Positions 1-64,000 of a stretch of DNA of 64,000 nucleotides are shown here, piece by piece (the stretch's first letter is position 1; every line of letters begins with the position of its first letter). This stretch comes from Lutjanus erythropterus (taxonomy: Eukaryota; Chordata; Actinopteri; Lutjaniformes; Lutjanidae): assembly GCA_020091685.1 (NCBI GenBank), contig CM034607.1:9483465-9547464 (forward strand), read 5' to 3'. The notes under the pieces are model-generated. The model worked only from the letters and a program-made list of their open reading frames with translations. It was not told the DNA's origin and made no database searches. The position numbers and the translations under genes are program-made.

Positions 1-110
1 GGTCAGTGGTTCCAACCTGCGGCTGGGGATCTCTTCAGTGGATCACAAGGTAGATCTACGGGGTCACTAAATGATTAATGGATAAAGCCCTGCTTTTTAA
101 GTTAAAAATG
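1..110. repeat. Dispersed DNA-transposon end (hAT-like), partial
   Basis: The stretch begins with CAGTGGTTCCAACC followed by a G-rich 'ggggat...ggatcacaagg...ggggtcac' pattern. This is the signature of a common fish hAT-type end in which a CAGTGGTTC terminus precedes text like GGGTCGCAAGA. The partner terminus is not identified and the element is cut by the window edge. The family assignment is from memory. Confidence 0.4.
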
Positions 111-654
111 TTAGTAAAAAATATTTTACAGAGCTTGCTTGAAAGAATACAAATGCAGATGAGACTAACAAAGCTGTTGACCTTCAGACACGCATAGCAG
201 GATGATGCCACTTAATACTGATTTGTTAGTGCAAAACAAAAAAAGACAATTTTAGGAGTTAGACAAAAGCAACCTTCTAATTTCTAGCCAATTTCTCTCA
301 CCTTTGTTGTCTAAAAAGACAGATTCTGGTTCTGATTTTATAACCTACAGCTAGCTAATTTAGCTAACATTTTTGAATGTTTCTAGCTGACTCAGTTTAA
401 AGATACAGTCTTGTAAAAGGGGTCTTAAACATGCACTTGATGGCTACATAGATGACATTGTGCAAAGAGTCCAAATGCACTCATTTAAACGTAACATCTA
501 ATCTCGAAAATTAATGTTACCTAGTTAGTTAATGACCTGACCATGGCCTTGGAAGTAATGCTTAAAAAACAGAGTTAATGTGCTTAATAGAAGATGGAAA
601 CACTGGAGGAATTGATAATACTAATGCTTACTTTGAAGGCCTGTTGGGGCTACA

Positions 655-801
655 GTAAATGTGCCAAAAATATAAAGTTACTTTTCATAATAACTACTTA
701 CTTTTGTAAGGCAGTAACTCAGTTAGTAATACAGTTACTTTCTGAGAGCAGTAACTAGTAACAGTAACTAGTTACCAGTTTTAATTAACTTGCCCAACAC
801 T
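655..801. repeat. Fragment of hAT-like element ending in CCCAACACTG
   Basis: The stretch is rich in GTAACTAGTAACAGTAACTAG-like text and ends in 'aacttgcccaacactg', the typical terminus of an abundant fish nonautonomous hAT family (CAGTGTTGGG at the other end). The matching left terminus is absent, so this is a truncated copy. Confidence 0.5.
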
Positions 802-2871
802 GCTCATACTTTCATAACAGAATGGGTCAGTTGCCAGTGAACAACATATATGACCATTATATGGCCAGCAACAGGCTCACCAAACCTTATCCATGTTGCT
901 TACGTCACATGACTTTACCCATATGATATTAAATGTAGAATCAATAGGATTTGTCCAAGCTGTTCGTAAATGCATCGGATAAAGACTTTTTTTTTATACC
1001 AATGTTTTCAGTTGGTAAAGCATTGTGAGCGTGGCAAAATAATGAAAAAAATAAGGAAATACAGAAGGCAGGATCTCTGCAGATATCGCCACCATCACAC
1101 ACTTGTAGTTGGTCATAAGTGTTGATTAGAAGGGATGTGTTTATATGAGCTTATACATTGTTTTTAAAAAGAAAATGTTACATATTATAGCTGTAAACAC
1201 ATATTCACAGATAACCTTGTGTAACTATTATCACTAATATTATGTGACTCACTAAAAACCATGCACAAAAAATATATGTACAGCAAGTGGGTGATGAAAA
1301 AAAATCATAAAAATAAAAAATATATTTTTCGGAATGCAAGGAACTGTAAGACACTGTAATGTTAATAATTAAAGTAGATATGAGAACTGGTAAATTAATG
1401 CTAGTCCAACACGTATGTGATACTACCCATAAGTCAGTGCCCCACTTTGGGCACCACAGCCACTAAAAGTCTGGATACGCCACTGTCATCCATTAACAGG
1501 GTTTGCCGGGTCACACGGCAATTTAGATTTACAGACACTTTCATTTTAAAGGGTGAACAAGTGCTATGCAACAGACTGAGAGTGTGCGCATTTCATATCT
1601 GGATCATACGCTGCCATTGATTGACTAATTTTGGTGTTATTCTGAGAAAGTATGTGGAGAAAAGGCAGAAGAACAATGGAAGACCCCTCTGGCAAAAGAT
1701 AGCCAGAGGTCCTATCTACCATCTGTGAGAGGAAAGATGCCTGAGGAGTGTGTGTCTTTTTGTGTTTCTGTGTATTTTTGGACTTTTGTCTTTATAAGAA
1801 CCCATCTGAGTGAACCTTCGACGTGAAGACAGGCTGGTTTAGCACCGTTGAGACAGACTACAAGTTAACTATTTGCATGATCACAGGATAGAAGAGAGAA
1901 TATCTTATGTTGCCGTGCTAAAAGAGTCATGTTACCACACACAGAGTGAAACGGATAGCATTAAAGGACAGTGGTGAGTATGTGTAAATGTCACCGCTAT
2001 CAAAAACACTCTGCAATTACACCCGTAATAGCATTTCAACGTCGCTGACAGGCAGAGCTGAGCCGCAGCTCTGACTGTGATCCCATTTCCACGCAGGTCA
2101 CAGTTGTACAAAAACCTCCTGTGTTCCCTACTACAAAGATATTTGATTTTCAATGAGGAAGAATCTGAATTATGTTGTTTTTTCTCCGCCCACCGCTTCC
2201 TTCCAAGAGAAGGCCACACAAAAAAAAATGCAGGGAGATTGCACAAAAACAAACAAAAACAGTGTCAGTCCAGTGGTTTCCGCTGCCAAAACCTATACCC
2301 ACAGAGCTACCGCTGCAGCGCAGCACAGCCAGTGGTGTGTGTGTGTGTGTGTGTGTGTGTGTGGAAGGTTAGAGGGAGTGAGCAACAAGACAGATATTGA
2401 CATTCTGGTAACTTTACACTTTTTTTTATAACAACCGCTGGCCACTGCTGGTGAAACTGACCATTAGAGCTGAGAAAAATGTCAAGAATTCTCCTCAAAT
2501 ACCAAAAGGAAAAGACGTGTGTTGTGACATCTCTGATCCGAGGCATTCTTTCAGCTGATATGCAGAAATTTTAATTTACCTTTGGAGCAATTCATTTTAG
2601 CAGATAAATCCATCTAAATTATCTTTCCAAACATGTGATTGTCAAACAATAAATGATCCTGTTGATAAAACTGCAGCAAATGTTAAAAATAAATAACGAA
2701 AATAAAAAACTTATTAATATATTTTATTAATGTAATAATAAATGCAGTTAAATAATAAAAAAAAATGTTTGTTTCATTTAATTTTTCCAATTTGTTCAGG
2801 TCACCCTGGTGTCCCCTTCTGGCCCCCACTTTGAAAATCATGGGATTAGACCATAAATATCATTAAACTTT
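802..2871. other. Noncoding stretch, AT-rich, with a GT microsatellite
   Basis: No exon-like or protein-family signal was seen. Short open frames around 2.1-2.5 kb run through the (GT)n at 2335-2363 and are low-complexity. Bases near 1075-1150 resemble 31263-31345 (shared text 'acttgtagttggtcataagtg' / 'acttctagtggaccataagtg'), which suggests an unnamed dispersed repeat. Confidence 0.5.
2335..2363. repeat. (GT)n microsatellite
   Basis: Uninterrupted GT dinucleotides. Confidence 0.95.
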
Positions 2872-3658
2872 GACATTTTGGGAAACATCCTTTGACTTTT
2901 TTTCCGTTACTTACACTGTAAGTGGACTTGAAATATGAGCAAACTACATACTTCATCACTTCATCAGGCCACTCGAGTTATTGCTGCAAAAATATTCACC
3001 CGTGGCCGAAAAAACAGAAACAAGAAACATATTCTGTAAATCTTTGATTTACTGAGTTTTTATAATTGTAAAAGTTTCCTCAAGCTGACAAAAGTGATTT
3101 TAAAATCATCACAATTTAAAGTCTATGGGCCATGTGTGAACACAACGGCAGAACCAGCACAAGGACATTACTGGCCATATTCTGAACCCAGAAGCTAGAA
3201 GACTTTTCTGGAGTATGTGCCAGGAGGGCAGTTCTCATTGGACTCAATATTCGTCATCTCTACATCTGCTGTCTAGTTCTATAATACATCTATGGGGGAA
3301 ACTAACCTAGCGAAAGCTAGCCATATTATTTCTTGGCCTGAAGTCTCCACTGGTTGACGTTGCTGATGGCAAGATTCCAGCAAGTCACTGCTCCCTGCCA
3401 AGAAATTGTCAGGCACACAACCCCCTGTAAAACTGCAACTTGTTTTTATCCCTCATATTTTGCACAAATTAAACAAATTAGTGAGAATTAGAGTTGTTAA
3501 TGGGTGGATTTCTGTTACTTTTGGGCAGGGCCAGTCAAGCTTTATTTAGCCCTTTTTATTCTTTATGCTAAGCTAAGCTAACCTGGTTGCCAGCTGTAGG
3601 TTCATATCAAACAAATGTGAGAGTTGTATCAATCTAGAGGCATATTTCCCAAAATGTC
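2872..3658. mobile_element. Nonautonomous element with 14-bp terminal inverted repeats
   Basis: Perfect 14-bp inverted termini are visible: GACATTTTGGGAAA at 2872-2885 and its reverse complement at 3645-3658. The interior carries 'gctaagctaagctaa' and 'ccctgtaaaactgcaacttg' text seen in a very abundant teleost foldback family, of which other fragments lie at 8849-9243 and 42885-43155. No transposase frame is present, so it would be nonautonomous. No clear target duplication was found. Confidence 0.65.
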
Positions 3659-3671
3659 TTTTTCATTTCAA

Positions 3672-3836
3672 AGAGAGAAGGCAGCTGAGGTGAGGACAGG
3701 AAAAGGGGAAGAGAGCGTGGGGGGATGACGTGCAGCAAAGGGCCACAGACAGGAGTCAAACCCACGGCTCCTCTAGAGGACTCAGAGCCTTGGTACATGG
3801 GGCAAACACTCTACCAACAGGCCACCATTTAAAAGG
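3672..3836 (-). mobile_element. tRNA-derived SINE, minus strand
   Basis: Read on the minus strand, an A-box-like segment (GTTGGTAGAG, near 3811-3824), the phrase GCCCCATGTACCAAGGCT, a B-box-like GGAGTCAAACCC read on the plus strand at 3752-3763, and a pyrimidine-rich tail with GGCCCTTTGCTGCACGTCAT follow in order. This is the architecture and text of a common fish tRNA-derived SINE. It is too diverged to be a functional tRNA. Confidence 0.75.
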
Positions 3837-4781
3837 GTTTTTTTTCCCCTTTACCGTGTCTCTCTCAATTTAGTATCCATGGACAATGCATTTTTGTCCA
3901 GTTCTTGGCGTACATCCTCTGGGCAGCTCCTCCGGGAACAGATTCCTTGTACTAATGTGTCTTAAATGGGGGATCAAATAAAGTTCAGCAAAACAAAAAC
4001 AGTTCTAGATGATTAGTTTCAAAGAAAGCCAAGTCACGAGGAGAAATATTTGGGCACACAGTAGAGTATATTGACTGTTTTTGGTCTTCACGGTCATACA
4101 AATATTAGGGCAATAGAATTTAAATTAAGAGATGAAGGAACCAAACAGCCCAACAGCATAATGATCCATGTCAGTCAGATGATCTTTGAAACATGCAAAT
4201 ATCCAGGGGGGAAATTGTTGGTTATTGTGACATGCGAGCCTTTCATTGGTGACATTTTTGAGATGAAAAACATCTGTTTAACATGTGTCATCACTCTGAG
4301 CTGATGGGACGTTTAAGTTTTTGATAAGTGTCTTAAGCATGTGTTAACCTTTGTCCTGATTGAGTGGACAAAATGCAGCATAGGTTCACTGTTAAGGCCA
4401 TCTGACTCCGGCTGAGCGAGAGGTTTATCAAATCTGAAGACGTTGAATGAGTCAAGCGTTTGCTGCCATAAGGTGTGAGTGATGCTGTTTATATGTTTAT
4501 AAGGCAGCTCTGACAAGCATGTGGCAGCAAGTCAGCAGCCTGTTTGTTTGTGACAGTGATAAAAACCACAAGGCCAAACATGTTTGTGTCCACCAGTTCA
4601 AGGTCGGGAACCAGGGACGAGAAAAATGATACAAAACAGCTCGACTGCAGGCGTCTGTGGGAACTGTCACATTGTGAGTTTGTGGCAAAGACAACAAAGG
4701 ACTTCATTTAGAAATAGGGACACAACAGGATGACAAGTCGTAATGCTTAAGATTTGGATCCATTTTGAAACCAGACCTGTT

Positions 4782-4796
4782 GTTACCGATGGTAAC
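4782..4796. promoter_or_regulatory. Perfect palindromic X-box (RFX site) match
   Basis: GTTACCGATGGTAAC fits the RFX-family X-box consensus GTNRCC(N0-3)RGYAAC exactly, with a 3-base spacer. Nothing nearby shows which gene it could serve, so binding in vivo is inference. Confidence 0.35.
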
Positions 4797-5546
4797 AGGA
4801 GTTTTAATAATAGACCCAGTATCCAATGCATTGCATTCATATTGCATTCAATTTAGCACTTCATTATTTTACAAGGTAAAGGTTTAATTTATTTACTATT
4901 TTACCACACAGGGTTGTAGAATAAGATTCTAGTTGTAGTTCCCTTTACAATAGTCACAAAATTCTATACAACTAAAAGAGTTTACTCAGTGCAGTGTAGA
5001 TATCTGCCAGGCAACAGGTGGTGAAGCACCTACTGCAGTGTCACCACAACTGCCAGATGCAACCAACTTTGCACTTTGCAAAGTTCCGCCAACACTAACA
5101 TTGGCCCATATACGTTGTACTGAGCTGAAACAAGATTTCAAAGCAGCTGTTGATCACTTGTGGCCCCTAGTGGCCAGTTAAGAAGAGTGAGAAGTCAGCG
5201 GTCAATGGTTTCATAAAACAGAGCAGTCAAAAAATAGAATTACTGCCTCACAGTAGCTGCAGTTTAAATCCATGTCTGTCCAGACTCATATAATGTCCGT
5301 GGTGAAGATTATGAAGGAATTTAATATGGAACTTACCACTATATTGACCTGTAACTGTGAAGTAATTTAATAAAAGGTATTAATTGTATTTTTTTTGGCA
5401 GAATGGAAGTTCTCACTATCCATGTGTGATTCAAGTGAGTAATTTCCACTAAGGAATATGCTCTCTTCACTATTTTACAGAGGAGCACAGATGACTTAGC
5501 TGAATATGTTCACAAGACTGAGGTGAACATAAAAACATAAAGGCAT

Positions 5547-5557
<11 letters not shown>

Positions 5558-5579
<22 letters not shown>
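5558..5579. repeat. Poly(A) tract
   Basis: An uninterrupted run of 22 A. It may be the tail of a retroposed sequence, but no recognisable body precedes it. Confidence 0.85.
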
Positions 5580-6194
5580 GTTTCAAGCCTTTTCAAGAAT
5601 TCTGAATCCCAGAGGTCTTTCAGCATACAGTCATGAATGTGCTAAAAAAAACATTGGCTGATCAGTCCAGTTGTATTTGAGATTAACTTGCAGACAAGCT
5701 TTAGGTTCAGTCATCAAGCACACACGCACGCATGTACGTACACACATAGACAAACCAGGAAGCGACTACATGATTCCCTACACCTTCTTTAAATGTAGTG
5801 TGACTGAATATAAGGGTGTGCATGTCTGACTTAATTTACTTAACCAAGTACCAGTGACATAACCATAGTGTATCTTTCCCCAGACCTAACCATGTTGAAG
5901 TTGCTAAGCACAAACAGCAGTAATTTTTTAAACATTGGCAATGAACCTAAAAAAAACCTCACTGAACATAATCCAGAGTTTTGCTGAATGTTCTAATTTC
6001 AACTTCTTTGTTTGGTTCACTTGATTACTTTGAAATCCGGACAAATTGCTGTTACTTTGAAAAAAGATCTAGGAAACAGATTGCCTTGAAAAAGGTAAGT
6101 AAATATAACCCTTAGTTTTAAATTAAGTTTACTTAATATTTTCATGTCAAATAGACTTAAAATTTAGCTGTTGGGGTTCCCTAGTTAACTGGTA

Positions 6195-6262
6195 GAGTTA
6201 ACTGGTTGGTAGAGTCAGCACCCTATGTACTGCGGCTATCAGTCCTATATAATAAAAAAGTA
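6195..6262 (+). mobile_element. Internally deleted copy of the tRNA-derived SINE
   Basis: 'gttggtagagtcagcacc' followed by 'ctatgtactgcggct' matches the 5' portion of the SINE at 3672-3836 (GTTGGTAGAG...CCCCATGTAC). The sequence then jumps to 'atataataaaaaag', as expected for a copy that lost its B-box part. Confidence 0.4.
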
Positions 6263-7129
6263 AGAATCCCCCCCACCCGACTCCCACCCCACCAATTATT
6301 GACTTAACTGTGAAGTTGATCCATCTTAAAAACAGCAAGTGAAATTAATTTGTTCTTTCTAAGTGTAGGGCTGTAACAGCCGTGGGTTTGGCTCTTTTAA
6401 AATAATGTGTATCAATGACAGAGGCTGTAAACATTTCTTAGGAAACAAGTCCATATATTTGTATTTGTATCATACAAATCTTATGGATTATAAACAGGAA
6501 ATATGCAACTAAACTCTGCTTGGTCTCATAAAAATATATGGTTGCCTAATGTTTAATGTACTGAGATCAAACAGGGTCCTCTAGCATTCATCATAATGCT
6601 ATAAAGCATGATGATTTCTTGGCGATTTTATTGTGCAAAATCTAAAATTATCATGGAACATCCAGTCAGTCATGACCTAAATACAGTATATACCTTTGAT
6701 AATTAATCACATTAACCAACTATGTTGTTGCTTATTGGTCATTAGTGTACTTTGTCCCCTGAAAATCAGCTCAAATTCAGCAGGATTTTGGCTGTAAATG
6801 ATGTATGTACTTTCCATCAGCACAGCGTTCCCTGACTTAGACAAACCATTGAATGCAAAGCAACACACACTCTTTCATCTTTGCTCCAGAGTGTCTCTTG
6901 CATACAGCATGGAAGTGTTAAAAGCTTTGATAATCTATGAAGTAACCTTGAGGACTGTGAAAGGGAAATCATTTCTGAATTTGCGGTAGAAATAGTCAAA
7001 GTAATGGGGTTTTCTCTTAGGGTTGTCTTTTAGTTTGTAATTTATTATCCAATCTTTATTCGTCAACCTTGACTAGCTTTTGACAAAGAATTCAAACAAG
7101 GTTTCTACAGAGTTGTGATTTCCAGTCTA

Positions 7130-7630
7130 AGACTTTATCATCAACAACAGGCTAAATTGGTGCCCTTCTTCCGGTCGAGCGGAAAAGGCACAAATGCACT
7201 CGACCGAATGGTGCTGCGCAAATGTCTTGCTTTTTCAGCAGAGCTTCTAGTTGCAGCGTGTCGAGTCGAGGTCCGTGACACACATAGCTCTTGTTCAAAT
7301 CAAACATCAATCCAATGGATTCAGTGGCTAGGTAAAAGGCAGAGAAGAGGAGCGCTGAGAGCTCTTGGAGGGCTTCAATGCCACGACGACATGCACAAAC
7401 TGGGTCACTGGGAAAAAGAGCACATCTATGGAAACCCCGCTGTCTCCATGGCAACCACAGTGTTGACACAGCTATTACCTCCTCATCTTGGCAAATATGG
7501 CGTGATAAGAAAGTGGCATGTTCTATTGTATGCAGGATGGATAATACAATACGCTCAAAGTGTGGCTAATTTACTGTTAGTGCCACCCCACAGCGGTGCA
7601 TTTCATCTTTTCCCCCTCAGATTTTCATGA
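7130..7630. other. GC-richer unique stretch; open frame probably not a gene
   Basis: This 500-bp segment is more GC-rich and less repetitive than its surroundings and is open for 171 codons on the plus strand (7115-7630). The translation shows no domain, signal peptide or family I recognise, and no exon-type splice context stands out. It contains an X-box-like half palindrome (GTCTCCATGGCAACC at 7442-7456). A conserved noncoding element or an undetected exon are both possible. Confidence 0.3.
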
Positions 7631-8528
7631 AGAAATGTGAATCAGTTCCCCGTGCAGCTCATACATTTCTGTGAAGTGAATTGTGAAATGAGCTTTGAAG
7701 CAAGAAGTCAGTGTTACATTTAATGTAAAAGTAATAGACCTCTATTTTCTCTGTGGGCGTTTTAGGAAAGCTGTAGCTCACTTTGATTGAAGTCCAGCCT
7801 TGTTGAAGCATGTTTGTGGCCATGTGGCTGCCAGTTGACTTGGACTTAAGAAATTGTGTTTTCAACAACTGTCACTGAGCCACTTTGGCCCCAACAGCGA
7901 AGCTGTCAATTTGTTGTCATGGGGAGTCCTATTCAGCTGTGTGTTGGTGTTTAAGGTCTTCCAGAGGATCTTTGTCAAATCTGAAAAGGTAACCCTGCTG
8001 ATGTCATTAGATGAGAGAATTTTCAAAACAAAAAGGTTCTAAAGGGTTCAGAATGCTTGAAACAGATTAAGTGTGTCTTTATTTGTGTCTGTAGCCTGGT
8101 TGCATTGAAGCCTTCAAGTTGTTCTTGAAGCTGTTCACGATGTAGTACTTGGAATGTGACGGACGCAGTTGTTTGTGAAGAACAAAAAAGAGAGTGTGAG
8201 AGAGAAGTGCTTGCACACTTATGCACATCTGGCCAACCGCTGCATGAAGTGGGCATGGTTGTCAGACTTTTTGGAGAGTCTCAAAAACTGTAGGACATGG
8301 GACGCCATCAGTTGATCCAACAAGCACTTAATTTTAGGCATACGAGGCCTTAATAAAAAGAGGCTACTGAGGTACATTTTAGGAAGTGTAAGATGCAGTG
8401 TCTTTGAAAACTAACCAACATTCACTCACTCACTGAAAATTAGGATATCTTGAACTCTTCTCATTTCAATGCGTCTCTTGTGAGTCTCACCACATCATAG
8501 CAATGCAATAAATCAATGGAATGCACTT

Positions 8529-8846
8529 TTAAAGGACCTGTGTGTAACATTTAGGGGGATTTAGAGGCAGAATATGGCATACAATTTAATATCCATATGT
8601 ATTTCATATATTAGTATATAATCCTATGGACAAAAAGAATCTTTGTGTTTTTCTCACCTTGGAATGAGCCATTTATATTTACAAAGGGAGCGGGTCTTCT
8701 TCCACCATGTTGAACCTGCACGTTTCTACAGTAGCTGGGAACAGATAAACCACCAAACACTGGCTCTAGATACGGCTGTTCGTGTTTCACTGCCATCAAT
8801 ATTTTGGAAATCAAGCATATTCTCTTTCATGTGTAGAAATGTATGA
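8529..8846 (+). mobile_element. TTAAAGGACC-type nonautonomous element
   Basis: It starts TTAAAGGACCTGTGTGTAAC and runs through 'gaatgagcc...' and 'tttctacagtagc' to 'cactggctctaga', the order found in a very abundant percomorph repeat. Relatives in the window lie at about 16905-17130 and in the lectin 3' flanks (43774-44390 and 50083-50575). The TTAA start suggests a TTAA-targeting DNA element, but this copy shows no clear right terminus. Confidence 0.6.
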
Positions 8847-8848
8847 AA

Positions 8849-9243
8849 AGATTGATACCACTTTTATTGGAAGCATGTGGAAACAGCTAGCCTAGTTATT
8901 CCCAAGGGTAACAAAATCTGACTTATTAACATATTATATTTTTCTTCAACTCGTACAGTAACTCACGGTCACAACAAGAGTCCAGGAAATCATTTTAACT
9001 GACTGATCATCACATAACATCTGGTAAAACTTTCACATTTGGGTTTTAATTTTTTCACAGTTTGTTTTTTCTATAGATCAAACCAACTAAATATAACATG
9101 TTAATTAGTGATCTTAGTTAGTGCTGCTAAGCTGAGCTTGTTAACTTTGGACTGAGTAAGACTATGCTAAGCTAAGATAACCACCTAATGGCTGCAACTC
9201 TAACTCTGGGCAAGAAAACAAATGAGCATATTTTCCAAAATGT
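8849..9243. mobile_element. Truncated copy of the GACATTTTGGGAAA-ended foldback element
   Basis: It contains 'gataccactttt', 'gaaacagctagcctag', 'gctaagctaagat' and a right end 'gcatattttccaaaatgtt', matching the right terminus of the element at 2872-3658. The left terminus is missing. It abuts the TTAAAGGACC element. Confidence 0.55.
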
Positions 9244-10587
9244 TAACAATCATTTAAATAATAATGCACTGTGGCATGAGGCATGTAAATAAAAAAAAAG
9301 CGTATAGTAATGAGATAAGAAACTAATGCTCTGTTGTCAACATTTGACCATTAATAAAACAGATTTAAATTGAAATAATATACAGCTAAATATAGCTGTA
9401 CAGTATACTGTGTGTATATTAATAGAAGTACATTGGACTGTTTGTGTGTGTTTTATCAGTGGAGTACATATACAATCGCTCAGGCTGTTGGGAAGATTGA
9501 CTCCCAGCATGTCTATCATTTAATTGATCTCCACCAGGGGAAGATAACTCTTGTCTCAAACACACACACACAAACACAGAAGTGAGCGCACATAAGCACG
9601 TACTTGCATGCAAGCGTTCACACAAGCATAAGCGTACATCTACACACATACACACTCCGGATTAAAATCTAATTTTTCCCTTCGTTAGTGCCAGAAGGGT
9701 GTGTGACACGGACAACGTCGTCGCACAGTGAGGTCCACCTCCTGACCTCTGACTAAGCGACAGTGGGATTGCTGTGTGTGCGTGCGCCTGCGTTTGTGTC
9801 TGCGTGTGTGTGTGTGTGCATGTGTGTGTGATATGCAGGTCACTGGCCACAGAAGAGGGTGAATCTGGCTGGACTTGATTGAAACTGGCGGTTAATTCCA
9901 GGGCTTCCCACTGAGATTAGAGGAGAGAGAGACACAGAGAGGGAAGCAGAGAGAAAGGATGGCGGGCTGAAGCTTAGAGTGGACGAGATGGGACCAAATG
10001 AATTGGCAATAGCCTGTCTGTCTCTGTGGATGTTCACAGGAGAGAAAGACAAAGGGTGTATGAGTGTGTCCTGCTACATGAAGGAAGGAAGAGGGGAGAG
10101 AGCAGAACGAGTGATAAAAAAACACAAAGAGGAGGAAGAAACAAAGAAATAATAGCAGTTTCAGCTTTAAAACATGAGCTGTTAACAAATATTGGTTGCA
10201 ACATATTGTATGTATTGTACAAGGTATTAGTGTTATACATACAACTTATCATGAAATTAATGCTTTGACAGTATAGATTTTTTCTGACCGAGGTGAAAAT
10301 GCAACATGTTTCCACGAGATGGTGGTTTACTGTAACTACTCAAATAATACTATTTTATTAGACTTTAGACTTCAATGAATACTGTTATAAGCATAGCTTA
10401 ACTCCTTTAATGTGCCTTTAATGTAGGTACGTCTTAATGACAGTTATGTAATTTATGTTATGCACACATATAACGTTGCCTACGTTGCATGATCTTTTCC
10501 TAAATCTAACCAAGTAGTTTTTGTGCCTTTATATTGAAAGTCTACCTGGACACTGCATATTTATTCATGCTAACATGACCACATATT
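9244..10587. other. Noncoding stretch with GT/CA microsatellites and purine-rich tract
   Basis: Short GT and CA arrays occur at about 9559-9650 and 9795-9830. A GA-rich stretch at about 9920-10145 produces open frames on both strands, which are low-complexity shadows. No gene was recognised. Confidence 0.5.
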
Positions 10588-10776
10588 CTTTTCCCCAGGA
10601 TGATGAAGGCATCTCGTACCCTATTTCTGATTGGTCAACCCTGGTTAACCCTACCCAATCACATTCCTCATGTTTAAACGTAACCCATAACCTACCCAAC
10701 CCAAATGACCCAGACCAACGAAGGTTGGTCAGAGTCAGAGTAGGATGGGTCATGACTTCGCCATCCTGGGGAAAAA
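10588..10776. mobile_element. Foldback (MITE-like) element with ~50-bp imperfect inverted arms
   Basis: The left arm begins TTTTCCCCAGGATGATGAAG and the reverse complement of the right end begins TTTTTTCCCCAGGATGGCGAAG. The similarity continues for about 50 bp through 'tctgattggtcaaccctgg' / 'tctgaccaaccttcg'. The element can fold on itself, and the open frames on both strands here follow from that symmetry. Confidence 0.65.
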
Positions 10777-11341
10777 ACATTCCCTGTATGTGAGGCTAGA
10801 GAGGGGGTAGGGCCACTAATCAAACTGCTGTATTTGATGAGTTGGAAGTCAGGATGAGCTGTAGTTAACATGTACAGTAGTTTTTACATCTGTGTATTTG
10901 TGAAATCTTGCTCAGACTCAATTTGTAACAACTTTAATCACACAATGATAAAATGTGAATGCAGGTACAGAGAAGCAGAATATCTCACCCCTGGCTGTAT
11001 TTAGCTTCTTGTGTTGAAAAAAAAAAGGTGTCAGGAAGAAAGGTGCTGCTGGCTTCAGTCTGGTACAGAGGTCACACAAGATCTATGTGTACGTGCTCGA
11101 GTGTGTGTGTTGAAGATGCATTGTCCATTTATTCTCAACTAATATCCCAGCGCAGACTCGATCAATATGGCCTATTATGTCCCTGAGGACAATACATCGA
11201 GTGTGTGGGTGCCATCACTGTGTGTGTATGAGTCAGTCCCCAACCCCATTTCAAAAAATTTCAATTACTTTAAGTTGCAGTCCGTTGAGCCCTCAATGCC
11301 ACCAGCATGTGTCTGTGTGCATAGAAGAATGGCTACATGTT

Positions 11342-11344
<3 letters not shown>

Positions 11345-11380
<36 letters not shown>
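11345..11380. repeat. (AT)n microsatellite
   Basis: Uninterrupted AT dinucleotides, then GTATAT/GCATAT variants to about 11404. Confidence 0.95.
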
Positions 11381-11386
<6 letters not shown>

Positions 11387-11908
11387 GTATATGCATATGC
11401 ATGCATTTTTTGAGTCTGACACTGATAAAGTAGTTTCACACAATGTCAGCTCTCAATGCAGTGATGGAAGTTCTCTCATTTCAAACTGAATCCTGACCAC
11501 CCTCACACTGTATATGAGTGTTGGAGAAATATTGTGACAGCTGTTTGGATGCTGTCGGCTGTGGTCTAAAGATCTGATGGAGTACATGGCTCTCGGCAAT
11601 GTCACACCGAACGCGAGGGCTGTTATCTCTTTCCACAGAAAACAGAAAATTCAGAAATGATATCTGCAGTGCAAAAACACAATGCTGTGAAAACAAATAA
11701 ATTACACAAACTGCAGCTTGTGTTGCTGAAAGTGGGGCTCGCCATCTTTTTGTGTGCCCCGTGTCACGGCTGTACGGGTTGGCCTGCTTTTACCCGTGCT
11801 TCCCATCACCCTCCCTTATCCACACTGTGAAAAATTCATGCATCTTCCCAGCAAAGAGCTGGGAATGATTAAACATTCAGATTCCAACTCTGAAAATGGA
11901 GGCTGAAG

Positions 11909-11913
<5 letters not shown>

Positions 11914-11957
<44 letters not shown>
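11914..11957. repeat. (TC)n microsatellite
   Basis: 44 bases of uninterrupted TC. Polypurine/polypyrimidine mirror symmetry makes triplex formation possible in principle. Confidence 0.95.
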
Positions 11958-11960
<3 letters not shown>

Positions 11961-12461
11961 TGTGTGTGTGTGCTGCTCCTTTTTCTTTCTCTCTTGTTAT
12001 CGAAAATCATGTTTTTTCTTAAATGAGGCTCAGCGTAAATTAGTATGTGTGTGTGCAGGATGAAGAAACAGCGAGACAGAATGGAAAAATAGGTTGATAG
12101 GAAGAGAGTGAGACGGGGAAACGGAGAGATGAGTGAGTGAAGAAGAAGAAGAAGACGAGCAGGCCTGAGAGAGGAGAGAACTGAGCTGAACTTTGCCCGG
12201 CCTGGTGAGAAGGAGCGAAGTGCACAGAGAGGAAGAAATAGGCTGAACTCACATCGCACACTTCCACCTCCTTTGGACAGTGGTTGCTGTGTGGGCGAGA
12301 CAGTGCGACACACACACTGCACACACCACTACACACTGGTGCCAACAAGATGACAACAAGATTTTTTTGTCCCCCAACTTTCAGGTGTTACGTTGATAAA
12401 GTGGCTCTGAAACTTGATAATAATGATCATAATTCCCAGTAAGAGGTTTTTAGGTTAATAT

Positions 12462-12826
12462 TGTCACGACCTGGCTCAAAGGAAGGACAAAACATGGAGA
12501 CCACACATGACATTTAAAAGTAAAAGAATTAAATTTATTTAAATTAACTAAATTAAGTATTTATGTAAGTCAGTTCATCAGTAATGTTTGTAGTGAATGG
12601 GTGTGTGAATGTGTTGAAATGTAAGGCAACAAAACCTAAATAACCCAAGACCCAAACAAACCAAACAGCTCAAGGAGGAGAGAGACCACTGAATGCTCAG
12701 TCACCCATAAATATAGGTGAGCCTCCACACCAGCTCAGGTGTTAGCCATTTCTACTAATGAGCCACTCCCAAGGCCTCAGCAGCCAACCAAAAGTAGGTC
12801 AGAGGCCTAGGGGCCGTCACAATATG
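12462..12826. mobile_element. Candidate DNA element with short inverted ends
   Basis: The left end 'aatattgtcacgacctgg' and the reverse complement of the right end 'catattgtgacggcccc' agree over most of 14 bases. The interior is A/C-rich and noncoding. No transposase and no decisive target duplication were seen, so this is tentative. Confidence 0.35.
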
Positions 12827-13849
12827 CCCATGCAAAATCATGCATGTGACTGTACCTCAACACTGAAATATGAAATAATTTTACATTTTGGTCAACATAC
12901 AGGGTGCGAAAATGTTCTCATCTCTCAAAATATCACGCCAAATAATCTGTTTCCAGATCGCCAAACACGGCGTACATACGGAGGTGAACAGTGGAATGTT
13001 ACAGCCAAGGGAATGAGATGGTGCATTTCTTCCCAGAGATGTTTTATTGCTGGACAGAGCCAGAATACTCCAAAAAATGTGTCAAAAACATGTAAAAACT
13101 GTCATCAAAGCCCATAAAAAGAGTAAAATGAACACAACCTACTAAGAGTTATTGTCAGTGTAGCCAAAGCCTGATAAATCTTATTCCTCTGTGCTGTTGA
13201 GCTCCATTGTTGTCTAAAATCTTAACATGTCAGTGAGCCACACTGTTGTACTGCTGACATGTTCCTTCATCACAAAGAACAAGGCCTTGTAGTTTATTTT
13301 GCGATGATCCTGCAAATACAGACCTTGTGCTTTAAATAATAACTAGTGCAGTTTAAGTAACATTTGATAAAAACTACAGTACCCAGCTATTTTTAAAAGA
13401 AAATATATATTCCTGAGCAGTTTCTACTGCATTTATATCTCCAATAGGAATGCATGGCCTTGGTGCTGAGTGCCACAGACAGATTAGGAAAGTACTGAGA
13501 GACGGAGTAACACATTTTGGTTTGGGTCTTTTCATAGGATTTGTTGGCAATAACAAAAATGCAGACTATAGCCAACTATTTCCTTTAATAGATCATCAGA
13601 GTGGATGTGGCATGAGATGCATATTTAATCATTTATCAGAATTAGATTGTTTATATCATATAAATTGTTTATAGTGGATCATCAGTGTGTTTTCATGACA
13701 GGCTTGCTTTAGGAGCACGTAAAGATAGAAAAGATGACCCAACTATTAGTACAGATTGTGACCTGGCTGTGGATCTCTGCACGTACAGCTCAGTTGGAAG
13801 TGGGCAGCACTTCTGCATTAGAGACTGGCATTTTTTCGAGAATCCTGTG

Positions 13850-14090
13850 GGACACTGGATTCCCCCGGGATGGGAGTCAATTTCACTATTGATTGTGGAC
13901 GGGACAGGAAAAAAGTCATCGGGAGCGGGAATCATAATAACAGTAGGTCAGTTTCTTGCAAGCACATGACTGTGGATTGACGGGAATGGGTTGGGATGGG
14001 AACCGTTCTTCTGGGACTGGGAGGGGACAGGATTTTTTTTTGTGGGAGTGAGATAGGACAGGGGTGAAAATCCACTCCCGTGTCATGCTC
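13850..14090 (+). repeat. G-rich dispersed repeat (pair with 59733-59966)
   Basis: It contains 'gggaatgggttgggatggga', 'tttttttgtgggagtg' and 'gtgaaaatccactcccgtgt'. The reverse complement of 59733-59966 carries the same words in the same order, so these are two copies of one dispersed element in opposite orientations. A hAT-like origin is possible but unproven. Confidence 0.55.
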
Positions 14091-15146
14091 TACATCTCAT
14101 ACCTAAGGGCTGGCAGTTGAACAACAGCCTTTTCAACAAATGACAAAATTAACACAAATATTTGCTTATTTTCATTTGCCTGCTGTTTAAAGTATCTACA
14201 CATTTAAAGTAGGTAAACTATGTAAGAATTTTAGTTTTAAACATTCGGAAATTAACTGAAATTATGTAAAGAAGTATCAGTTGTAATGTCAAATATGTCT
14301 CAGGGATAGATAATTTTAAGCAGTGGCCCCATGTGCCACTAAACCCTTAAAGTTGGTGGCGAAAGCAAATTTTTGGTGGCCCAAATGTGAAAAAAAAAAG
14401 AAATGAAAAGGAAGTTTAACACATCTTAACACAGTCTTTCCTAACTTACACTTATGTTGTCCTCTTTTGTGAAAGTTTTATTTAAATACTTCTGAAAGTA
14501 CACATTAAAACATTGAAATAGTTTGCTATGTAGCATTGAAACACATTGGGGTCTCTATCAGCTAAGGATTCCCAGGTCTGAAAAATGTTGAAGACCCCTG
14601 CTTTTTAGCATTGCAATTAAGGTAGTGAAATTTTACAATACAATACACTATAAGTATGAATCTACTCAGCCATTTAATAAAAAAACAACTAAAAACTTGT
14701 GGCACTGACTGCTGGATATTTGATTGTTACAGTTATAAAAAGTCAACACTGTCCTTCATCGCAGCCTGGCTCGATAAAAAGAAAACAGGACGACTAAAGG
14801 GCAGAGCAAAGCAAAAGCAGACAAAGCTTATGTATTTGTGGGCTGTGGGATTTGATCTGACATGAGAGAATTGGGTAATCTATTAGTGGGCTGGTGCTAT
14901 TTATCAGCGCGGTATTAAATCCTGACGTCACATGAGCTGCAATATAGTCTCAGATTACTGGGAATTAAGATTAGCCCTCAGACTTTAATCTCATACAGGT
15001 GTAAGACAGTGGATAAACATTTGCTGTGATATGTGGCTGCGCTGAGTGACATAGTGACAAGCTGATCCCTCACAGACACACACACACAAGCACAGACACT
15101 GACGCACTACACTGAACGCATGTGACTTCATCCATATGGTAAAGTG

Positions 15147-15150
<4 letters not shown>

Positions 15151-15182
<32 letters not shown>
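15151..15182. repeat. (TG)n microsatellite
   Basis: Uninterrupted TG dinucleotides. Confidence 0.95.
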
Positions 15183-15183
<1 letters not shown>

Positions 15184-15326
15184 ATACAGAGACTGCACAC
15201 AAACACACACGACAGATTACAATAACTGTTTAGACACACAAAAGAGATACATTGCTATCATGTATGGCACAGGCACTTACACACATCCACGGGATGTCTG
15301 TTTCAAAGACACTACACTAGTGGGGG

Positions 15327-15833
15327 AGACTGGGGACGGTTGCAACAGGGGACTGTTGCAGCAGGTTTCATTTCTCCAATCAGTAATGTGCTAGAGTGAT
15401 TATATTAATACTGCTCAGTCAGACTCTGTCCTCTCTTTGATAAATATTACTGAATAAATAAATGCTACTGGAATAATATTGTAAAATGGTGTGTATTTTC
15501 AGAATATAATAGTTATTGAAACAAAAAGCATAAGTTAATCAATGAAAAGTAATGTATTTTTTAGCATGTTGCAACTGTCCCTTGATTGTGTTGCAGCTGT
15601 CCGCAGGGTTGGGGTCAGTTGCAGTGTCTGACTTCTTCCATTCCAATAAATACTGTGAATAATATGTCACTTGTAATCAAATGGTATGGGTAACTCACAG
15701 ACAGTTTAATATATAATATATATATAATAATATTGGCTGATTAATATATAATATATCCAATCTATATTAATATATCCAAATGGTCTCTGAGCTACTGAGA
15801 GAAATGCAGAAGTGTTGCAACCGTCCCCAGTCT
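15327..15833. mobile_element. 507-bp element with perfect 21-bp terminal inverted repeats
   Basis: The termini 15327-15347 (AGACTGGGGACGGTTGCAAC plus A) and 15813-15833 are exact reverse complements over 21 bases. Variants of the same word recur inside in both orientations: GGGGACTGTTGCAGC near 15350, GTTGCAACTGTCCC near 15570, GTTGCAGCTGTCC near 15591 and GGGGTCAGTTGCAG near 15610. No open frame encodes a transposase, so it would be mobilised in trans. The flanks show no obvious target duplication, so the true ends may extend a few bases outward. Confidence 0.75.
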
Positions 15834-16744
15834 GGCTGTTGGAAATGAAGTGATATTGTTAACTGTTTTTGTTCCCGCCCACACAAATATTGCAGTAAAC
15901 AAATAAACCAGTGCTGACGCTGTCAAATTCAAGTGCAGCAGTAAAAAAACCAAGCACCAAGAATATATGCTGATTTCTCTCTTGCAAAAAAGGCAGTAGT
16001 GAGTCTCACATGGTTAAATATGTTTGATAACCAACCACTTTCACACCTCGAGCTCATCGTGAGTCATCAGTCAAATAACTGTAAACATAACACATGAATG
16101 AGACATCATTTCAGAGCAGACGATTCATGAATATGCCGAACCTGTCTAAGATTTATGTTTGAAATAAAAGTGTTGAGTGTTTTGTCACTTTTACTAGAGC
16201 CAAAAGTAGCCCTTAAAGTAACACCAGTTCTTTGTTTTGTAACCCTGTAAAACTTTTCAGTGCAAACAAGTGTGTAATAAGTTTTGCTGGGAATAAATTA
16301 TTAAGATATCAGATTGTGATGAAGATTTTCAAAGACAAAAATGAGATGACAAAGAACACTTTGTCACCAATTTTGAATTATATTTTATTGTTTTTTAATT
16401 AGTTTTTTTAACATTTTATTTGAAGGGTGTGCATAAGAATATTATGTCATTTTTGATGCGAAGTTCCCATTATTTGAGATGTCTTTCTTATGACAGCTTG
16501 ACATTACAATGTCATGTGTGGTTAGTATTGACACTGGCGGTCATGAGACCACTGTAATGAACATTTTCCTTGACCTCAAGTACAGTTGTGCCACTTGGGT
16601 TTGTCATTCAGATGTCATTAGGCTTCATTAACGCTGTCAAAAGCTTTTGTAATGGTGCTATGAATAATCACCTGGACTTAAACCAATGCGGCACCATTTT
16701 GACTTGTCATAAAGATGGCATTAAATGTTATCAGGGCAGATGAA
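15834..16744. other. Noncoding AT-rich stretch
   Basis: No gene, clear repeat terminus or RNA structure was recognised. Confidence 0.5.
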
Positions 16745-16755
16745 GAGATGGTGTT

Positions 16756-16871
16756 CAGCTAGTTTACTTGTTGCTTAAGCAGGCTAACTGCTGTCTGCTG
16801 TTATCTGTAGCTGACGTTAGCTAGTTAGCTCAGTTAGCTGTGGAGCTAGCAGCCTAATTAGCTGCTCAGCT
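16756..16871 (+). repeat. Direct repeat A (about 115 bp)
   Basis: 'agctagtttacttgttgc', 'ctgtctgctg', 'atctgtagctg' and 'gagctagcag' occur in the same order at 17164-17279, about 408 bp downstream, at roughly 90% identity by eye. Confidence 0.75.
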
Positions 16872-16904
16872 TTAGGTTCTCCTTCATGGACTGCAGTTAA
16901 TTTT

Positions 16905-17130
16905 GATCGAGTGTGTTAAATTTAGTGGGATTTATTGGCAGAATATAGCAGCAATGGTATATAATATTGTATGTTTTTATTAATGTATACTTAATTTAAA
17001 ATAGGAATTGTTGTGTTTTCATTACCTTAGAATGAGCTGGGTCTGCCATGTTGCACCACCATGTTTCTACAGCAGCCCAGAAAGGACAAAACAGCCACTG
17101 ACTTTAGAGAGGGCTTTTCATGAGAACAGT
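16905..17130 (+). mobile_element. TTAAAGGACC-family element fragment
   Basis: It contains 'aatttagtgggatttattgg', 'cattaccttagaatgagc', 'tgccatgttgcaccaccatg' and 'tttctacagcagccc', matching the family member at 8529-8846. It lies between the two direct repeats. Confidence 0.55.
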
Positions 17131-17163
17131 AGCAAGGTGATTACCTGACAGACTGATGGAGGT

Positions 17164-17279
17164 TAGCTAGTTTACTTGTTGCTAAAGTAGGCTAATCGCT
17201 GTCTGCTGTCATCTGTAGCTGGTGTTTGCTAGTTTGCTCAGTTAGCCATGGAGCTAGCAGTCTAATTAGCTGACTCAGC
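17164..17279 (+). repeat. Direct repeat B (about 115 bp)
   Basis: Second copy of the 16756-16871 segment. Both are rich in GTTAGCT/GCTAGT words. Confidence 0.75.
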
Positions 17280-17842
17280 CCCAGGGTGCCCGGAGCCAAA
17301 CCCAGCAGGAAAACCAACTCGGTACTGGTCTCGGAGGCAATGTCAGAGCAAATGTCAGCTAAGTTGACTCTACTTTTATGAACTCCAGTGAAGTTAAAGA
17401 CAAAGATCAATCCGTTATCATAAAGTAATGACACTGCTCTAATGGTTATGAATATGCTATAAAATCCCAACAAATCCAGCCTTTGAACCCTACGCAACAA
17501 CATCCTCATAAATCAACTATGTCCCACAAATCCTACATGTACAATACGGCTTCTGAGCTGCCCTTCCCGTTCCCCGTGGCCGCGGCTGATAGAGTAGTGA
17601 CCAGCGGCTGAAAGCGGGGGTGAATCGACCACTGTGGCGTGCAGACAGGGCTGCATTGTTCGCCGCTGATCGTAACAATAGGACCTCTGTCAGAGGGGAT
17701 CATCTGTTTTCTTGGCAAGTTGGCCCGTTAATAGGGCTACTTATGCTGTGTGAATGGGCCGGAGCCAGGTCAGAAACAAACGGACGAATAAACACACAAA
17801 CAGACAAACAAAGCAGGCTGGCGTGGGCGTGTGTTACAGCAG

Positions 17843-17873
<31 letters not shown>

Positions 17874-18070
17874 GTTTAAAAGACAGAGGAAGTGTGTATG
17901 CATACACGTGGAGGGATGCAGACACACACAGAGGCGGTATTTCATTAAAATGTATTTAAAATCTGTATTTGATTATTTTTGAGCGTTTTTTAATTTGTAT
18001 TTTGCTGGGCAGAAAAGAAAAGATTTTTTAAGGCTATAGTTGTGTATTTGAAATACTTACAATACATTAT
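17280..18070. other. Noncoding stretch with a GC-richer core and a GT microsatellite
   Basis: The region 17540-17770 is comparatively GC-rich, unique-looking and contains SOX-type words (AACAATAG). It could be a conserved noncoding element. (GT)n lies at 17847-17873. Open frames here have no recognisable protein features. Confidence 0.35.
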
Positions 18071-18385
18071 TTAAAGGGATAGTTCACCCAAAAATTAAAA
18101 GTCAGTCATTATCTACTCACCTTCACGCTGATTGAAGGCTGGGTTTAGTTTTTTAATCCACAAAACACTGCTGGAGTTTCACAGGAAAACAACGTTCCAG
18201 AATCCCCCAACAATTTAAGTGAATGGTGACCAGTTTTTAAATGCAAACAACAGCAAAAATACAACAATATAAAATTCCTCCATGCTGCTCGTCCGGCATA
18301 TTACAAGTCTCCTACATGCCAAGATGATTTGAAAGACGTCATTTACACCATGATTTTAGCCTAAATCTTCACTGTAGATCCTTAG
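18071..18385 (+). mobile_element. TTAAAGGGATAGTTCACCC-ended element
   Basis: It begins with the terminus TTAAAGGGATAGTTCACCC followed by 'aaaaatt...gtcagtcattatctactcacc', typical of an abundant teleost TTAA-ended nonautonomous element. The copy at about 28430-28542 shares its first 110 bp in reverse orientation (including 'attgaaggctgggtttag' and 'ttaatccacaaaacactg'). The right terminus is not found here. Confidence 0.6.
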
Positions 18386-19254
18386 AGTAGAGCCACGTTC
18401 ATGTGTGTGTTCATGTGTGCACACCGTCTGAACTGAGTGTGTGACTATGTGTGCGTAGTGTGCACAACACAACACACATTTTCACACTTATACATTGTTC
18501 CTTACTTGCTACAGTGGGATTTTCTTGGCTGTGTTAGGGTTAAAAATGGTTCAGATGTCCAAAATTGGGCTAAATATGAACAGAATCTGTTAAACTACAC
18601 ACAGCCAAAATTTTAACATCTATTTTTGGGCTGAACTGTGCTGAAAAAAGGCCACGACTGACCAGAAGATAATGTTGAAATGACAATGGGTGGGTCATGT
18701 TAATGCCTAAACCTAACCAAACCTATTTACAGTGTAAACCATGTGTGTAATATCACTTGTGTTACATCACATGACTTATGTAGTTAACGTCCATTAAGAC
18801 TGGTGCTACTGGTACTGTCCACCAGTGATATATGTTGTTTTGAGAGTATCTGATGACCTATTCTGTTATTTAGGTAACAGAACTATGACCTAAATAACTG
18901 TTAATACTGTCATTTGTATTTTATTTAAATGTATGATGAGCAAGTATTTGTAATTTGTAACAAGATACTTGATGTGTCTGTGCCTGTCTCTGCAGACACA
19001 CATACAGTCATCAGTAAGAAAGAGAATGAGGGTTAAAGGCTTTGAATAGTGCTGCACATCCGACTTTAACTGTCCGGTAGTCTCTGGAAAAACACTTAGA
19101 AGTATATTGACAAGGTGAGACAGAGAGATCAAGTGAGGGAATAAAAGAGAGAGACAGTGGAAGAAAGCGAGAGAATAAGCACACGCCCAACATTTTCCAG
19201 GTCAGCCCAAACGCCCCGGGCTAAACTCGCCGTTCTGTTACTGTTTTTCTTCTA

Positions 19255-19282
19255 CCCCCCCACCCCAACCCCCCCCAATTCT

Positions 19283-19313
<31 letters not shown>
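19255..19313. repeat. C-tract cluster followed by (CT)n
   Basis: Four C-runs (7, 4, 8 and at least 4 C) with loops of 1, 2 and 6 bases precede about 15 CT repeats. The complementary strand fits the G-quadruplex pattern G3+N1-7. Confidence 0.8.
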
Positions 19314-19322
<9 letters not shown>

Positions 19323-21775
19323 TTCGCCCAGGGGCAAAGTCGAGCTGCAACAGGATTCAGCCGTTCCCACGGAGACCGGAGAGACGGTGCTGCCATGGCA
19401 ACGAGGCATCGCTTGCTCGAGCGGAGAGCTGCTCCATCCTCTCTGTCTCTTTCTTCATCGACACTCCACCTCTCACCCTCTTCTTCTGTAGGTTTGGGAA
19501 CCTTCCTCCTTTGATCAGTCTTTCTTTTTTTTTTTCTCTTTCTTTCTCTACCTTTATCGCCCTGCTCATCATCCTCCTATCCGCTCATTCTCCACACCTA
19601 AAATATAATGAGAGTGCCGCTGCTGATCAAACTGCCATAATTAAACACCTCAGACAACAGCACTTCTCGCAGAGATAGGGCCAGACGCTCACTTCACACA
19701 CCTCACCTCATATGCCTTCACTGAGTGGCTAAAAAGAGGAAAACATTTGGATTGAATCGCCAAGCTCAATTACACTCTCTCTAGTAATTCACAGTCCAAG
19801 GTGAAGGTGCCAGCAAAGGTTGGAATCTACAGGAAATGCTGTTTGTGAGTCTTTTGCTCTCAGCCAAGAAGTGAAATCTCAGCAAATCTCTCAATACTTT
19901 GAATTGTTCATGATTTTTTGACAGTAATATTTGCCAAAATATGTGACTACTGTGAACACATCAGCAGAAAAAACTCAGACGCATCAGTTGCATCTGTCAG
20001 GCTCAGTTACTGACCAAAGTGGAATATGGCCGTACGTGATCGATCCACATGAAATATGGTTTTAGGTTCTTCTTCATGTGCTGTGTTAAGATACTGCTGA
20101 TAATGGTTTGGCCTTCACTTTACTTTACAACCCAATATAATATAAGTACATTTTACACAGTTTTTGTCAGGAAGTCTCCATTGCATGGAAGACGTTATAC
20201 ATAATAACGCTCAATGAAAACTCAAGAAAGTAGCTCAGATACCCTCGACTGAGGAATGGGACTCAGTAGCAAGAAACACAATGTTTGAGCTCTACATCCA
20301 TACTTCCAGTTCCAGATGAATTTACTGAATTATTTTTAATGAGATTTAAGTCTGTCTGTCTGTGGTCTATGGCCCAAGGTCAGAGCTAAGTCTGGCTATC
20401 TGATTGAACCAGCTGACATTTCAGTCACTTACTTCTAAAAGTAAGAAAACATTCAGTAGTGGTCAACAATGTCATACTGGTTTGCCCTGCTGAAGTTTTG
20501 TGATGCCCCTCTGTGACTCATACAGACGAACAAGGGCTCCTTTACTGGCTGCATGAGAAGCAGTAAACTTTTGATGTAATATAAAGAAGGAGAACGTTCG
20601 CATAAGGAAATGATGAGTTTGATGGCCGACTCAAAAAACACAGATCTGGGATCTGGGAGATCTGGGTTCTTGCCCCATGGGAAAACCAAAACATTACATT
20701 TTAACATACATAACGTTATGTGTATCATGTGACTTTCATCTTGTGACTTGCTTCACCACTTTAATATATTTATTTTAACCCATAACATTTTAATTTTCCC
20801 TAAACCTTACCAAGAGCTTTTGTTTCCTAAACCTATAAATGCAAATATCTTGTGATAACGCTGAGTTTAAAGGCTCCAGTATAAGATGCTGATGGGCGGA
20901 ACAAAGCATTCAACGGCAGCGCCAGCACCAGCAAGCTGATCTCCCTGCGGGTTGACGTCCACATGCCTGCACTAAATGTGGTTACCCACACTCGAGTATT
21001 TATATGCCAATTTATGGTTTCCATCCAAGTATTACATCCGGTACCTCAATCAAATTTTCATTAGTGTTTCTGGTGTGACTAGTGAGGGTGGCAACATTTA
21101 GTCAATTAGGCAATTAATCGCACACATCCCTCCGTAAAGGCAATCTTCTAAGTGATGGAGGACACCTGCTGGGTGAAATGGGAAAAACGAAGCAGTCTGA
21201 CAGGAATGACAGACCAGTACAACAAAACACATGCTATGGTGCTATGGTGGCAATGAAATACATTAAATAACATTATTTCCTGTGTAGTATTTTATGCAAT
21301 TATTATAACAATGTGTGTGACTATAAAATGCTGTTTTCTCTAAATATTATATTGCAAACTTAAATTGAATGTTAAATCCCTTACAGAATATCAGGATATT
21401 CATCTATCTCCATAGTGAAAAGAGAACTGCACTTGTTGTATCCTATCTTGATGTTTAGATATGTCAGCCTTTCTTGTAACGTCTTGATATGATTTTAAAC
21501 TCTAGTGATAGAATTCCAGGTGTTGTTGCGTCAAAACGATTAGCTTCTTGTTGTCCAGAAGTGCCAAGTTTCTTGTGGAGGATAGTAAAAAGTTATGTTT
21601 TAACTTTGGTTGACAACGTTACCATCGGTATTCTCTGCCAGCCTCACATAATTTTACTGTCCTTCTCTTGTCCACTCAGAGCAGGTTGGCCCTATACACA
21701 CCCCACAAGATACACATGGGCCCCGCCTTCAACTCGTGTCTAAGCGGGTGTCAATGTTTCCAACTTTGGTGAGAG

Positions 21776-21807
21776 GATGAAGCAGAACTAAAGAGTTCTG
21801 CTTCATC
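21776..21807. other. Perfect 14-bp stem, 4-base loop hairpin
   Basis: GATGAAGCAGAACT at 21776-21789 is exactly complementary to 21794-21807 around the loop AAAG. No T-run or gene follows. Its origin (small foldback element, replication-slippage inversion or RNA structure) is unknown. Confidence 0.85.
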
Positions 21808-23308
21808 GAGGAAAAAACATACAAAGATTGAATGGGGTGAACAGTAATCAGGTAAACTTGTGTTTCCTCTTTTCCACGTGCACAAGTTCTGCAGCAGCCT
21901 CTGTGGAGACCAGTCTGTCTGTCCACACAATATATGGACATGATGTTACTCCTCCAAGGTGGCCAGGATGGTAAAAAGTGTTCAGAACTTTTATTTAAGC
22001 ACTATCACACTGTAAAAATACTTAACTACATGTAAAGGTCCTGCATTCAAAAACCCTCACTGAAATAAAGTATGGAAATATTATCAGATAAATGTACTTA
22101 AAGTAAAAGTAGTCACGTTGCACTGCATTTTATGTATTTATTTTATATATCAATACCCTATTCATTAAATATTGTTTTTTGTACCTCATTTCGTTCTATA
22201 TAGATCTACTTATTCTTTGGCTGACAGACAGAGCAAACTCTTTTAAAGAAAGGAGGATTGTAGTGGGAGCACCTGGGTGTCAGATGTTACTGTGTGGAAA
22301 ATGGTTTACACGGCTCCCCGGTCAGTTAGGAGGGCCCCTCAGCAGAATTTTGCTTCGGGCCCCATGTGTCCACTTGTTGTCTATCGTCTGCCTGAATCCA
22401 TGTGAAGGCAACATTATCCTGACAGAGAGCTGTGGTTTGTATTAGTAAAAACAACCCTGTAAAATCAAACCTTGCAAAATCTTAACCAGTAACACCTGAG
22501 ATCTGTCACATGCAAAATTAATCAAAAAATAGGTAAACTGTAGCAAAAAATGTTACTGAAAAAGAAAAAAAATCCAGATCTAGCTCTTGCTTCCATCTAC
22601 TTCATTTGCAAAGCCAAACTGTATCAAAGAAAGGAAGCAGTAAAGTGCATTTGGGATTGACAGCTGGATTGATCTGCCTGCAAGTGGTCGATTGTGGAAG
22701 GTGTGAGTGATGTGTGGCTGTCTGTCTCTTTGCTTTTAGCCTGGCTGTAACCCATTCATGCCACCTCTAGACACCGGCAACAAAAGTAAAAGCGGTAATG
22801 AAAAGATTTAAGGTTGAATCATTCCTCTACTCTAACAATGTCAAAAAGGAGTAGGCATTTATGAGAATATCAAACGTGACACTGAGCTCGCATTGATACT
22901 AAACTCAGAAGACTCTCATTGACATCACTTCATCAAACCCAGCAGTTATTTCTGCAATCCACACAATCCTGCTATGACATTTAATTCAGGTTGCCCTTTA
23001 GAGTTTGTTTTGCCGTTTTTTTTTACCTGCACGTTATATGAACACCCTCCCCTTCCGTCACTGCCTTCCATGACTTACTTTTTTTTTTCTCTCATCCATC
23101 AGAAGTCATTAGCGGACAGGACAGAGGCATGAGGTGTGTATGCTAATGCATGTTGCCATGTAGACATTTGAGTCTGACACTTGATGTAAGGTCACTTAAA
23201 GGAGGTTTTGGTGAAAATACGCATGACAGTGGGAGTCTGAACTTATAGATTATTTATATGGCTGTCAGGGACTCTCAGCGTCACACAGCAGGGTTGTAGA
23301 GGAGTGTA

Positions 23309-23311
<3 letters not shown>

Positions 23312-23346
<35 letters not shown>
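23312..23346. repeat. (TG)n microsatellite
   Basis: Nearly uninterrupted TG dinucleotides. Confidence 0.9.
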
Positions 23347-23348
<2 letters not shown>

Positions 23349-24036
23349 CTTAAGAGAGGAGAGCCAAAGAGAAAGAAATGGCGATCAGCTGAAAGAGTTT
23401 GGGCTCATCCTCAGACCTCATATCTTCACCTTCGCTCACAGCAAACGCTGTCTGTAGTTTATCATTAAGTGATATGTGTACTGACAAGCCTTGTGGACGC
23501 GACATGTGGTCGCACACACACATACACACACGCACACACACACACTCAGGTGTCGCTGAAAAGGTCGACTTTCTCTCTGTCGGTTCCCATCCATCAACCC
23601 TGAAGCATTTTGCTTACTCAAACACTCACTCTTCCTATAGCTGATACAGTATAGAAGTCTCTGTGGTGAGTTTATTTTCCCCACAAAGCTGCATTTACTG
23701 TCACTCAGCTCCACATACATGACTAATGGACTGTATGGATTTTTACATATATAAAGCTTCTATTGACTGACACCTATTGGAGCCATTAACAGGAACATAG
23801 TGACACATATATAGGTGCTAGATGCCTCGTTGAAAGCCATTGGAAATGTGTGTGCGTTTCCATATCATACATGCATGTGTACCATACTACAGTAGTGTGT
23901 TTGCACTGGAGTTCAAAGTTCCCATGATTTCAAAATTGATGTTGAAGTGTTTTGTTACATATGCACTGCACCATATGTCAATAATACACCTGACAAAAAT
24001 GACAAAAAGTAGTTTTGTAGACATTCTCTGGTATTT

Positions 24037-24416
24037 TAAAGGGATAGTTGAAAAATCAAAAATACTTGTTTTTCCTCTGATCTGTAGTGCTATTTATCCA
24101 TCTAGGTTATTTTTCCTTAAACCTGCAGAGTTTTGACAGTGATAACGTTTGAAAAGTTCAAAACCAGTATCTCCTTCCAAAAACAGGAGATTTGGTGTTT
24201 ATGACACATGTTTGCATTTACTACTCTACCGCCAGTGTTGACAGGTGACCTGTGCCCTGCGTTGGGCCTGGGTGATATAACTAAAACGTCTATCATGATA
24301 GACATTTCATATTGGTTGATATTATTGATCATTTAGGTCATTACTGATGACATCATGTCTATCCCAAATGATAGAAGTGGCTGAGGTGATAAAATCACTC
24401 TAACCCCAACCCTAGA
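24037..24416. repeat. Dispersed-repeat fragments (two families, adjacent)
   Basis: 'ttaaagggatagttgaaaaa' at 24036 on resembles a TTAA-ended fish repeat. From about 24263 'gggcctgggtgatataac' with 'tctatcatgataga' (a palindrome) resembles another common fish repeat. Assignments are from memory. Confidence 0.4.
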
Positions 24417-24545
24417 TGTCCATCCATCCATCCATCCATTCATCCATCCATCCATCCATCCATAAGCAGGGTATGTCAGATGTCCTTCTCCTCAGCAACA
24501 CTTTCCAGCTCCTCCAGCTGGCTCCTTTCGATGCTGGTTAGGGCC
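24417..24545 (-). mobile_element. Possible RTE/Rex3-type LINE 3' tail with (CATC)n
   Basis: A run of CATC tetramers at about 24420-24462 is followed by 'ataagcaggg...cagatgtccttctcctcagc...ccagctcctccagctgg'. This resembles the 3' end of fish Rex3 (RTE clade) LINEs read in reverse, with their tetranucleotide tail. Only about 80 bp of body remain. Confidence 0.45.
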
Positions 24546-26624
24546 CTCACCCTCTGATAGCTGTCCAACTTCAAAAATAAAACAAAAAACTGCCATACAG
24601 GCAAGCTGACCTCTTAATAACAAAGTCCTCTCCATTTAAATTTTTTGTCACTCTGTGCTGTTTTGGTAGTCATCATGTGACAAAGGTGCAACAAACCTGC
24701 TGACGATGATTGGTTGTTCACATATCACTCATAGCCCACTTCATTATCAAGGGATATGATAGACTGTTTATGAGCTGGCGCATATTCATTATTTTCTTTC
24801 TTGCAGGTTTGCATTTAATGCATTTAAGTTTAACTATTGAACGTCTTATTGAACTATTTTCTTATTGCTATTGATGATGCATCTATCCTCAATAGATTGC
24901 ATTGCATGTATTGGAATATTGGATAATTTTGTCTTTCAAAAGTGATGAAGTTTTACTTTATGGCAAACTCTCAGCAGGATTGATTCTTCAGGCCAAATCT
25001 ACATCCTAAATTCAAACGAACTGATGGTGAATTTGAACATGCACACCTATTAGTGCCTAACTTGATGTGTTTTCAAGAGTATACGTCCTCAAAATTTTAA
25101 TGTTGTGGCTGATACAAATGAACTTTAAGTGTTTTTCTAGGTGCCACAATACTTTTCTTTACTGATTAAAATATGAAAAAAGTAGTAGTAGTAGTAGAGT
25201 ATCTGCATTTCCGCTGTGTTCATTACGCAAACTTATTCTAGTCTACAACATGAGGATATCAAACTACAATCTCTCCATGCAAACAAACACTTCCGTGTGC
25301 AAAATAGATACCACAGATTACAAGCACACAGCACTCAAACACATTGGCACATTCACAGGCATACAGGACTGTTGCATGCAACCACAAATACACACACATT
25401 TACATACACACACATCCATAAACACACAAATGCCGACACACGGCCCCCTGCTAGGCGTCTAAATAAAAATCCACCGACCACGCCGGATGTGCATCATCGG
25501 TTGTCATGGCCACCGAGGAAAATTCTTCAGGGTTGCCAAGGCAACAGCTTGGGGAACTCTTCGCCAGCCTGTCACTCGTCTGGGGAGATGAGAGTGGATG
25601 AATGCTGATGATTATATATGTGTTTTTTATGGCTACATGAGTGAGTGTGTGTGTTTGTGTGTAGTGAAGGGTCTGACTGACAGGAATACAGTAAGTGGGA
25701 GAGCTGTAGTGATTAATAACGAGGCAGAGAATGGATGAATGGGTGGTTGTTGGACAAGAAAAGGAGCTACAATTAAGAATTTCATGTTTACTTCACATTT
25801 GTTGAGTGAGGAACACACACACTGACATCTTCATCCCATTTTATGTATTCATGTGGGAAAATGTGTGTATGACAGTCATAAGTCAGTGCGTGCATGTGTG
25901 TGTGTTTACGTGTGTGTGTGTGAGAGAGAGAGAGGGAGATAGATGGGAGTCACCGTTGCAGCGATTCATATCAAACCAACTGCCACTCAAACTGACGTAG
26001 ACAGGGGATGAGGGAAAAAGAAAGTAGGGCCCAGTTGCCATGGCGATGCAATCGGCTTTCAGTCAGAGCGTTCGTCTCCTGGGTGCTGTCAGCGTTCGAT
26101 CTCACCTGCATAATAAACACATATATGAACACACACATACATATGTATGCCCACACACAGAAACATATGAAGTAGCTACAGTGGAGAGTTAATGCAAACT
26201 TGTGGCTGCAAGCAGGAAAACTGATAATATTGAATTCATGGTCATTGGTCCTCAAATACCAGATAGTAGAAATAGATCTGATTGGATGGAGTCCACCTTA
26301 AAAAGTCACTAAGGCTGGGTTGCACCAGCCAGGATTAATTTTTAAACTCACTTAAATCATGATTTACATTTAGATTATGTTACATCAGACTTTTTGACTT
26401 GCTTAAAATTTTAATAAAATAAAGAAATCATTTTAAGCCTCCCTTTAAACCTTTTTTAGTTATTACTCTAAACCTAGATTAAATTTAATTCTTTTGTACT
26501 AAAACTTTAAACTCCAATTTAAAATCTGACCCAGTGTTAACTTTAAAGGTTTATCTTTTAAAATAGTTGTCTTTTTTACATGGACTGAGCAAAATTATTA
26601 TTTGCTAATCCATTATCAGTGGGC
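24546..26624. other. Noncoding stretch with CA/GT arrays and X-box words
   Basis: It contains (AGT)n at 25181-25198, CA-rich DNA at about 25370-25440 and an exact X-box match at 25532-25545. The open frames are low-complexity T/H-rich shadows. Confidence 0.5.
25532..25545. promoter_or_regulatory. Perfect X-box (RFX site) match
   Basis: GTTGCCAAGGCAAC fits GTNRCC(N0-3)RGYAAC exactly, with a 2-base spacer. A near match (GTTGCCATGGCGATG) follows at 26034-26048. Function is inference. Confidence 0.35.
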
Positions 26625-27000
26625 TAGCTAGGCTAACCAACTTTTCAGCTAGCTAGCAAACAATATATATTTTTTGTTTGTTTAGTTTAGCCAGATCAAA
26701 AATAATGGAATTTTTTCGTCATTTTCATTTTTTTTTAGCTAGCTAGTAAACAATATAAAGATTTTTTTAAATTAATTTTGGCCAGCTAGCAAACATTACA
26801 ACTTTTTCTTTATTAGGTAGCTAGCAAACAATATGAGATTATAAAAACTTTTTAGCTATCCACCGAACAATGTAATATTTTTCTTTTTTAAAGCTAGTTA
26901 GCAAACAATATAACTTTTTACAAACTTTTTAACCAGCTAGGAAACAATATGATGGTTTTCTTTTTTATTTTCTTAGCTAGCTAGCAAATGATATAACTTT
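26625..27000. repeat. Degenerate GCTAGCTAGCAAACAATAT minisatellite
   Basis: About eight copies of a (G)CTAGCTAGCAAACAATATAA-like core are separated by variable T/A-rich spacers, giving irregular spacing of roughly 40-70 bases. The flanks (about 26310-26600 and 27060-27190) are rich in GGATTA/TAATCT words, so the array may sit inside an AT-rich foldback element. Confidence 0.6.
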
Positions 27001-27495
27001 TAACTTTTATACTTACTTGGTTTTAATTTGTGTAAGCAAGCATCTCCATGTTGATTAAACTTTAATTTCTAATTTAATTACATCACTAAACTTGGATTTA
27101 CTAAACTGAGATTAGTTTTTAATTGTTAAACAAAGTCAGCCTAGTTTTGCTAAACTCTGATTAGAACTAATCTTAGATTAAATGAATCTTTCACATTTTA
27201 TTTTCATATTGTGCTCAAGATCTTCCTGAACGTAGTTTCCAATAATCGTCAGTCATTTTTCACTCAAATAAAACAAAGTAGTTACACAGATTTCAGCAGT
27301 TATCTCTGCAGCCACCTTCCACTCTTTCCCCACTTCCTCTGTCATTTTTTTTTCTCTTTTCCCTCCTCTTCATCATCCTCCATCTCTTTCTCTCTCATCT
27401 TCCCTTTCTGTTTCTCTTTCTCCTGCCCTATATTCATACTCTAATCTGGTCGGACTTCTTGTCTGACTCCAGTAATCTTGTCAGGACAGATGGCT

Positions 27496-27587
<92 letters not shown>
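27496..27587. repeat. Long (CA)n microsatellite
   Basis: 92 bases of CA with a single AA interruption near the left end. It generates long His-Thr and Cys-Val open frames on the two strands that are not genes. Confidence 0.97.
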
Positions 27588-27588
<1 letters not shown>

Positions 27589-28429
27589 TTGCTCTTTCTC
27601 TGACCCAGATTGGCCTGAAACCCACATTGCGTCACATTTCACACCGTCAGATACTTGGATCTCATATTCTTCCCAACACACACACAGCTGCTGTCCCACT
27701 GCCCGTCCTGGTCATGTGACCTGTTTAGGGATGGGCTGCCGATGATCAACAAGTCAGTGGAGAGGCAGATCAATGTGGGAAATAACTTGTTGTGCGTTTG
27801 CTTCCTCACGCCTTCAGAAATATATTGGATTATTGGTGTTTGATGTCAAAGGTGATGAGCAGGATCAGAATCTTGTCTTGTACCAGTTTTTGAAATTGTA
27901 GCCATTTTTAGTTGATTGCTGTGCGGACATGTATTTTCTTTAATTTGTCTGGTTCTTTAGATCAGTGTTTCTAAACCTAGGGGTTAGGACCCACAAGGGG
28001 GTTGCGAAATAAATTCTGAAGGCCTTCAGATGATTGTGGAGAATAAAATAAAATGTTGTGGTAAGCAGTACAGAATAAGAGCCGGGGAGCTGCTCTCAGC
28101 ACCATCAGGCCCTTAATGACAATCAACATAAGGGACAAGCTCTCAAAAATATGTGAAATACAGCAGGACTCAAGAAATGTAACAGGTCTAATGGTTAAAA
28201 ACAACACAAAAATGTCAATTGCCAACAATAATCTGCCATGTCCTGAACAGACACACTGTGAAAAAGTATTATTTATAGTTAGTAAGATAAAATAGCAAAC
28301 CCAGTCCAACGATTTTAGACTTTAAATTGTTTTTTTTTTTTACATTACTTTGCCTGGATCAGTGATTTTGAGAGTAAAAGTGTGTCTGCACATGAGTTCT
28401 ATAATTTGACACAAAAACACAAAAGACTG

Positions 28430-28542
28430 TGAATTTCCAGTAGTGTTTTGTGGATTAAAAATCCTAAACCCGTCCTTCAATCGGCACGAGAGTGAGTAGA
28501 TAATGACTTGAACTTTCATTTTTGGGTGAACCATCCCTTTAA
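28430..28542 (-). mobile_element. TTAA-ended element fragment, reverse orientation
   Basis: It ends 'tttgggtgaaccatcccttt' plus AA, the reverse complement of the terminus of the element at 18071-18385, and shares 'gtgttttgtggattaaaaa' and 'gtgagtagataatgac' with it. Confidence 0.6.
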
Positions 28543-29180
28543 GGCCTGGATGAGTCTGATATAAGCAAGGAGGAAAAATATCAAGTTAGAAAAAGAGAGA
28601 GCAAAAAGTCATCAAACACGTCACCTGAGTGTAGGATGGAGCTGCGAGTTAGCAAGGTAAAAGACCTCACTAATGGATGACAGACTATTAGTCTTGTGGC
28701 TACACTGTCCAGACAGAGCTAATCAATCTCAGGATCATTTGTGTGTCCTCTGGTGGTCTGTCACACATTCCTAATGAGCTAATCCATTCAGCAAGCCCAG
28801 GAAAGGATCCTCTGTACGACCAGTAAAACACTCAACACATGACTGAGGGCCTTTATGTATCGCATTGATTACCTTTGCGTGAGAATGAGGTTGCAACCTT
28901 CGCCAATGCCGAACCAGGAAATATACGTCCCTTCTGTATGTGTATGTATGATATATGAAGCTAAAATTGCTTTTTAGTCAGATTTTGGCCACACCTGCAG
29001 GGAGTTTTAGGTCCTTGTGATGGATTTAAATTTCGTTCCGCCTGCCAAAACTCTGATGATAACTTTAGACAGTTTGCCCTTGACCGTTTAGGCATCATGT
29101 TGGCGAAATCAAAAGGTAAGTATGTTTTTGGCTGCATGATGAGCGTCTACCTGCCTCTGCCTGATTCCCTCTAACCTTCA

Positions 29181-29205
29181 GGGAGGGAGGTGGGGGGAGA
29201 AGGGG
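29181..29205 (+). other. G-quadruplex-type motif
   Basis: Four G-runs of 3, 3, 6 and 4 are separated by loops of 1, 4 and 4 bases. This satisfies G3+N1-7 on the plus strand, within a purine-rich stretch that continues to about 29390. Confidence 0.6.
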
Positions 29206-30522
29206 AGATGAAAGAGCAAGGTGGAGTGTGATGGAGGGAGGGAGAAGGTGAAAACGCAGATGAAAGAGGAGTGCCAGAGGGTAGCGATGGCCTTTACCAT
29301 GAACTGTGATGGATCAGGAAGCTTGGACCCGAGCATTAAGATGAACGGGTCAGACAGAGGAGAGGAGAAGAGAGGACAGGAGGCAGCTTTATAGTATCTG
29401 AGATGACTAAATTTGTCCTTGGTGGCAGCTTTATCAAAATACCTTCACTCCAGAGGATTGTAGCAGCTGATAATAACTATCAGCTGGTGTAATGCCTTGA
29501 TCTGAATGCAATAACTTTCTATAAAGTGAGGAACATTCAGCCAATATAAAGGGTGACTATCTGCATTTTTTTTCAAATAGAAACTCACACTCAGAAAGCA
29601 GAGACATAGATCACAGCGCTGATGCCTCCCCCTGTCCTCCCTCAAACTAGGGGCTTCATATGTAGCAAAACCCAGGTCATATAGGAAAAACACTGTTAGA
29701 AGTGCTTGGGAAAATAGCATTCTGGCACTAACACACACATAAATTTAGATTTAAAATTTTTTTTATACATAAGAAACACTACTAGGAAGCTACACGATGA
29801 TAAATAAAAAGAATTCAATCAATAAAAAGAAAAAAAAAATGAATCTGCCCTTTAAGGTTAGTTAGCTGTGTTCGCTGCTCTGTCAGTACCAATCATTTAT
29901 CACCTTGTCAATGTTTACCACCTTTAATGAAGGTGAGGATGATTTATGCAAAAGCTTGAGGAGCGTCAGTGTGCAGTGAAACATGTCTGAGCTGCTATCA
30001 CACATGGAGGAGTTCCATTAGTCTGGATTTCTGCTGAGAGTTTCAACGTTTTCAGGCTGCCACATTTTGGGGTAAGTATTGAATTCTGATGGGCAAATAG
30101 ATATCAGTAGCATATTGATATTGATTCCGATAGTCAAAAATAAGCATAAAATGTACTGTGTGAAGCAATCTACATTTATTAATCACTTGTACAGAATAGT
30201 CCAGAAGAGGATCAAGTGTGCACACAACCAGGCAAAAAGGAGGAAGATCTTGAAACGTTGTCTTGTAACAGAAAATGAAAGCTGTCAATTGTGCAGATTT
30301 TCTTCATTGCTTGTTAATCACCAGTGTGTAAAGAGATTGTAATGTAACATAAACAGCGAGACCTTTTCCCAACTTTCTCAGTTGCCAAGAGCCTGTGGAC
30401 TGATGTCTTTGTAAAGGACTTGCGACTTTTTTTTTCCAGCAAATTCCAAAGGACATTTATGTGTCTTGCCTCTCTTCAGCTCCCTACAACGCCAACAGTG
30501 TGCAGCACTAGAGAACGTTAGC

Positions 30523-30993
30523 CAGAGCTGGCAAAAGAACACATATTATTTTCTCAAGTAGAAGCACAGATACTTGTGTAGAGTGTCTTATAAAAGTACT
30601 GATTCAACTTCTTTCATAAAATAAAAGTGAAAAAGTATGGGATCTGAAATGTTTCATCATGTTACGTTGTTTTCGCCTCGTTATGTCTGCCTTGTGTGAT
30701 ACGCACTGATGGATACTCCGAGGAATCATCTTTTCTTTACTGTCCCATCCATTTAGATTGAAATCAGCCTTGATGTTGGGAAGGTGGTGCAATGATGCAA
30801 AACAAGAAAAATCAATAGTTCCCTTCAAATGCAATAAAACTAAAGTAACAACCTGGTTTTGAAAATTTAAGGAGTAGAAAATACAGATATTTGTGTAAAA
30901 ATGTAGGGCGTAAAAGTGAAAAATTGTCAGAAAAACAAATACTCAGAAAATATAGTAAAGTACAGATACCTGAGAACTCTACTCTACCCACTA
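30523..30993 (+). mobile_element. hAT-like nonautonomous element, right end missing
   Basis: It starts CAGAGCTGGCAAAAGAAC and contains 'tcaagtagaagcacagatac', 'aaaagtactgattcaacttc' and 'aaaagtgaaaaagta', the order seen in a fish hAT family that begins CAGAGCTGGCAAA. The right terminus (CCAGCTCTG) is absent. Confidence 0.5.
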
Positions 30994-30999
30994 AAGCAC

Positions 31000-33175
31000 A
31001 AGCCTAACTTTACTTACCTCACCTGTCAACATGAAGGCAGTCCGTCTTGTTCAGACTTGTCTTCGTCATGTCACTCCTCTGGCCAATGCCCAGGACGTGT
31101 CTACAGAGTGAGGAGCAACAGGACGCTGCCTGCAGTTCACTAAACAGTCACCACATAACAAGGAATTTCTTAAAATTCCACACAGGACCTTTAAGAAATC
31201 CTGTTTAGTGTATGAATGCACACAAACCAGCAAAAAAATGAGAAAAAACTAAGGAAGTGCAGGCAGAGGCCAGGATCACTGTAGATACAGACGTCACCAC
31301 ATACTTCTAGTGGACCATAAGTGATGATTGAAAAGTATTATGTAATATGAATCTATAAATTTCTTTAGGAAAATGCTGCAGATTATACCTTTATCATTTT
31401 GCAGCTCATTATGTAGTTAAGCTTTTGTACTTTTTTTTGAATGATTGAGATGGGGATGTAAGTGTGCGTCTGTAAGATGTTACATCATAACTACAACCAT
31501 TCAAGTATGTTCTCTGTCATTAGAGACAAATTATGATGGTGTTACATCATTTTTTTTGAAGAAAAAGAAAATGCTCAGGATAGTGATGTTAGATGGTCTG
31601 ATGTACAGTAAGTGTTACTTAGTGAAAGGAAATCAGCCACACAAAAGCCCAATTCAGAGTTCAACTGAATGACGTGCAACCATGCAAATAAAAAGCAGAG
31701 TACACATCCGGCTGTGCGTCATGAAATAACAGGACACCGGGTCAGGTGGTAATATTTACCACTTAATACCTGTCAGGGTAAATGTCACTGGGGTTATGAA
31801 TATTACATTTACAGAGTAAATTACGTTTACTCTGCGTCTAATCCGAACAGACTCACCCTGCACCACTATCACATGTGAACAACACATACTTCAATATGTT
31901 TCTGTTTTTAATAACCAACTCGGATGTGCAGAGCGAGAGCTGTTCACATCTCTGTTCAGACCTTTGTGATTTTCATCAGTTCATGGAGTTTGGTGACGTC
32001 ACGTAAATTTCACTTTCAGCAGTCTAATTAACAGAATGATTCAAACCCCTGCATGGGTGTGCAGGGCCTTTTAATTCTGAAATGTTGCCATGATTGTTTT
32101 GACTTATTAAGATTCTGTACAAATATTCTGTCCACACATTTTAACTGCAACTCATGGAAATGATGTTCTCCATTTTTCTGGTGGCAGCAGGAGAACCACA
32201 GGCATAATTAATAACATTAATCATAGCTGCGTAGCTTTCAGCAGAGTCTTGGTATTGTGCATACTGGCTCATTTAGAAAGTTTACTTGGGCGCTCAGATG
32301 CCACTTATTACTTTGCCTGCTGTAGTATGCCAATATAAATGGCTCTGTTCTATTCAGGTGTCCCGGTAAACCACAACAGTGAGACAATGAGCCGGCATGC
32401 ACATGAAAAAGCAGGTCTTGATCTATATTGGACAGGGCATCAAGGCTACTAAGGTCTTTGGAAAGACCAGTTTGGTCAAGCAAATTTGAGGCAAACGGGC
32501 TGTTAAGAAAGAGAGTAGAAGAAGAAGAGGTTGCAAACCGAAAACAAAACCAGTGGTTTGCAGACCACCAGTAAACTTCAAAGAGGAAGAAGAAGAGATC
32601 AACACAATCTCATTATCTTGGCCAGCTACAAGAAAAATGGTCTTCGGGGTTTCTTCAGTTGGGCAGGTTGCAATAATTGCACTGGGCGGCTTTTGCTGCT
32701 CGAGCAGAAACACCTGAGTTAAATGTTGACTACATCAACTAATTCAGAAAAGGTGTTTCCGTCTCCTATTACTGCATTAGCTTTCTTTCAAAAAAGGCAA
32801 GAACAAGTGAGTATAAAAACTCTTTTGAGAAATTGAGGTAGTTTCTGCAGTTTCTGTGATACTTCAAAAATATGTTCAAGGAAACATGATTGATGTGATA
32901 ATGAGGCAGAGTTCTTTAATATAACCCTGACACGGAAGCAAATTGAATTCAGCCGTCATTCATTTTATTATTTGCAGTGCTTTTCATACTGTGTCATGTC
33001 AAAATGTCTGCCGTGAAAAATACAGGGCATTTAGTCCATACAGGGCAGGACACCGAGGGGCCACTAAAGTCTTAGAAAAGGTCAGTTTGAGAAAGAGTTG
33101 ATTTCTTCCTTGGTGCTGATTGAACTTATCATCTGATAATGACTGTAATATTGATCAGTAAACATCAATAAAGTG
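31000..33175. other. Noncoding stretch, no recognised gene
   Basis: GAAGAA-rich DNA at about 32510-32610 gives short Leu/Ser-rich frames on the minus strand. 32430-32475 and 33045-33090 share weak similarity ('cagggca...ctactaaggtctt' / 'cagggca...cactaaagtctt'). No exon. Confidence 0.45.
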
Positions 33176-33684
33176 AATAGAATATCTGGTTCCTTGATGA
33201 GTTTTAGTGTTGATATCTGGGGTCTTTAACATTTTTGGCACTTATATCTGGGTTCTTAACCATAGTAAGTGTTGATGTCTGGGTTATTAAGCTTTTTTAA
33301 TGTTTAAATATGGGTTTTTAACCAATTTTAGCATTTATATCTGGGTTTTAAACAATTTTTAATGTTAATATTTGGGTTTTTAACCATTTTTAGCATTGGT
33401 ATATGTGTTCTTAAGTATTTTTAGCACTTATATCTTGGCTCTTAACCATTTTTAACATCGAGATTTTGTTTCTTAACCATTTTTAGCGTTGATATCTAGG
33501 ATTTTAACAATTGTTAGCAATGATATCTGTCTTCTTAACCATTTTTAGTGCTCATATATTGGTTCTTGACCATTTTTAGCACTCACATGTGGGTTCTTAA
33601 CCATTTCTAATGTTGATATATGGGTTCTTAACCAATTTTAGCACTTATATCTGGATTCTAAAATGTTTTTAGCTCTGATATGAG
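33176..33684 (+). repeat. 31-bp tandem array, about 16 copies, no indels
   Basis: The monomer resembles GCACTTATATCTGGGTTCTT followed by AACCATTTTTA. From 33207 to 33671, 15 consecutive monomers fit exactly 31 bases each, despite many substitutions. One further copy precedes (33176-33206) and a partial follows. There are no unique spacers, so it is not a CRISPR array. Confidence 0.9.
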
Positions 33685-35428
33685 AGGAAAGAGGAATGAG
33701 AAAAAGGTGAATTCTTCTTTGGTGAAACGTGTGATATTTGGGTAATTCATATCACGTTAGTCTGTCTTGGCAGCCCATCCCCCGCACACTCCGTCTTTCT
33801 CTTGGATTTTAACTCTCACTTTCTGTCTCTTACACACACACAAACACACACACACAAATAGAAACACTCTCAAGCACACAAAAGGGTGGGGGGTCCTCTT
33901 ATGGAAAAAAATAAATATGGCATAGTAACAGCTAGAGATTCTGTAAAAATAGACATACAGATAGATATATTTGATGAAATTTGGTGTAAAACAGTGGAGA
34001 CGGATAGAAAGAAGAGAGTGGGGGTATTTTTGGGAAGATGGATGATGTTGGGAATGGGAAACAGGAGGAGGAGGAACGGAGGAGCGTGTAGACAGGCAGC
34101 AACAGAGAGGGAGAAGTGGGGGTGAGTTCATATTGGGGAGGGGGGTGGCGGTGGATGGTGGGAGACTAGGCTACATGACGTTTGTTTCCATGGTGATGGT
34201 CTCTCTGTCTCCCACACGTAGGGAGATGGTGCTTTAATGTGTGTGTGTGTTTCTGCATGTGTGTAATGGCATTTTTGTCAATAAATAAGCAACCTCTTGT
34301 TATTGGCATAGTGGGCATTTTATTGATGTACAGTAGTACTACAGTAAAACCACAGCTATGAATGATCCCAGTTTAAGCTTCCAGGCTTGACACTGGAGCA
34401 TACTGCACACCCTTGTTTCCTTATTGGAGTGTTTTTTATAATACGGACACCACACAAACCAAGATACAGCTAGTTTCAAATAAGAGCAGCCTTATTCTTG
34501 TGCCCATCACGAGGTCATACCACCCTGCTGTGGCTTTTTCTTTTTTTTGGGACCACTGGGATGAATTTTACACATTTTTCCAATTAGAAATCCATATATT
34601 TCCCAATCTTAATGTTACCTTTGTGACTGTGAAAATATCTGTGCAAAATTAATCAAAATCTTTGTTCCCAAATGCATCCTGCGCCCGCAGACAACCGCCA
34701 AACCCAATCAGCATTTACCGGTTTTCACTAATTTTCAGTTTGGTTTAAATTGGCTGATCAATTGCAATGAATCAGTCTATTTTCCACCTGAGCTCTGTGT
34801 TTTGCTGCCATCCAGCCGTTCACACACTGATGACTGTAATAATGGTTAAAAATAGGACTGAGTGGGCCGATGTCTTACCATTTGGCTTGGAAACGCTGCG
34901 ATATGATGGGAGGCTTTTAACTTTAATGGAAAAAATGGAGATATAAAAGCTGCAGCCTGGTGTAAGGGCTTGGACGTGAATTGAATTTAGGGGTTAAAAT
35001 GCAGGACAAGCTTTGAGATGTCTGTGTGTGATAGACTGTGCATATGTGCACATGTGTAAGATGTGATAGTGTGTGTGTGTGTGTTTGTGTGTGTGTGTTG
35101 GAGAAACAGGCTGATATCTGTGTGGGGCGTGACCGGCATGGCGAGAGGATCCGACTGTCGCGCCAGATCCACCGAGCTGGAGGAGGAGGAGGAGGAGGAG
35201 TGGAGGAGGAGAGGAGGAGGGGAATGTGGCTTGGGAATGGTTGTGAATGTTGAAGGCAACATCGCCATCTAGTGTCTAATTGAACATAATAAAAGTGTAT
35301 CAAGTATGAAAATAAAATACTAAAACAATGTGCTATAGATTTAAATATGCATAGACTGACTTCATGATACATTCAAAACACCTTAAAACATCCCATTATC
35401 TCTTTATCCAGCTGTGGTACACACACAT

Positions 35429-35429
<1 letters not shown>

Positions 35430-35506
<77 letters not shown>
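35430..35506. repeat. (CA)n microsatellite
   Basis: 77 bases of uninterrupted CA, preceded by ACACACACATG. Confidence 0.97.
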
Positions 35507-35508
<2 letters not shown>

Positions 35509-35675
35509 TCTCATCCACATTCAGGCAGACAACCAAACACTCAATTGAGCATGCTGGACCAGCATCGTTCATTCGGAGGATTGGCAGATTTCCATGCCAA
35601 CATTGGAGCAGATGATTCAGAGTACACATCCGTTTCACTCCATTGACTTGATATATCACTGTTAACACCCGCATG

Positions 35676-35676
35676 A

Positions 35677-35708
<32 letters not shown>

Positions 35709-35711
35709 GCT

Positions 35712-35743
<32 letters not shown>
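35676..35743. repeat. Compound (GTCT)n - (CA)n microsatellite
   Basis: About eight GTCT tetramers, a short 'gcttctctta' joint, then 26 bases of CA. It lies about 170 bp from another CA array. Confidence 0.95.
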
Positions 35744-38300
35744 TACATAGATATTAGTCTCAGATCTTTAATTAAGTTTTTTTTTTTCCATTTTTTTCTA
35801 ATCAAGGTCTGTTTGATGGGATGTTCTAGGATAAAGATATGACAAATTAAAAATGTTCTTTAATGTCCTTTTTAGAGAAATGAAGTTGAGGATCAGAATT
35901 TTAAACAGCAGAAAGACACGTCAGAATACCACAGGTTCTCACCTAAGAGCTGCAAAATTAATGGAATTCATGTAGTAAGAAGAAAAATTGGCCTGATAAT
36001 AAACCTGAAGTGCCATTGTCGGCAGTGACTCATAAGCAAAGTTGTTCCCGTACCAATCCCAGTATCCCAAATGCCTCTGACACAGCCCAAAATGCCGGAT
36101 CTGGTATTGGCAAGTATCCAAGTCTATGCACCAATCCAATGTCACAACCCTCGAAATGCCTTTTTTTTTAACCTGAGCCACACCTTATAATAATGATAAC
36201 AATTACATCACATCCATACAGAGTTAGTAGTATGCATCTGTTAAAAAAAAATAAAAAAAATACCCCCCAATAACATCTGTATTATTTCATGCACTGGTAT
36301 CATATTAGTGCTAGGTATGGCAAAGCTCAGGTATCAGAACCAGCATCAGGAAGGAAAAAAAGGGTTTAGAACATCTCTACTTATGAGTTGAGAAACAGGC
36401 TAAAAAACTGGCTAAAAATTAAATGTGTGTTCTGAATTTGATACATCACAGAAACATGTTATTAACATATTATTAAAAAATAACTTAGTGTATAGAATGA
36501 GGTCTTGAAATCATGAAAAAGTGGGGCGTTTTCTCTGCCCTGAAACACCGCTTGTCCGTTCCACTGTTTCAAAGTCAAATATCACTATGACCTGAAAATA
36601 ACCTGAAACATGGACGCTCTGTCTAGCAGCTTTATTGTCCAGACATATCTGAGCCACCAGAGCCGTTGGACGGTGACAGGATGGTGTTCTTCTTTCTTCT
36701 GTGTTGGGTTGATGGAGCTGAAGTGAACTGCTGGACTGATGTGGACTGAGAGAGTGTTCATAATGGACCGTTAGGGAGGGTCACGTGTGTTCAGCGACTA
36801 TATTCTCACATTTATAATGAAGAAAAACTCCCTTCTTGTATCTTAACACTTTGATGTCCTGTCTCTCTTTTACTGCAAAACACAGGATATGATATGATGA
36901 TATACATCAGAGAGTGAGGAAGAAAGTCAACAAACATGGTTAAACGTAATGTGAATAAAATTTTATATTACCTCATCCATGAACATGATTTCTGCCTGAG
37001 TCATGTCAGATAGATTTTCATAAACTGTTTTAAAGCAAACAACTCCCATGATCCCACACTACTTTACAACATCATCTATGTGTTTTGTTATTGTTTTAGT
37101 GTGAGAAAGACCCCTAGCATACTACAAAAATGAGAAAACAACTGTACAATAGCCTACTTATGAATGATAGCTTAACAAAATCTTAGAAGAAACGGGAGAA
37201 TTTCTACTGCACATGTTCATGTATAATACCGTGCAGTGGCAGTCAAGTCCAGTGAGTTGGACATGGTGCAAAAAGTGCTAAGTTAATTGCAGGTATACTT
37301 GTAAGTTGCAGTGCAGCTATGGACCAGATAACTGAGACAGGTTTGAAGTATTTGTGGTGGTTTTAGTGAACAGTTTACCCTCTCGACTCCCCCTGGCCTG
37401 GTGCAGAGGGACCTACAGGGAGATGGCAGCTGACTTTATGTCTGCTGGATTTGTAAATGAGCAACTCATTTTTAATATTGTCAATATTGTGTTTATAGTT
37501 TGTTCCACTGGCCACAAGTGGGCAAAACAAGTCAATTATTACAGCTGTATTGCTCAATATAATTGCATAATGTTGCATATTCCATTTAAACGCAAAGCCA
37601 CATGCTTTTTTGGTTTGGTTTGGATTTGTATTACAGTGAATAAACTTGAAAGAGGAAAAAAAATGCTTGATTAATGACAGGGGAGAGAAGTAAACTACTG
37701 CAGAGCAGAGCCACAATGTAACCACTAGAGAGAGCTCTAAGTTAGGTAATCAGTAAAAAAAAAAAAAACACTTAAAGTCAGATACTCACCTCTCCTCAGA
37801 GACGGCTCTGCCCATCTGTTTAATGGCCTTCAGCCTTGAGACAGAGACCATCCATAGCTGGAAGCTGTCAGTTTAAACTCGCTGGACGAACGGCTGATAT
37901 CACCCAAAGGTCACACATTGAAACTCACCATCTGCCCGAGCTCAAGTATAGATATTACAAGCTGGTCCATCCTGTGTGATACAGTAACAGATAATGTAGA
38001 GCAGGTTAGTGTAATTACACTAAACCTGTGTACAGATCAAAGGAGCAGAAGGAGAAAGGAGTGATGGAACTAAAACAAACTTTGCATATACTGTCAGATG
38101 TTAAAAGAAAAAGAGATGTACTAATATAGGTTTGTGGACTTCCTACAGTATGTATTTTAATCAAATATACTAAATCAGGCATGAAATGTTTTGTTTCAGA
38201 GGATTATGATGACTGATACTCAATAAGCAGTATCATTATGGGTATTTTTTATCAATAAAATCCTAATGATAACCCATGCCTAGTACTGGTACACTGCTGG

Positions 38301-38520
38301 CAATGGTTGTAAAGTGTCACCTTTAGTTTGCTTACGCGAGAGTGTGAATGACCCTTTGAGCAGAGGGTTGCATGCTTCATTTCACCACCTGATAGTGCAT
38401 GAAAATGAGTTCAAGCTCTGCTCTCACGACCAATGAGATGAAGTTGGTTTTACATAATTACTTTAGGATTTCCTAAATCACTGATAGAAACCAAATATGG
38501 GTCCCAGTCTGAGGAAAAAA
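38301..38520 (+). promoter_or_regulatory. Upstream block shared by all four units (copy 1)
   Basis: About 210 bp running from 'tcacctttagtttgc' through 'atgcttcatttcaccacctg', 'atagtgcatgaaaa', 'accaatgagatgaag' (a CCAAT word) and 'aggatttcctaa' to 'gtcccagtctgag'. The same words occur in order at 45715-45930, 52516-52740 and 58097-58335. It lies about 1.7 kb upstream of the promoter. Whether similarity reflects function or only recent duplication cannot be told from sequence. Confidence 0.45.
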
Positions 38521-39750
38521 TACAGATATTGAGTCAAAATGAATCTTCTTGGGTTAAGTCGATTATTTCCTGCACCTAAAGTGTACGACTCACAATGATG
38601 CACTGTGGAAAACATTAAAAATACTGTTGGTATTTTGTTCTCGGTGGAATATAACGTAATATCAGTTTAATATATTTAAACTGATAAACTGGAGGATGAA
38701 GTGTCCCTTCATGGGCTGAGAAAATTCTCTTCTTAAGCTAAATAAACTGAATGAAAAGCTTAGCTGGATGCATCATCAGAAAGCTGAAAAAAGGCTGTTT
38801 TTCTGACATCATGAAAACGTTTTAGGCATGTGATTTTTACAGCACAGTGACAGAACAAACATATGATGATCTTATAGCATGTGATGCATTGTTATAGATT
38901 TAACTATACCAACAGTATACTGTATACTGTGTTTTATTTTTGATAATTTAAGTACGTTTTACTGCTTTTGCTTAAGATTTGAATGTGGGACACTAGTGGA
39001 ATATTTTCACACACAATCAAAAGAATTAAATTAATAATAATTAATAATTTTTCCACTGCAGTTATCTGGCAAATGCAGTCACAGAATATGATGCAATGTT
39101 ATAGATTAAAGTGCACAATATAATATAAAGTAGTTAAAGTGGAGTTTATTAGTATATTTTCTTATCATAGATTAAATTTTAGATGTTAGATTAGATTATA
39201 GATTAAATGAATGATCAAAGTCGTGCTTTTTCTCCCAGTGTTTTCATCACCCAGTACTCCCTGCTCCACCAGATGCCAACCCCTCCAGTAGTTACTTGTT
39301 TATGGGAAACAATAACATTACTCAAACTGTGTTGGGACGATGTAATTCACATCGTTACAATAGCTTTTGCCTGTTTCCCAATTTAGTGTAAAATTGTCAC
39401 AATTTCTATGTACTTCTTCAATGAACATGCTTCTTTTTTCTCTCTTATATCCAACATGGTGTTGAATCATTTCTCCACAGAGCTATAGGAAAGTGCAAAG
39501 CGATCCACTTGTATTTTATGACAGCGCCACAAGAGCGTGGCGATTTATTTTCAGGATAACAGGCTTAACTTTACATTGAAAGGCAACTGACAGTCTTACA
39601 GGCAAAAACTTGCTTCATCCATAGATTGAATAGGAACCCAACCTATTTAATATACCGTCTATCGCTTCAACACGCCATTCTGACTGAAGTACTTATTTAT
39701 GGACGTGCAATTCCTAGACCTATGTTATATATTTTGTTGAGTTGTGTACT

Positions 39751-39962
39751 TACGCTGATCAGCCACAACAATAAAACCACTGACAATGCTACCTGTTAAG
39801 GGGTGGGCTATATTAGGCAGCACGTGAACAGTCAGTAACTTCAACCTGATATGTTGGAGCAGGAAAAATTGAGAGTGTAAACATCTGATCAACTTTGACA
39901 AGGACTAAATTGTGAAGGGTAGACATCTGGGTCAGAGCATGTCCAAAACAGCAGGTCTAAAG
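39751..39962 (+). mobile_element. Truncated Tc1/mariner-type element
   Basis: 'tacgctgatcagccacaac' followed by 'ataaaaccactgac' is the typical end of a fish Tc1-like family. Further on, one frame reads FDKD*IVKGRHLGQSMSKTAGL, recognisable as the N-terminal helix-turn-helix region of its transposase, with an internal stop. The rest of the transposase is gone. It sits directly upstream of the lectin promoter block of unit 1 and is absent from the equivalent site of unit 2. Confidence 0.7.
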
Positions 39963-40075
39963 GTCAGTTTCACCATTATGATTTGTATGTTTCTGCATCC
40001 TGTTTTCTGAAGTCAGGAGAAAATGATTGTCATTGGGTTTGCATAAGTACTTTAGTTAAGGAGGGCAGAAACTGA

Positions 40076-40082
40076 ATAAAAG
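40076..40082 (+). promoter_or_regulatory. TATA-like box of the lectin gene, unit 1
   Basis: ATAAAAG lies within a block (39964-40240) conserved in units 1, 2 and 3. It is about 75 bp upstream of a splice donor also conserved in all three, so transcription would start near 40105. A kappaB-like GGAACTTTCC lies at 40142-40151 inside the first exon. NF-kappaB control of an immune lectin is plausible but inferred. Confidence 0.5.
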
Positions 40083-40104
40083 TAGGTGAACACTTACTGA
40101 AGGT

Positions 40105-40154
40105 CTGAGATGTGTTGGAACAACCTGCAGAAACAAAAGCTGGAACTTTCCAAG
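40105..40154 (+). other. Noncoding first exon (5' UTR) of the lectin gene
   Basis: The donor CAAG|GTAGGA after 40154 pairs with the acceptor TTTCCAG|G at 40388-40390, placing the start codon two bases into the next exon. The donor is conserved in unit 2 (after 46546) and unit 3 (after 54373, GTAAGA). The 5' end is estimated from the TATA-like box. Confidence 0.45.
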
Positions 40155-40391
40155 GTAGGACTCTCTGACCTCTGAGCTGAAATTGTTTGATAGATTTCCC
40201 TCACTACTTATCAAACTGTTTTCCTCAAATTTAGCTCAACATAAATCCAATGCACATATCAAATTATTCCACCCCTGAGTTTTTACATATAGATAAAACT
40301 AATCTTCTGTTACTGGTCCTGCAAAACACAGGTAATTCTTTTTCATATGTTGAAGAGAAATTAACGTGTTCTGCATGTTTTTGTTTCCAGG

Positions 40392-43201
40392 ATGAAGACG
40401 ATGCTTCTGTTTGTTCTCACTCTCTCAGGTCAGAGAAATAATTGTATGCGCATGTCGTGTGTAAGTGTGTGAGATAGACACTTTGAAATGCTTCAGAACT
40501 GAACCATGTTATCTCTGTGACAGTCTATAACAAGCCATCGATTTACATATTTAACAATGGTTATATTTGTTGCATGATTATTGTATTGCAGTAGACTACA
40601 TGAGTGTAAATGAAAAAATCCTTGATCCATCAGGGCTGTCTTTTCTACCTGCAAACAGCATAAGAGAGTACCACCATTTAAAGATTTCAAAGACCTGGGC
40701 TGAAGCTCAGAGTTACTGCAGAGAGAAGTTCACTGACCTCGCCACTGTAGACAATAGAGGCAACAACGACAGGCTGGTCAGTGTATCTAAGGGCCGTGGA
40801 GAAGAAGCATGGATCGGGCTTTATGATGACTTGACAAGATGGAAGTGGGCGCAGGGAAATGTAGCGATCAACACTGATAAAGATTTCAGCAACTGGGAAT
40901 CAAGTGAGCCTGTCGTTCAGCCCTACTTGCAGAGCTGCGTTTTGATGACAGAGAATGGGGGGTGGGGCACCTCTCTTTGTCGGACACTACATCCTGCAGT
41001 CTGCTATTCTGGTAAGAAGAACTTTAAGTGACTTCAGTTCCAAGTTGCTTTATTAGAGTTTAAAAATTTTCTTCAGGCGCTCTCAGGATATTGGTTTAAA
41101 ATACACACCACGTTCAAGCTCTTCGGATTCATCAAGGTGCAAACAGGGGTGTTTGAAGGATTTGAGGATACCTGAGGGCTCAGCCCAAACATCTGTAAGG
41201 GGCCCAGCAGGGAACCTCACATGTAAAACTTCATTTGATAAACAATCTGTGATTTGATGCTTTTTTTTTTTTTTTACCTTAATGTAGAAGAACTTATATT
41301 GAACCTTTATTGGGTTTTAGCTTGAACATTCAGCCACAGGTATTGTTCATGTCAACCTTTGCCTTTTTTAATGCTTTCTGTATGCACTCTGGCACCATGT
41401 TTACACTCAAAGTACGTGTTAATCATTGAAAAACTGTTTACTTGAATTAGGAATTGTGAATAAATACTACTACTACTACTAATAATAATAATAATGACTT
41501 GACAGCTTTGCTTCTAAAAACAGATGTCACAGTAACAATTGTTTGGTCACTAACAACTGCACATATTTGTCATGTGACATTTGCATATTTATTACTTTTG
41601 AATACATCACTTTACCTATCTTTATTTTCATTACAATGGATTCAGTACCCTTGTCTGATTCTACTGTCATTACTTTATGTATTCGGAGTATTGACGATAT
41701 AAATGTACTTTTCTTTACCAGAATAAACAGTGTCAATGTAGGCCAAAATGCCAATGCACAGTCCAATCCATTTTCTTCATTTTCTTGCTGTTTTCTTTTA
41801 GAACAAGGTCCTTCCAGGTATATTCTAGTGGAAAATAGGATGAAGTGGCAAGACGCCAAGACATACTGTAGGTCCACGTACACAGACCTTGTCAGTGTGA
41901 GGAACATGTCTGAGAATCAGCGCATCTCCTCACTTCTGTCAGAAAAAACCTGGATCGGTCTCCACAGAAAACACTGGACTCACTGGTCTGACCAGAGCCG
42001 CAAAACCTTCAGTAACTGGGACGAAAGTGGGCTTGACAGCAGTGCAGAATCATGTGCTATGATCAACACAGTCACAGGAAAGTGGTGGGAGGCTGACTGT
42101 ACGAGAAAGTACTACTTTGTCTGTCAAACGGTTCACGAGCACAAAACAACATTGAAGTTAAAGTTCCAGTCTGAGGCCGACCTGAACGATCCTGCTGTCC
42201 AGCAGCAGATCTTAGATCAGGTACTGTGAGTCTGAAGCTGCTAAATGTAATTTGCTGATAATGAGTTTGGTGAGGGTTGTTGGAGTGTAAAGTTCCACAC
42301 AGCTAAACTCTCAGTAGAATCCTCGTCCAACTCAGTGACGCTCAAGTCTTTTTTCTGACATGAAAACCCTCAAAGTAGTGTAAGCTAATTATTATCTTTG
42401 GTTTGAAAGTAATGCTAGCTTGCTATTGCGTGTTGTAAACTACTTAGCTGGCCATGCTAACATTTGGATGCTCTATAATAAAAAAAATAAACACTCTGTT
42501 AAGTCCATTCCTCACAAAGTTGCTCTTTTGTTTCTGTTTTTATTCTTGGTTTAAGGACACCAGTTCACAGTAGCTATGATGATTTTCAAGATTTAGCCTA
42601 AAATTTTCACATAGGTTAATAAAATTTATCAAAAGCTCATTATACTTCTTCGTTTTCATCATTATATTCTCTGCCAGGTGAAGAAGAGCAAAGGCTATAT
42701 GGATATTCACCATTTTTGAATTTTTGTTTCTTTTCAGCTGCATGCTAAGCTGGGAAAACATGTAATATCAGACTTTAAACTCCGCTGGATTGAGACAGAT
42801 GGGCAGACATTTCACAAGGAACAAAGGAAAGAGGAAGAGGAAGGTATTTCATTTGCATTTTTATTTTAGACATGAGAACATTCAGCACACTCATATCTGT
42901 TCAGTTATAAGCAATCAGTAAGATTAGCTTAGCAAAAAGACTGGAAATAGGGGAAAAAACTTAGCATATGCCTAGCCAATAACCAACAAGATAGGATGTA
43001 TTAATGACTGAGCCTGCGGTGTTGCTAGGCAGATTTTGTTACCTTTGGCCAGAGCCAGGCTGTTTCCCCATTTGCAGTCTTTGTCCTATGCTAAGCTAAC
43101 TGTATACTGGCTGTAGCTGTATATTTCCTGCACAGACACCAAAAGACTCTTTTAAACCCCATGATTTCTGTTTTCTGCCTGTTTTAGGGTCGACCAGCTG
43201 A
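40392..43201 (+). CDS. Secreted protein with two C-type lectin-like domains (5 coding exons)
   Basis: Predicted coding exons are 40392-40428, 40634-41011, 41802-42220, 42738-42843 and 43188-43201. All introns are GT...AG; phases 1, 1, 0 and 1 are compatible. The sum is 954 nt, 317 residues plus stop. Residues 1-19 form a signal peptide (MKTMLLFVLTL core) with no later membrane segment, so secretion is expected. CTLD1 spans about residues 22-138 (Cys41, 114, 128, 136; WIGL at 72-75). CTLD2 spans about 142-248 (Cys161, 223, 238, 246; WIGL at 189-192). Each has the two conserved disulfides but lacks the EPN or QPD motif that coordinates calcium and sugar in classical lectins, so ligand binding is uncertain. 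A charged tail (279-317, with FKLRW and TFHKE) ends in a Glu run. Fish have large families of such proteins, often annotated as CLEC20A-like or mannose-receptor-like; orthology was not established. It is the only intact member of the array. Confidence 0.85.
40634..41011 (+). CDS. Exon encoding CTLD1 of the unit 1 lectin
   Basis: A 378-nt exon between acceptor CATCAG and donor G|GTAAGAAG. The start is set by joining phase 1 to the signal-peptide exon (TCA G + GG). It encodes TWAEAQSYC, DLATV, WIGL and the C-terminal PAVCY cysteine. The open frame continues upstream into intron 1 without a methionine context that would suit secretion, which supports the spliced model. Confidence 0.85.
41468..41495. 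repeat. (CTA)n(ATA)n microsatellite in intron 2
   Basis: The corresponding site of unit 2 (48177-48235) has a clearly longer array, about 58 bases against 28, showing expansion or contraction since duplication. Confidence 0.9.
41802..42220 (+). CDS. Exon encoding CTLD2 of the unit 1 lectin
   Basis: A 419-nt exon between acceptor TTTTAG and donor CAG|GTACTG. It encodes DAKTYCRSTYTDLVSV, WIGL, WSD, SNWDESG, KWWEADC and FVCQT, then a post-domain segment ending AVQQQILDQ. The usual QPD/EPN position reads ESGLDSS. The open frame on the same strand starts far upstream in intron 2, but that part lacks domain features. Confidence 0.85.
42738..42843 (+). CDS. Exon 4 of the unit 1 lectin (charged tail)
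   Basis: A 106-nt exon between acceptor TTTTCAG and donor G|GTATTT. It encodes LHAKLGKH, FKLRWIETDGQTFHKE and a Lys/Glu-rich run. The terminal exon (43188-43201) adds GSTS and the stop TGA at 43199-43201. Confidence 0.8.
42885..43155. mobile_element. Foldback element inside intron 4 of the unit 1 lectin
   Basis: It contains 'gattagcttagc', 'aagactggaaatagggg' and, inverted, 'tttccccatttgcagtctt' and 'atgctaagctaac', so the arms can pair. It is the same family as 2872-3658. The unit 2 intron 4 lacks it, so it inserted after the duplication or was deleted there. Confidence 0.6.
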
Positions 43202-43311
43202 GCAGTCATTCTGCAGAGGACATCATGGTCTTCTTAAAAATTAACACTCTTCAATATTCAATGTTTCACTTCTCTTTGTAGCTTCACTACGTTTTCTACA
43301 CCATCACTGGC

Positions 43312-43317
43312 AATAAA
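43312..43317 (+). terminator. Polyadenylation signal AATAAA (proximal), unit 1
   Basis: AATAAA lies 111 bp after the stop codon. A second AATAAA is at 43648-43653. Neither is kept in unit 2, while unit 4 keeps the proximal one (60006-60011). Confidence 0.55.
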
Positions 43318-43773
43318 TGATTTTTGCATGTTAATGTATTTGGTGCATGATGTGCAGCAACAGCTTTTTAATATTTGAAATGTTCATTTGACTGGATGGT
43401 TTTGCATGTTTCGAGTTTAAAATATGTTGAAAATGTATATTTCTGCTTGTGACTTCAGAGCACACAGTGAGGTTTGAAATTATTTTGAAAAGTATAAACA
43501 TGTTTTTTTGCTTTTGTCCTATTTAAATATGTTTTCCCCTTTGAAAATGTATAACTTTAATTGCTTGATGCTTAGCAGTTTTGTTCTGGCTTTGATTTGT
43601 GATCTTTTAATAATGATCATAGATAACAATCTATTGTAATTCATAGCAATAAATTTCTTATAATGTGATTTATCTTTTGTTTGTTGCAAAGGCCTTTTCT
43701 GTTTGTGGTACTTAATTAAATATGGAACATTAATGCAAAGCTACTTTCATCCAGTAATGTCCTGTGGCTAGTT

Positions 43774-44390
43774 AAAGGACCAGTGTGTGGACAGAGATTG
43801 TCTACTGGCAATCTACAGGCCATCCAGCCCACAGAACAGCCACTGATGAAAGTATGTAATATTTATGTTTGTTGTATTACAAAGCTGGTGCATGTGGCAA
43901 ATATCCAGGAAAAGATGCTGTACAAAGTACTGCTAATGCAAACTGAACATTCCTGCTGTTGCAGCTTCACATTAAAGGCATTTAACTTGCGAAACAGGAA
44001 TGAACTTTTATTAAAGGACCAGTGTGTAGGATTTACAGGTATCTAGCAGTGAACTTACAGATTGTAATCACTCTCCCCATCCAAACATGTAAGGAAACAT
44101 AAAGTGTCTCCAAAACTAACACACAACCCAAAGACCTATTTAGAGCCATTCTGTTCAGGGCTACTGTAGAAACGCTCTATTCTAATGTAAAGAAAACATG
44201 ATTCTTATTTTCATTATACACAAATGAAAACATCATGAATATTATTATTTTATTATTGTCACATATTATTGGCTGAACTACAATGAGCCAGCAGAGTAGT
44301 GCAGGGAGGAGATCACATGTCCCTCCTCCAGCAGGTGGAGCTTCTCCTCATCCGATTGCATTTGAAATTTACAAAGTAGATATTAGCCCT
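43774..44390. mobile_element. Two overlapping TTAAAGGACC-type repeats in the 3' flank (unit 1)
   Basis: Two starts 'ttaaaggaccagtgtgt' are seen near 43774 and 44014, followed by family text in reverse order ('ctactgtagaaacg', 'atgattcttattttca'). The same arrangement occurs in unit 2 (50083-50575), so the insertions predate the split of units 1 and 2. The open frames with VCNIYVCCITKLVH here are duplicated repeat sequence. Confidence 0.6.
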
Positions 44391-44552
44391 TACAAGCAAA
44401 ATGTGTAGTTACAGAGTAGGACAAACAACTGCTGTAGCCTCAACGCACAGACTGGTTGGTTATGATTCTGGTTAGTTACAATTTTGTTTGAGAAAGGCTG
44501 ATATCTTTTCCAACTTTGTTTTATCCTTGAATTATTGATAAAATAGTGTTGG

Positions 44553-44598
44553 CGACTTGTCCAGGGTGAACCCCACCTCTCACCCAAATGAATGAATG
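44553..44598 (+). mobile_element. Truncated SINE tail with 8-bp flanking duplication
   Basis: 'cgacttgtccagggtgaacc...tctcacccaaatgaatgaatg' matches the 3' part of the SINE at 44621-44988 in opposite orientation. It is flanked by AGTGTTGG on both sides (44545-44552 and 44599-44606). The unit 2 site is empty ('aaaatagtgtcggtccaatg' at about 50607). Confidence 0.6.
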
Positions 44599-44620
44599 AG
44601 TGTTGGCCTATGTAATAATC

Positions 44621-44988
44621 ATTCATTCATTCATTCATTTTCTGTAACTGCTTATTCCAGAAGGGTCATGGGCTGGAGCCTATCCCAGCTGACATTGGGC
44701 GAGAGGCAGGGTTCACCCTGGACAAGTCGCCAGTTCATCACAGGACTGACACATAGACAGACAACCACTCACACTCACATTCACACCTACGGGCAATTTA
44801 GAGTCACCAATTAACCTGGCATGCATGTCTTTGGACTGTGAGAGGAAGCTGGAGAACCCGGAGAGAACCCACGCAGACACGGGAGAACATGCAAACTCCT
44901 CACAGAAAGCACACAGCTGGGGATCGAACTCAGGACCTTCTTGCTGTGAGGTGGCAGCGCTAACCACTGCACCACCGTGCTGCCCGGC
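44621..44988 (-). mobile_element. Full-length tRNA-derived SINE with target-site duplication
   Basis: Read on the minus strand: an A-box-like GTGGTGCAGTGGTTAGCGC, a B-box-like GAGTTCGATCCC, a conserved body (GGGTTCTCTCCGGGTTCTCC, CTAAATTGCCCGTAGG, GGCGACTTGTCCAGGGTGAA) and a (GAAT)n tail. Target duplications CCTATGTAATAATC (44607-44620) and CCTATTTAATAATC (44989-45002) differ at one base. The LINE-like tail resembles fish L2-clade partners. Unit 2 has the empty site. Confidence 0.85.
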
Positions 44989-45714
44989 CCTATTTAATAA
45001 TCACCAAATCAATTTATTGGTTGAGCTGACCAAAATCTAGCACTCTCTTCCACCCGTGTGTGTGTGTGTTGGTTGTGACACATATTGCAATTATCATATT
45101 AAGCCCTATGAAACAGAAATCAGAGTTCTAATTTGCTTCTGCATATTTCCATGTTTCCTGTAAAAGCAATTGACTTGGAGAGACTTGTTGTGGCAGACAG
45201 CGCTGAACAAGCATAAACACAACACCTCCCCACATATCTTGCAGTCGTTCAGTTTTAATCAAAACCACATGAACCAAAAAAGTTCCTCTTCTTTGTCTGG
45301 GAAGCAGAAATCTTCTAGCTTATAAAAGCATGCATCGTATTCTGTTTTACAGGAAGAAAACACAATTGGATTTTTGCTGTGAAACTTCAAAGAAATCAAT
45401 ATTTGTATTTTTCTTTGGCATATATTAAAAAGTGCATAATATGACAGGGATGTGAAGGTAAAAGGTTGAAAGGGTTGAAAAGACATTTGCATTTCATCTC
45501 AATTTTAATCAAAATTTAAAAGATCAACATTTAAAACTGGACTTACAATGTTTTCTTTATCTGAGCAATATTTTCAAACGACTACATGTAATGAGAAAAG
45601 TGTTGCTCACAGTCAAGTATAAGTCACTGTACACTGCCCAGCACCAAACTGCAGAGAGTCTTAATGTATTTTGAAGAGGATTAAAATGACTGGTACTGAT
45701 ACAATGCTTTCAAT

Positions 45715-45930
45715 GTCTGTCACCTTTAGTTTGCTCACATCCTGTAATAATGAATACCCTTTGAACACAAGGTCACATGCTTCATTTCACCACCTGATAG
45801 TGCATGAAAATTAGTTCAAGCTCTGTTCTCACGCCCAATGAGATGAAGATTTTGATTTACATAACTACTTCAGGATTTCCTCAATCACTTATGGAAACCA
45901 AATGGGTCCCAGTCTGAGAAAAAGCCAAAT
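45715..45930 (+). promoter_or_regulatory. Upstream block shared by all four units (copy 2)
   Basis: Same ordered words as 38301-38520. It is closer to the unit 3 copy (both read 'gtttgctcacatcctgtaataatg' and 'cacgcccaatgagatgaag'). Confidence 0.45.
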
Positions 45931-46473
45931 GTAGCATCTCATGCTTAACCTAACTCCATTGGTGAAATCCATAATTTTATCTCACACCCATTTGCCAGAC
46001 ATTCTGCATTAATTTGAACTCTAACTAACATGAAACAGGCAAACAAAAATAGTTTTTCTGACTTGAAGGAAACTTTCTTAATTTCTGATGACATACGGCC
46101 ATTTTATGATTTACTACAGCAAATATATTACAGATTTCAATAAAATATCTGAGTGTTGATGACAATGATTTCTGTCAAACATTAATTTAAATATATAAAC
46201 TCCTCCAAAAATAATCAAATAGCTCTTTAATGAGTTGTATAGGTATCTGTATGTCTGCCTCTTCACTTTCGTGAATGCTGTATGCTAATTCCTGCTGCTC
46301 TCATGTCTTTGGATTAATGAATTAAATAATTAAATTAATTCTTAATGACCAGTTAAATAACTCAATTTCACCATTATGATTTGTATGTTTCTGCATCCTG
46401 TTTTCTGAAGTCAGGAGAAAATGATTGACATTGGGTTTGCATAAGTACTTTAGTTAAGGAGGGCAGAAACTCA

Positions 46474-46480
46474 ATAAAAG
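46474..46480 (+). promoter_or_regulatory. TATA-like box, unit 2 lectin pseudogene
   Basis: ATAAAAG sits within the conserved promoter block, followed by a conserved first-exon donor after 46546. The exon reads 'aaagggaactttccaag' where unit 1 has 'aaagctggaactttccaag'. Confidence 0.4.
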
Positions 46481-46790
46481 TAGGTGAACACTGAAGGTCT
46501 GAGATGTGTTGGAACAACCTGCAGAAACAAAAGGGAACTTTCCAAGGTAGGACTCTCTGACCTCTGAGCTGAAACTGTTTGATAGATTTCCCTCACTACT
46601 TATCAAACTGTTTTCTCAAATTTAGCTCAACATGAATCCAATGCACATATCAAATTATTCCACCCTGAGATTCTTCAGGAGTTTTTACTTTCAGGCAAAA
46701 CTAATCTTCTGTTACTGGTCCTGCAAAATACAAGCAGTTCTTTTTATGTTGAAGAAAAATTAATGTGTTCTGCATGTTTTTGTTTCCAGG

Positions 46791-48201
46791 ATGAAGATGA
46801 CGCTTCTGTTTGTTCTCACTCTCTCAGGTCAGAGAAATGATTGTATGCGCATGTCGGTGTAAGTGTGTAGATAGACACTTTGAATGCTTCAGAACTGAAC
46901 CATGTTATCTCTGTGACAGTCTATAACAAGTCATCATTTCACATGGTTATATTTGTTGCATGTTTATTGTATTGCAGTAGACTACATGAGTGTAAATGAA
47001 AAACAGTCTTTTATCCATCAGGTCTGTCTGTTCTGTCTGCAAGAATCATCAGAGAGTACCATCATGTAAGGACAGCAAAGACCTGGGCTGAAGCTCAGAG
47101 TTACTGCAAAGAAAGTTCACTAACCTCGCCTCTGTACACAATAGAGGCAACAACGACAGGTTGCTCAGTCTATTGCAGGGTGGAAATCATGCATGGATCG
47201 GGCTTCATGGTGGTTTGAGCGGATGGAAGTGGGTGCAGAAATGTAGCGATCAACACCAATAAAGATTTCACCAACTGGGCATCAAGTGAGCCTGTCGTTC
47301 AACGCCTCTGCAGGTCTGCACTGTGATGACAGAAAATGGGAGTGAGGCCTCTAATTGTTGGGAACGGCATCCTGCAGTCTGCTATTATGGTAAGAAGAAC
47401 TTTTACTGATCTCTGTTCCAAGTTGCTTTATTAGAGTTTCAAAGAAAATATTCTGCAGGCATTCTCAGGCACGCAGGGGGAAAAGTTTTATTGAAAGCTA
47501 CCAATTAGTAGGACATGAGTTTAAAACAGTGGTTCTCAACCTGTTGTCCTTGGAGAAACGTGTAGTGTCTGAAGATGGCATAGATATTATTTTGTCTGAT
47601 GGAGCCATTCATTGAATAGGAAGACTCAAACTTAAAATAAGAAAAACGAAAAGAAAAACAAGGAAAAATTAGAAAAAATGTCCATTTGCACATTTGTTGG
47701 TATCTTTCAGTCCCAATAGGAATTAATTTGTCACCCTCTGTAGAATGCTGTCACAGAACATAATTTTGGTTGATAATAGCACAGTAACACCTGATTTAAT
47801 GCAATGAAGAGGTGAAATAATAGCTTTGTATTTAAATATGTTATTTACCACAACCGTAAGGTGCTGGAAAAGATTGCAAATGCTTGAAAAGTGCTTGAAT
47901 TTGACTTGGAAAAGGTGTTAGAACCTGAAATTGTGATTTTAGTTGACATGTTGACATGTTCAAGGACAAAGTCTTGGGGACCCTGTGATTTCTGAAGACA
48001 TCTGAGGGCTGAGCTCAAACAACTGTAAGGAACCTCACCTGTAAAATTGTATTTGATAAATAAGTTGCTTTGTTGCCACTCCAGCACCTTGTTTACTCAA
48101 AGTATGTGTTAATCATTGAAAAACTGAAATGGGTAACTGAAAAACTGTTTACTTGAATTAGAATTGTGAAAAAATATTACTACTACTACTACTACTACTA
48201 C

Positions 48202-48237
<36 letters not shown>

Positions 48238-49515
48238 CTCGAGAGCTTTGCTTCTAAAAACAGTAACAATCGTTTGGTCACTAACAACTGCACATATTTG
48301 TCATGTGACATTTGCATATTTATTACTTTAGAATACATCACTTTACCTATCTTTATTTTCATTACAATGGATTCAGTACCTGTCTGATTCTACTGTCAGT
48401 ACTTTATGTATTTGGAGTATTGTGATATAAATGTATCTTTATAGTATCAGTGTAGGTAAAATGCCAATGCACAGTCCAATCCATTTTCCTCATTTTCTCC
48501 CTGTTTTCTTTCAGAACAAGGTCCTTCTAGGTACATTCTAGTGAAAAACAGGACAAGGTGGCACAACGCTAAGACATACTGTAGGTCCACGTACACAGAC
48601 CTCGTCAGTGTGAGAACATGTCTGTGAATCAAAACATCTCCTCACTTCTGTCAGAAAAAAGCTGGATCGGTCTCCACAGACAACACTGACTCGCTGGTCT
48701 GACCGCGCCATAGATCCTTCAGTAACTGGGAAAGGTCAGCCTAACAACACTGGGCATCATGCTGTGATCAACACAGTCACAGGAAAGTGGCTGGATACTA
48801 AGTGCACGGAAAAGTACTATTTTGTCTGTCAAACGCTTCAAGACTACAAGCGACGTTGAAGTTAAAGTTCCAGTCTGAGGCCGACCTGGCGATCCTGCTG
48901 TCCAGCAGCAGATCTTAGATCAGGTACTGTGAGTCTGAAGCTGCTAAATGTAATTTGCTGATAATGAGTTTGGTGAGAGTTGTTGGAGTGTAAGTTCCAC
49001 ACGAGCTGGACTGACTCAGTGATAAGCAAGTCAATTTTTCTGATATGAAAGCCCTCAAAGCTAGTTAGCTGGCCATGCTAACATTTGCACGTTCTATAAT
49101 AACAAATAAACACTCTGTTTAGTCCATTCTTCTAAGTTTGCTCTTGTGCCTCTGGTTTTGTTCTTGGTTTAAAAGAAGAAGAAAAGCAAAGAAAGACTTA
49201 TGCGTTAAAGGTTGAATGATGTGATATCCACCATTTTAAAATTTTTGTTTCTTTTCAGCTGCATGCTAAGCTGAAGAAACATATATTACCAGACTTTAAA
49301 CTCCGCTGGATTGAGACAGATGAGCAGACATTTCACAAGGAAAAAAGAAAGAGGAAGAGGAAGGTATTTCATTTGCATTTTTATTTTAGATATGCACTTT
49401 CTTGGTGAGTGGTATTGATCGTCCCATCTAATCTTCCGTAGAAACCCCAGATATCAACTTCATGATAAAACCTCATGATTTCTGTTTTCTGCCTGTTTTA
49501 GAATCGGCCGGCTGA
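46791..49515 (+). pseudogene. Unit 2 copy of the two-CTLD lectin gene, frameshifted
   Basis: All five exons are recognisable with intact splice sites: 46791-46827, 47022-47389, 48515-48923, 49259-49363 and 49502-49515. The signal exon is the same length as in unit 1, but both CTLD exons are 10 nt shorter (368 against 378 and 409 against 419) and exon 4 is 1 nt shorter. A one-base loss after TACTGCAAAGAA in CTLD1 and another at GTGTGAGAACATG in CTLD2 break the frame. The CTLD2 exon contains GGTCAGCCTAACAAC, which would read GQPNN, a sugar-site-like motif absent from the unit 1 protein. Both AATAAA signals of unit 1 are altered here. If the indels were sequencing errors this could be a second functional gene, but many dispersed indels make decay more likely. 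Confidence 0.8.
48177..48235. repeat. (ACT)n(AAT)n microsatellite in intron 2 of the pseudogene
   Basis: About 10 ACT and 10 AAT repeats, the expanded counterpart of 41468-41495. Confidence 0.92.
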
Positions 49516-50082
49516 GCAGTCATTCTGCAGAGGACATCATGGTCTTCTTAAAATTAGCATTCTTCAATAACAAACCAAAATTAGTCAATTTATCTAACAT
49601 AATGCTTCAGTTCTATTTGTAGTGTCATTACATGTTTTCTACACCATCACTGTCACTGATGTCACTTGGTATGTATTTGGTGCATGATGTGCAGCAACAG
49701 CTTTTTATACCTAAAATGTTCATTTCACTGGATCTTTTGCTTGTTTTGAGTTTAAAATGAGAGCAGAATTCAGAGCACATAGTGTGATTTGAAATGATTT
49801 TGAAAAGTATAAACCTGTTTTTGCTTTTGTCATATTTAAATATCCTTTCCTCTTGAAAATGTATAACTTTAATTGCTTGATGCTTAGCAGTTTTATTCTG
49901 GCTTTGATTTGTGATCTTTTAATAATGATCATAGATAACAATCTATTGTAATTCCTAGCAATACATTTCTTATAATGTGATTTATCTTTTGTTTGTTGCA
50001 AAGACCTTTTTGTTTGTGGTACTTAATTAAATATGGAACATTAATGCAAAGCTACTTCATCCAGTAATGTCCTGTGGCTAGT

Positions 50083-50575
50083 TAAAGGACCAGTGTGTGG
50101 GACAGAGATTGTCTACTGGCGATCTACAGGTCACATCCAGCCCACAGAACAGCCACTGATGAAAGTATGTAATATTTATGTTTGTTGTATTACAAAGCTG
50201 GTGCATGTGGCAAATATCCAGGAAAAGATGCTGTACAAAGTACTGCTAATGCAAACTGACATTCCCTACTGTTGCAGCTTCACATTAAAGCATTTAACTT
50301 GCGAAACACAAATGAACTTTTTTAAAGGACCAGTGTGTAGCTAGCAGTGAACTTACAGACTGTAATCACTCTCCCCATCCAAACATGTAAGGAAACATAA
50401 AGTGTCTCCAAAATTAACACAAACCAAAGACCTATTTAGAGCCATTCTGTTCAGGGCTACTGTAGAAGCGGCTCATTCTAATGTAAAGAAAAACACGATT
50501 CTTATTTTCAGGTGATTATACACTAATGAAAACATCATGAATATTATTTTCATTTACACAGAGATCACATATTAT
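50083..50575. mobile_element. TTAAAGGACC-type repeats in the 3' flank (unit 2)
   Basis: Same arrangement as 43774-44390 in unit 1: starts 'ttaaaggaccagtgtgt' near 50083 and 50323. Confidence 0.6.
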
Positions 50576-50640
50576 TGGCTGAACTATGATGATTCACACA
50601 TATGCTAAAATAGTGTCGGTCCAATGTAATATCACCAAAT

Positions 50641-51260
50641 CAGTTTATTGATATTGCTAAGTCGTTAACCTATGAGACCAGTGATGTGACTAGTCAGAGA
50701 CTAATGATATCCACACTCACTGATCTATTCACCTTCACTCAGCCCCTTAGATGTTTTGCTGCTGTACATACATGAACAAAATAGCAGGTGCACAGGAGAT
50801 GCACAATCCTGCATCAGACCTAACATCTCTGCATATGTTGTTCAAATTTCAGCTGAGGGTGCAAAATATTAAACTGAGGTGCAGTGTGAGCTTTGGACCC
50901 TGAAGTCTCTTTATTTATGGTGAAAACTGGGGCAATTTGGTTGTAAATCTGGAGAACTGGGACATTATATTGTTTACAGATATTTGTATTGATATATATA
51001 TATATATATACTGATCTCTCAGAGTTGGCCTGTGATGTGCATTGTGATGTGCATGGTGCATTGCCCATAGTGAAATATAGGGCAGATTGTGAAGAACAAG
51101 AGTGCAAAGAACATCTGTTATTTCCTCTTTATGTATTTGTTCATTTGTTACTTCAAGACAGAAAATGAGAAAGGTTCCTAATGGCAAATTTAAATGTTTT
51201 CATTATTATTGTTTTGTTTTTCCTTTAGGGTGACCAGTGCCAGAATGTAAGGGGCTGCCT
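50641..51260. other. Unit-2-specific noncoding stretch
   Basis: It includes a short (AT)n at about 50993-51010. No homology to the other units, no gene and no recognised repeat family. Confidence 0.4.
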
Positions 51261-52515
51261 TTATGACCTATGCCTTGATATAGTCCCATGAGAGTGTGTC
51301 TGTGTGTATAGTAGGTTTGTGTTGGTAGAGGCACATGTTGCAATTATTAATTCCACATGAGAGAAATCAGAGTGCCATTTGCTTCTGCATATTTCCATGT
51401 TTCCTGTAAACTATCCAGCCAGGGAAAGACTTGTCACAGTGGCCAATAGCGCTAAATTAGCCTAAACATAACACCTCCCCAATCATTCAGCGAGACAGCT
51501 GCCCATTTACCTAACTGACTCTTTCTAGACTTGGACCTCCTAGTGAACACATTGAAACTGGACCACACTTTGTCTTCGCCCCTGATGGAGGTTTGACAAC
51601 AGGAATACAGTACATGGGTTGTTACTACAATGTAGTTACATTAGCAACAAGTAAGCTGCCCTTCCATCAGGAAACTCTAAATGACCATGGTACTGTATTC
51701 CCTGTTGATCTTGGAGGCTGGTGTTCAGTCCCAGTCCAGCTGTGTTCACTGGGGGCTACTGGCCCAGTTCTGTTAGCCGCTAATAGCAGCTAGGTTTGCA
51801 GAAACTCAGCCATCAGAGTCAAATCAGAGAGCATGCTCTTTATTAAATCTGATCCAGCTTCACCCAACTCAGTGAATCAAGTGAATTAAGTGAATAAATT
51901 CAAGCCAGAGGACCTGTAACCACTGGATTTTGGTGAGACAAAACATGGTTTGAGGTAGGGAACACCCTGGAAGACATACCAAAATAATACTGTATACTGC
52001 TGCTAGCTAGATAACAAAGAAATCTTAGCCTTAGCTGTACACACAAATAGTAACTAAGAAGACTGACTGACAGCTAGATGTCATGATATTATTGGTTGAC
52101 AGTGGTTGGTTCTAGGTTATGAAAGCATGCATCATATTCTGTTTACAGGAAGAAAGCACGTAATTGGATTTTTGCTATAAAACTTCAAAGAAATCGATAT
52201 TTGTATTTTTCTTTGGCATATATTAAAAAGGTGCATAATATGACAGGGATGTGAAAGGTAAAAGGTTGAAAGGGTTGAAAAGACATTTTGCATTTCATCT
52301 CAATTTTAATCAAAATTTAAAAGATCAACATTTAAAACTGGACTTACCAATGTTTTCTTTTATCTGAGCAATATTTTCAAACGACTACATGTAATGAAAA
52401 AGTGTTGCTCACAGTCAAGTATAGTCACTGTACACTGCCCAGCACCAAACTGCAGAGAGTCTTAATGTATTTTGAAGAGGATTAAAATGACTGGTACTGA
52501 TACAATGCTTTCAAT

Positions 52516-52740
52516 GTCTGTCACCTTTAGTTTGCTCACATCCTGTAATAATGTGAATACCCTGAACACAAGGTCACATGCTTCATTTCACCACCTGATA
52601 GCGCATGAAAATTAGTTCAAGCTCTGTTCTCACGCCCAATGAGATGAAGATTTTGATTTTACATAACTACTTCAGGATTTCCTAATCACTTATGGAAACC
52701 AAATATGGGTCCCAGTCTGAGAAAAAAGCCAAATGTAGCA
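52516..52740 (+). promoter_or_regulatory. Upstream block shared by all four units (copy 3)
   Basis: Same ordered words as 38301-38520 and nearly identical to copy 2. Confidence 0.45.
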
Positions 52741-54184
52741 TTGAAATGGATCCTCCTTAGTTAACCTGTTCTTTTCCTAAGTGTCTGACCTACATGAATG
52801 TACCTAAGACATTAAAAATATTGTTGCAGTTGCAGTGAGTGTGCCCCCAGTTTGAAGACGCACAGATGAATACCAGCATGGAAGCTAAGCAATGACCTGC
52901 TGAAGATAGCAACAAAATATCAAGACAGCCTTTTCCAACAGGAAACCACCCTTATAGATCAAATATTGCTCTCTCAATCAGTAATTTTATCTCTCCTGTT
53001 TATCTCACAACTGCAATTACTGAATCTCAAATGAGCGTATTACTTTTGTCTTACCTGAAACTGCAGGGAACAGCAGACATAGCAGACGAACACAGCCTAT
53101 TCCCCGATCTATGATCTAATGTCACCTGACCTAAAGGTGGTGCAAGACAGTTCAAGTGATGTGAGCTAGTTTTTCAATGTAGTGTTATAAAGAGTTTATC
53201 ATATAATTAACTTCTGTAGGAATGCTTACTTAACATACCCAGCTTACTATCTAAACCAGAAGCAAGAGAAGTGTAGCAGTAAGGTAGATGCTACAGGTGG
53301 AGGCTGCTGCCCTCTGGTGGTTGGAAGGATAAATAAGCCCATTAGTAATAATGGGTATATTTATAGATAGACATTTGACAGTTGTCACTAGGAAAATATG
53401 GTGATATGATGATATAACCATACTAAAAGAATTTAATTACACTAAAAGATAGTATATGTATACATTAATAAGACAATTAAAGCAGACATTTAAGAGCAAC
53501 ACAAAAGTTACTTCCCGAGTAACTACATTTATAATGTGGTAATTGGTGAAGTGATTCAATTAAATGAGAAATACGTAGCAATTATGCATCAAGAAATGAT
53601 AACAACAGTCCAAATACCAGTTGGAGCCATAGCCAGTACATTAAATAGGCTGAAATTCTATTTAATATACAAACTATGGTTGAAGTGAGTTGTTTCCTGC
53701 TGCCCTCAGGTAGCTGCAGGAACAATGAGTACAAGATTGGCCCATCATTGTAATTTGCCAATAACAACCAACAACAATAACTGTCTATTGACTGTGAATG
53801 TGAAGCTAAACCAGTTGTCTTAAAAACTGCCTGCCAGACTTCATTAACATATTGCTCAGTTTAACTGTTATGAACGTCTACTCCCATTAAAAGATGATTG
53901 ATGATTTCTTACAACTCATAAACAGACACTCATTTGGCAGACAGTCTGTGCTAATTTGAACTCTAACTAACGTGAAACAGGCAAACAAAAATAGCTTTTT
54001 CCGACTTGTAAGAAAAAATTTCAAAGGACACTGCAGCTGTAGCAGCGTGATCAAATAGCTCTTTAATGAATTGTATGGGTATCTGTCTGTCCGCCTCTTC
54101 ACCAGTGCATGCTTTATGCTAATACCTGCTGCTCTCATAGCTTTGGGTTGTAATATTCTTGACCAAGTTCAATGGCACACATTC
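52741..54184. other. Unit 3 spacer between upstream block and promoter
   Basis: Mostly noncoding. 53930-54120 matches the unit 2 spacer (45985-46300; 'aatttgaactctaactaac', 'gaaacaggcaaacaaaaata'). The 52800-53900 part has no match in unit 2 and would be an insertion there or a deletion in unit 2. No gene was recognised. Confidence 0.45.
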
Positions 54185-54373
54185 AATTTCACCATTATGA
54201 TTTGTATGTTTCTGCATCCTGTTTTCTGAAGTCATGAGAAAATGACTGACTTTGGGTTTGCATAAGTGCTTTAGAGACGCGGGGCAGGAACTGAATAAAA
54301 GTAGGTGAACACTTAGTGAAGGTTTGAGATGTTCTGGAACAACCTGCGGAAACAAAAGCTGGAACTTCCCAAG
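54185..54373 (+). pseudogene. Orphan promoter and first exon of a third lectin copy
   Basis: The block 'tttcaccattatgatttgta' to 'aaagctggaacttcccaagg' matches units 1 and 2, with ATAAAAG at 54295-54301 and a good donor (AAG|GTAAGA) after 54373. No lectin exon follows: homology ends about 30 bp downstream. Promoter activity, if any, would run into the minisatellite. Confidence 0.65.
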
Positions 54374-54414
54374 GTAAGATTCCTCCTCTGCTTTAAAACT
54401 GAAATATGGTACCT

Positions 54415-54991
54415 ATGGTGCCTTGCTTCAAACCGGGGTATCCTTCTCATGCAGCAGCACGCCGCGTGCGCTGCCTTGCTTCAAACCGGGGTATCCTTCT
54501 CATGCAGCAGCACACCGCGTGCTCTGCCTTGCGCTTGCTCATTAGTGTGCCAGTATTAGGTCTTTCTTTCCACGCATCCGTCTCATGCAGCAGCACGCCG
54601 CGTGCTCTGCCTTGTTTCAAACCGGGGTGTCCTTCTCATGCAGCAGCACGCCGCGTGCTCTGCCTTGTTTCAAACCGGGGTGTCCTTCTCATGCAGCAGC
54701 ACACCACGTGCTCTGCCTTGCGCTTGCTCATTAGTGTGCCAGTATTAGGTCTTTCTTTCCACGCATCCATCTCATGCAGCAGCACGCCGCGTGCACTGCC
54801 TTGCTTCAAGCCGGGGTATTCTTCTCATGCAGCAGCACACCGCGTGCTCTGCCTTGCTTCAAACCAGGGTGTCCTTCTCATGCAGCAGCACACCGCGTGC
54901 TCTGCCTTGCGCTTGCTCATTAGTGTGCTAGTATTAAGTCCTTCTTTCCACGCATCCATCTCATGCAGCAGCACACCGCGTGCTCTGCCTT
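54415..54991. repeat. Higher-order minisatellite, 189-bp period (53+53+83)
   Basis: The shared core CTCATGCAGCAGCAC recurs with CAT of the core at 54448, 54501, 54584, 54637, 54690, 54773, 54826, 54879 and 54962, giving spacings 53, 83, 53, 53, 83, 53, 53 and 83. Two 53-bp monomers (GCTTCAAACCGGGGTATCCTT type) and one 83-bp monomer (GCGCTTGCTCATTAGTGTGC type) form a unit repeated three times at exactly 189 bp. Since 189 is a multiple of 3, a plus-strand frame (54406-55248, 280 codons) stays open. The array end (GCTTCAGGCCGGGG) merges into the SINE-like copy next to it, which suggests the monomer arose from that element's flank. Confidence 0.9.
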
Positions 54992-55013
54992 GGTATCCGC
55001 TGACACGGATACC
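54992..55013. other. 8-bp perfect hairpin at the end of the minisatellite
   Basis: GGTATCCG (54992-54999) and CGGATACC (55006-55013) pair around CTGACA, at the junction between the array and the SINE-like element. It may be a former element terminus. Confidence 0.6.
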
Positions 55014-55019
55014 CTGCTT

Positions 55020-55157
55020 CAGGCCGGGGCTGGTAGCATTAAGGGCCTTGCCTAGGGGCCCACACTGTATAGATGGTAATGTCCTGACTGAGATTCGAAC
55101 CCGGGCCGTCCATGTCATAGTCAGTAGCATTAACCACTTATCTAAACAGCTGCTACG
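55020..55157 (-). mobile_element. tRNA-derived SINE-like copy 1
   Basis: On the minus strand an A-box-like TAGATAAGTGGTTAATGC and a B-box GGTTCGAATCT lie about 40 bases apart, followed by CTATACAGTGTGGGCCCCTAGGCAAGGCC, a conserved-core-like segment. Copy 2 at 56987-57117 has the same layout. It is not a plausible functional tRNA because the acceptor stem is not paired. Confidence 0.65.
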
Positions 55158-55250
55158 TATATGTATACATATGAACATGTATATATATGTGCGTATTTGC
55201 ATATGTGTGTATATATGCATGTGTGCATGTCTCCTCTTGTTCGTATAGGC

Positions 55251-56978
55251 CAGGGGTGTTTTGCAAAGTCCGGCCCGCGGGATGACTTTGCAAAGTGTGA
55301 AAATTACAGATGCAACGATTCCTGGAGTAATTCGAGTAATTTGATTACTAAAATATGTTTAAACCTGTACAACTGTACAGCAGACTGTGTTTGGCATGTG
55401 GGGGTTATTAAAGACCAGAGTACTGATGAGCACCGACATTTACATTTTGATATAATTTATTATCACACGGCTGCAGCATCTCTCCTCTCTGCGTCAGTGC
55501 AGCTCCTCCATACACACACGTACAGTACAGACACACAGAGGAGGTCAGTGTGATTCTCTGACCCTGTCTGCATCTGATATGTTGACTTTCTTCATCTGCA
55601 GGATATTTTATAAAGACAAAAAGACAAAACCTAACTCGTATTCTCGGTTTTTCCCCACATATTAATCCACCCGCGATTCAGTTTTCACAGCAGCAGAGAA
55701 GCCGCGTGTGGAGGAGACTGTTGTTAATGACGGAGTTTATTACAACAGAAACTATGACATCGACACCAACCAGAATTAAACAACTGTATAAGGAGGCCTA
55801 TACGTAAAACAGGAGAGTCTGTGTTTCTCTGTGAGAAGGAGAGGAGGACAGACTGATCACTAATCAATCACTGATACCGTCGTCCTCTCGGACTGATTAG
55901 AAAAACTAAAAATGCCAAAATTGGTGACAAACCAAACCCGGGTGTCCACACAAATAAAGTCTTTGTGTGAAACACTGCAGAGTTTAACATCGTGCTGTTT
56001 ACAGACAGTCTGCTGTCTGTAGTTTGACAGAGACACAGAGGGTCGTGTCTAGAAGGGAACCCTAGATCCGCGAAAGATCGCGCGAGTTTGATATTTTAGT
56101 AGAAATAACGGACACAAATCTCACAAATAAAGAGTTAGACACGACCGAAAAAGGTGCGCAGCTCCAAAAATAGAAAATCATGTCTCGGTGCCGATGTTTT
56201 TAATGTGGCGGGCCGCCATAAATAAAACACTATTCACTGAACCACAGAGAGTCACTGAAACACTGATCACTGACCTGCTGTGATAGAAAAAATACTCACA
56301 TTCTTTATTTAAGTAAAAGCACTAATACCACGATGTAAAAATACCTAATTACAATTTAAAAATCTTGTATGTTATTGTTTCCATTTTTGAAAAATCAACA
56401 TTTTTATTGCTGTTGTTGTACTTTAATTGTATTCTAATTGGTATTTTTTGATGACTAAATACAGACCTGCAAACTCATAAGAGGAGAAAAAGGTGGCATG
56501 TTGGTAAACCAGTCCCCTGTCCTCTGGGGGTCTGGGAGCGTCTGTCCTGCTCCAGAAGAAAAATGTTGTGATTTTAACATGTTAACAAAACATCCTGGTG
56601 ACTGTTTCAGTTAAAAGAGTTAGTTCCATCTTCTGTTTGTGGTTTCTGCAGACATTACTACCTTTACTTTTACCTTTGTACTTGAAAAAAAGTAAAAAAT
56701 TAAGTAAAAACAGTAAAAGTAAATCTACAGTAAAAGTAAAGTTACTTTACTGAGTATTTTTACTTTAGCAATTTACCAATTTACCATTGTTCTTAAATAA
56801 AGCAAAAGTAATGTAATAGAAAAACAGAACGTGAAGAACACTCAATATTTCTTATCTGATTACCTGATTAATCAGCAGAATAATCGATAGATTATGCTTT
56901 AATTTTACTGGTCCAGCCCACTTGAGATCAAATTGGGCTGTATGTGGCCCCTGAACCAAAATGATTCTTACACCCCTG
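55251..56978. mobile_element. hAT-type nonautonomous element, 1728 bp, with 8-bp target duplication
   Basis: The termini CAGGGGTGT (55251) and ACACCCCTG (ending 56978) are inverted. The right end carries 'ggcccctgaaccaaaatgat' and 'agatcaaattgggctgtatg', typical of a common fish hAT family. Flanks GTATAGGC (55243-55250) and GTGTAGGC (56979-56986) are an 8-bp duplication with one mismatch. Internally, 56280-56800 resembles another CAGAGCTGG/AAAAGTA-rich family, suggesting nesting. No transposase frame was seen. Confidence 0.75.
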
Positions 56979-56986
56979 GTGTAGGC

Positions 56987-57117
56987 TGATAGTACTAAAA
57001 TCCTTGCCTAGAGGTCCACACTGTATAGATGGTATTGCCCTGACTGGGATTCGAACCCCGACCAACCATGTCATGGTCAGTATCGTTGACCACTAATCTA
57101 AACAGCTGCTGCGCAAA
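56987..57117 (-). mobile_element. tRNA-derived SINE-like copy 2
   Basis: Same family as 55020-55157. The B-box region GGGGTTCGAATCCC is better preserved here and the A-box-like part reads TAGATTAGTGG. Both copies are followed downstream by 'catgaacatgt' and TA/TG-rich repeats, so the two may be tandem duplicates later split by the hAT insertion. Confidence 0.65.
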
Positions 57118-57129
57118 CATTTGCATGAA

Positions 57130-57183
57130 CATGTCTATATATATATATATGTGTATACCTGTACGCGTGTGTGTGTGTGTATA
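57130..57183. repeat. (TA)n/(TG)n compound microsatellite
   Basis: Short TA then GT arrays after SINE-like copy 2. A similar TATATG-rich run follows copy 1 at 55158-55225. Confidence 0.8.
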
Positions 57184-57830
57184 TGGGGAGACGATGCGTC
57201 ACCTCAGTACATGCCGCATTTGATGGTAACTTGTGCAATTGTCTTTCAGTTGGCCTCCAGAGTTGTTTTACACAGTCCCATTCATGAAGGCTCTTAGTGT
57301 CCTGTTGATGTTGCACATTTCCAGGCATTTTCTAACTTTCCATACATCCCACATTCTTTACATGTAAGCCCTCTCACTAGGGCTACTTGTAAGGCAGAAT
57401 TTCAACAGATCTCCCTTATTCTGGCATTCCAATAGATCCACATTCTTTTTGATCCCATCCACTGTAAATCAAATTCACTGTCACTTTCTAAGCAAACACA
57501 CCAATGAGTGAGCCAGGTCTAACCTTTCTCTGCCTATAGACAACAACAAAAAAATCTGATTGGATGAGTCTATTTTACTGTTTTCAGGTCAATAACCATT
57601 TCATTGCTGAAGCAAACTTGAGGTTGAAATTAGAATTAGAGGAGAATAACTTAATAATTAAATGAAATAAATCAAATGTAATAGATTTAAATATATATTT
57701 AAAAAAAACTGATATGTTAAGCCTTTTCTGTAGGCCTAGAAAGACTCTCAGGGTTCCCCACTGGCTAAAAAGAAAGATAATATTAGTCTTACATTTCTCA
57801 GAAACATAACTCTGAATAAATGCTAACTTT
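57184..57830. other. Noncoding stretch between units 3 and 4
   Basis: No gene, repeat family or homology to the other units was recognised. Confidence 0.45.
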
Positions 57831-58096
57831 TGCTGTTTAACGGCCTTCAGCCTTGAAATTGAGACCATGATGGCTGGAAGTTGTCAGCTTTAACTCACTG
57901 ATTAGAGCAGGTAAGTGTAATTACTCTAGACCTGTGTTAAGAAAACACAGACTGAAGGGGCACCAGGAGAAAAGAGAGAATAAACTAAAATACACTTTGA
58001 GATGTTTCAAAAGAAAATGGATTTTGATAAAAATGTATTGACATGTTTTATTTTACTACATGAACATGGTTATAATGTCAGATACAGAGACTTCTT

Positions 58097-58335
58097 GCAA
58101 TGGTTGTAAAGTGTCACCTTTAGTTTAGCTTACATAAGAGTGTGAATAACTGAGCAGAAGGCCGCATGCCTCATTTCACCACCTGACAGTGCATGAAAAT
58201 GAGTTCAAGCTCTGTTCTCACTACCAATGAGATGAAGCTGGTTTTACATAATTACTTTAGGATTTCCTAAACCACTAATAGAAAACAAATATGGGTTCCA
58301 GTCTGGGAAAAAAGGCAAATGTAGAGTCGAAATGG
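58097..58335 (+). promoter_or_regulatory. Upstream block shared by all four units (copy 4)
   Basis: Same ordered words as 38301-38520, including 'ggttgtaaagtgtcaccttt', which only copies 1 and 4 share. No gene remains next to it in this unit. Confidence 0.4.
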
Positions 58336-58372
58336 ATCCTCTTTAGTTAAGAGGTTTGTTTCCTGCAACTAC

Positions 58373-59349
58373 CAGTGGTGGACAAAGTACTCAACCCCAG
58401 TACTTGAGTCAAAGTATAGATACTCCTGGTCAAATATTACTCAACTACAAGTGAAAGTTGCTCAGTCAAAATTTTACTTGAGTTAAAGTACTAGAGTACT
58501 TGCTTTTAAAAATACTTAAGTATTCAAAAGTACAAATTACAAAGTACATTTTCTAATATCAATACATGCTGTATTGTTTTCATGATGCATTTACAGAAGC
58601 TTGTAACTCTCTGAAACCATCTAATGATGCACTGATGCTTGTAGAACCACTCTGCTAAACAAAGTCTATAGAAACACCTATAAAAACTTCAGCATAGAAA
58701 TACAATCAAAACCAAAAAGGACAGTTATTGTCATTTTCTGATGTAACTGTATTAAAATCACATGATAACATTAGATTGAAGATAACTGTAAGAAGTTCTC
58801 CAAGTCTGTTAAATAACTGAGATTTCTTTCTGTCTTCAGAGGCAGTATATTTACATGAATTATGCTGATGAAAACAATCCAACTTTAAAAGCTACCTGGA
58901 ATAATGAATAATTATAATAACATCTTGAGATTTAATTTTGTCTTTCTCCTGCCGTCACCATTACCGCTTTTTGTCTGAATGAAAGAAGGAGAGCTTGCTT
59001 GTTCTTGTTACAGAGAGCGCCTGGATGATGTATTTCCACTTTTACATCAGTCCCATTTGAGAGGAGCTACTGTGATTGGTTTCCTTTTGTGAGGAACACA
59101 GCATGTGACCAACTGCATTTTAGAAAAGAAAAAAACACCAACAGCTGACTTCAAAGCTCAGTCGAAAAGTAACAACAACCTTCCTACAAATGTAGTGGAG
59201 TCAAAAGTACAATATTTGTCTTTGAAATGTAGTGGAGTGAAAGTCAGAAGTTTCCAAAAAAACAAATACTCAAGTAAAGCACAGATACTCAAAAAATGTA
59301 CTTAAGTACAGTACTCAAGTAAATGTACTTCACTACTGTCCACCACTGG
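58373..59349. mobile_element. hAT-type nonautonomous element, 977 bp, perfect 8-bp target duplication
   Basis: It begins CAGTGGTGGACAAAGTAC and ends GTCCACCACTG. The perfect duplication GCAACTAC lies at 58365-58372 and 59350-59357. The subterminal ACTTGAGT/ACTCAAGT and AAAAGTAC words are typical of an abundant fish family. No transposase is encoded. It interrupts unit 4 where the other units run uninterrupted. Confidence 0.9.
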
Positions 59350-59428
59350 CAACTACATGTGTCCAACCAACATTAATGTACTGTGTAAAATGTTAAAAAC
59401 ACTGTTGGTGTGATAAAATAACATTTTA

Positions 59429-59590
59429 CAGTGGTGGAAAGTAACTAGTACTGTACTTAAGAACAAACTGACAGTACTATATACTTCAACCCCACAACAT
59501 CTAAGAGGCAAATATTGTACTTTTTACTCTACTACATTTGTCTGACAGCCTTGGTTACTGTTACTTCAGACTCTTCCTGTGAAAACCATG
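59429..59590 (+). mobile_element. hAT-like fragment (CAGTGGTGGAAAGTAAC end)
   Basis: The left terminus is clear and the interior has 'tactttttactctactacat'. The right terminus was not found. Confidence 0.5.
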
Positions 59591-59732
59591 TATCTATCCC
59601 AACATTTAGGTTTTTATTATTTTTTTTATTTTATTATTTTTCTGATAAACTGAAGGATTCAGTGTTGCTTTGTGGGTTGAGGAATTTCTCCTACTTCTTA
59701 AAGTGTGACTCCAGCTTCAGGTTTGCATAATT

Positions 59733-59966
59733 AGCGGTGGGCAAGAGACTGAGAGAGAGGGCGGGTTGGGGCTACACAGGACATCCACTGCAGGGTGTGT
59801 GGTATGGTGGAAACACGGGAGTAGATTTTCACCCTTGTCCCATTCCACTCCCACAAAAATACTCCCACCCCATCTCCTTCCCATGACAGAGTAAAAGTAA
59901 AAATCCTGCCTCGCCTCAATCTCAGAAGAATGACTCCCGTCCCATTCCCATGAACACTCTTCGATA
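59733..59966 (-). repeat. G-rich dispersed repeat, reverse copy of 13850-14090
   Basis: The reverse complement carries 'gggaatgggacgggagtca', 'tttttgtgggagtgg' and 'gtgaaaatctactcccgtgt' in the order seen at 13850-14090. It separates the upstream and 3' UTR remnants of unit 4. Confidence 0.55.
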
Positions 59967-59984
59967 AGAACACAAGTTTTACAT

Positions 59985-60400
59985 ATTTTCTACACCATCA
60001 GTGATAATAAATGTGTGTTCATGTATTTGGTTGCATACTGTGTAGTTTTTTTTTACTCAAAATATTAATTTCACTGGATCTTTTTGCATGTTTGCAGTTT
60101 AAATGCAAATGTTGAAAATACAGATTGCAGCATGTACTTCAGTGCATGTAGTGAGGTTTTAAATGAGTTAGAAATATACAAACATGTGTATGTTGTATTT
60201 AAATGTTTTATGAGTGCTTGCTGAGTGCTTTGAGATTTCACATCTTTTAATGCTCGATGCTTTGCACTCTTTGTTCTGGCTTTCAAATCTGTGACCCTGT
60301 TAATGATGAACATCATAATTAAAAATCTGTTATAATTCTTTGAAAGGAATTGTGTTTTATCTTTTGTTTGTAGCAATGACCTTTTTTTTGTATGGTACTT
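59985..60400 (+). pseudogene. Unit 4 lectin 3' UTR remnant
   Basis: 'ttttctacaccatcagtgat', AATAAA at 60006-60011, 'tgtatttgg', 'tttcactggatc', 'tttgttctggcttt' and 'tttatcttttgtttgt' match 43290-43690 of unit 1. No coding exon is attached. Confidence 0.7.
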
Positions 60401-60412
60401 ATTACACAGATA

Positions 60413-60416
60413 GACA

Positions 60417-60451
<35 letters not shown>
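60413..60451. repeat. (CA)n microsatellite
   Basis: CA dinucleotides preceded by 'agatagacaga'. It marks the right edge of detectable lectin-array homology. Confidence 0.93.
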
Positions 60452-60453
<2 letters not shown>

Positions 60454-60876
60454 GAGAGATTAAAAGTGATGAAAATGATTGAAATTGTGCTTTTGGCAGA
60501 GTTAGGATCCAGTTTAATTATTAATATTGATCTTAACCTCTTGTATGACTAAGACAACACTTTGACCTTGCAGATGAGGAGTTAAAGTACCACTATGTTT
60601 GATTAAGATGCCTGTCTGTGTAGTGTGTGTAGAAAAGAAAAAAATATGATTTAGCCTTACTTCAATCATTGGTTTAAACAGAGAGAAAGTATAATTAATA
60701 ATTTCAACAATATAGCAAAAAGTAAAGTATGTGTTGTGATGATCCCTTTTCTGTCTGGTGTTAAAAAGTCATGGGGAGCATAATGTTTCTCTACAGAAAG
60801 CATACTCCAAAAAATAATGAGGTATAATTAATGTAAGGTGTTTGGACCAACATTAGCATGGTATTAAATGGCTTTG

Positions 60877-61251
60877 TTCTGATTGGTCAGATACAGCATT
60901 CAAAACTCTGTTATTTCTGTATAGCAGATGGTTGCTATGCATAACATACCGTTGTTATGAAGAACAGACTGTTGCTACGGACACAGTTCTGATCATAGAC
61001 ACTGGAGGAACAATATAATAATTGTTAAATCACTAAAATCGTTTTAAAATTAATATTTTGTGTCACATTATTGATCTTTTGGTAACAAGCAGGATAATGT
61101 ACAGTAGGTCACTATTACAGACTGAAGCAAAGAATAATTTGACACAAAATATTAATGTTACAATATTTAAGGAGTCTATGATCAGAACTGCATCCATAGC
61201 AATGGTCTGCTCTAAAACAGGCCTTGGAATGCTGTAATCGACCAATCAGAA
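60877..61251. mobile_element. 375-bp foldback (MITE-like) element
   Basis: The ends TTCTGATTGGTCAGATACAG and, reversed, TTCTGATTGGTCGATTACAG are inverted. Internal pairs GTTCTGATCATAGAC and ATTAATATTTTGTGTCA also occur in both arms, so most of the element folds on itself. No open frame of note. Confidence 0.75.
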
Positions 61252-61591
61252 TTGAGTTTGTGTGGTTTCTGAGATGACTGAAGAATCTATCCACTGCAAT
61301 GTTGGAACCGAAATGCTAACAGATCCGCTATAGTCATACTCCGCCCTTCCTCAGCATCCTAGGAAGCCAAAAACACCCACCGCATCCAGATTACGTGTCT
61401 CCATGGTGACCCTAGAGGCATCTGGAGGCATCGCACAAACTCACACTCGCATTGCTGAAGCATATGCACACACCAGCAATAATCTCTTTGTGTCAAAATT
61501 GGATTCCCTGTCAGTTATTATTTCTTGTGTAAAACTCTGAAAAACTCTTGGGGACAGTCTGCAGCTTATGTTTCTCATTACCAGCACCCTG

Positions 61592-61622
<31 letters not shown>

Positions 61623-64000
61623 CGGGGGGGTTATGATAACTGCATGTGCTTGCATAACTGCAGTCACGGTGTATTCAAAATGGCAGTCACTCACATGGCG
61701 CTCATCTCCACCTGCTGCCGCATCTTCAGGCACCAACACATACGCACAGGCCGACTAACAGAGAGAAATAAAAGAGTAGCTGTGCGATCGTAATTCAGCC
61801 ATGCTATCAGCTGGTGCGAGACCATCTCTGGCAACACCCTAAATGAGTTCTCGTGTCCCCCGTGGCAAGATGGAGCACCACTGATAAAGCAGAGCCGCCG
61901 GCCTCTGCTCTCTGGTTTACACTGCTACTAAATCACAGTTCGTCTTCAGCACTCCTGTCGGCTGTACATTCAATAGGAGGATGAAATGAAAAAAGGCAAT
62001 AACATGGGTGAAGCCTCTGCTGACTGTGTGTGTGTTTGTATCTGTGTGTGTTGGGTGGGGGGGTAATGTAGGTGATTGGTGAGTTGCACAAAATGACCTG
62101 AACTGGAAACGTGTATGTGTCTATGTGTGTGTGTGTGTGTGTAACTGGGACTTGTCAGAGAAAGTGAGGCCTTTCACTTCTTCGAAGAGGTTTTTGAAGA
62201 TTAATTTGGCTTGGACTGACTTGGTTACAGTTAGAGTTAAATTTAGTTTAAGATTAAGAATTAGGGTAAAGTATGTAGTTGTGATTTTAAAGTTCATGTG
62301 CTAATTCGTAGAGATGGTCCAATACCATTTTTTCTTTCTGAAAACCAATTCCAATACCTGAACTTTGTGTATCAGTCGATACAGAGGACGAATCCAACAC
62401 CAATCAGTGTTCATTTAGTCAGCAAAAATTTTGACAAGTATTCCTTGACGTCCTTTTATTTCATGATTCAATTGTGAAAAAGTCGTAAATGAAGAAATAT
62501 TGACGACCAAAATTCCAACAAAATCTTTTGAAAATTCATTCTGCTCCGACGAATAAAGACAAGACAAAGTAGTTGGCCGTGTTGGGGCCTAATAAGATCA
62601 CAGTAATTACCAATCTCAAAGCGCTAATATATCTTAACTGAGCCAAGCAACGTAAGACAGACAATCTATGATTTTCTACGACTCATTTACAGACGCTAAC
62701 TCATTTGGCAAACATTTAACATAGTTTGGTATTAGTTTTATTCCATGTAGAGTGAATAAACGTGCTGTTTCCCAGATAATGCTCGTCTGTCTGTCTGTCA
62801 GTATACACATTTTTACAGCCGATTTATTAAAACAGAGTTGAACTGAGTAAAACATGACACTGAATTTAGCAGAAGACCTCAGAAAGAGATAGATTAAAAA
62901 GGAAATGAACATTACCAATGTCTAAAAATGATGCATCAGTAATGCATTCATTCTTACGATAGGGGAAATCTGGGATGGTAGTAACAATTTTGTTTGAGCA
63001 TCAGTTACTTAGTAGTTGTTTTGGTAGATCTCTCAAACTTTGATACACAGTACTCATACTTGTCTACTACAAAGGATATTGTGTTTTCAGCTTGTACCGC
63101 TCCACCCAAGGGGCCAAAAAAAAACAAAATTACTGCAGCATTAAAGACCAATTTAATACCCTAGCCTGATCACATCCCTTTCTTTTTCTTCTATTACTTA
63201 CAAATTTGCTAACAGTAGCTAATCATAGCTACCGATCTCCCGAATCCACATCATTGTAAATTTCCCATAAACAACATGCTTTGATTTCTCAACAGTCCAG
63301 TGTCGGTTGCTAAGCAATGTTGGCTTGACTATTTAAAATTGCCTAACCTGAGATAAGATTCAGATTCCTCGGAACTTTGTGAGAATTTGCTTCTGAAATT
63401 CCAAAGTCGGAAAAAAAAAAACAGACTCATCTTATCTCAACTTTAAACTTAAGATAGGATGTTTCTGTAATATGGCCCCTGGCTCCCATTCTTCTTTTGC
63501 AGACTACTAGCTGACCATTAGAAGACTCTGTATGTGATGAAAATGATTTTAAATTCTGTTCAATTTTTTACAGAGAGCCTGTGCACAGGGGGGTTAAGGA
63601 GCCAAGGGAATGTACTATGGCAATGAGTAAGATATAGTATAGATGCACAAAAGTGTGTGTGTTCCTTTGCTATAGCAGTGATTGTGTGATTGACTAACTC
63701 TCTTCTTCTTTACTGTTCCTTGAAGCGGAGTGTTTTAATGAGCATTTGAAAGCAGGTGTAAAACCCCAGTGTAATTTCCACAATGAGACTACTCCCATAG
63801 TGCAGAAAGAGGCTCCCTATTTAACTTGGCTTGAACCATGACTCTGTCCGGCCCCTCTTTTCATGAGCCATTGAAACAACTGATCTGTTTTCTCACTCTT
63901 CCAGTAAGCAATTCAATAGAAGGCCTTTAATGGGACCAGTAATGGGTTCCAGTTGACACCAGCTCAATCACCATTAGATATAAGCCGTTCTCCAGCCCCC
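61252..64000. other. Noncoding stretch with candidate conserved elements
   Basis: It has (TG)n at 61591-61621, a repeat fragment at about 62308-62410 ('gagatggtccaataccat', 'gatacagagg') that resembles a common fish repeat and a hAT-like fragment at about 62425-62560. The stretches 61770-62010 and 63640-64000 are non-repetitive and have the base composition of conserved noncoding DNA. No exon was recognised. Confidence 0.45.
61591..61621. repeat. (TG)n microsatellite
   Basis: TG dinucleotides with one CG near the left end. Confidence 0.92.

Follow-up and report, generated by a model that had tools for sequence, protein, structure and literature searches.

One intact-looking dual-domain C-type lectin gene and three damaged relatives in a fish tandem array, with damage to the second copy that may be partly assembly error

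Introduction

The macrophage mannose receptor proper is built of ricin-type, FN2 and eight C-type lectin domains (CTLDs), together with a membrane anchor. A much smaller architecture is found in group F1 of the Fugu dual-CTLD proteins (FDC-F1 to F7), which, in the part of the survey drawn on here, are described as soluble, with two or three CTLDs and no transmembrane domain (Zelensky and Gready 2004, PMC514892). The same part describes them as fast evolving and as having initially been taken for mannose-receptor fragments, and reports that at least one CTLD keeps the residues binding calcium and sugar, as a property of the group and not as its stated definition (PMC514892). Within the titles and opening lines of abstracts of the open-licence literature, we found no description of a decaying series in a dual-CTLD family. 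An earlier note on the DNA analysed here proposed such a series, in which four copies of one lectin gene, caught at four stages of decay, would give a readable history of the family. The window (the whole stretch of DNA that was analysed, 64,000 nucleotides) corresponds to positions 9483465-9547464 of contig C17 in an assembly of 937.6 Mb.

Results

Layout and confinement of the array

The four-unit array is real. Self-BLAST of the window places an upstream block at 38276-38629, 45686-45937, 52487-52826 and 58090-58371 (units 1 to 4, respectively), and a capped whole-genome DNA search with the first of these, which leaves out very common words, gave four candidates, all four of which were scored and lie inside the window. 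The block is thus repeated four times, as the earlier note had it, and at exactly these places. The promoter/exon-1 piece has three matches genome-wide, namely units 1, 2 and 3. Since both pieces are matched at this locus only, they are locus-specific copies and not dispersed repeats, and the objection which the earlier note had set for itself, that units 3 and 4 might share no more than dispersed repeats with unit 1, fails for the block and for exon 1. According to the self-comparison, the gene pieces accompanying the four blocks decrease in completeness along the array order. The other lectin matches to the unit 1 protein in a genome-wide protein search (122 matches) reach at best an E value of 2e-22 and 38% identity outside the locus, which is much weaker, so that only two gene bodies of this subfamily were found, those of units 1 and 2. 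Scans with Rfam and for tRNAs gave no match.

The intact-looking gene of unit 1

The features of unit 1 are the following:
37816..38084, forward strand, far-upstream pieces common to units 1 and 4 (BLAST)
38276..38629, forward strand, upstream block (self-BLAST, genome search)
39964..40154, forward strand, promoter-proximal segment and predicted noncoding exon 1, with a donor after 40154
40391..40428, forward strand, exon 2, start codon at 40392
40634..41011, forward strand, exon 3, CTLD1; an alternative in-frame acceptor moves its start to 40592
41802..42220, forward strand, exon 4, CTLD2
42738..42843, forward strand, exon 5, conserved tail
43188..43201, forward strand, exon 6, coding part with the stop, followed by the 3' UTR

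In the predicted gene, exon 1 is noncoding and the five exons after it code; the introns are GT-AG and both a start and a stop are present, which bears out its description as complete. When exon 3 starts at 40634, in agreement with the N-termini of relatives, the protein has 317 amino acids and two CTLDs; the acceptor giving 40592 would lengthen it by 14 residues (331-aa model). Pfam recognises two Lectin_C stretches in the protein and nothing else above its cut-off, and the one match in an NCBIfam scan of exon 3 fell well short of the cut-off (19.1 of 1861 bits). In the 331-aa model no 19-residue window exceeds 1.6 on the Kyte-Doolittle scale, which indicates a protein without a membrane anchor; this crude test likewise does not show a signal peptide. 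Judging from the MKTMLLFVLTLS start common to its relatives, the product would nevertheless be secreted, presumably to serve as a soluble recognition protein. At the positions which bind calcium and sugar, CTLD1 carries EPV and WGT, while CTLD2 has SGLD where relatives show GQPD/N, and WEAD at the WND site. As the usual sugar-binding triplets are missing from both domains, calcium-dependent sugar binding by the unit 1 product appears doubtful.

The second copy and the state of its reading frame

Unit 2 comprises the following features:
45313..45937, forward strand, upstream tract with the block, a near copy of 52110-52741 in unit 3
46362..46577, forward strand, promoter-proximal segment and exon 1
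46790..49515, forward strand, gene body, with ten frameshifting gaps as assembled
46790-46827, 47022-47389, 48515-48923, 49259-49363 and 49502-49515, forward strand, exons

The second copy, unit 2, is full-length, and its coding exons have diverged without a nonsense change. Its acceptors and donors are kept for exons 2-5, with the exon-1 donor and the exon-6 acceptor judged by eye, so the earlier description of a frameshifted gene with all its splice sites holds for the sites and for the sequence as assembled, although the frameshifts may be largely assembly errors. Read straight, the frame meets its first stop at codon 78 and 13 stops in total. Aligned with the unit 1 exons, unit 2 shows 13 gaps, ten of them not multiples of three, and unit 1 none, and yet there are no nonsense changes in 299 comparable codons despite 133 substitutions. 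The simulated neutral chance of finding no stop is 0.4% if 132 changes are placed in unit 2 and 4.4% with 66. The one-sidedness extends to noncoding sequence, where 24 gaps of at most 3 bp are missing bases in unit 2 against 5 in unit 1 (p 5e-4), and the ratio for 1-bp gaps is 23:4, 24:3 or 31:8, depending on the aligner. In-frame gaps make up 3 of 14 coding gaps and 1 of 29 noncoding ones (p 0.09). When the exon-1 segment is polarised by unit 3, private substitutions number 1 in unit 2, 3 in unit 1 and 24 in unit 3, which indicates that unit 2 is not generally fast. The transposon in an intron of unit 2 carries two small deletions, tied for the most with 3 of 27 other copies (the 27 together have 11), which makes for a weak test. 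Polarised by 19 chosen relatives and with the longer exon-3 model, 38 amino-acid differences are unit-1-like, 22 unit-2-like and 22 neither, with 20 versus 24 departures at conserved columns; these counts are not decisive between the two units.

Comparison with duplicates from the same assembly

As controls we used three pairs of near-identical duplicates in this assembly. The 625-base tract shared by units 2 and 3 has 15 indels to 8 substitutions in BLAST alignments and 13 to 15 with MAFFT. Two natural-looking pairs have 3 to 29 and 2 to 15 in their longest alignments (sum 5 to 44), and 9 to 31 and 11 to 77 in their second, more diverged alignments (all rows 25 to 152), from which the tract differs with p 3e-6 for the longest alignments and p 4e-7 for all rows by BLAST counts, and with p 6e-4 and 2e-4 by MAFFT counts. 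It does not differ from the third pair (p 0.81 with BLAST, 0.20 with MAFFT), an inverted duplicate close to the end of contig C10 with 58 indels to 37 substitutions, which is a probable mis-assembly. The gaps of the C10 pair fall on both copies (33 and 25), whereas those of unit 2 are mostly one-sided. Between units 1 and 2, the noncoding small indels (29 to 177 substitutions) are not above the clean pairs (p 0.64 for the longest alignments, p 1.0 for all rows), and are odd only in their one-sidedness. Of the 1-bp gaps, those in homopolymers amount to 30/42 in the C10 pair, 9/11 between units 2 and 3, 20/31 of those missing in unit 2 and 5/8 of those missing in unit 1, fractions by which error and mutation are not separated.

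In the part of the Vertebrate Genomes Project paper considered here, short indels from consensus calling are the commonest errors of unpolished continuous-long-read assemblies, a kind to which this assembly may not belong, and they cause frameshifts; some copies stayed poor since reads mapped to the better copy (PMC8081667). Unpolished consensus errors of this sort may explain much of the gaps in unit 2.

The two units without lectin coding sequence

Units 3 and 4 are made up as follows:
52110..52826, forward strand, unit 3 upstream tract with the block
53926..54401, forward strand, unit 3 proximal upstream segment and exon 1 with its donor (promoter/exon-1 segment 54050-54401), no coding exons after it
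54419..57142, unstranded, minisatellite and repeat cluster after unit 3 exon 1
57833..58371, forward strand, unit 4 far-upstream pieces and block
58373..59348, unstranded, insertion in unit 4 which we take to be hAT-like, with an 8-bp target duplication
59349..59701, forward strand, continued upstream homology of unit 4 to 38572-38736 of unit 1, interrupted
59986..60401, forward strand, unit 4 piece matching the unit 1 3' UTR (70.6%)

The contents ascribed to these units, promoter and noncoding first exon for unit 3, upstream block and 3' UTR for unit 4, were both recovered. Past exon 1 of unit 3 no homology to the remaining gene was found, and the unit 1 protein has no tblastn match in this unit at E<=10. 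In unit 4, five pieces are collinear with 37816-38736 of unit 1 before a jump to the unit 1 3' UTR at 43292, and the same tblastn search gave only a 14-residue match on the opposite strand (E 4.5). A single loss of about 4.5 kb from inside the unit would be enough to give this arrangement. A 3' truncation in unit 3 and an internal deletion in unit 4 do not make an earlier and a later stage of one process.

Mosaic relationships between the units

Divergence in the block is 4.2% between units 2 and 3, 13.3% between units 1 and 4, and 16-22% for the other four pairs, while in the promoter/exon-1 piece it is about 1.6-1.8% between units 1 and 2 and 12.7% between units 1 and 3. Unit 2 is therefore a mosaic, with an upstream tract close to that of unit 3 and a gene body close to that of unit 1. 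Thirteen noncoding stretches compared between units 1 and 2 have divergences between 1.6% and 14.6% (p 1e-11 for heterogeneity), and exchange among copies would be the simplest cause of the mosaic. The gene bodies of these two units are 7.3% apart in noncoding and 13.9% in coding sequence (Fisher p 6e-9), and the two CTLD exons have diverged by 14-16%, as opposed to the near-identical promoter-proximal/exon-1 piece. Positive selection was considered for the coding excess and not adopted, since dS is raised (0.11-0.18, with dN/dS of 0.7-1.3 by method and masking) and noncoding sequence near the exons is as divergent (13-14% in intron 4, 13% in the proximal 3' UTR). A conversion mosaic explains the excess given these two observations. 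Exchange among copies also means that divergence is not usable as a clock for the series.

Discussion

What stands of the proposed family history is the birth and death of fish lectin genes in a tandem array, with several copies confined to one locus, some intact and some dead. The copies are not orderable in time, because their relationships conflict along the units; the pairwise alignment which was to yield a series gives no clean one, and the idea of a readable history in four stages of decay is not supported in view of the different lesions of units 3 and 4, the mosaic and the doubtful frameshifts of unit 2. The array is ordinary in kind, and its second "stage" is in doubt.

The explanation which we favour, and hold to be somewhat better than an even prospect as a whole, is that a single dual-CTLD lectin gene would have been duplicated into a small tandem cluster, in which unit 1 would be the intact gene, unit 2 a full-length copy whose frameshifts are largely uncorrected short-deletion assembly error, unit 3 a copy that lost its 3' part and runs into a repeat cluster, and unit 4 a copy that lost an internal part and took up a transposon. 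The copies would later have been mixed by gene conversion or unequal exchange, hence units which are not successive stages. The alternative that unit 2 is a true pseudogene through real small deletions, and that units 2, 3 and 4 are what is left of genes that died progressively earlier, is possible but on balance improbable. It draws on the ten frameshifting gaps of the assembled unit 2, on dN being about equal to dS, as neutral decay would also give, on the ordinary overall indel load between units 1 and 2, and on the lack of lectin coding sequence in units 3 and 4. The 133 substitutions without a nonsense change argue against it, as do small gaps which are one-sided in introns and UTR too, where equal decay of the copies is expected, the exon-1 segment, in which unit 2 has not evolved fast, and lesions which differ between units 3 and 4. 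Much of the frameshift damage in unit 2 is probably uncorrected short-deletion assembly error, and it is conceivable, a little short of probable, that the fish has a functional second lectin in unit 2, with a frame that is broken in the assembled sequence alone; exchange would then keep the control pieces of units 1 and 2 similar as their binding domains grow apart.

It is unlikely that the assembler falsely duplicated part of the array in tandem, for example the 625-base tract of units 2 and 3. The tract is indel-rich and substitution-poor, and long-read assemblies are known to contain falsely duplicated and unpolished copies (PMC8081667), but its flanks are only 77-88% identical (BLAST), less than two alleles of a single region would be, and the bodies of units 1 and 2 are as far apart as given above in both noncoding and coding sequence. 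A reading of the block as a mobile repeat, with units 3 and 4 as repeats clustered by chance instead of former gene copies, is barely credible: repeat-derived sequence is dense around both units, but every genome match of the block and of exon 1 in the capped searches is at the locus, and each unit has several segments collinear with units 1 or 2. The locus holds one intact-looking lectin gene next to three relatives that are damaged, a common sort of gene-family graveyard, and assembly error may account for part of what is wrong with the second copy. In a convincing-looking pseudogene series, true deletions and probable consensus errors can occur side by side; even where raw reads are lacking, this can be flagged by one-sided small gaps in noncoding sequence and by the indel-to-substitution ratio compared with duplicates from the same assembly.

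Comparison with known lectins

The best ten of 957 protein relatives are 51-63% identical to unit 1 over 55-99% of the query; all are from fish, presumably all spiny-rayed, and most are named mannose-receptor-like. The relatives from Zoarces viviparus carry the tags VZT92_013891, 013892 and 013894 and lie on contigs of equal length, suggesting a tandem array in this species too. In an alignment of 19 relatives, picked by hand from 120 listed of the 957 found, fish "macrophage mannose receptor 1-like" and "C-type mannose receptor 2-like" proteins have, like unit 1, two CTLDs and a conserved C-terminal tail, and the homology of unit 1 to the dual-CTLD proteins of the first name is full-length, tail included. 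Unit 1 lacks the E/Q-P-N/D triplet present in CTLD1 of 12 of the 19, and the Q-P pair which alignment rows show in CTLD2 of 13. C-type mannose receptor 2 provides the best solved-structure matches by sequence, and the CTLDs are homologous to those of the macrophage mannose receptor family (MRC1/MRC2), from which unit 1 differs in having only two of them and no other Pfam domain above cut-off. It was therefore not taken for a macrophage mannose receptor proper, having two CTLDs only (Pfam) and no predicted anchor (Kyte-Doolittle). For fish immunity, the array is a further locus in a lectin family that changes fast. In contrast to Fugu group F1, where at least one CTLD is reported to keep the calcium- and sugar-binding residues in the part of the survey used here (PMC514892), neither domain of unit 1 clearly does so. 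With two CTLDs and nothing else recognisable by Pfam, unit 1 resembles this group, as described, in its dual-CTLD architecture.

Duplication elsewhere in the assembly

The tract shared by unit 2 (full-length, with frameshifting gaps as assembled) and unit 3 (3'-truncated) was compared with duplicate pairs elsewhere in the assembly, among them the C10 pair below.

C10:38785156-38790500 and C10:41465647-41472000, near-identical inverted pair, inverted copy near the contig end
47723-47951, piece resembling a transposon, within intron 3 of unit 2

Between the two C10 copies, indels outnumber substitutions (58 vs 37), and the pair is probably a false duplication with unpolished sequence. Since both copies contain lectin matches in the genome-wide protein search, paralogue counts are perhaps inflated. 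As a weak test for assembly error in unit 2, copies of the intron 3 piece were compared; the genome-wide DNA search gave 1840 initial candidates, 40 of which were scored.

Repeats and insertions in and around the array

33202-33681, diverged 31/62-bp tandem repeat array
54419-57142, minisatellite and direct-repeat cluster
58373-59348, nonautonomous element inside unit 4 (the copy with an internal deletion); the element has terminal inverted repeats and an 8-bp target duplication

The cluster starts just past the unit 3 exon 1 donor and comprises a minisatellite (three copies of a 189-bp unit) and direct repeats of ~160 bp flanking 1.8 kb. In unit 1, the canonical sugar-binding triplets are lost in both CTLD1 and CTLD2 (40634-42220); this is the only intact copy in the array. 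Just 5' of its exon 1, the stretch 39750-39963 stops where homology to units 2 and 3 starts, and presumably resembles a Tc1/mariner fragment. The unit 4 element we take to be hAT-like; a second repeat-like stretch lies at ~59430-59640 in the same region.
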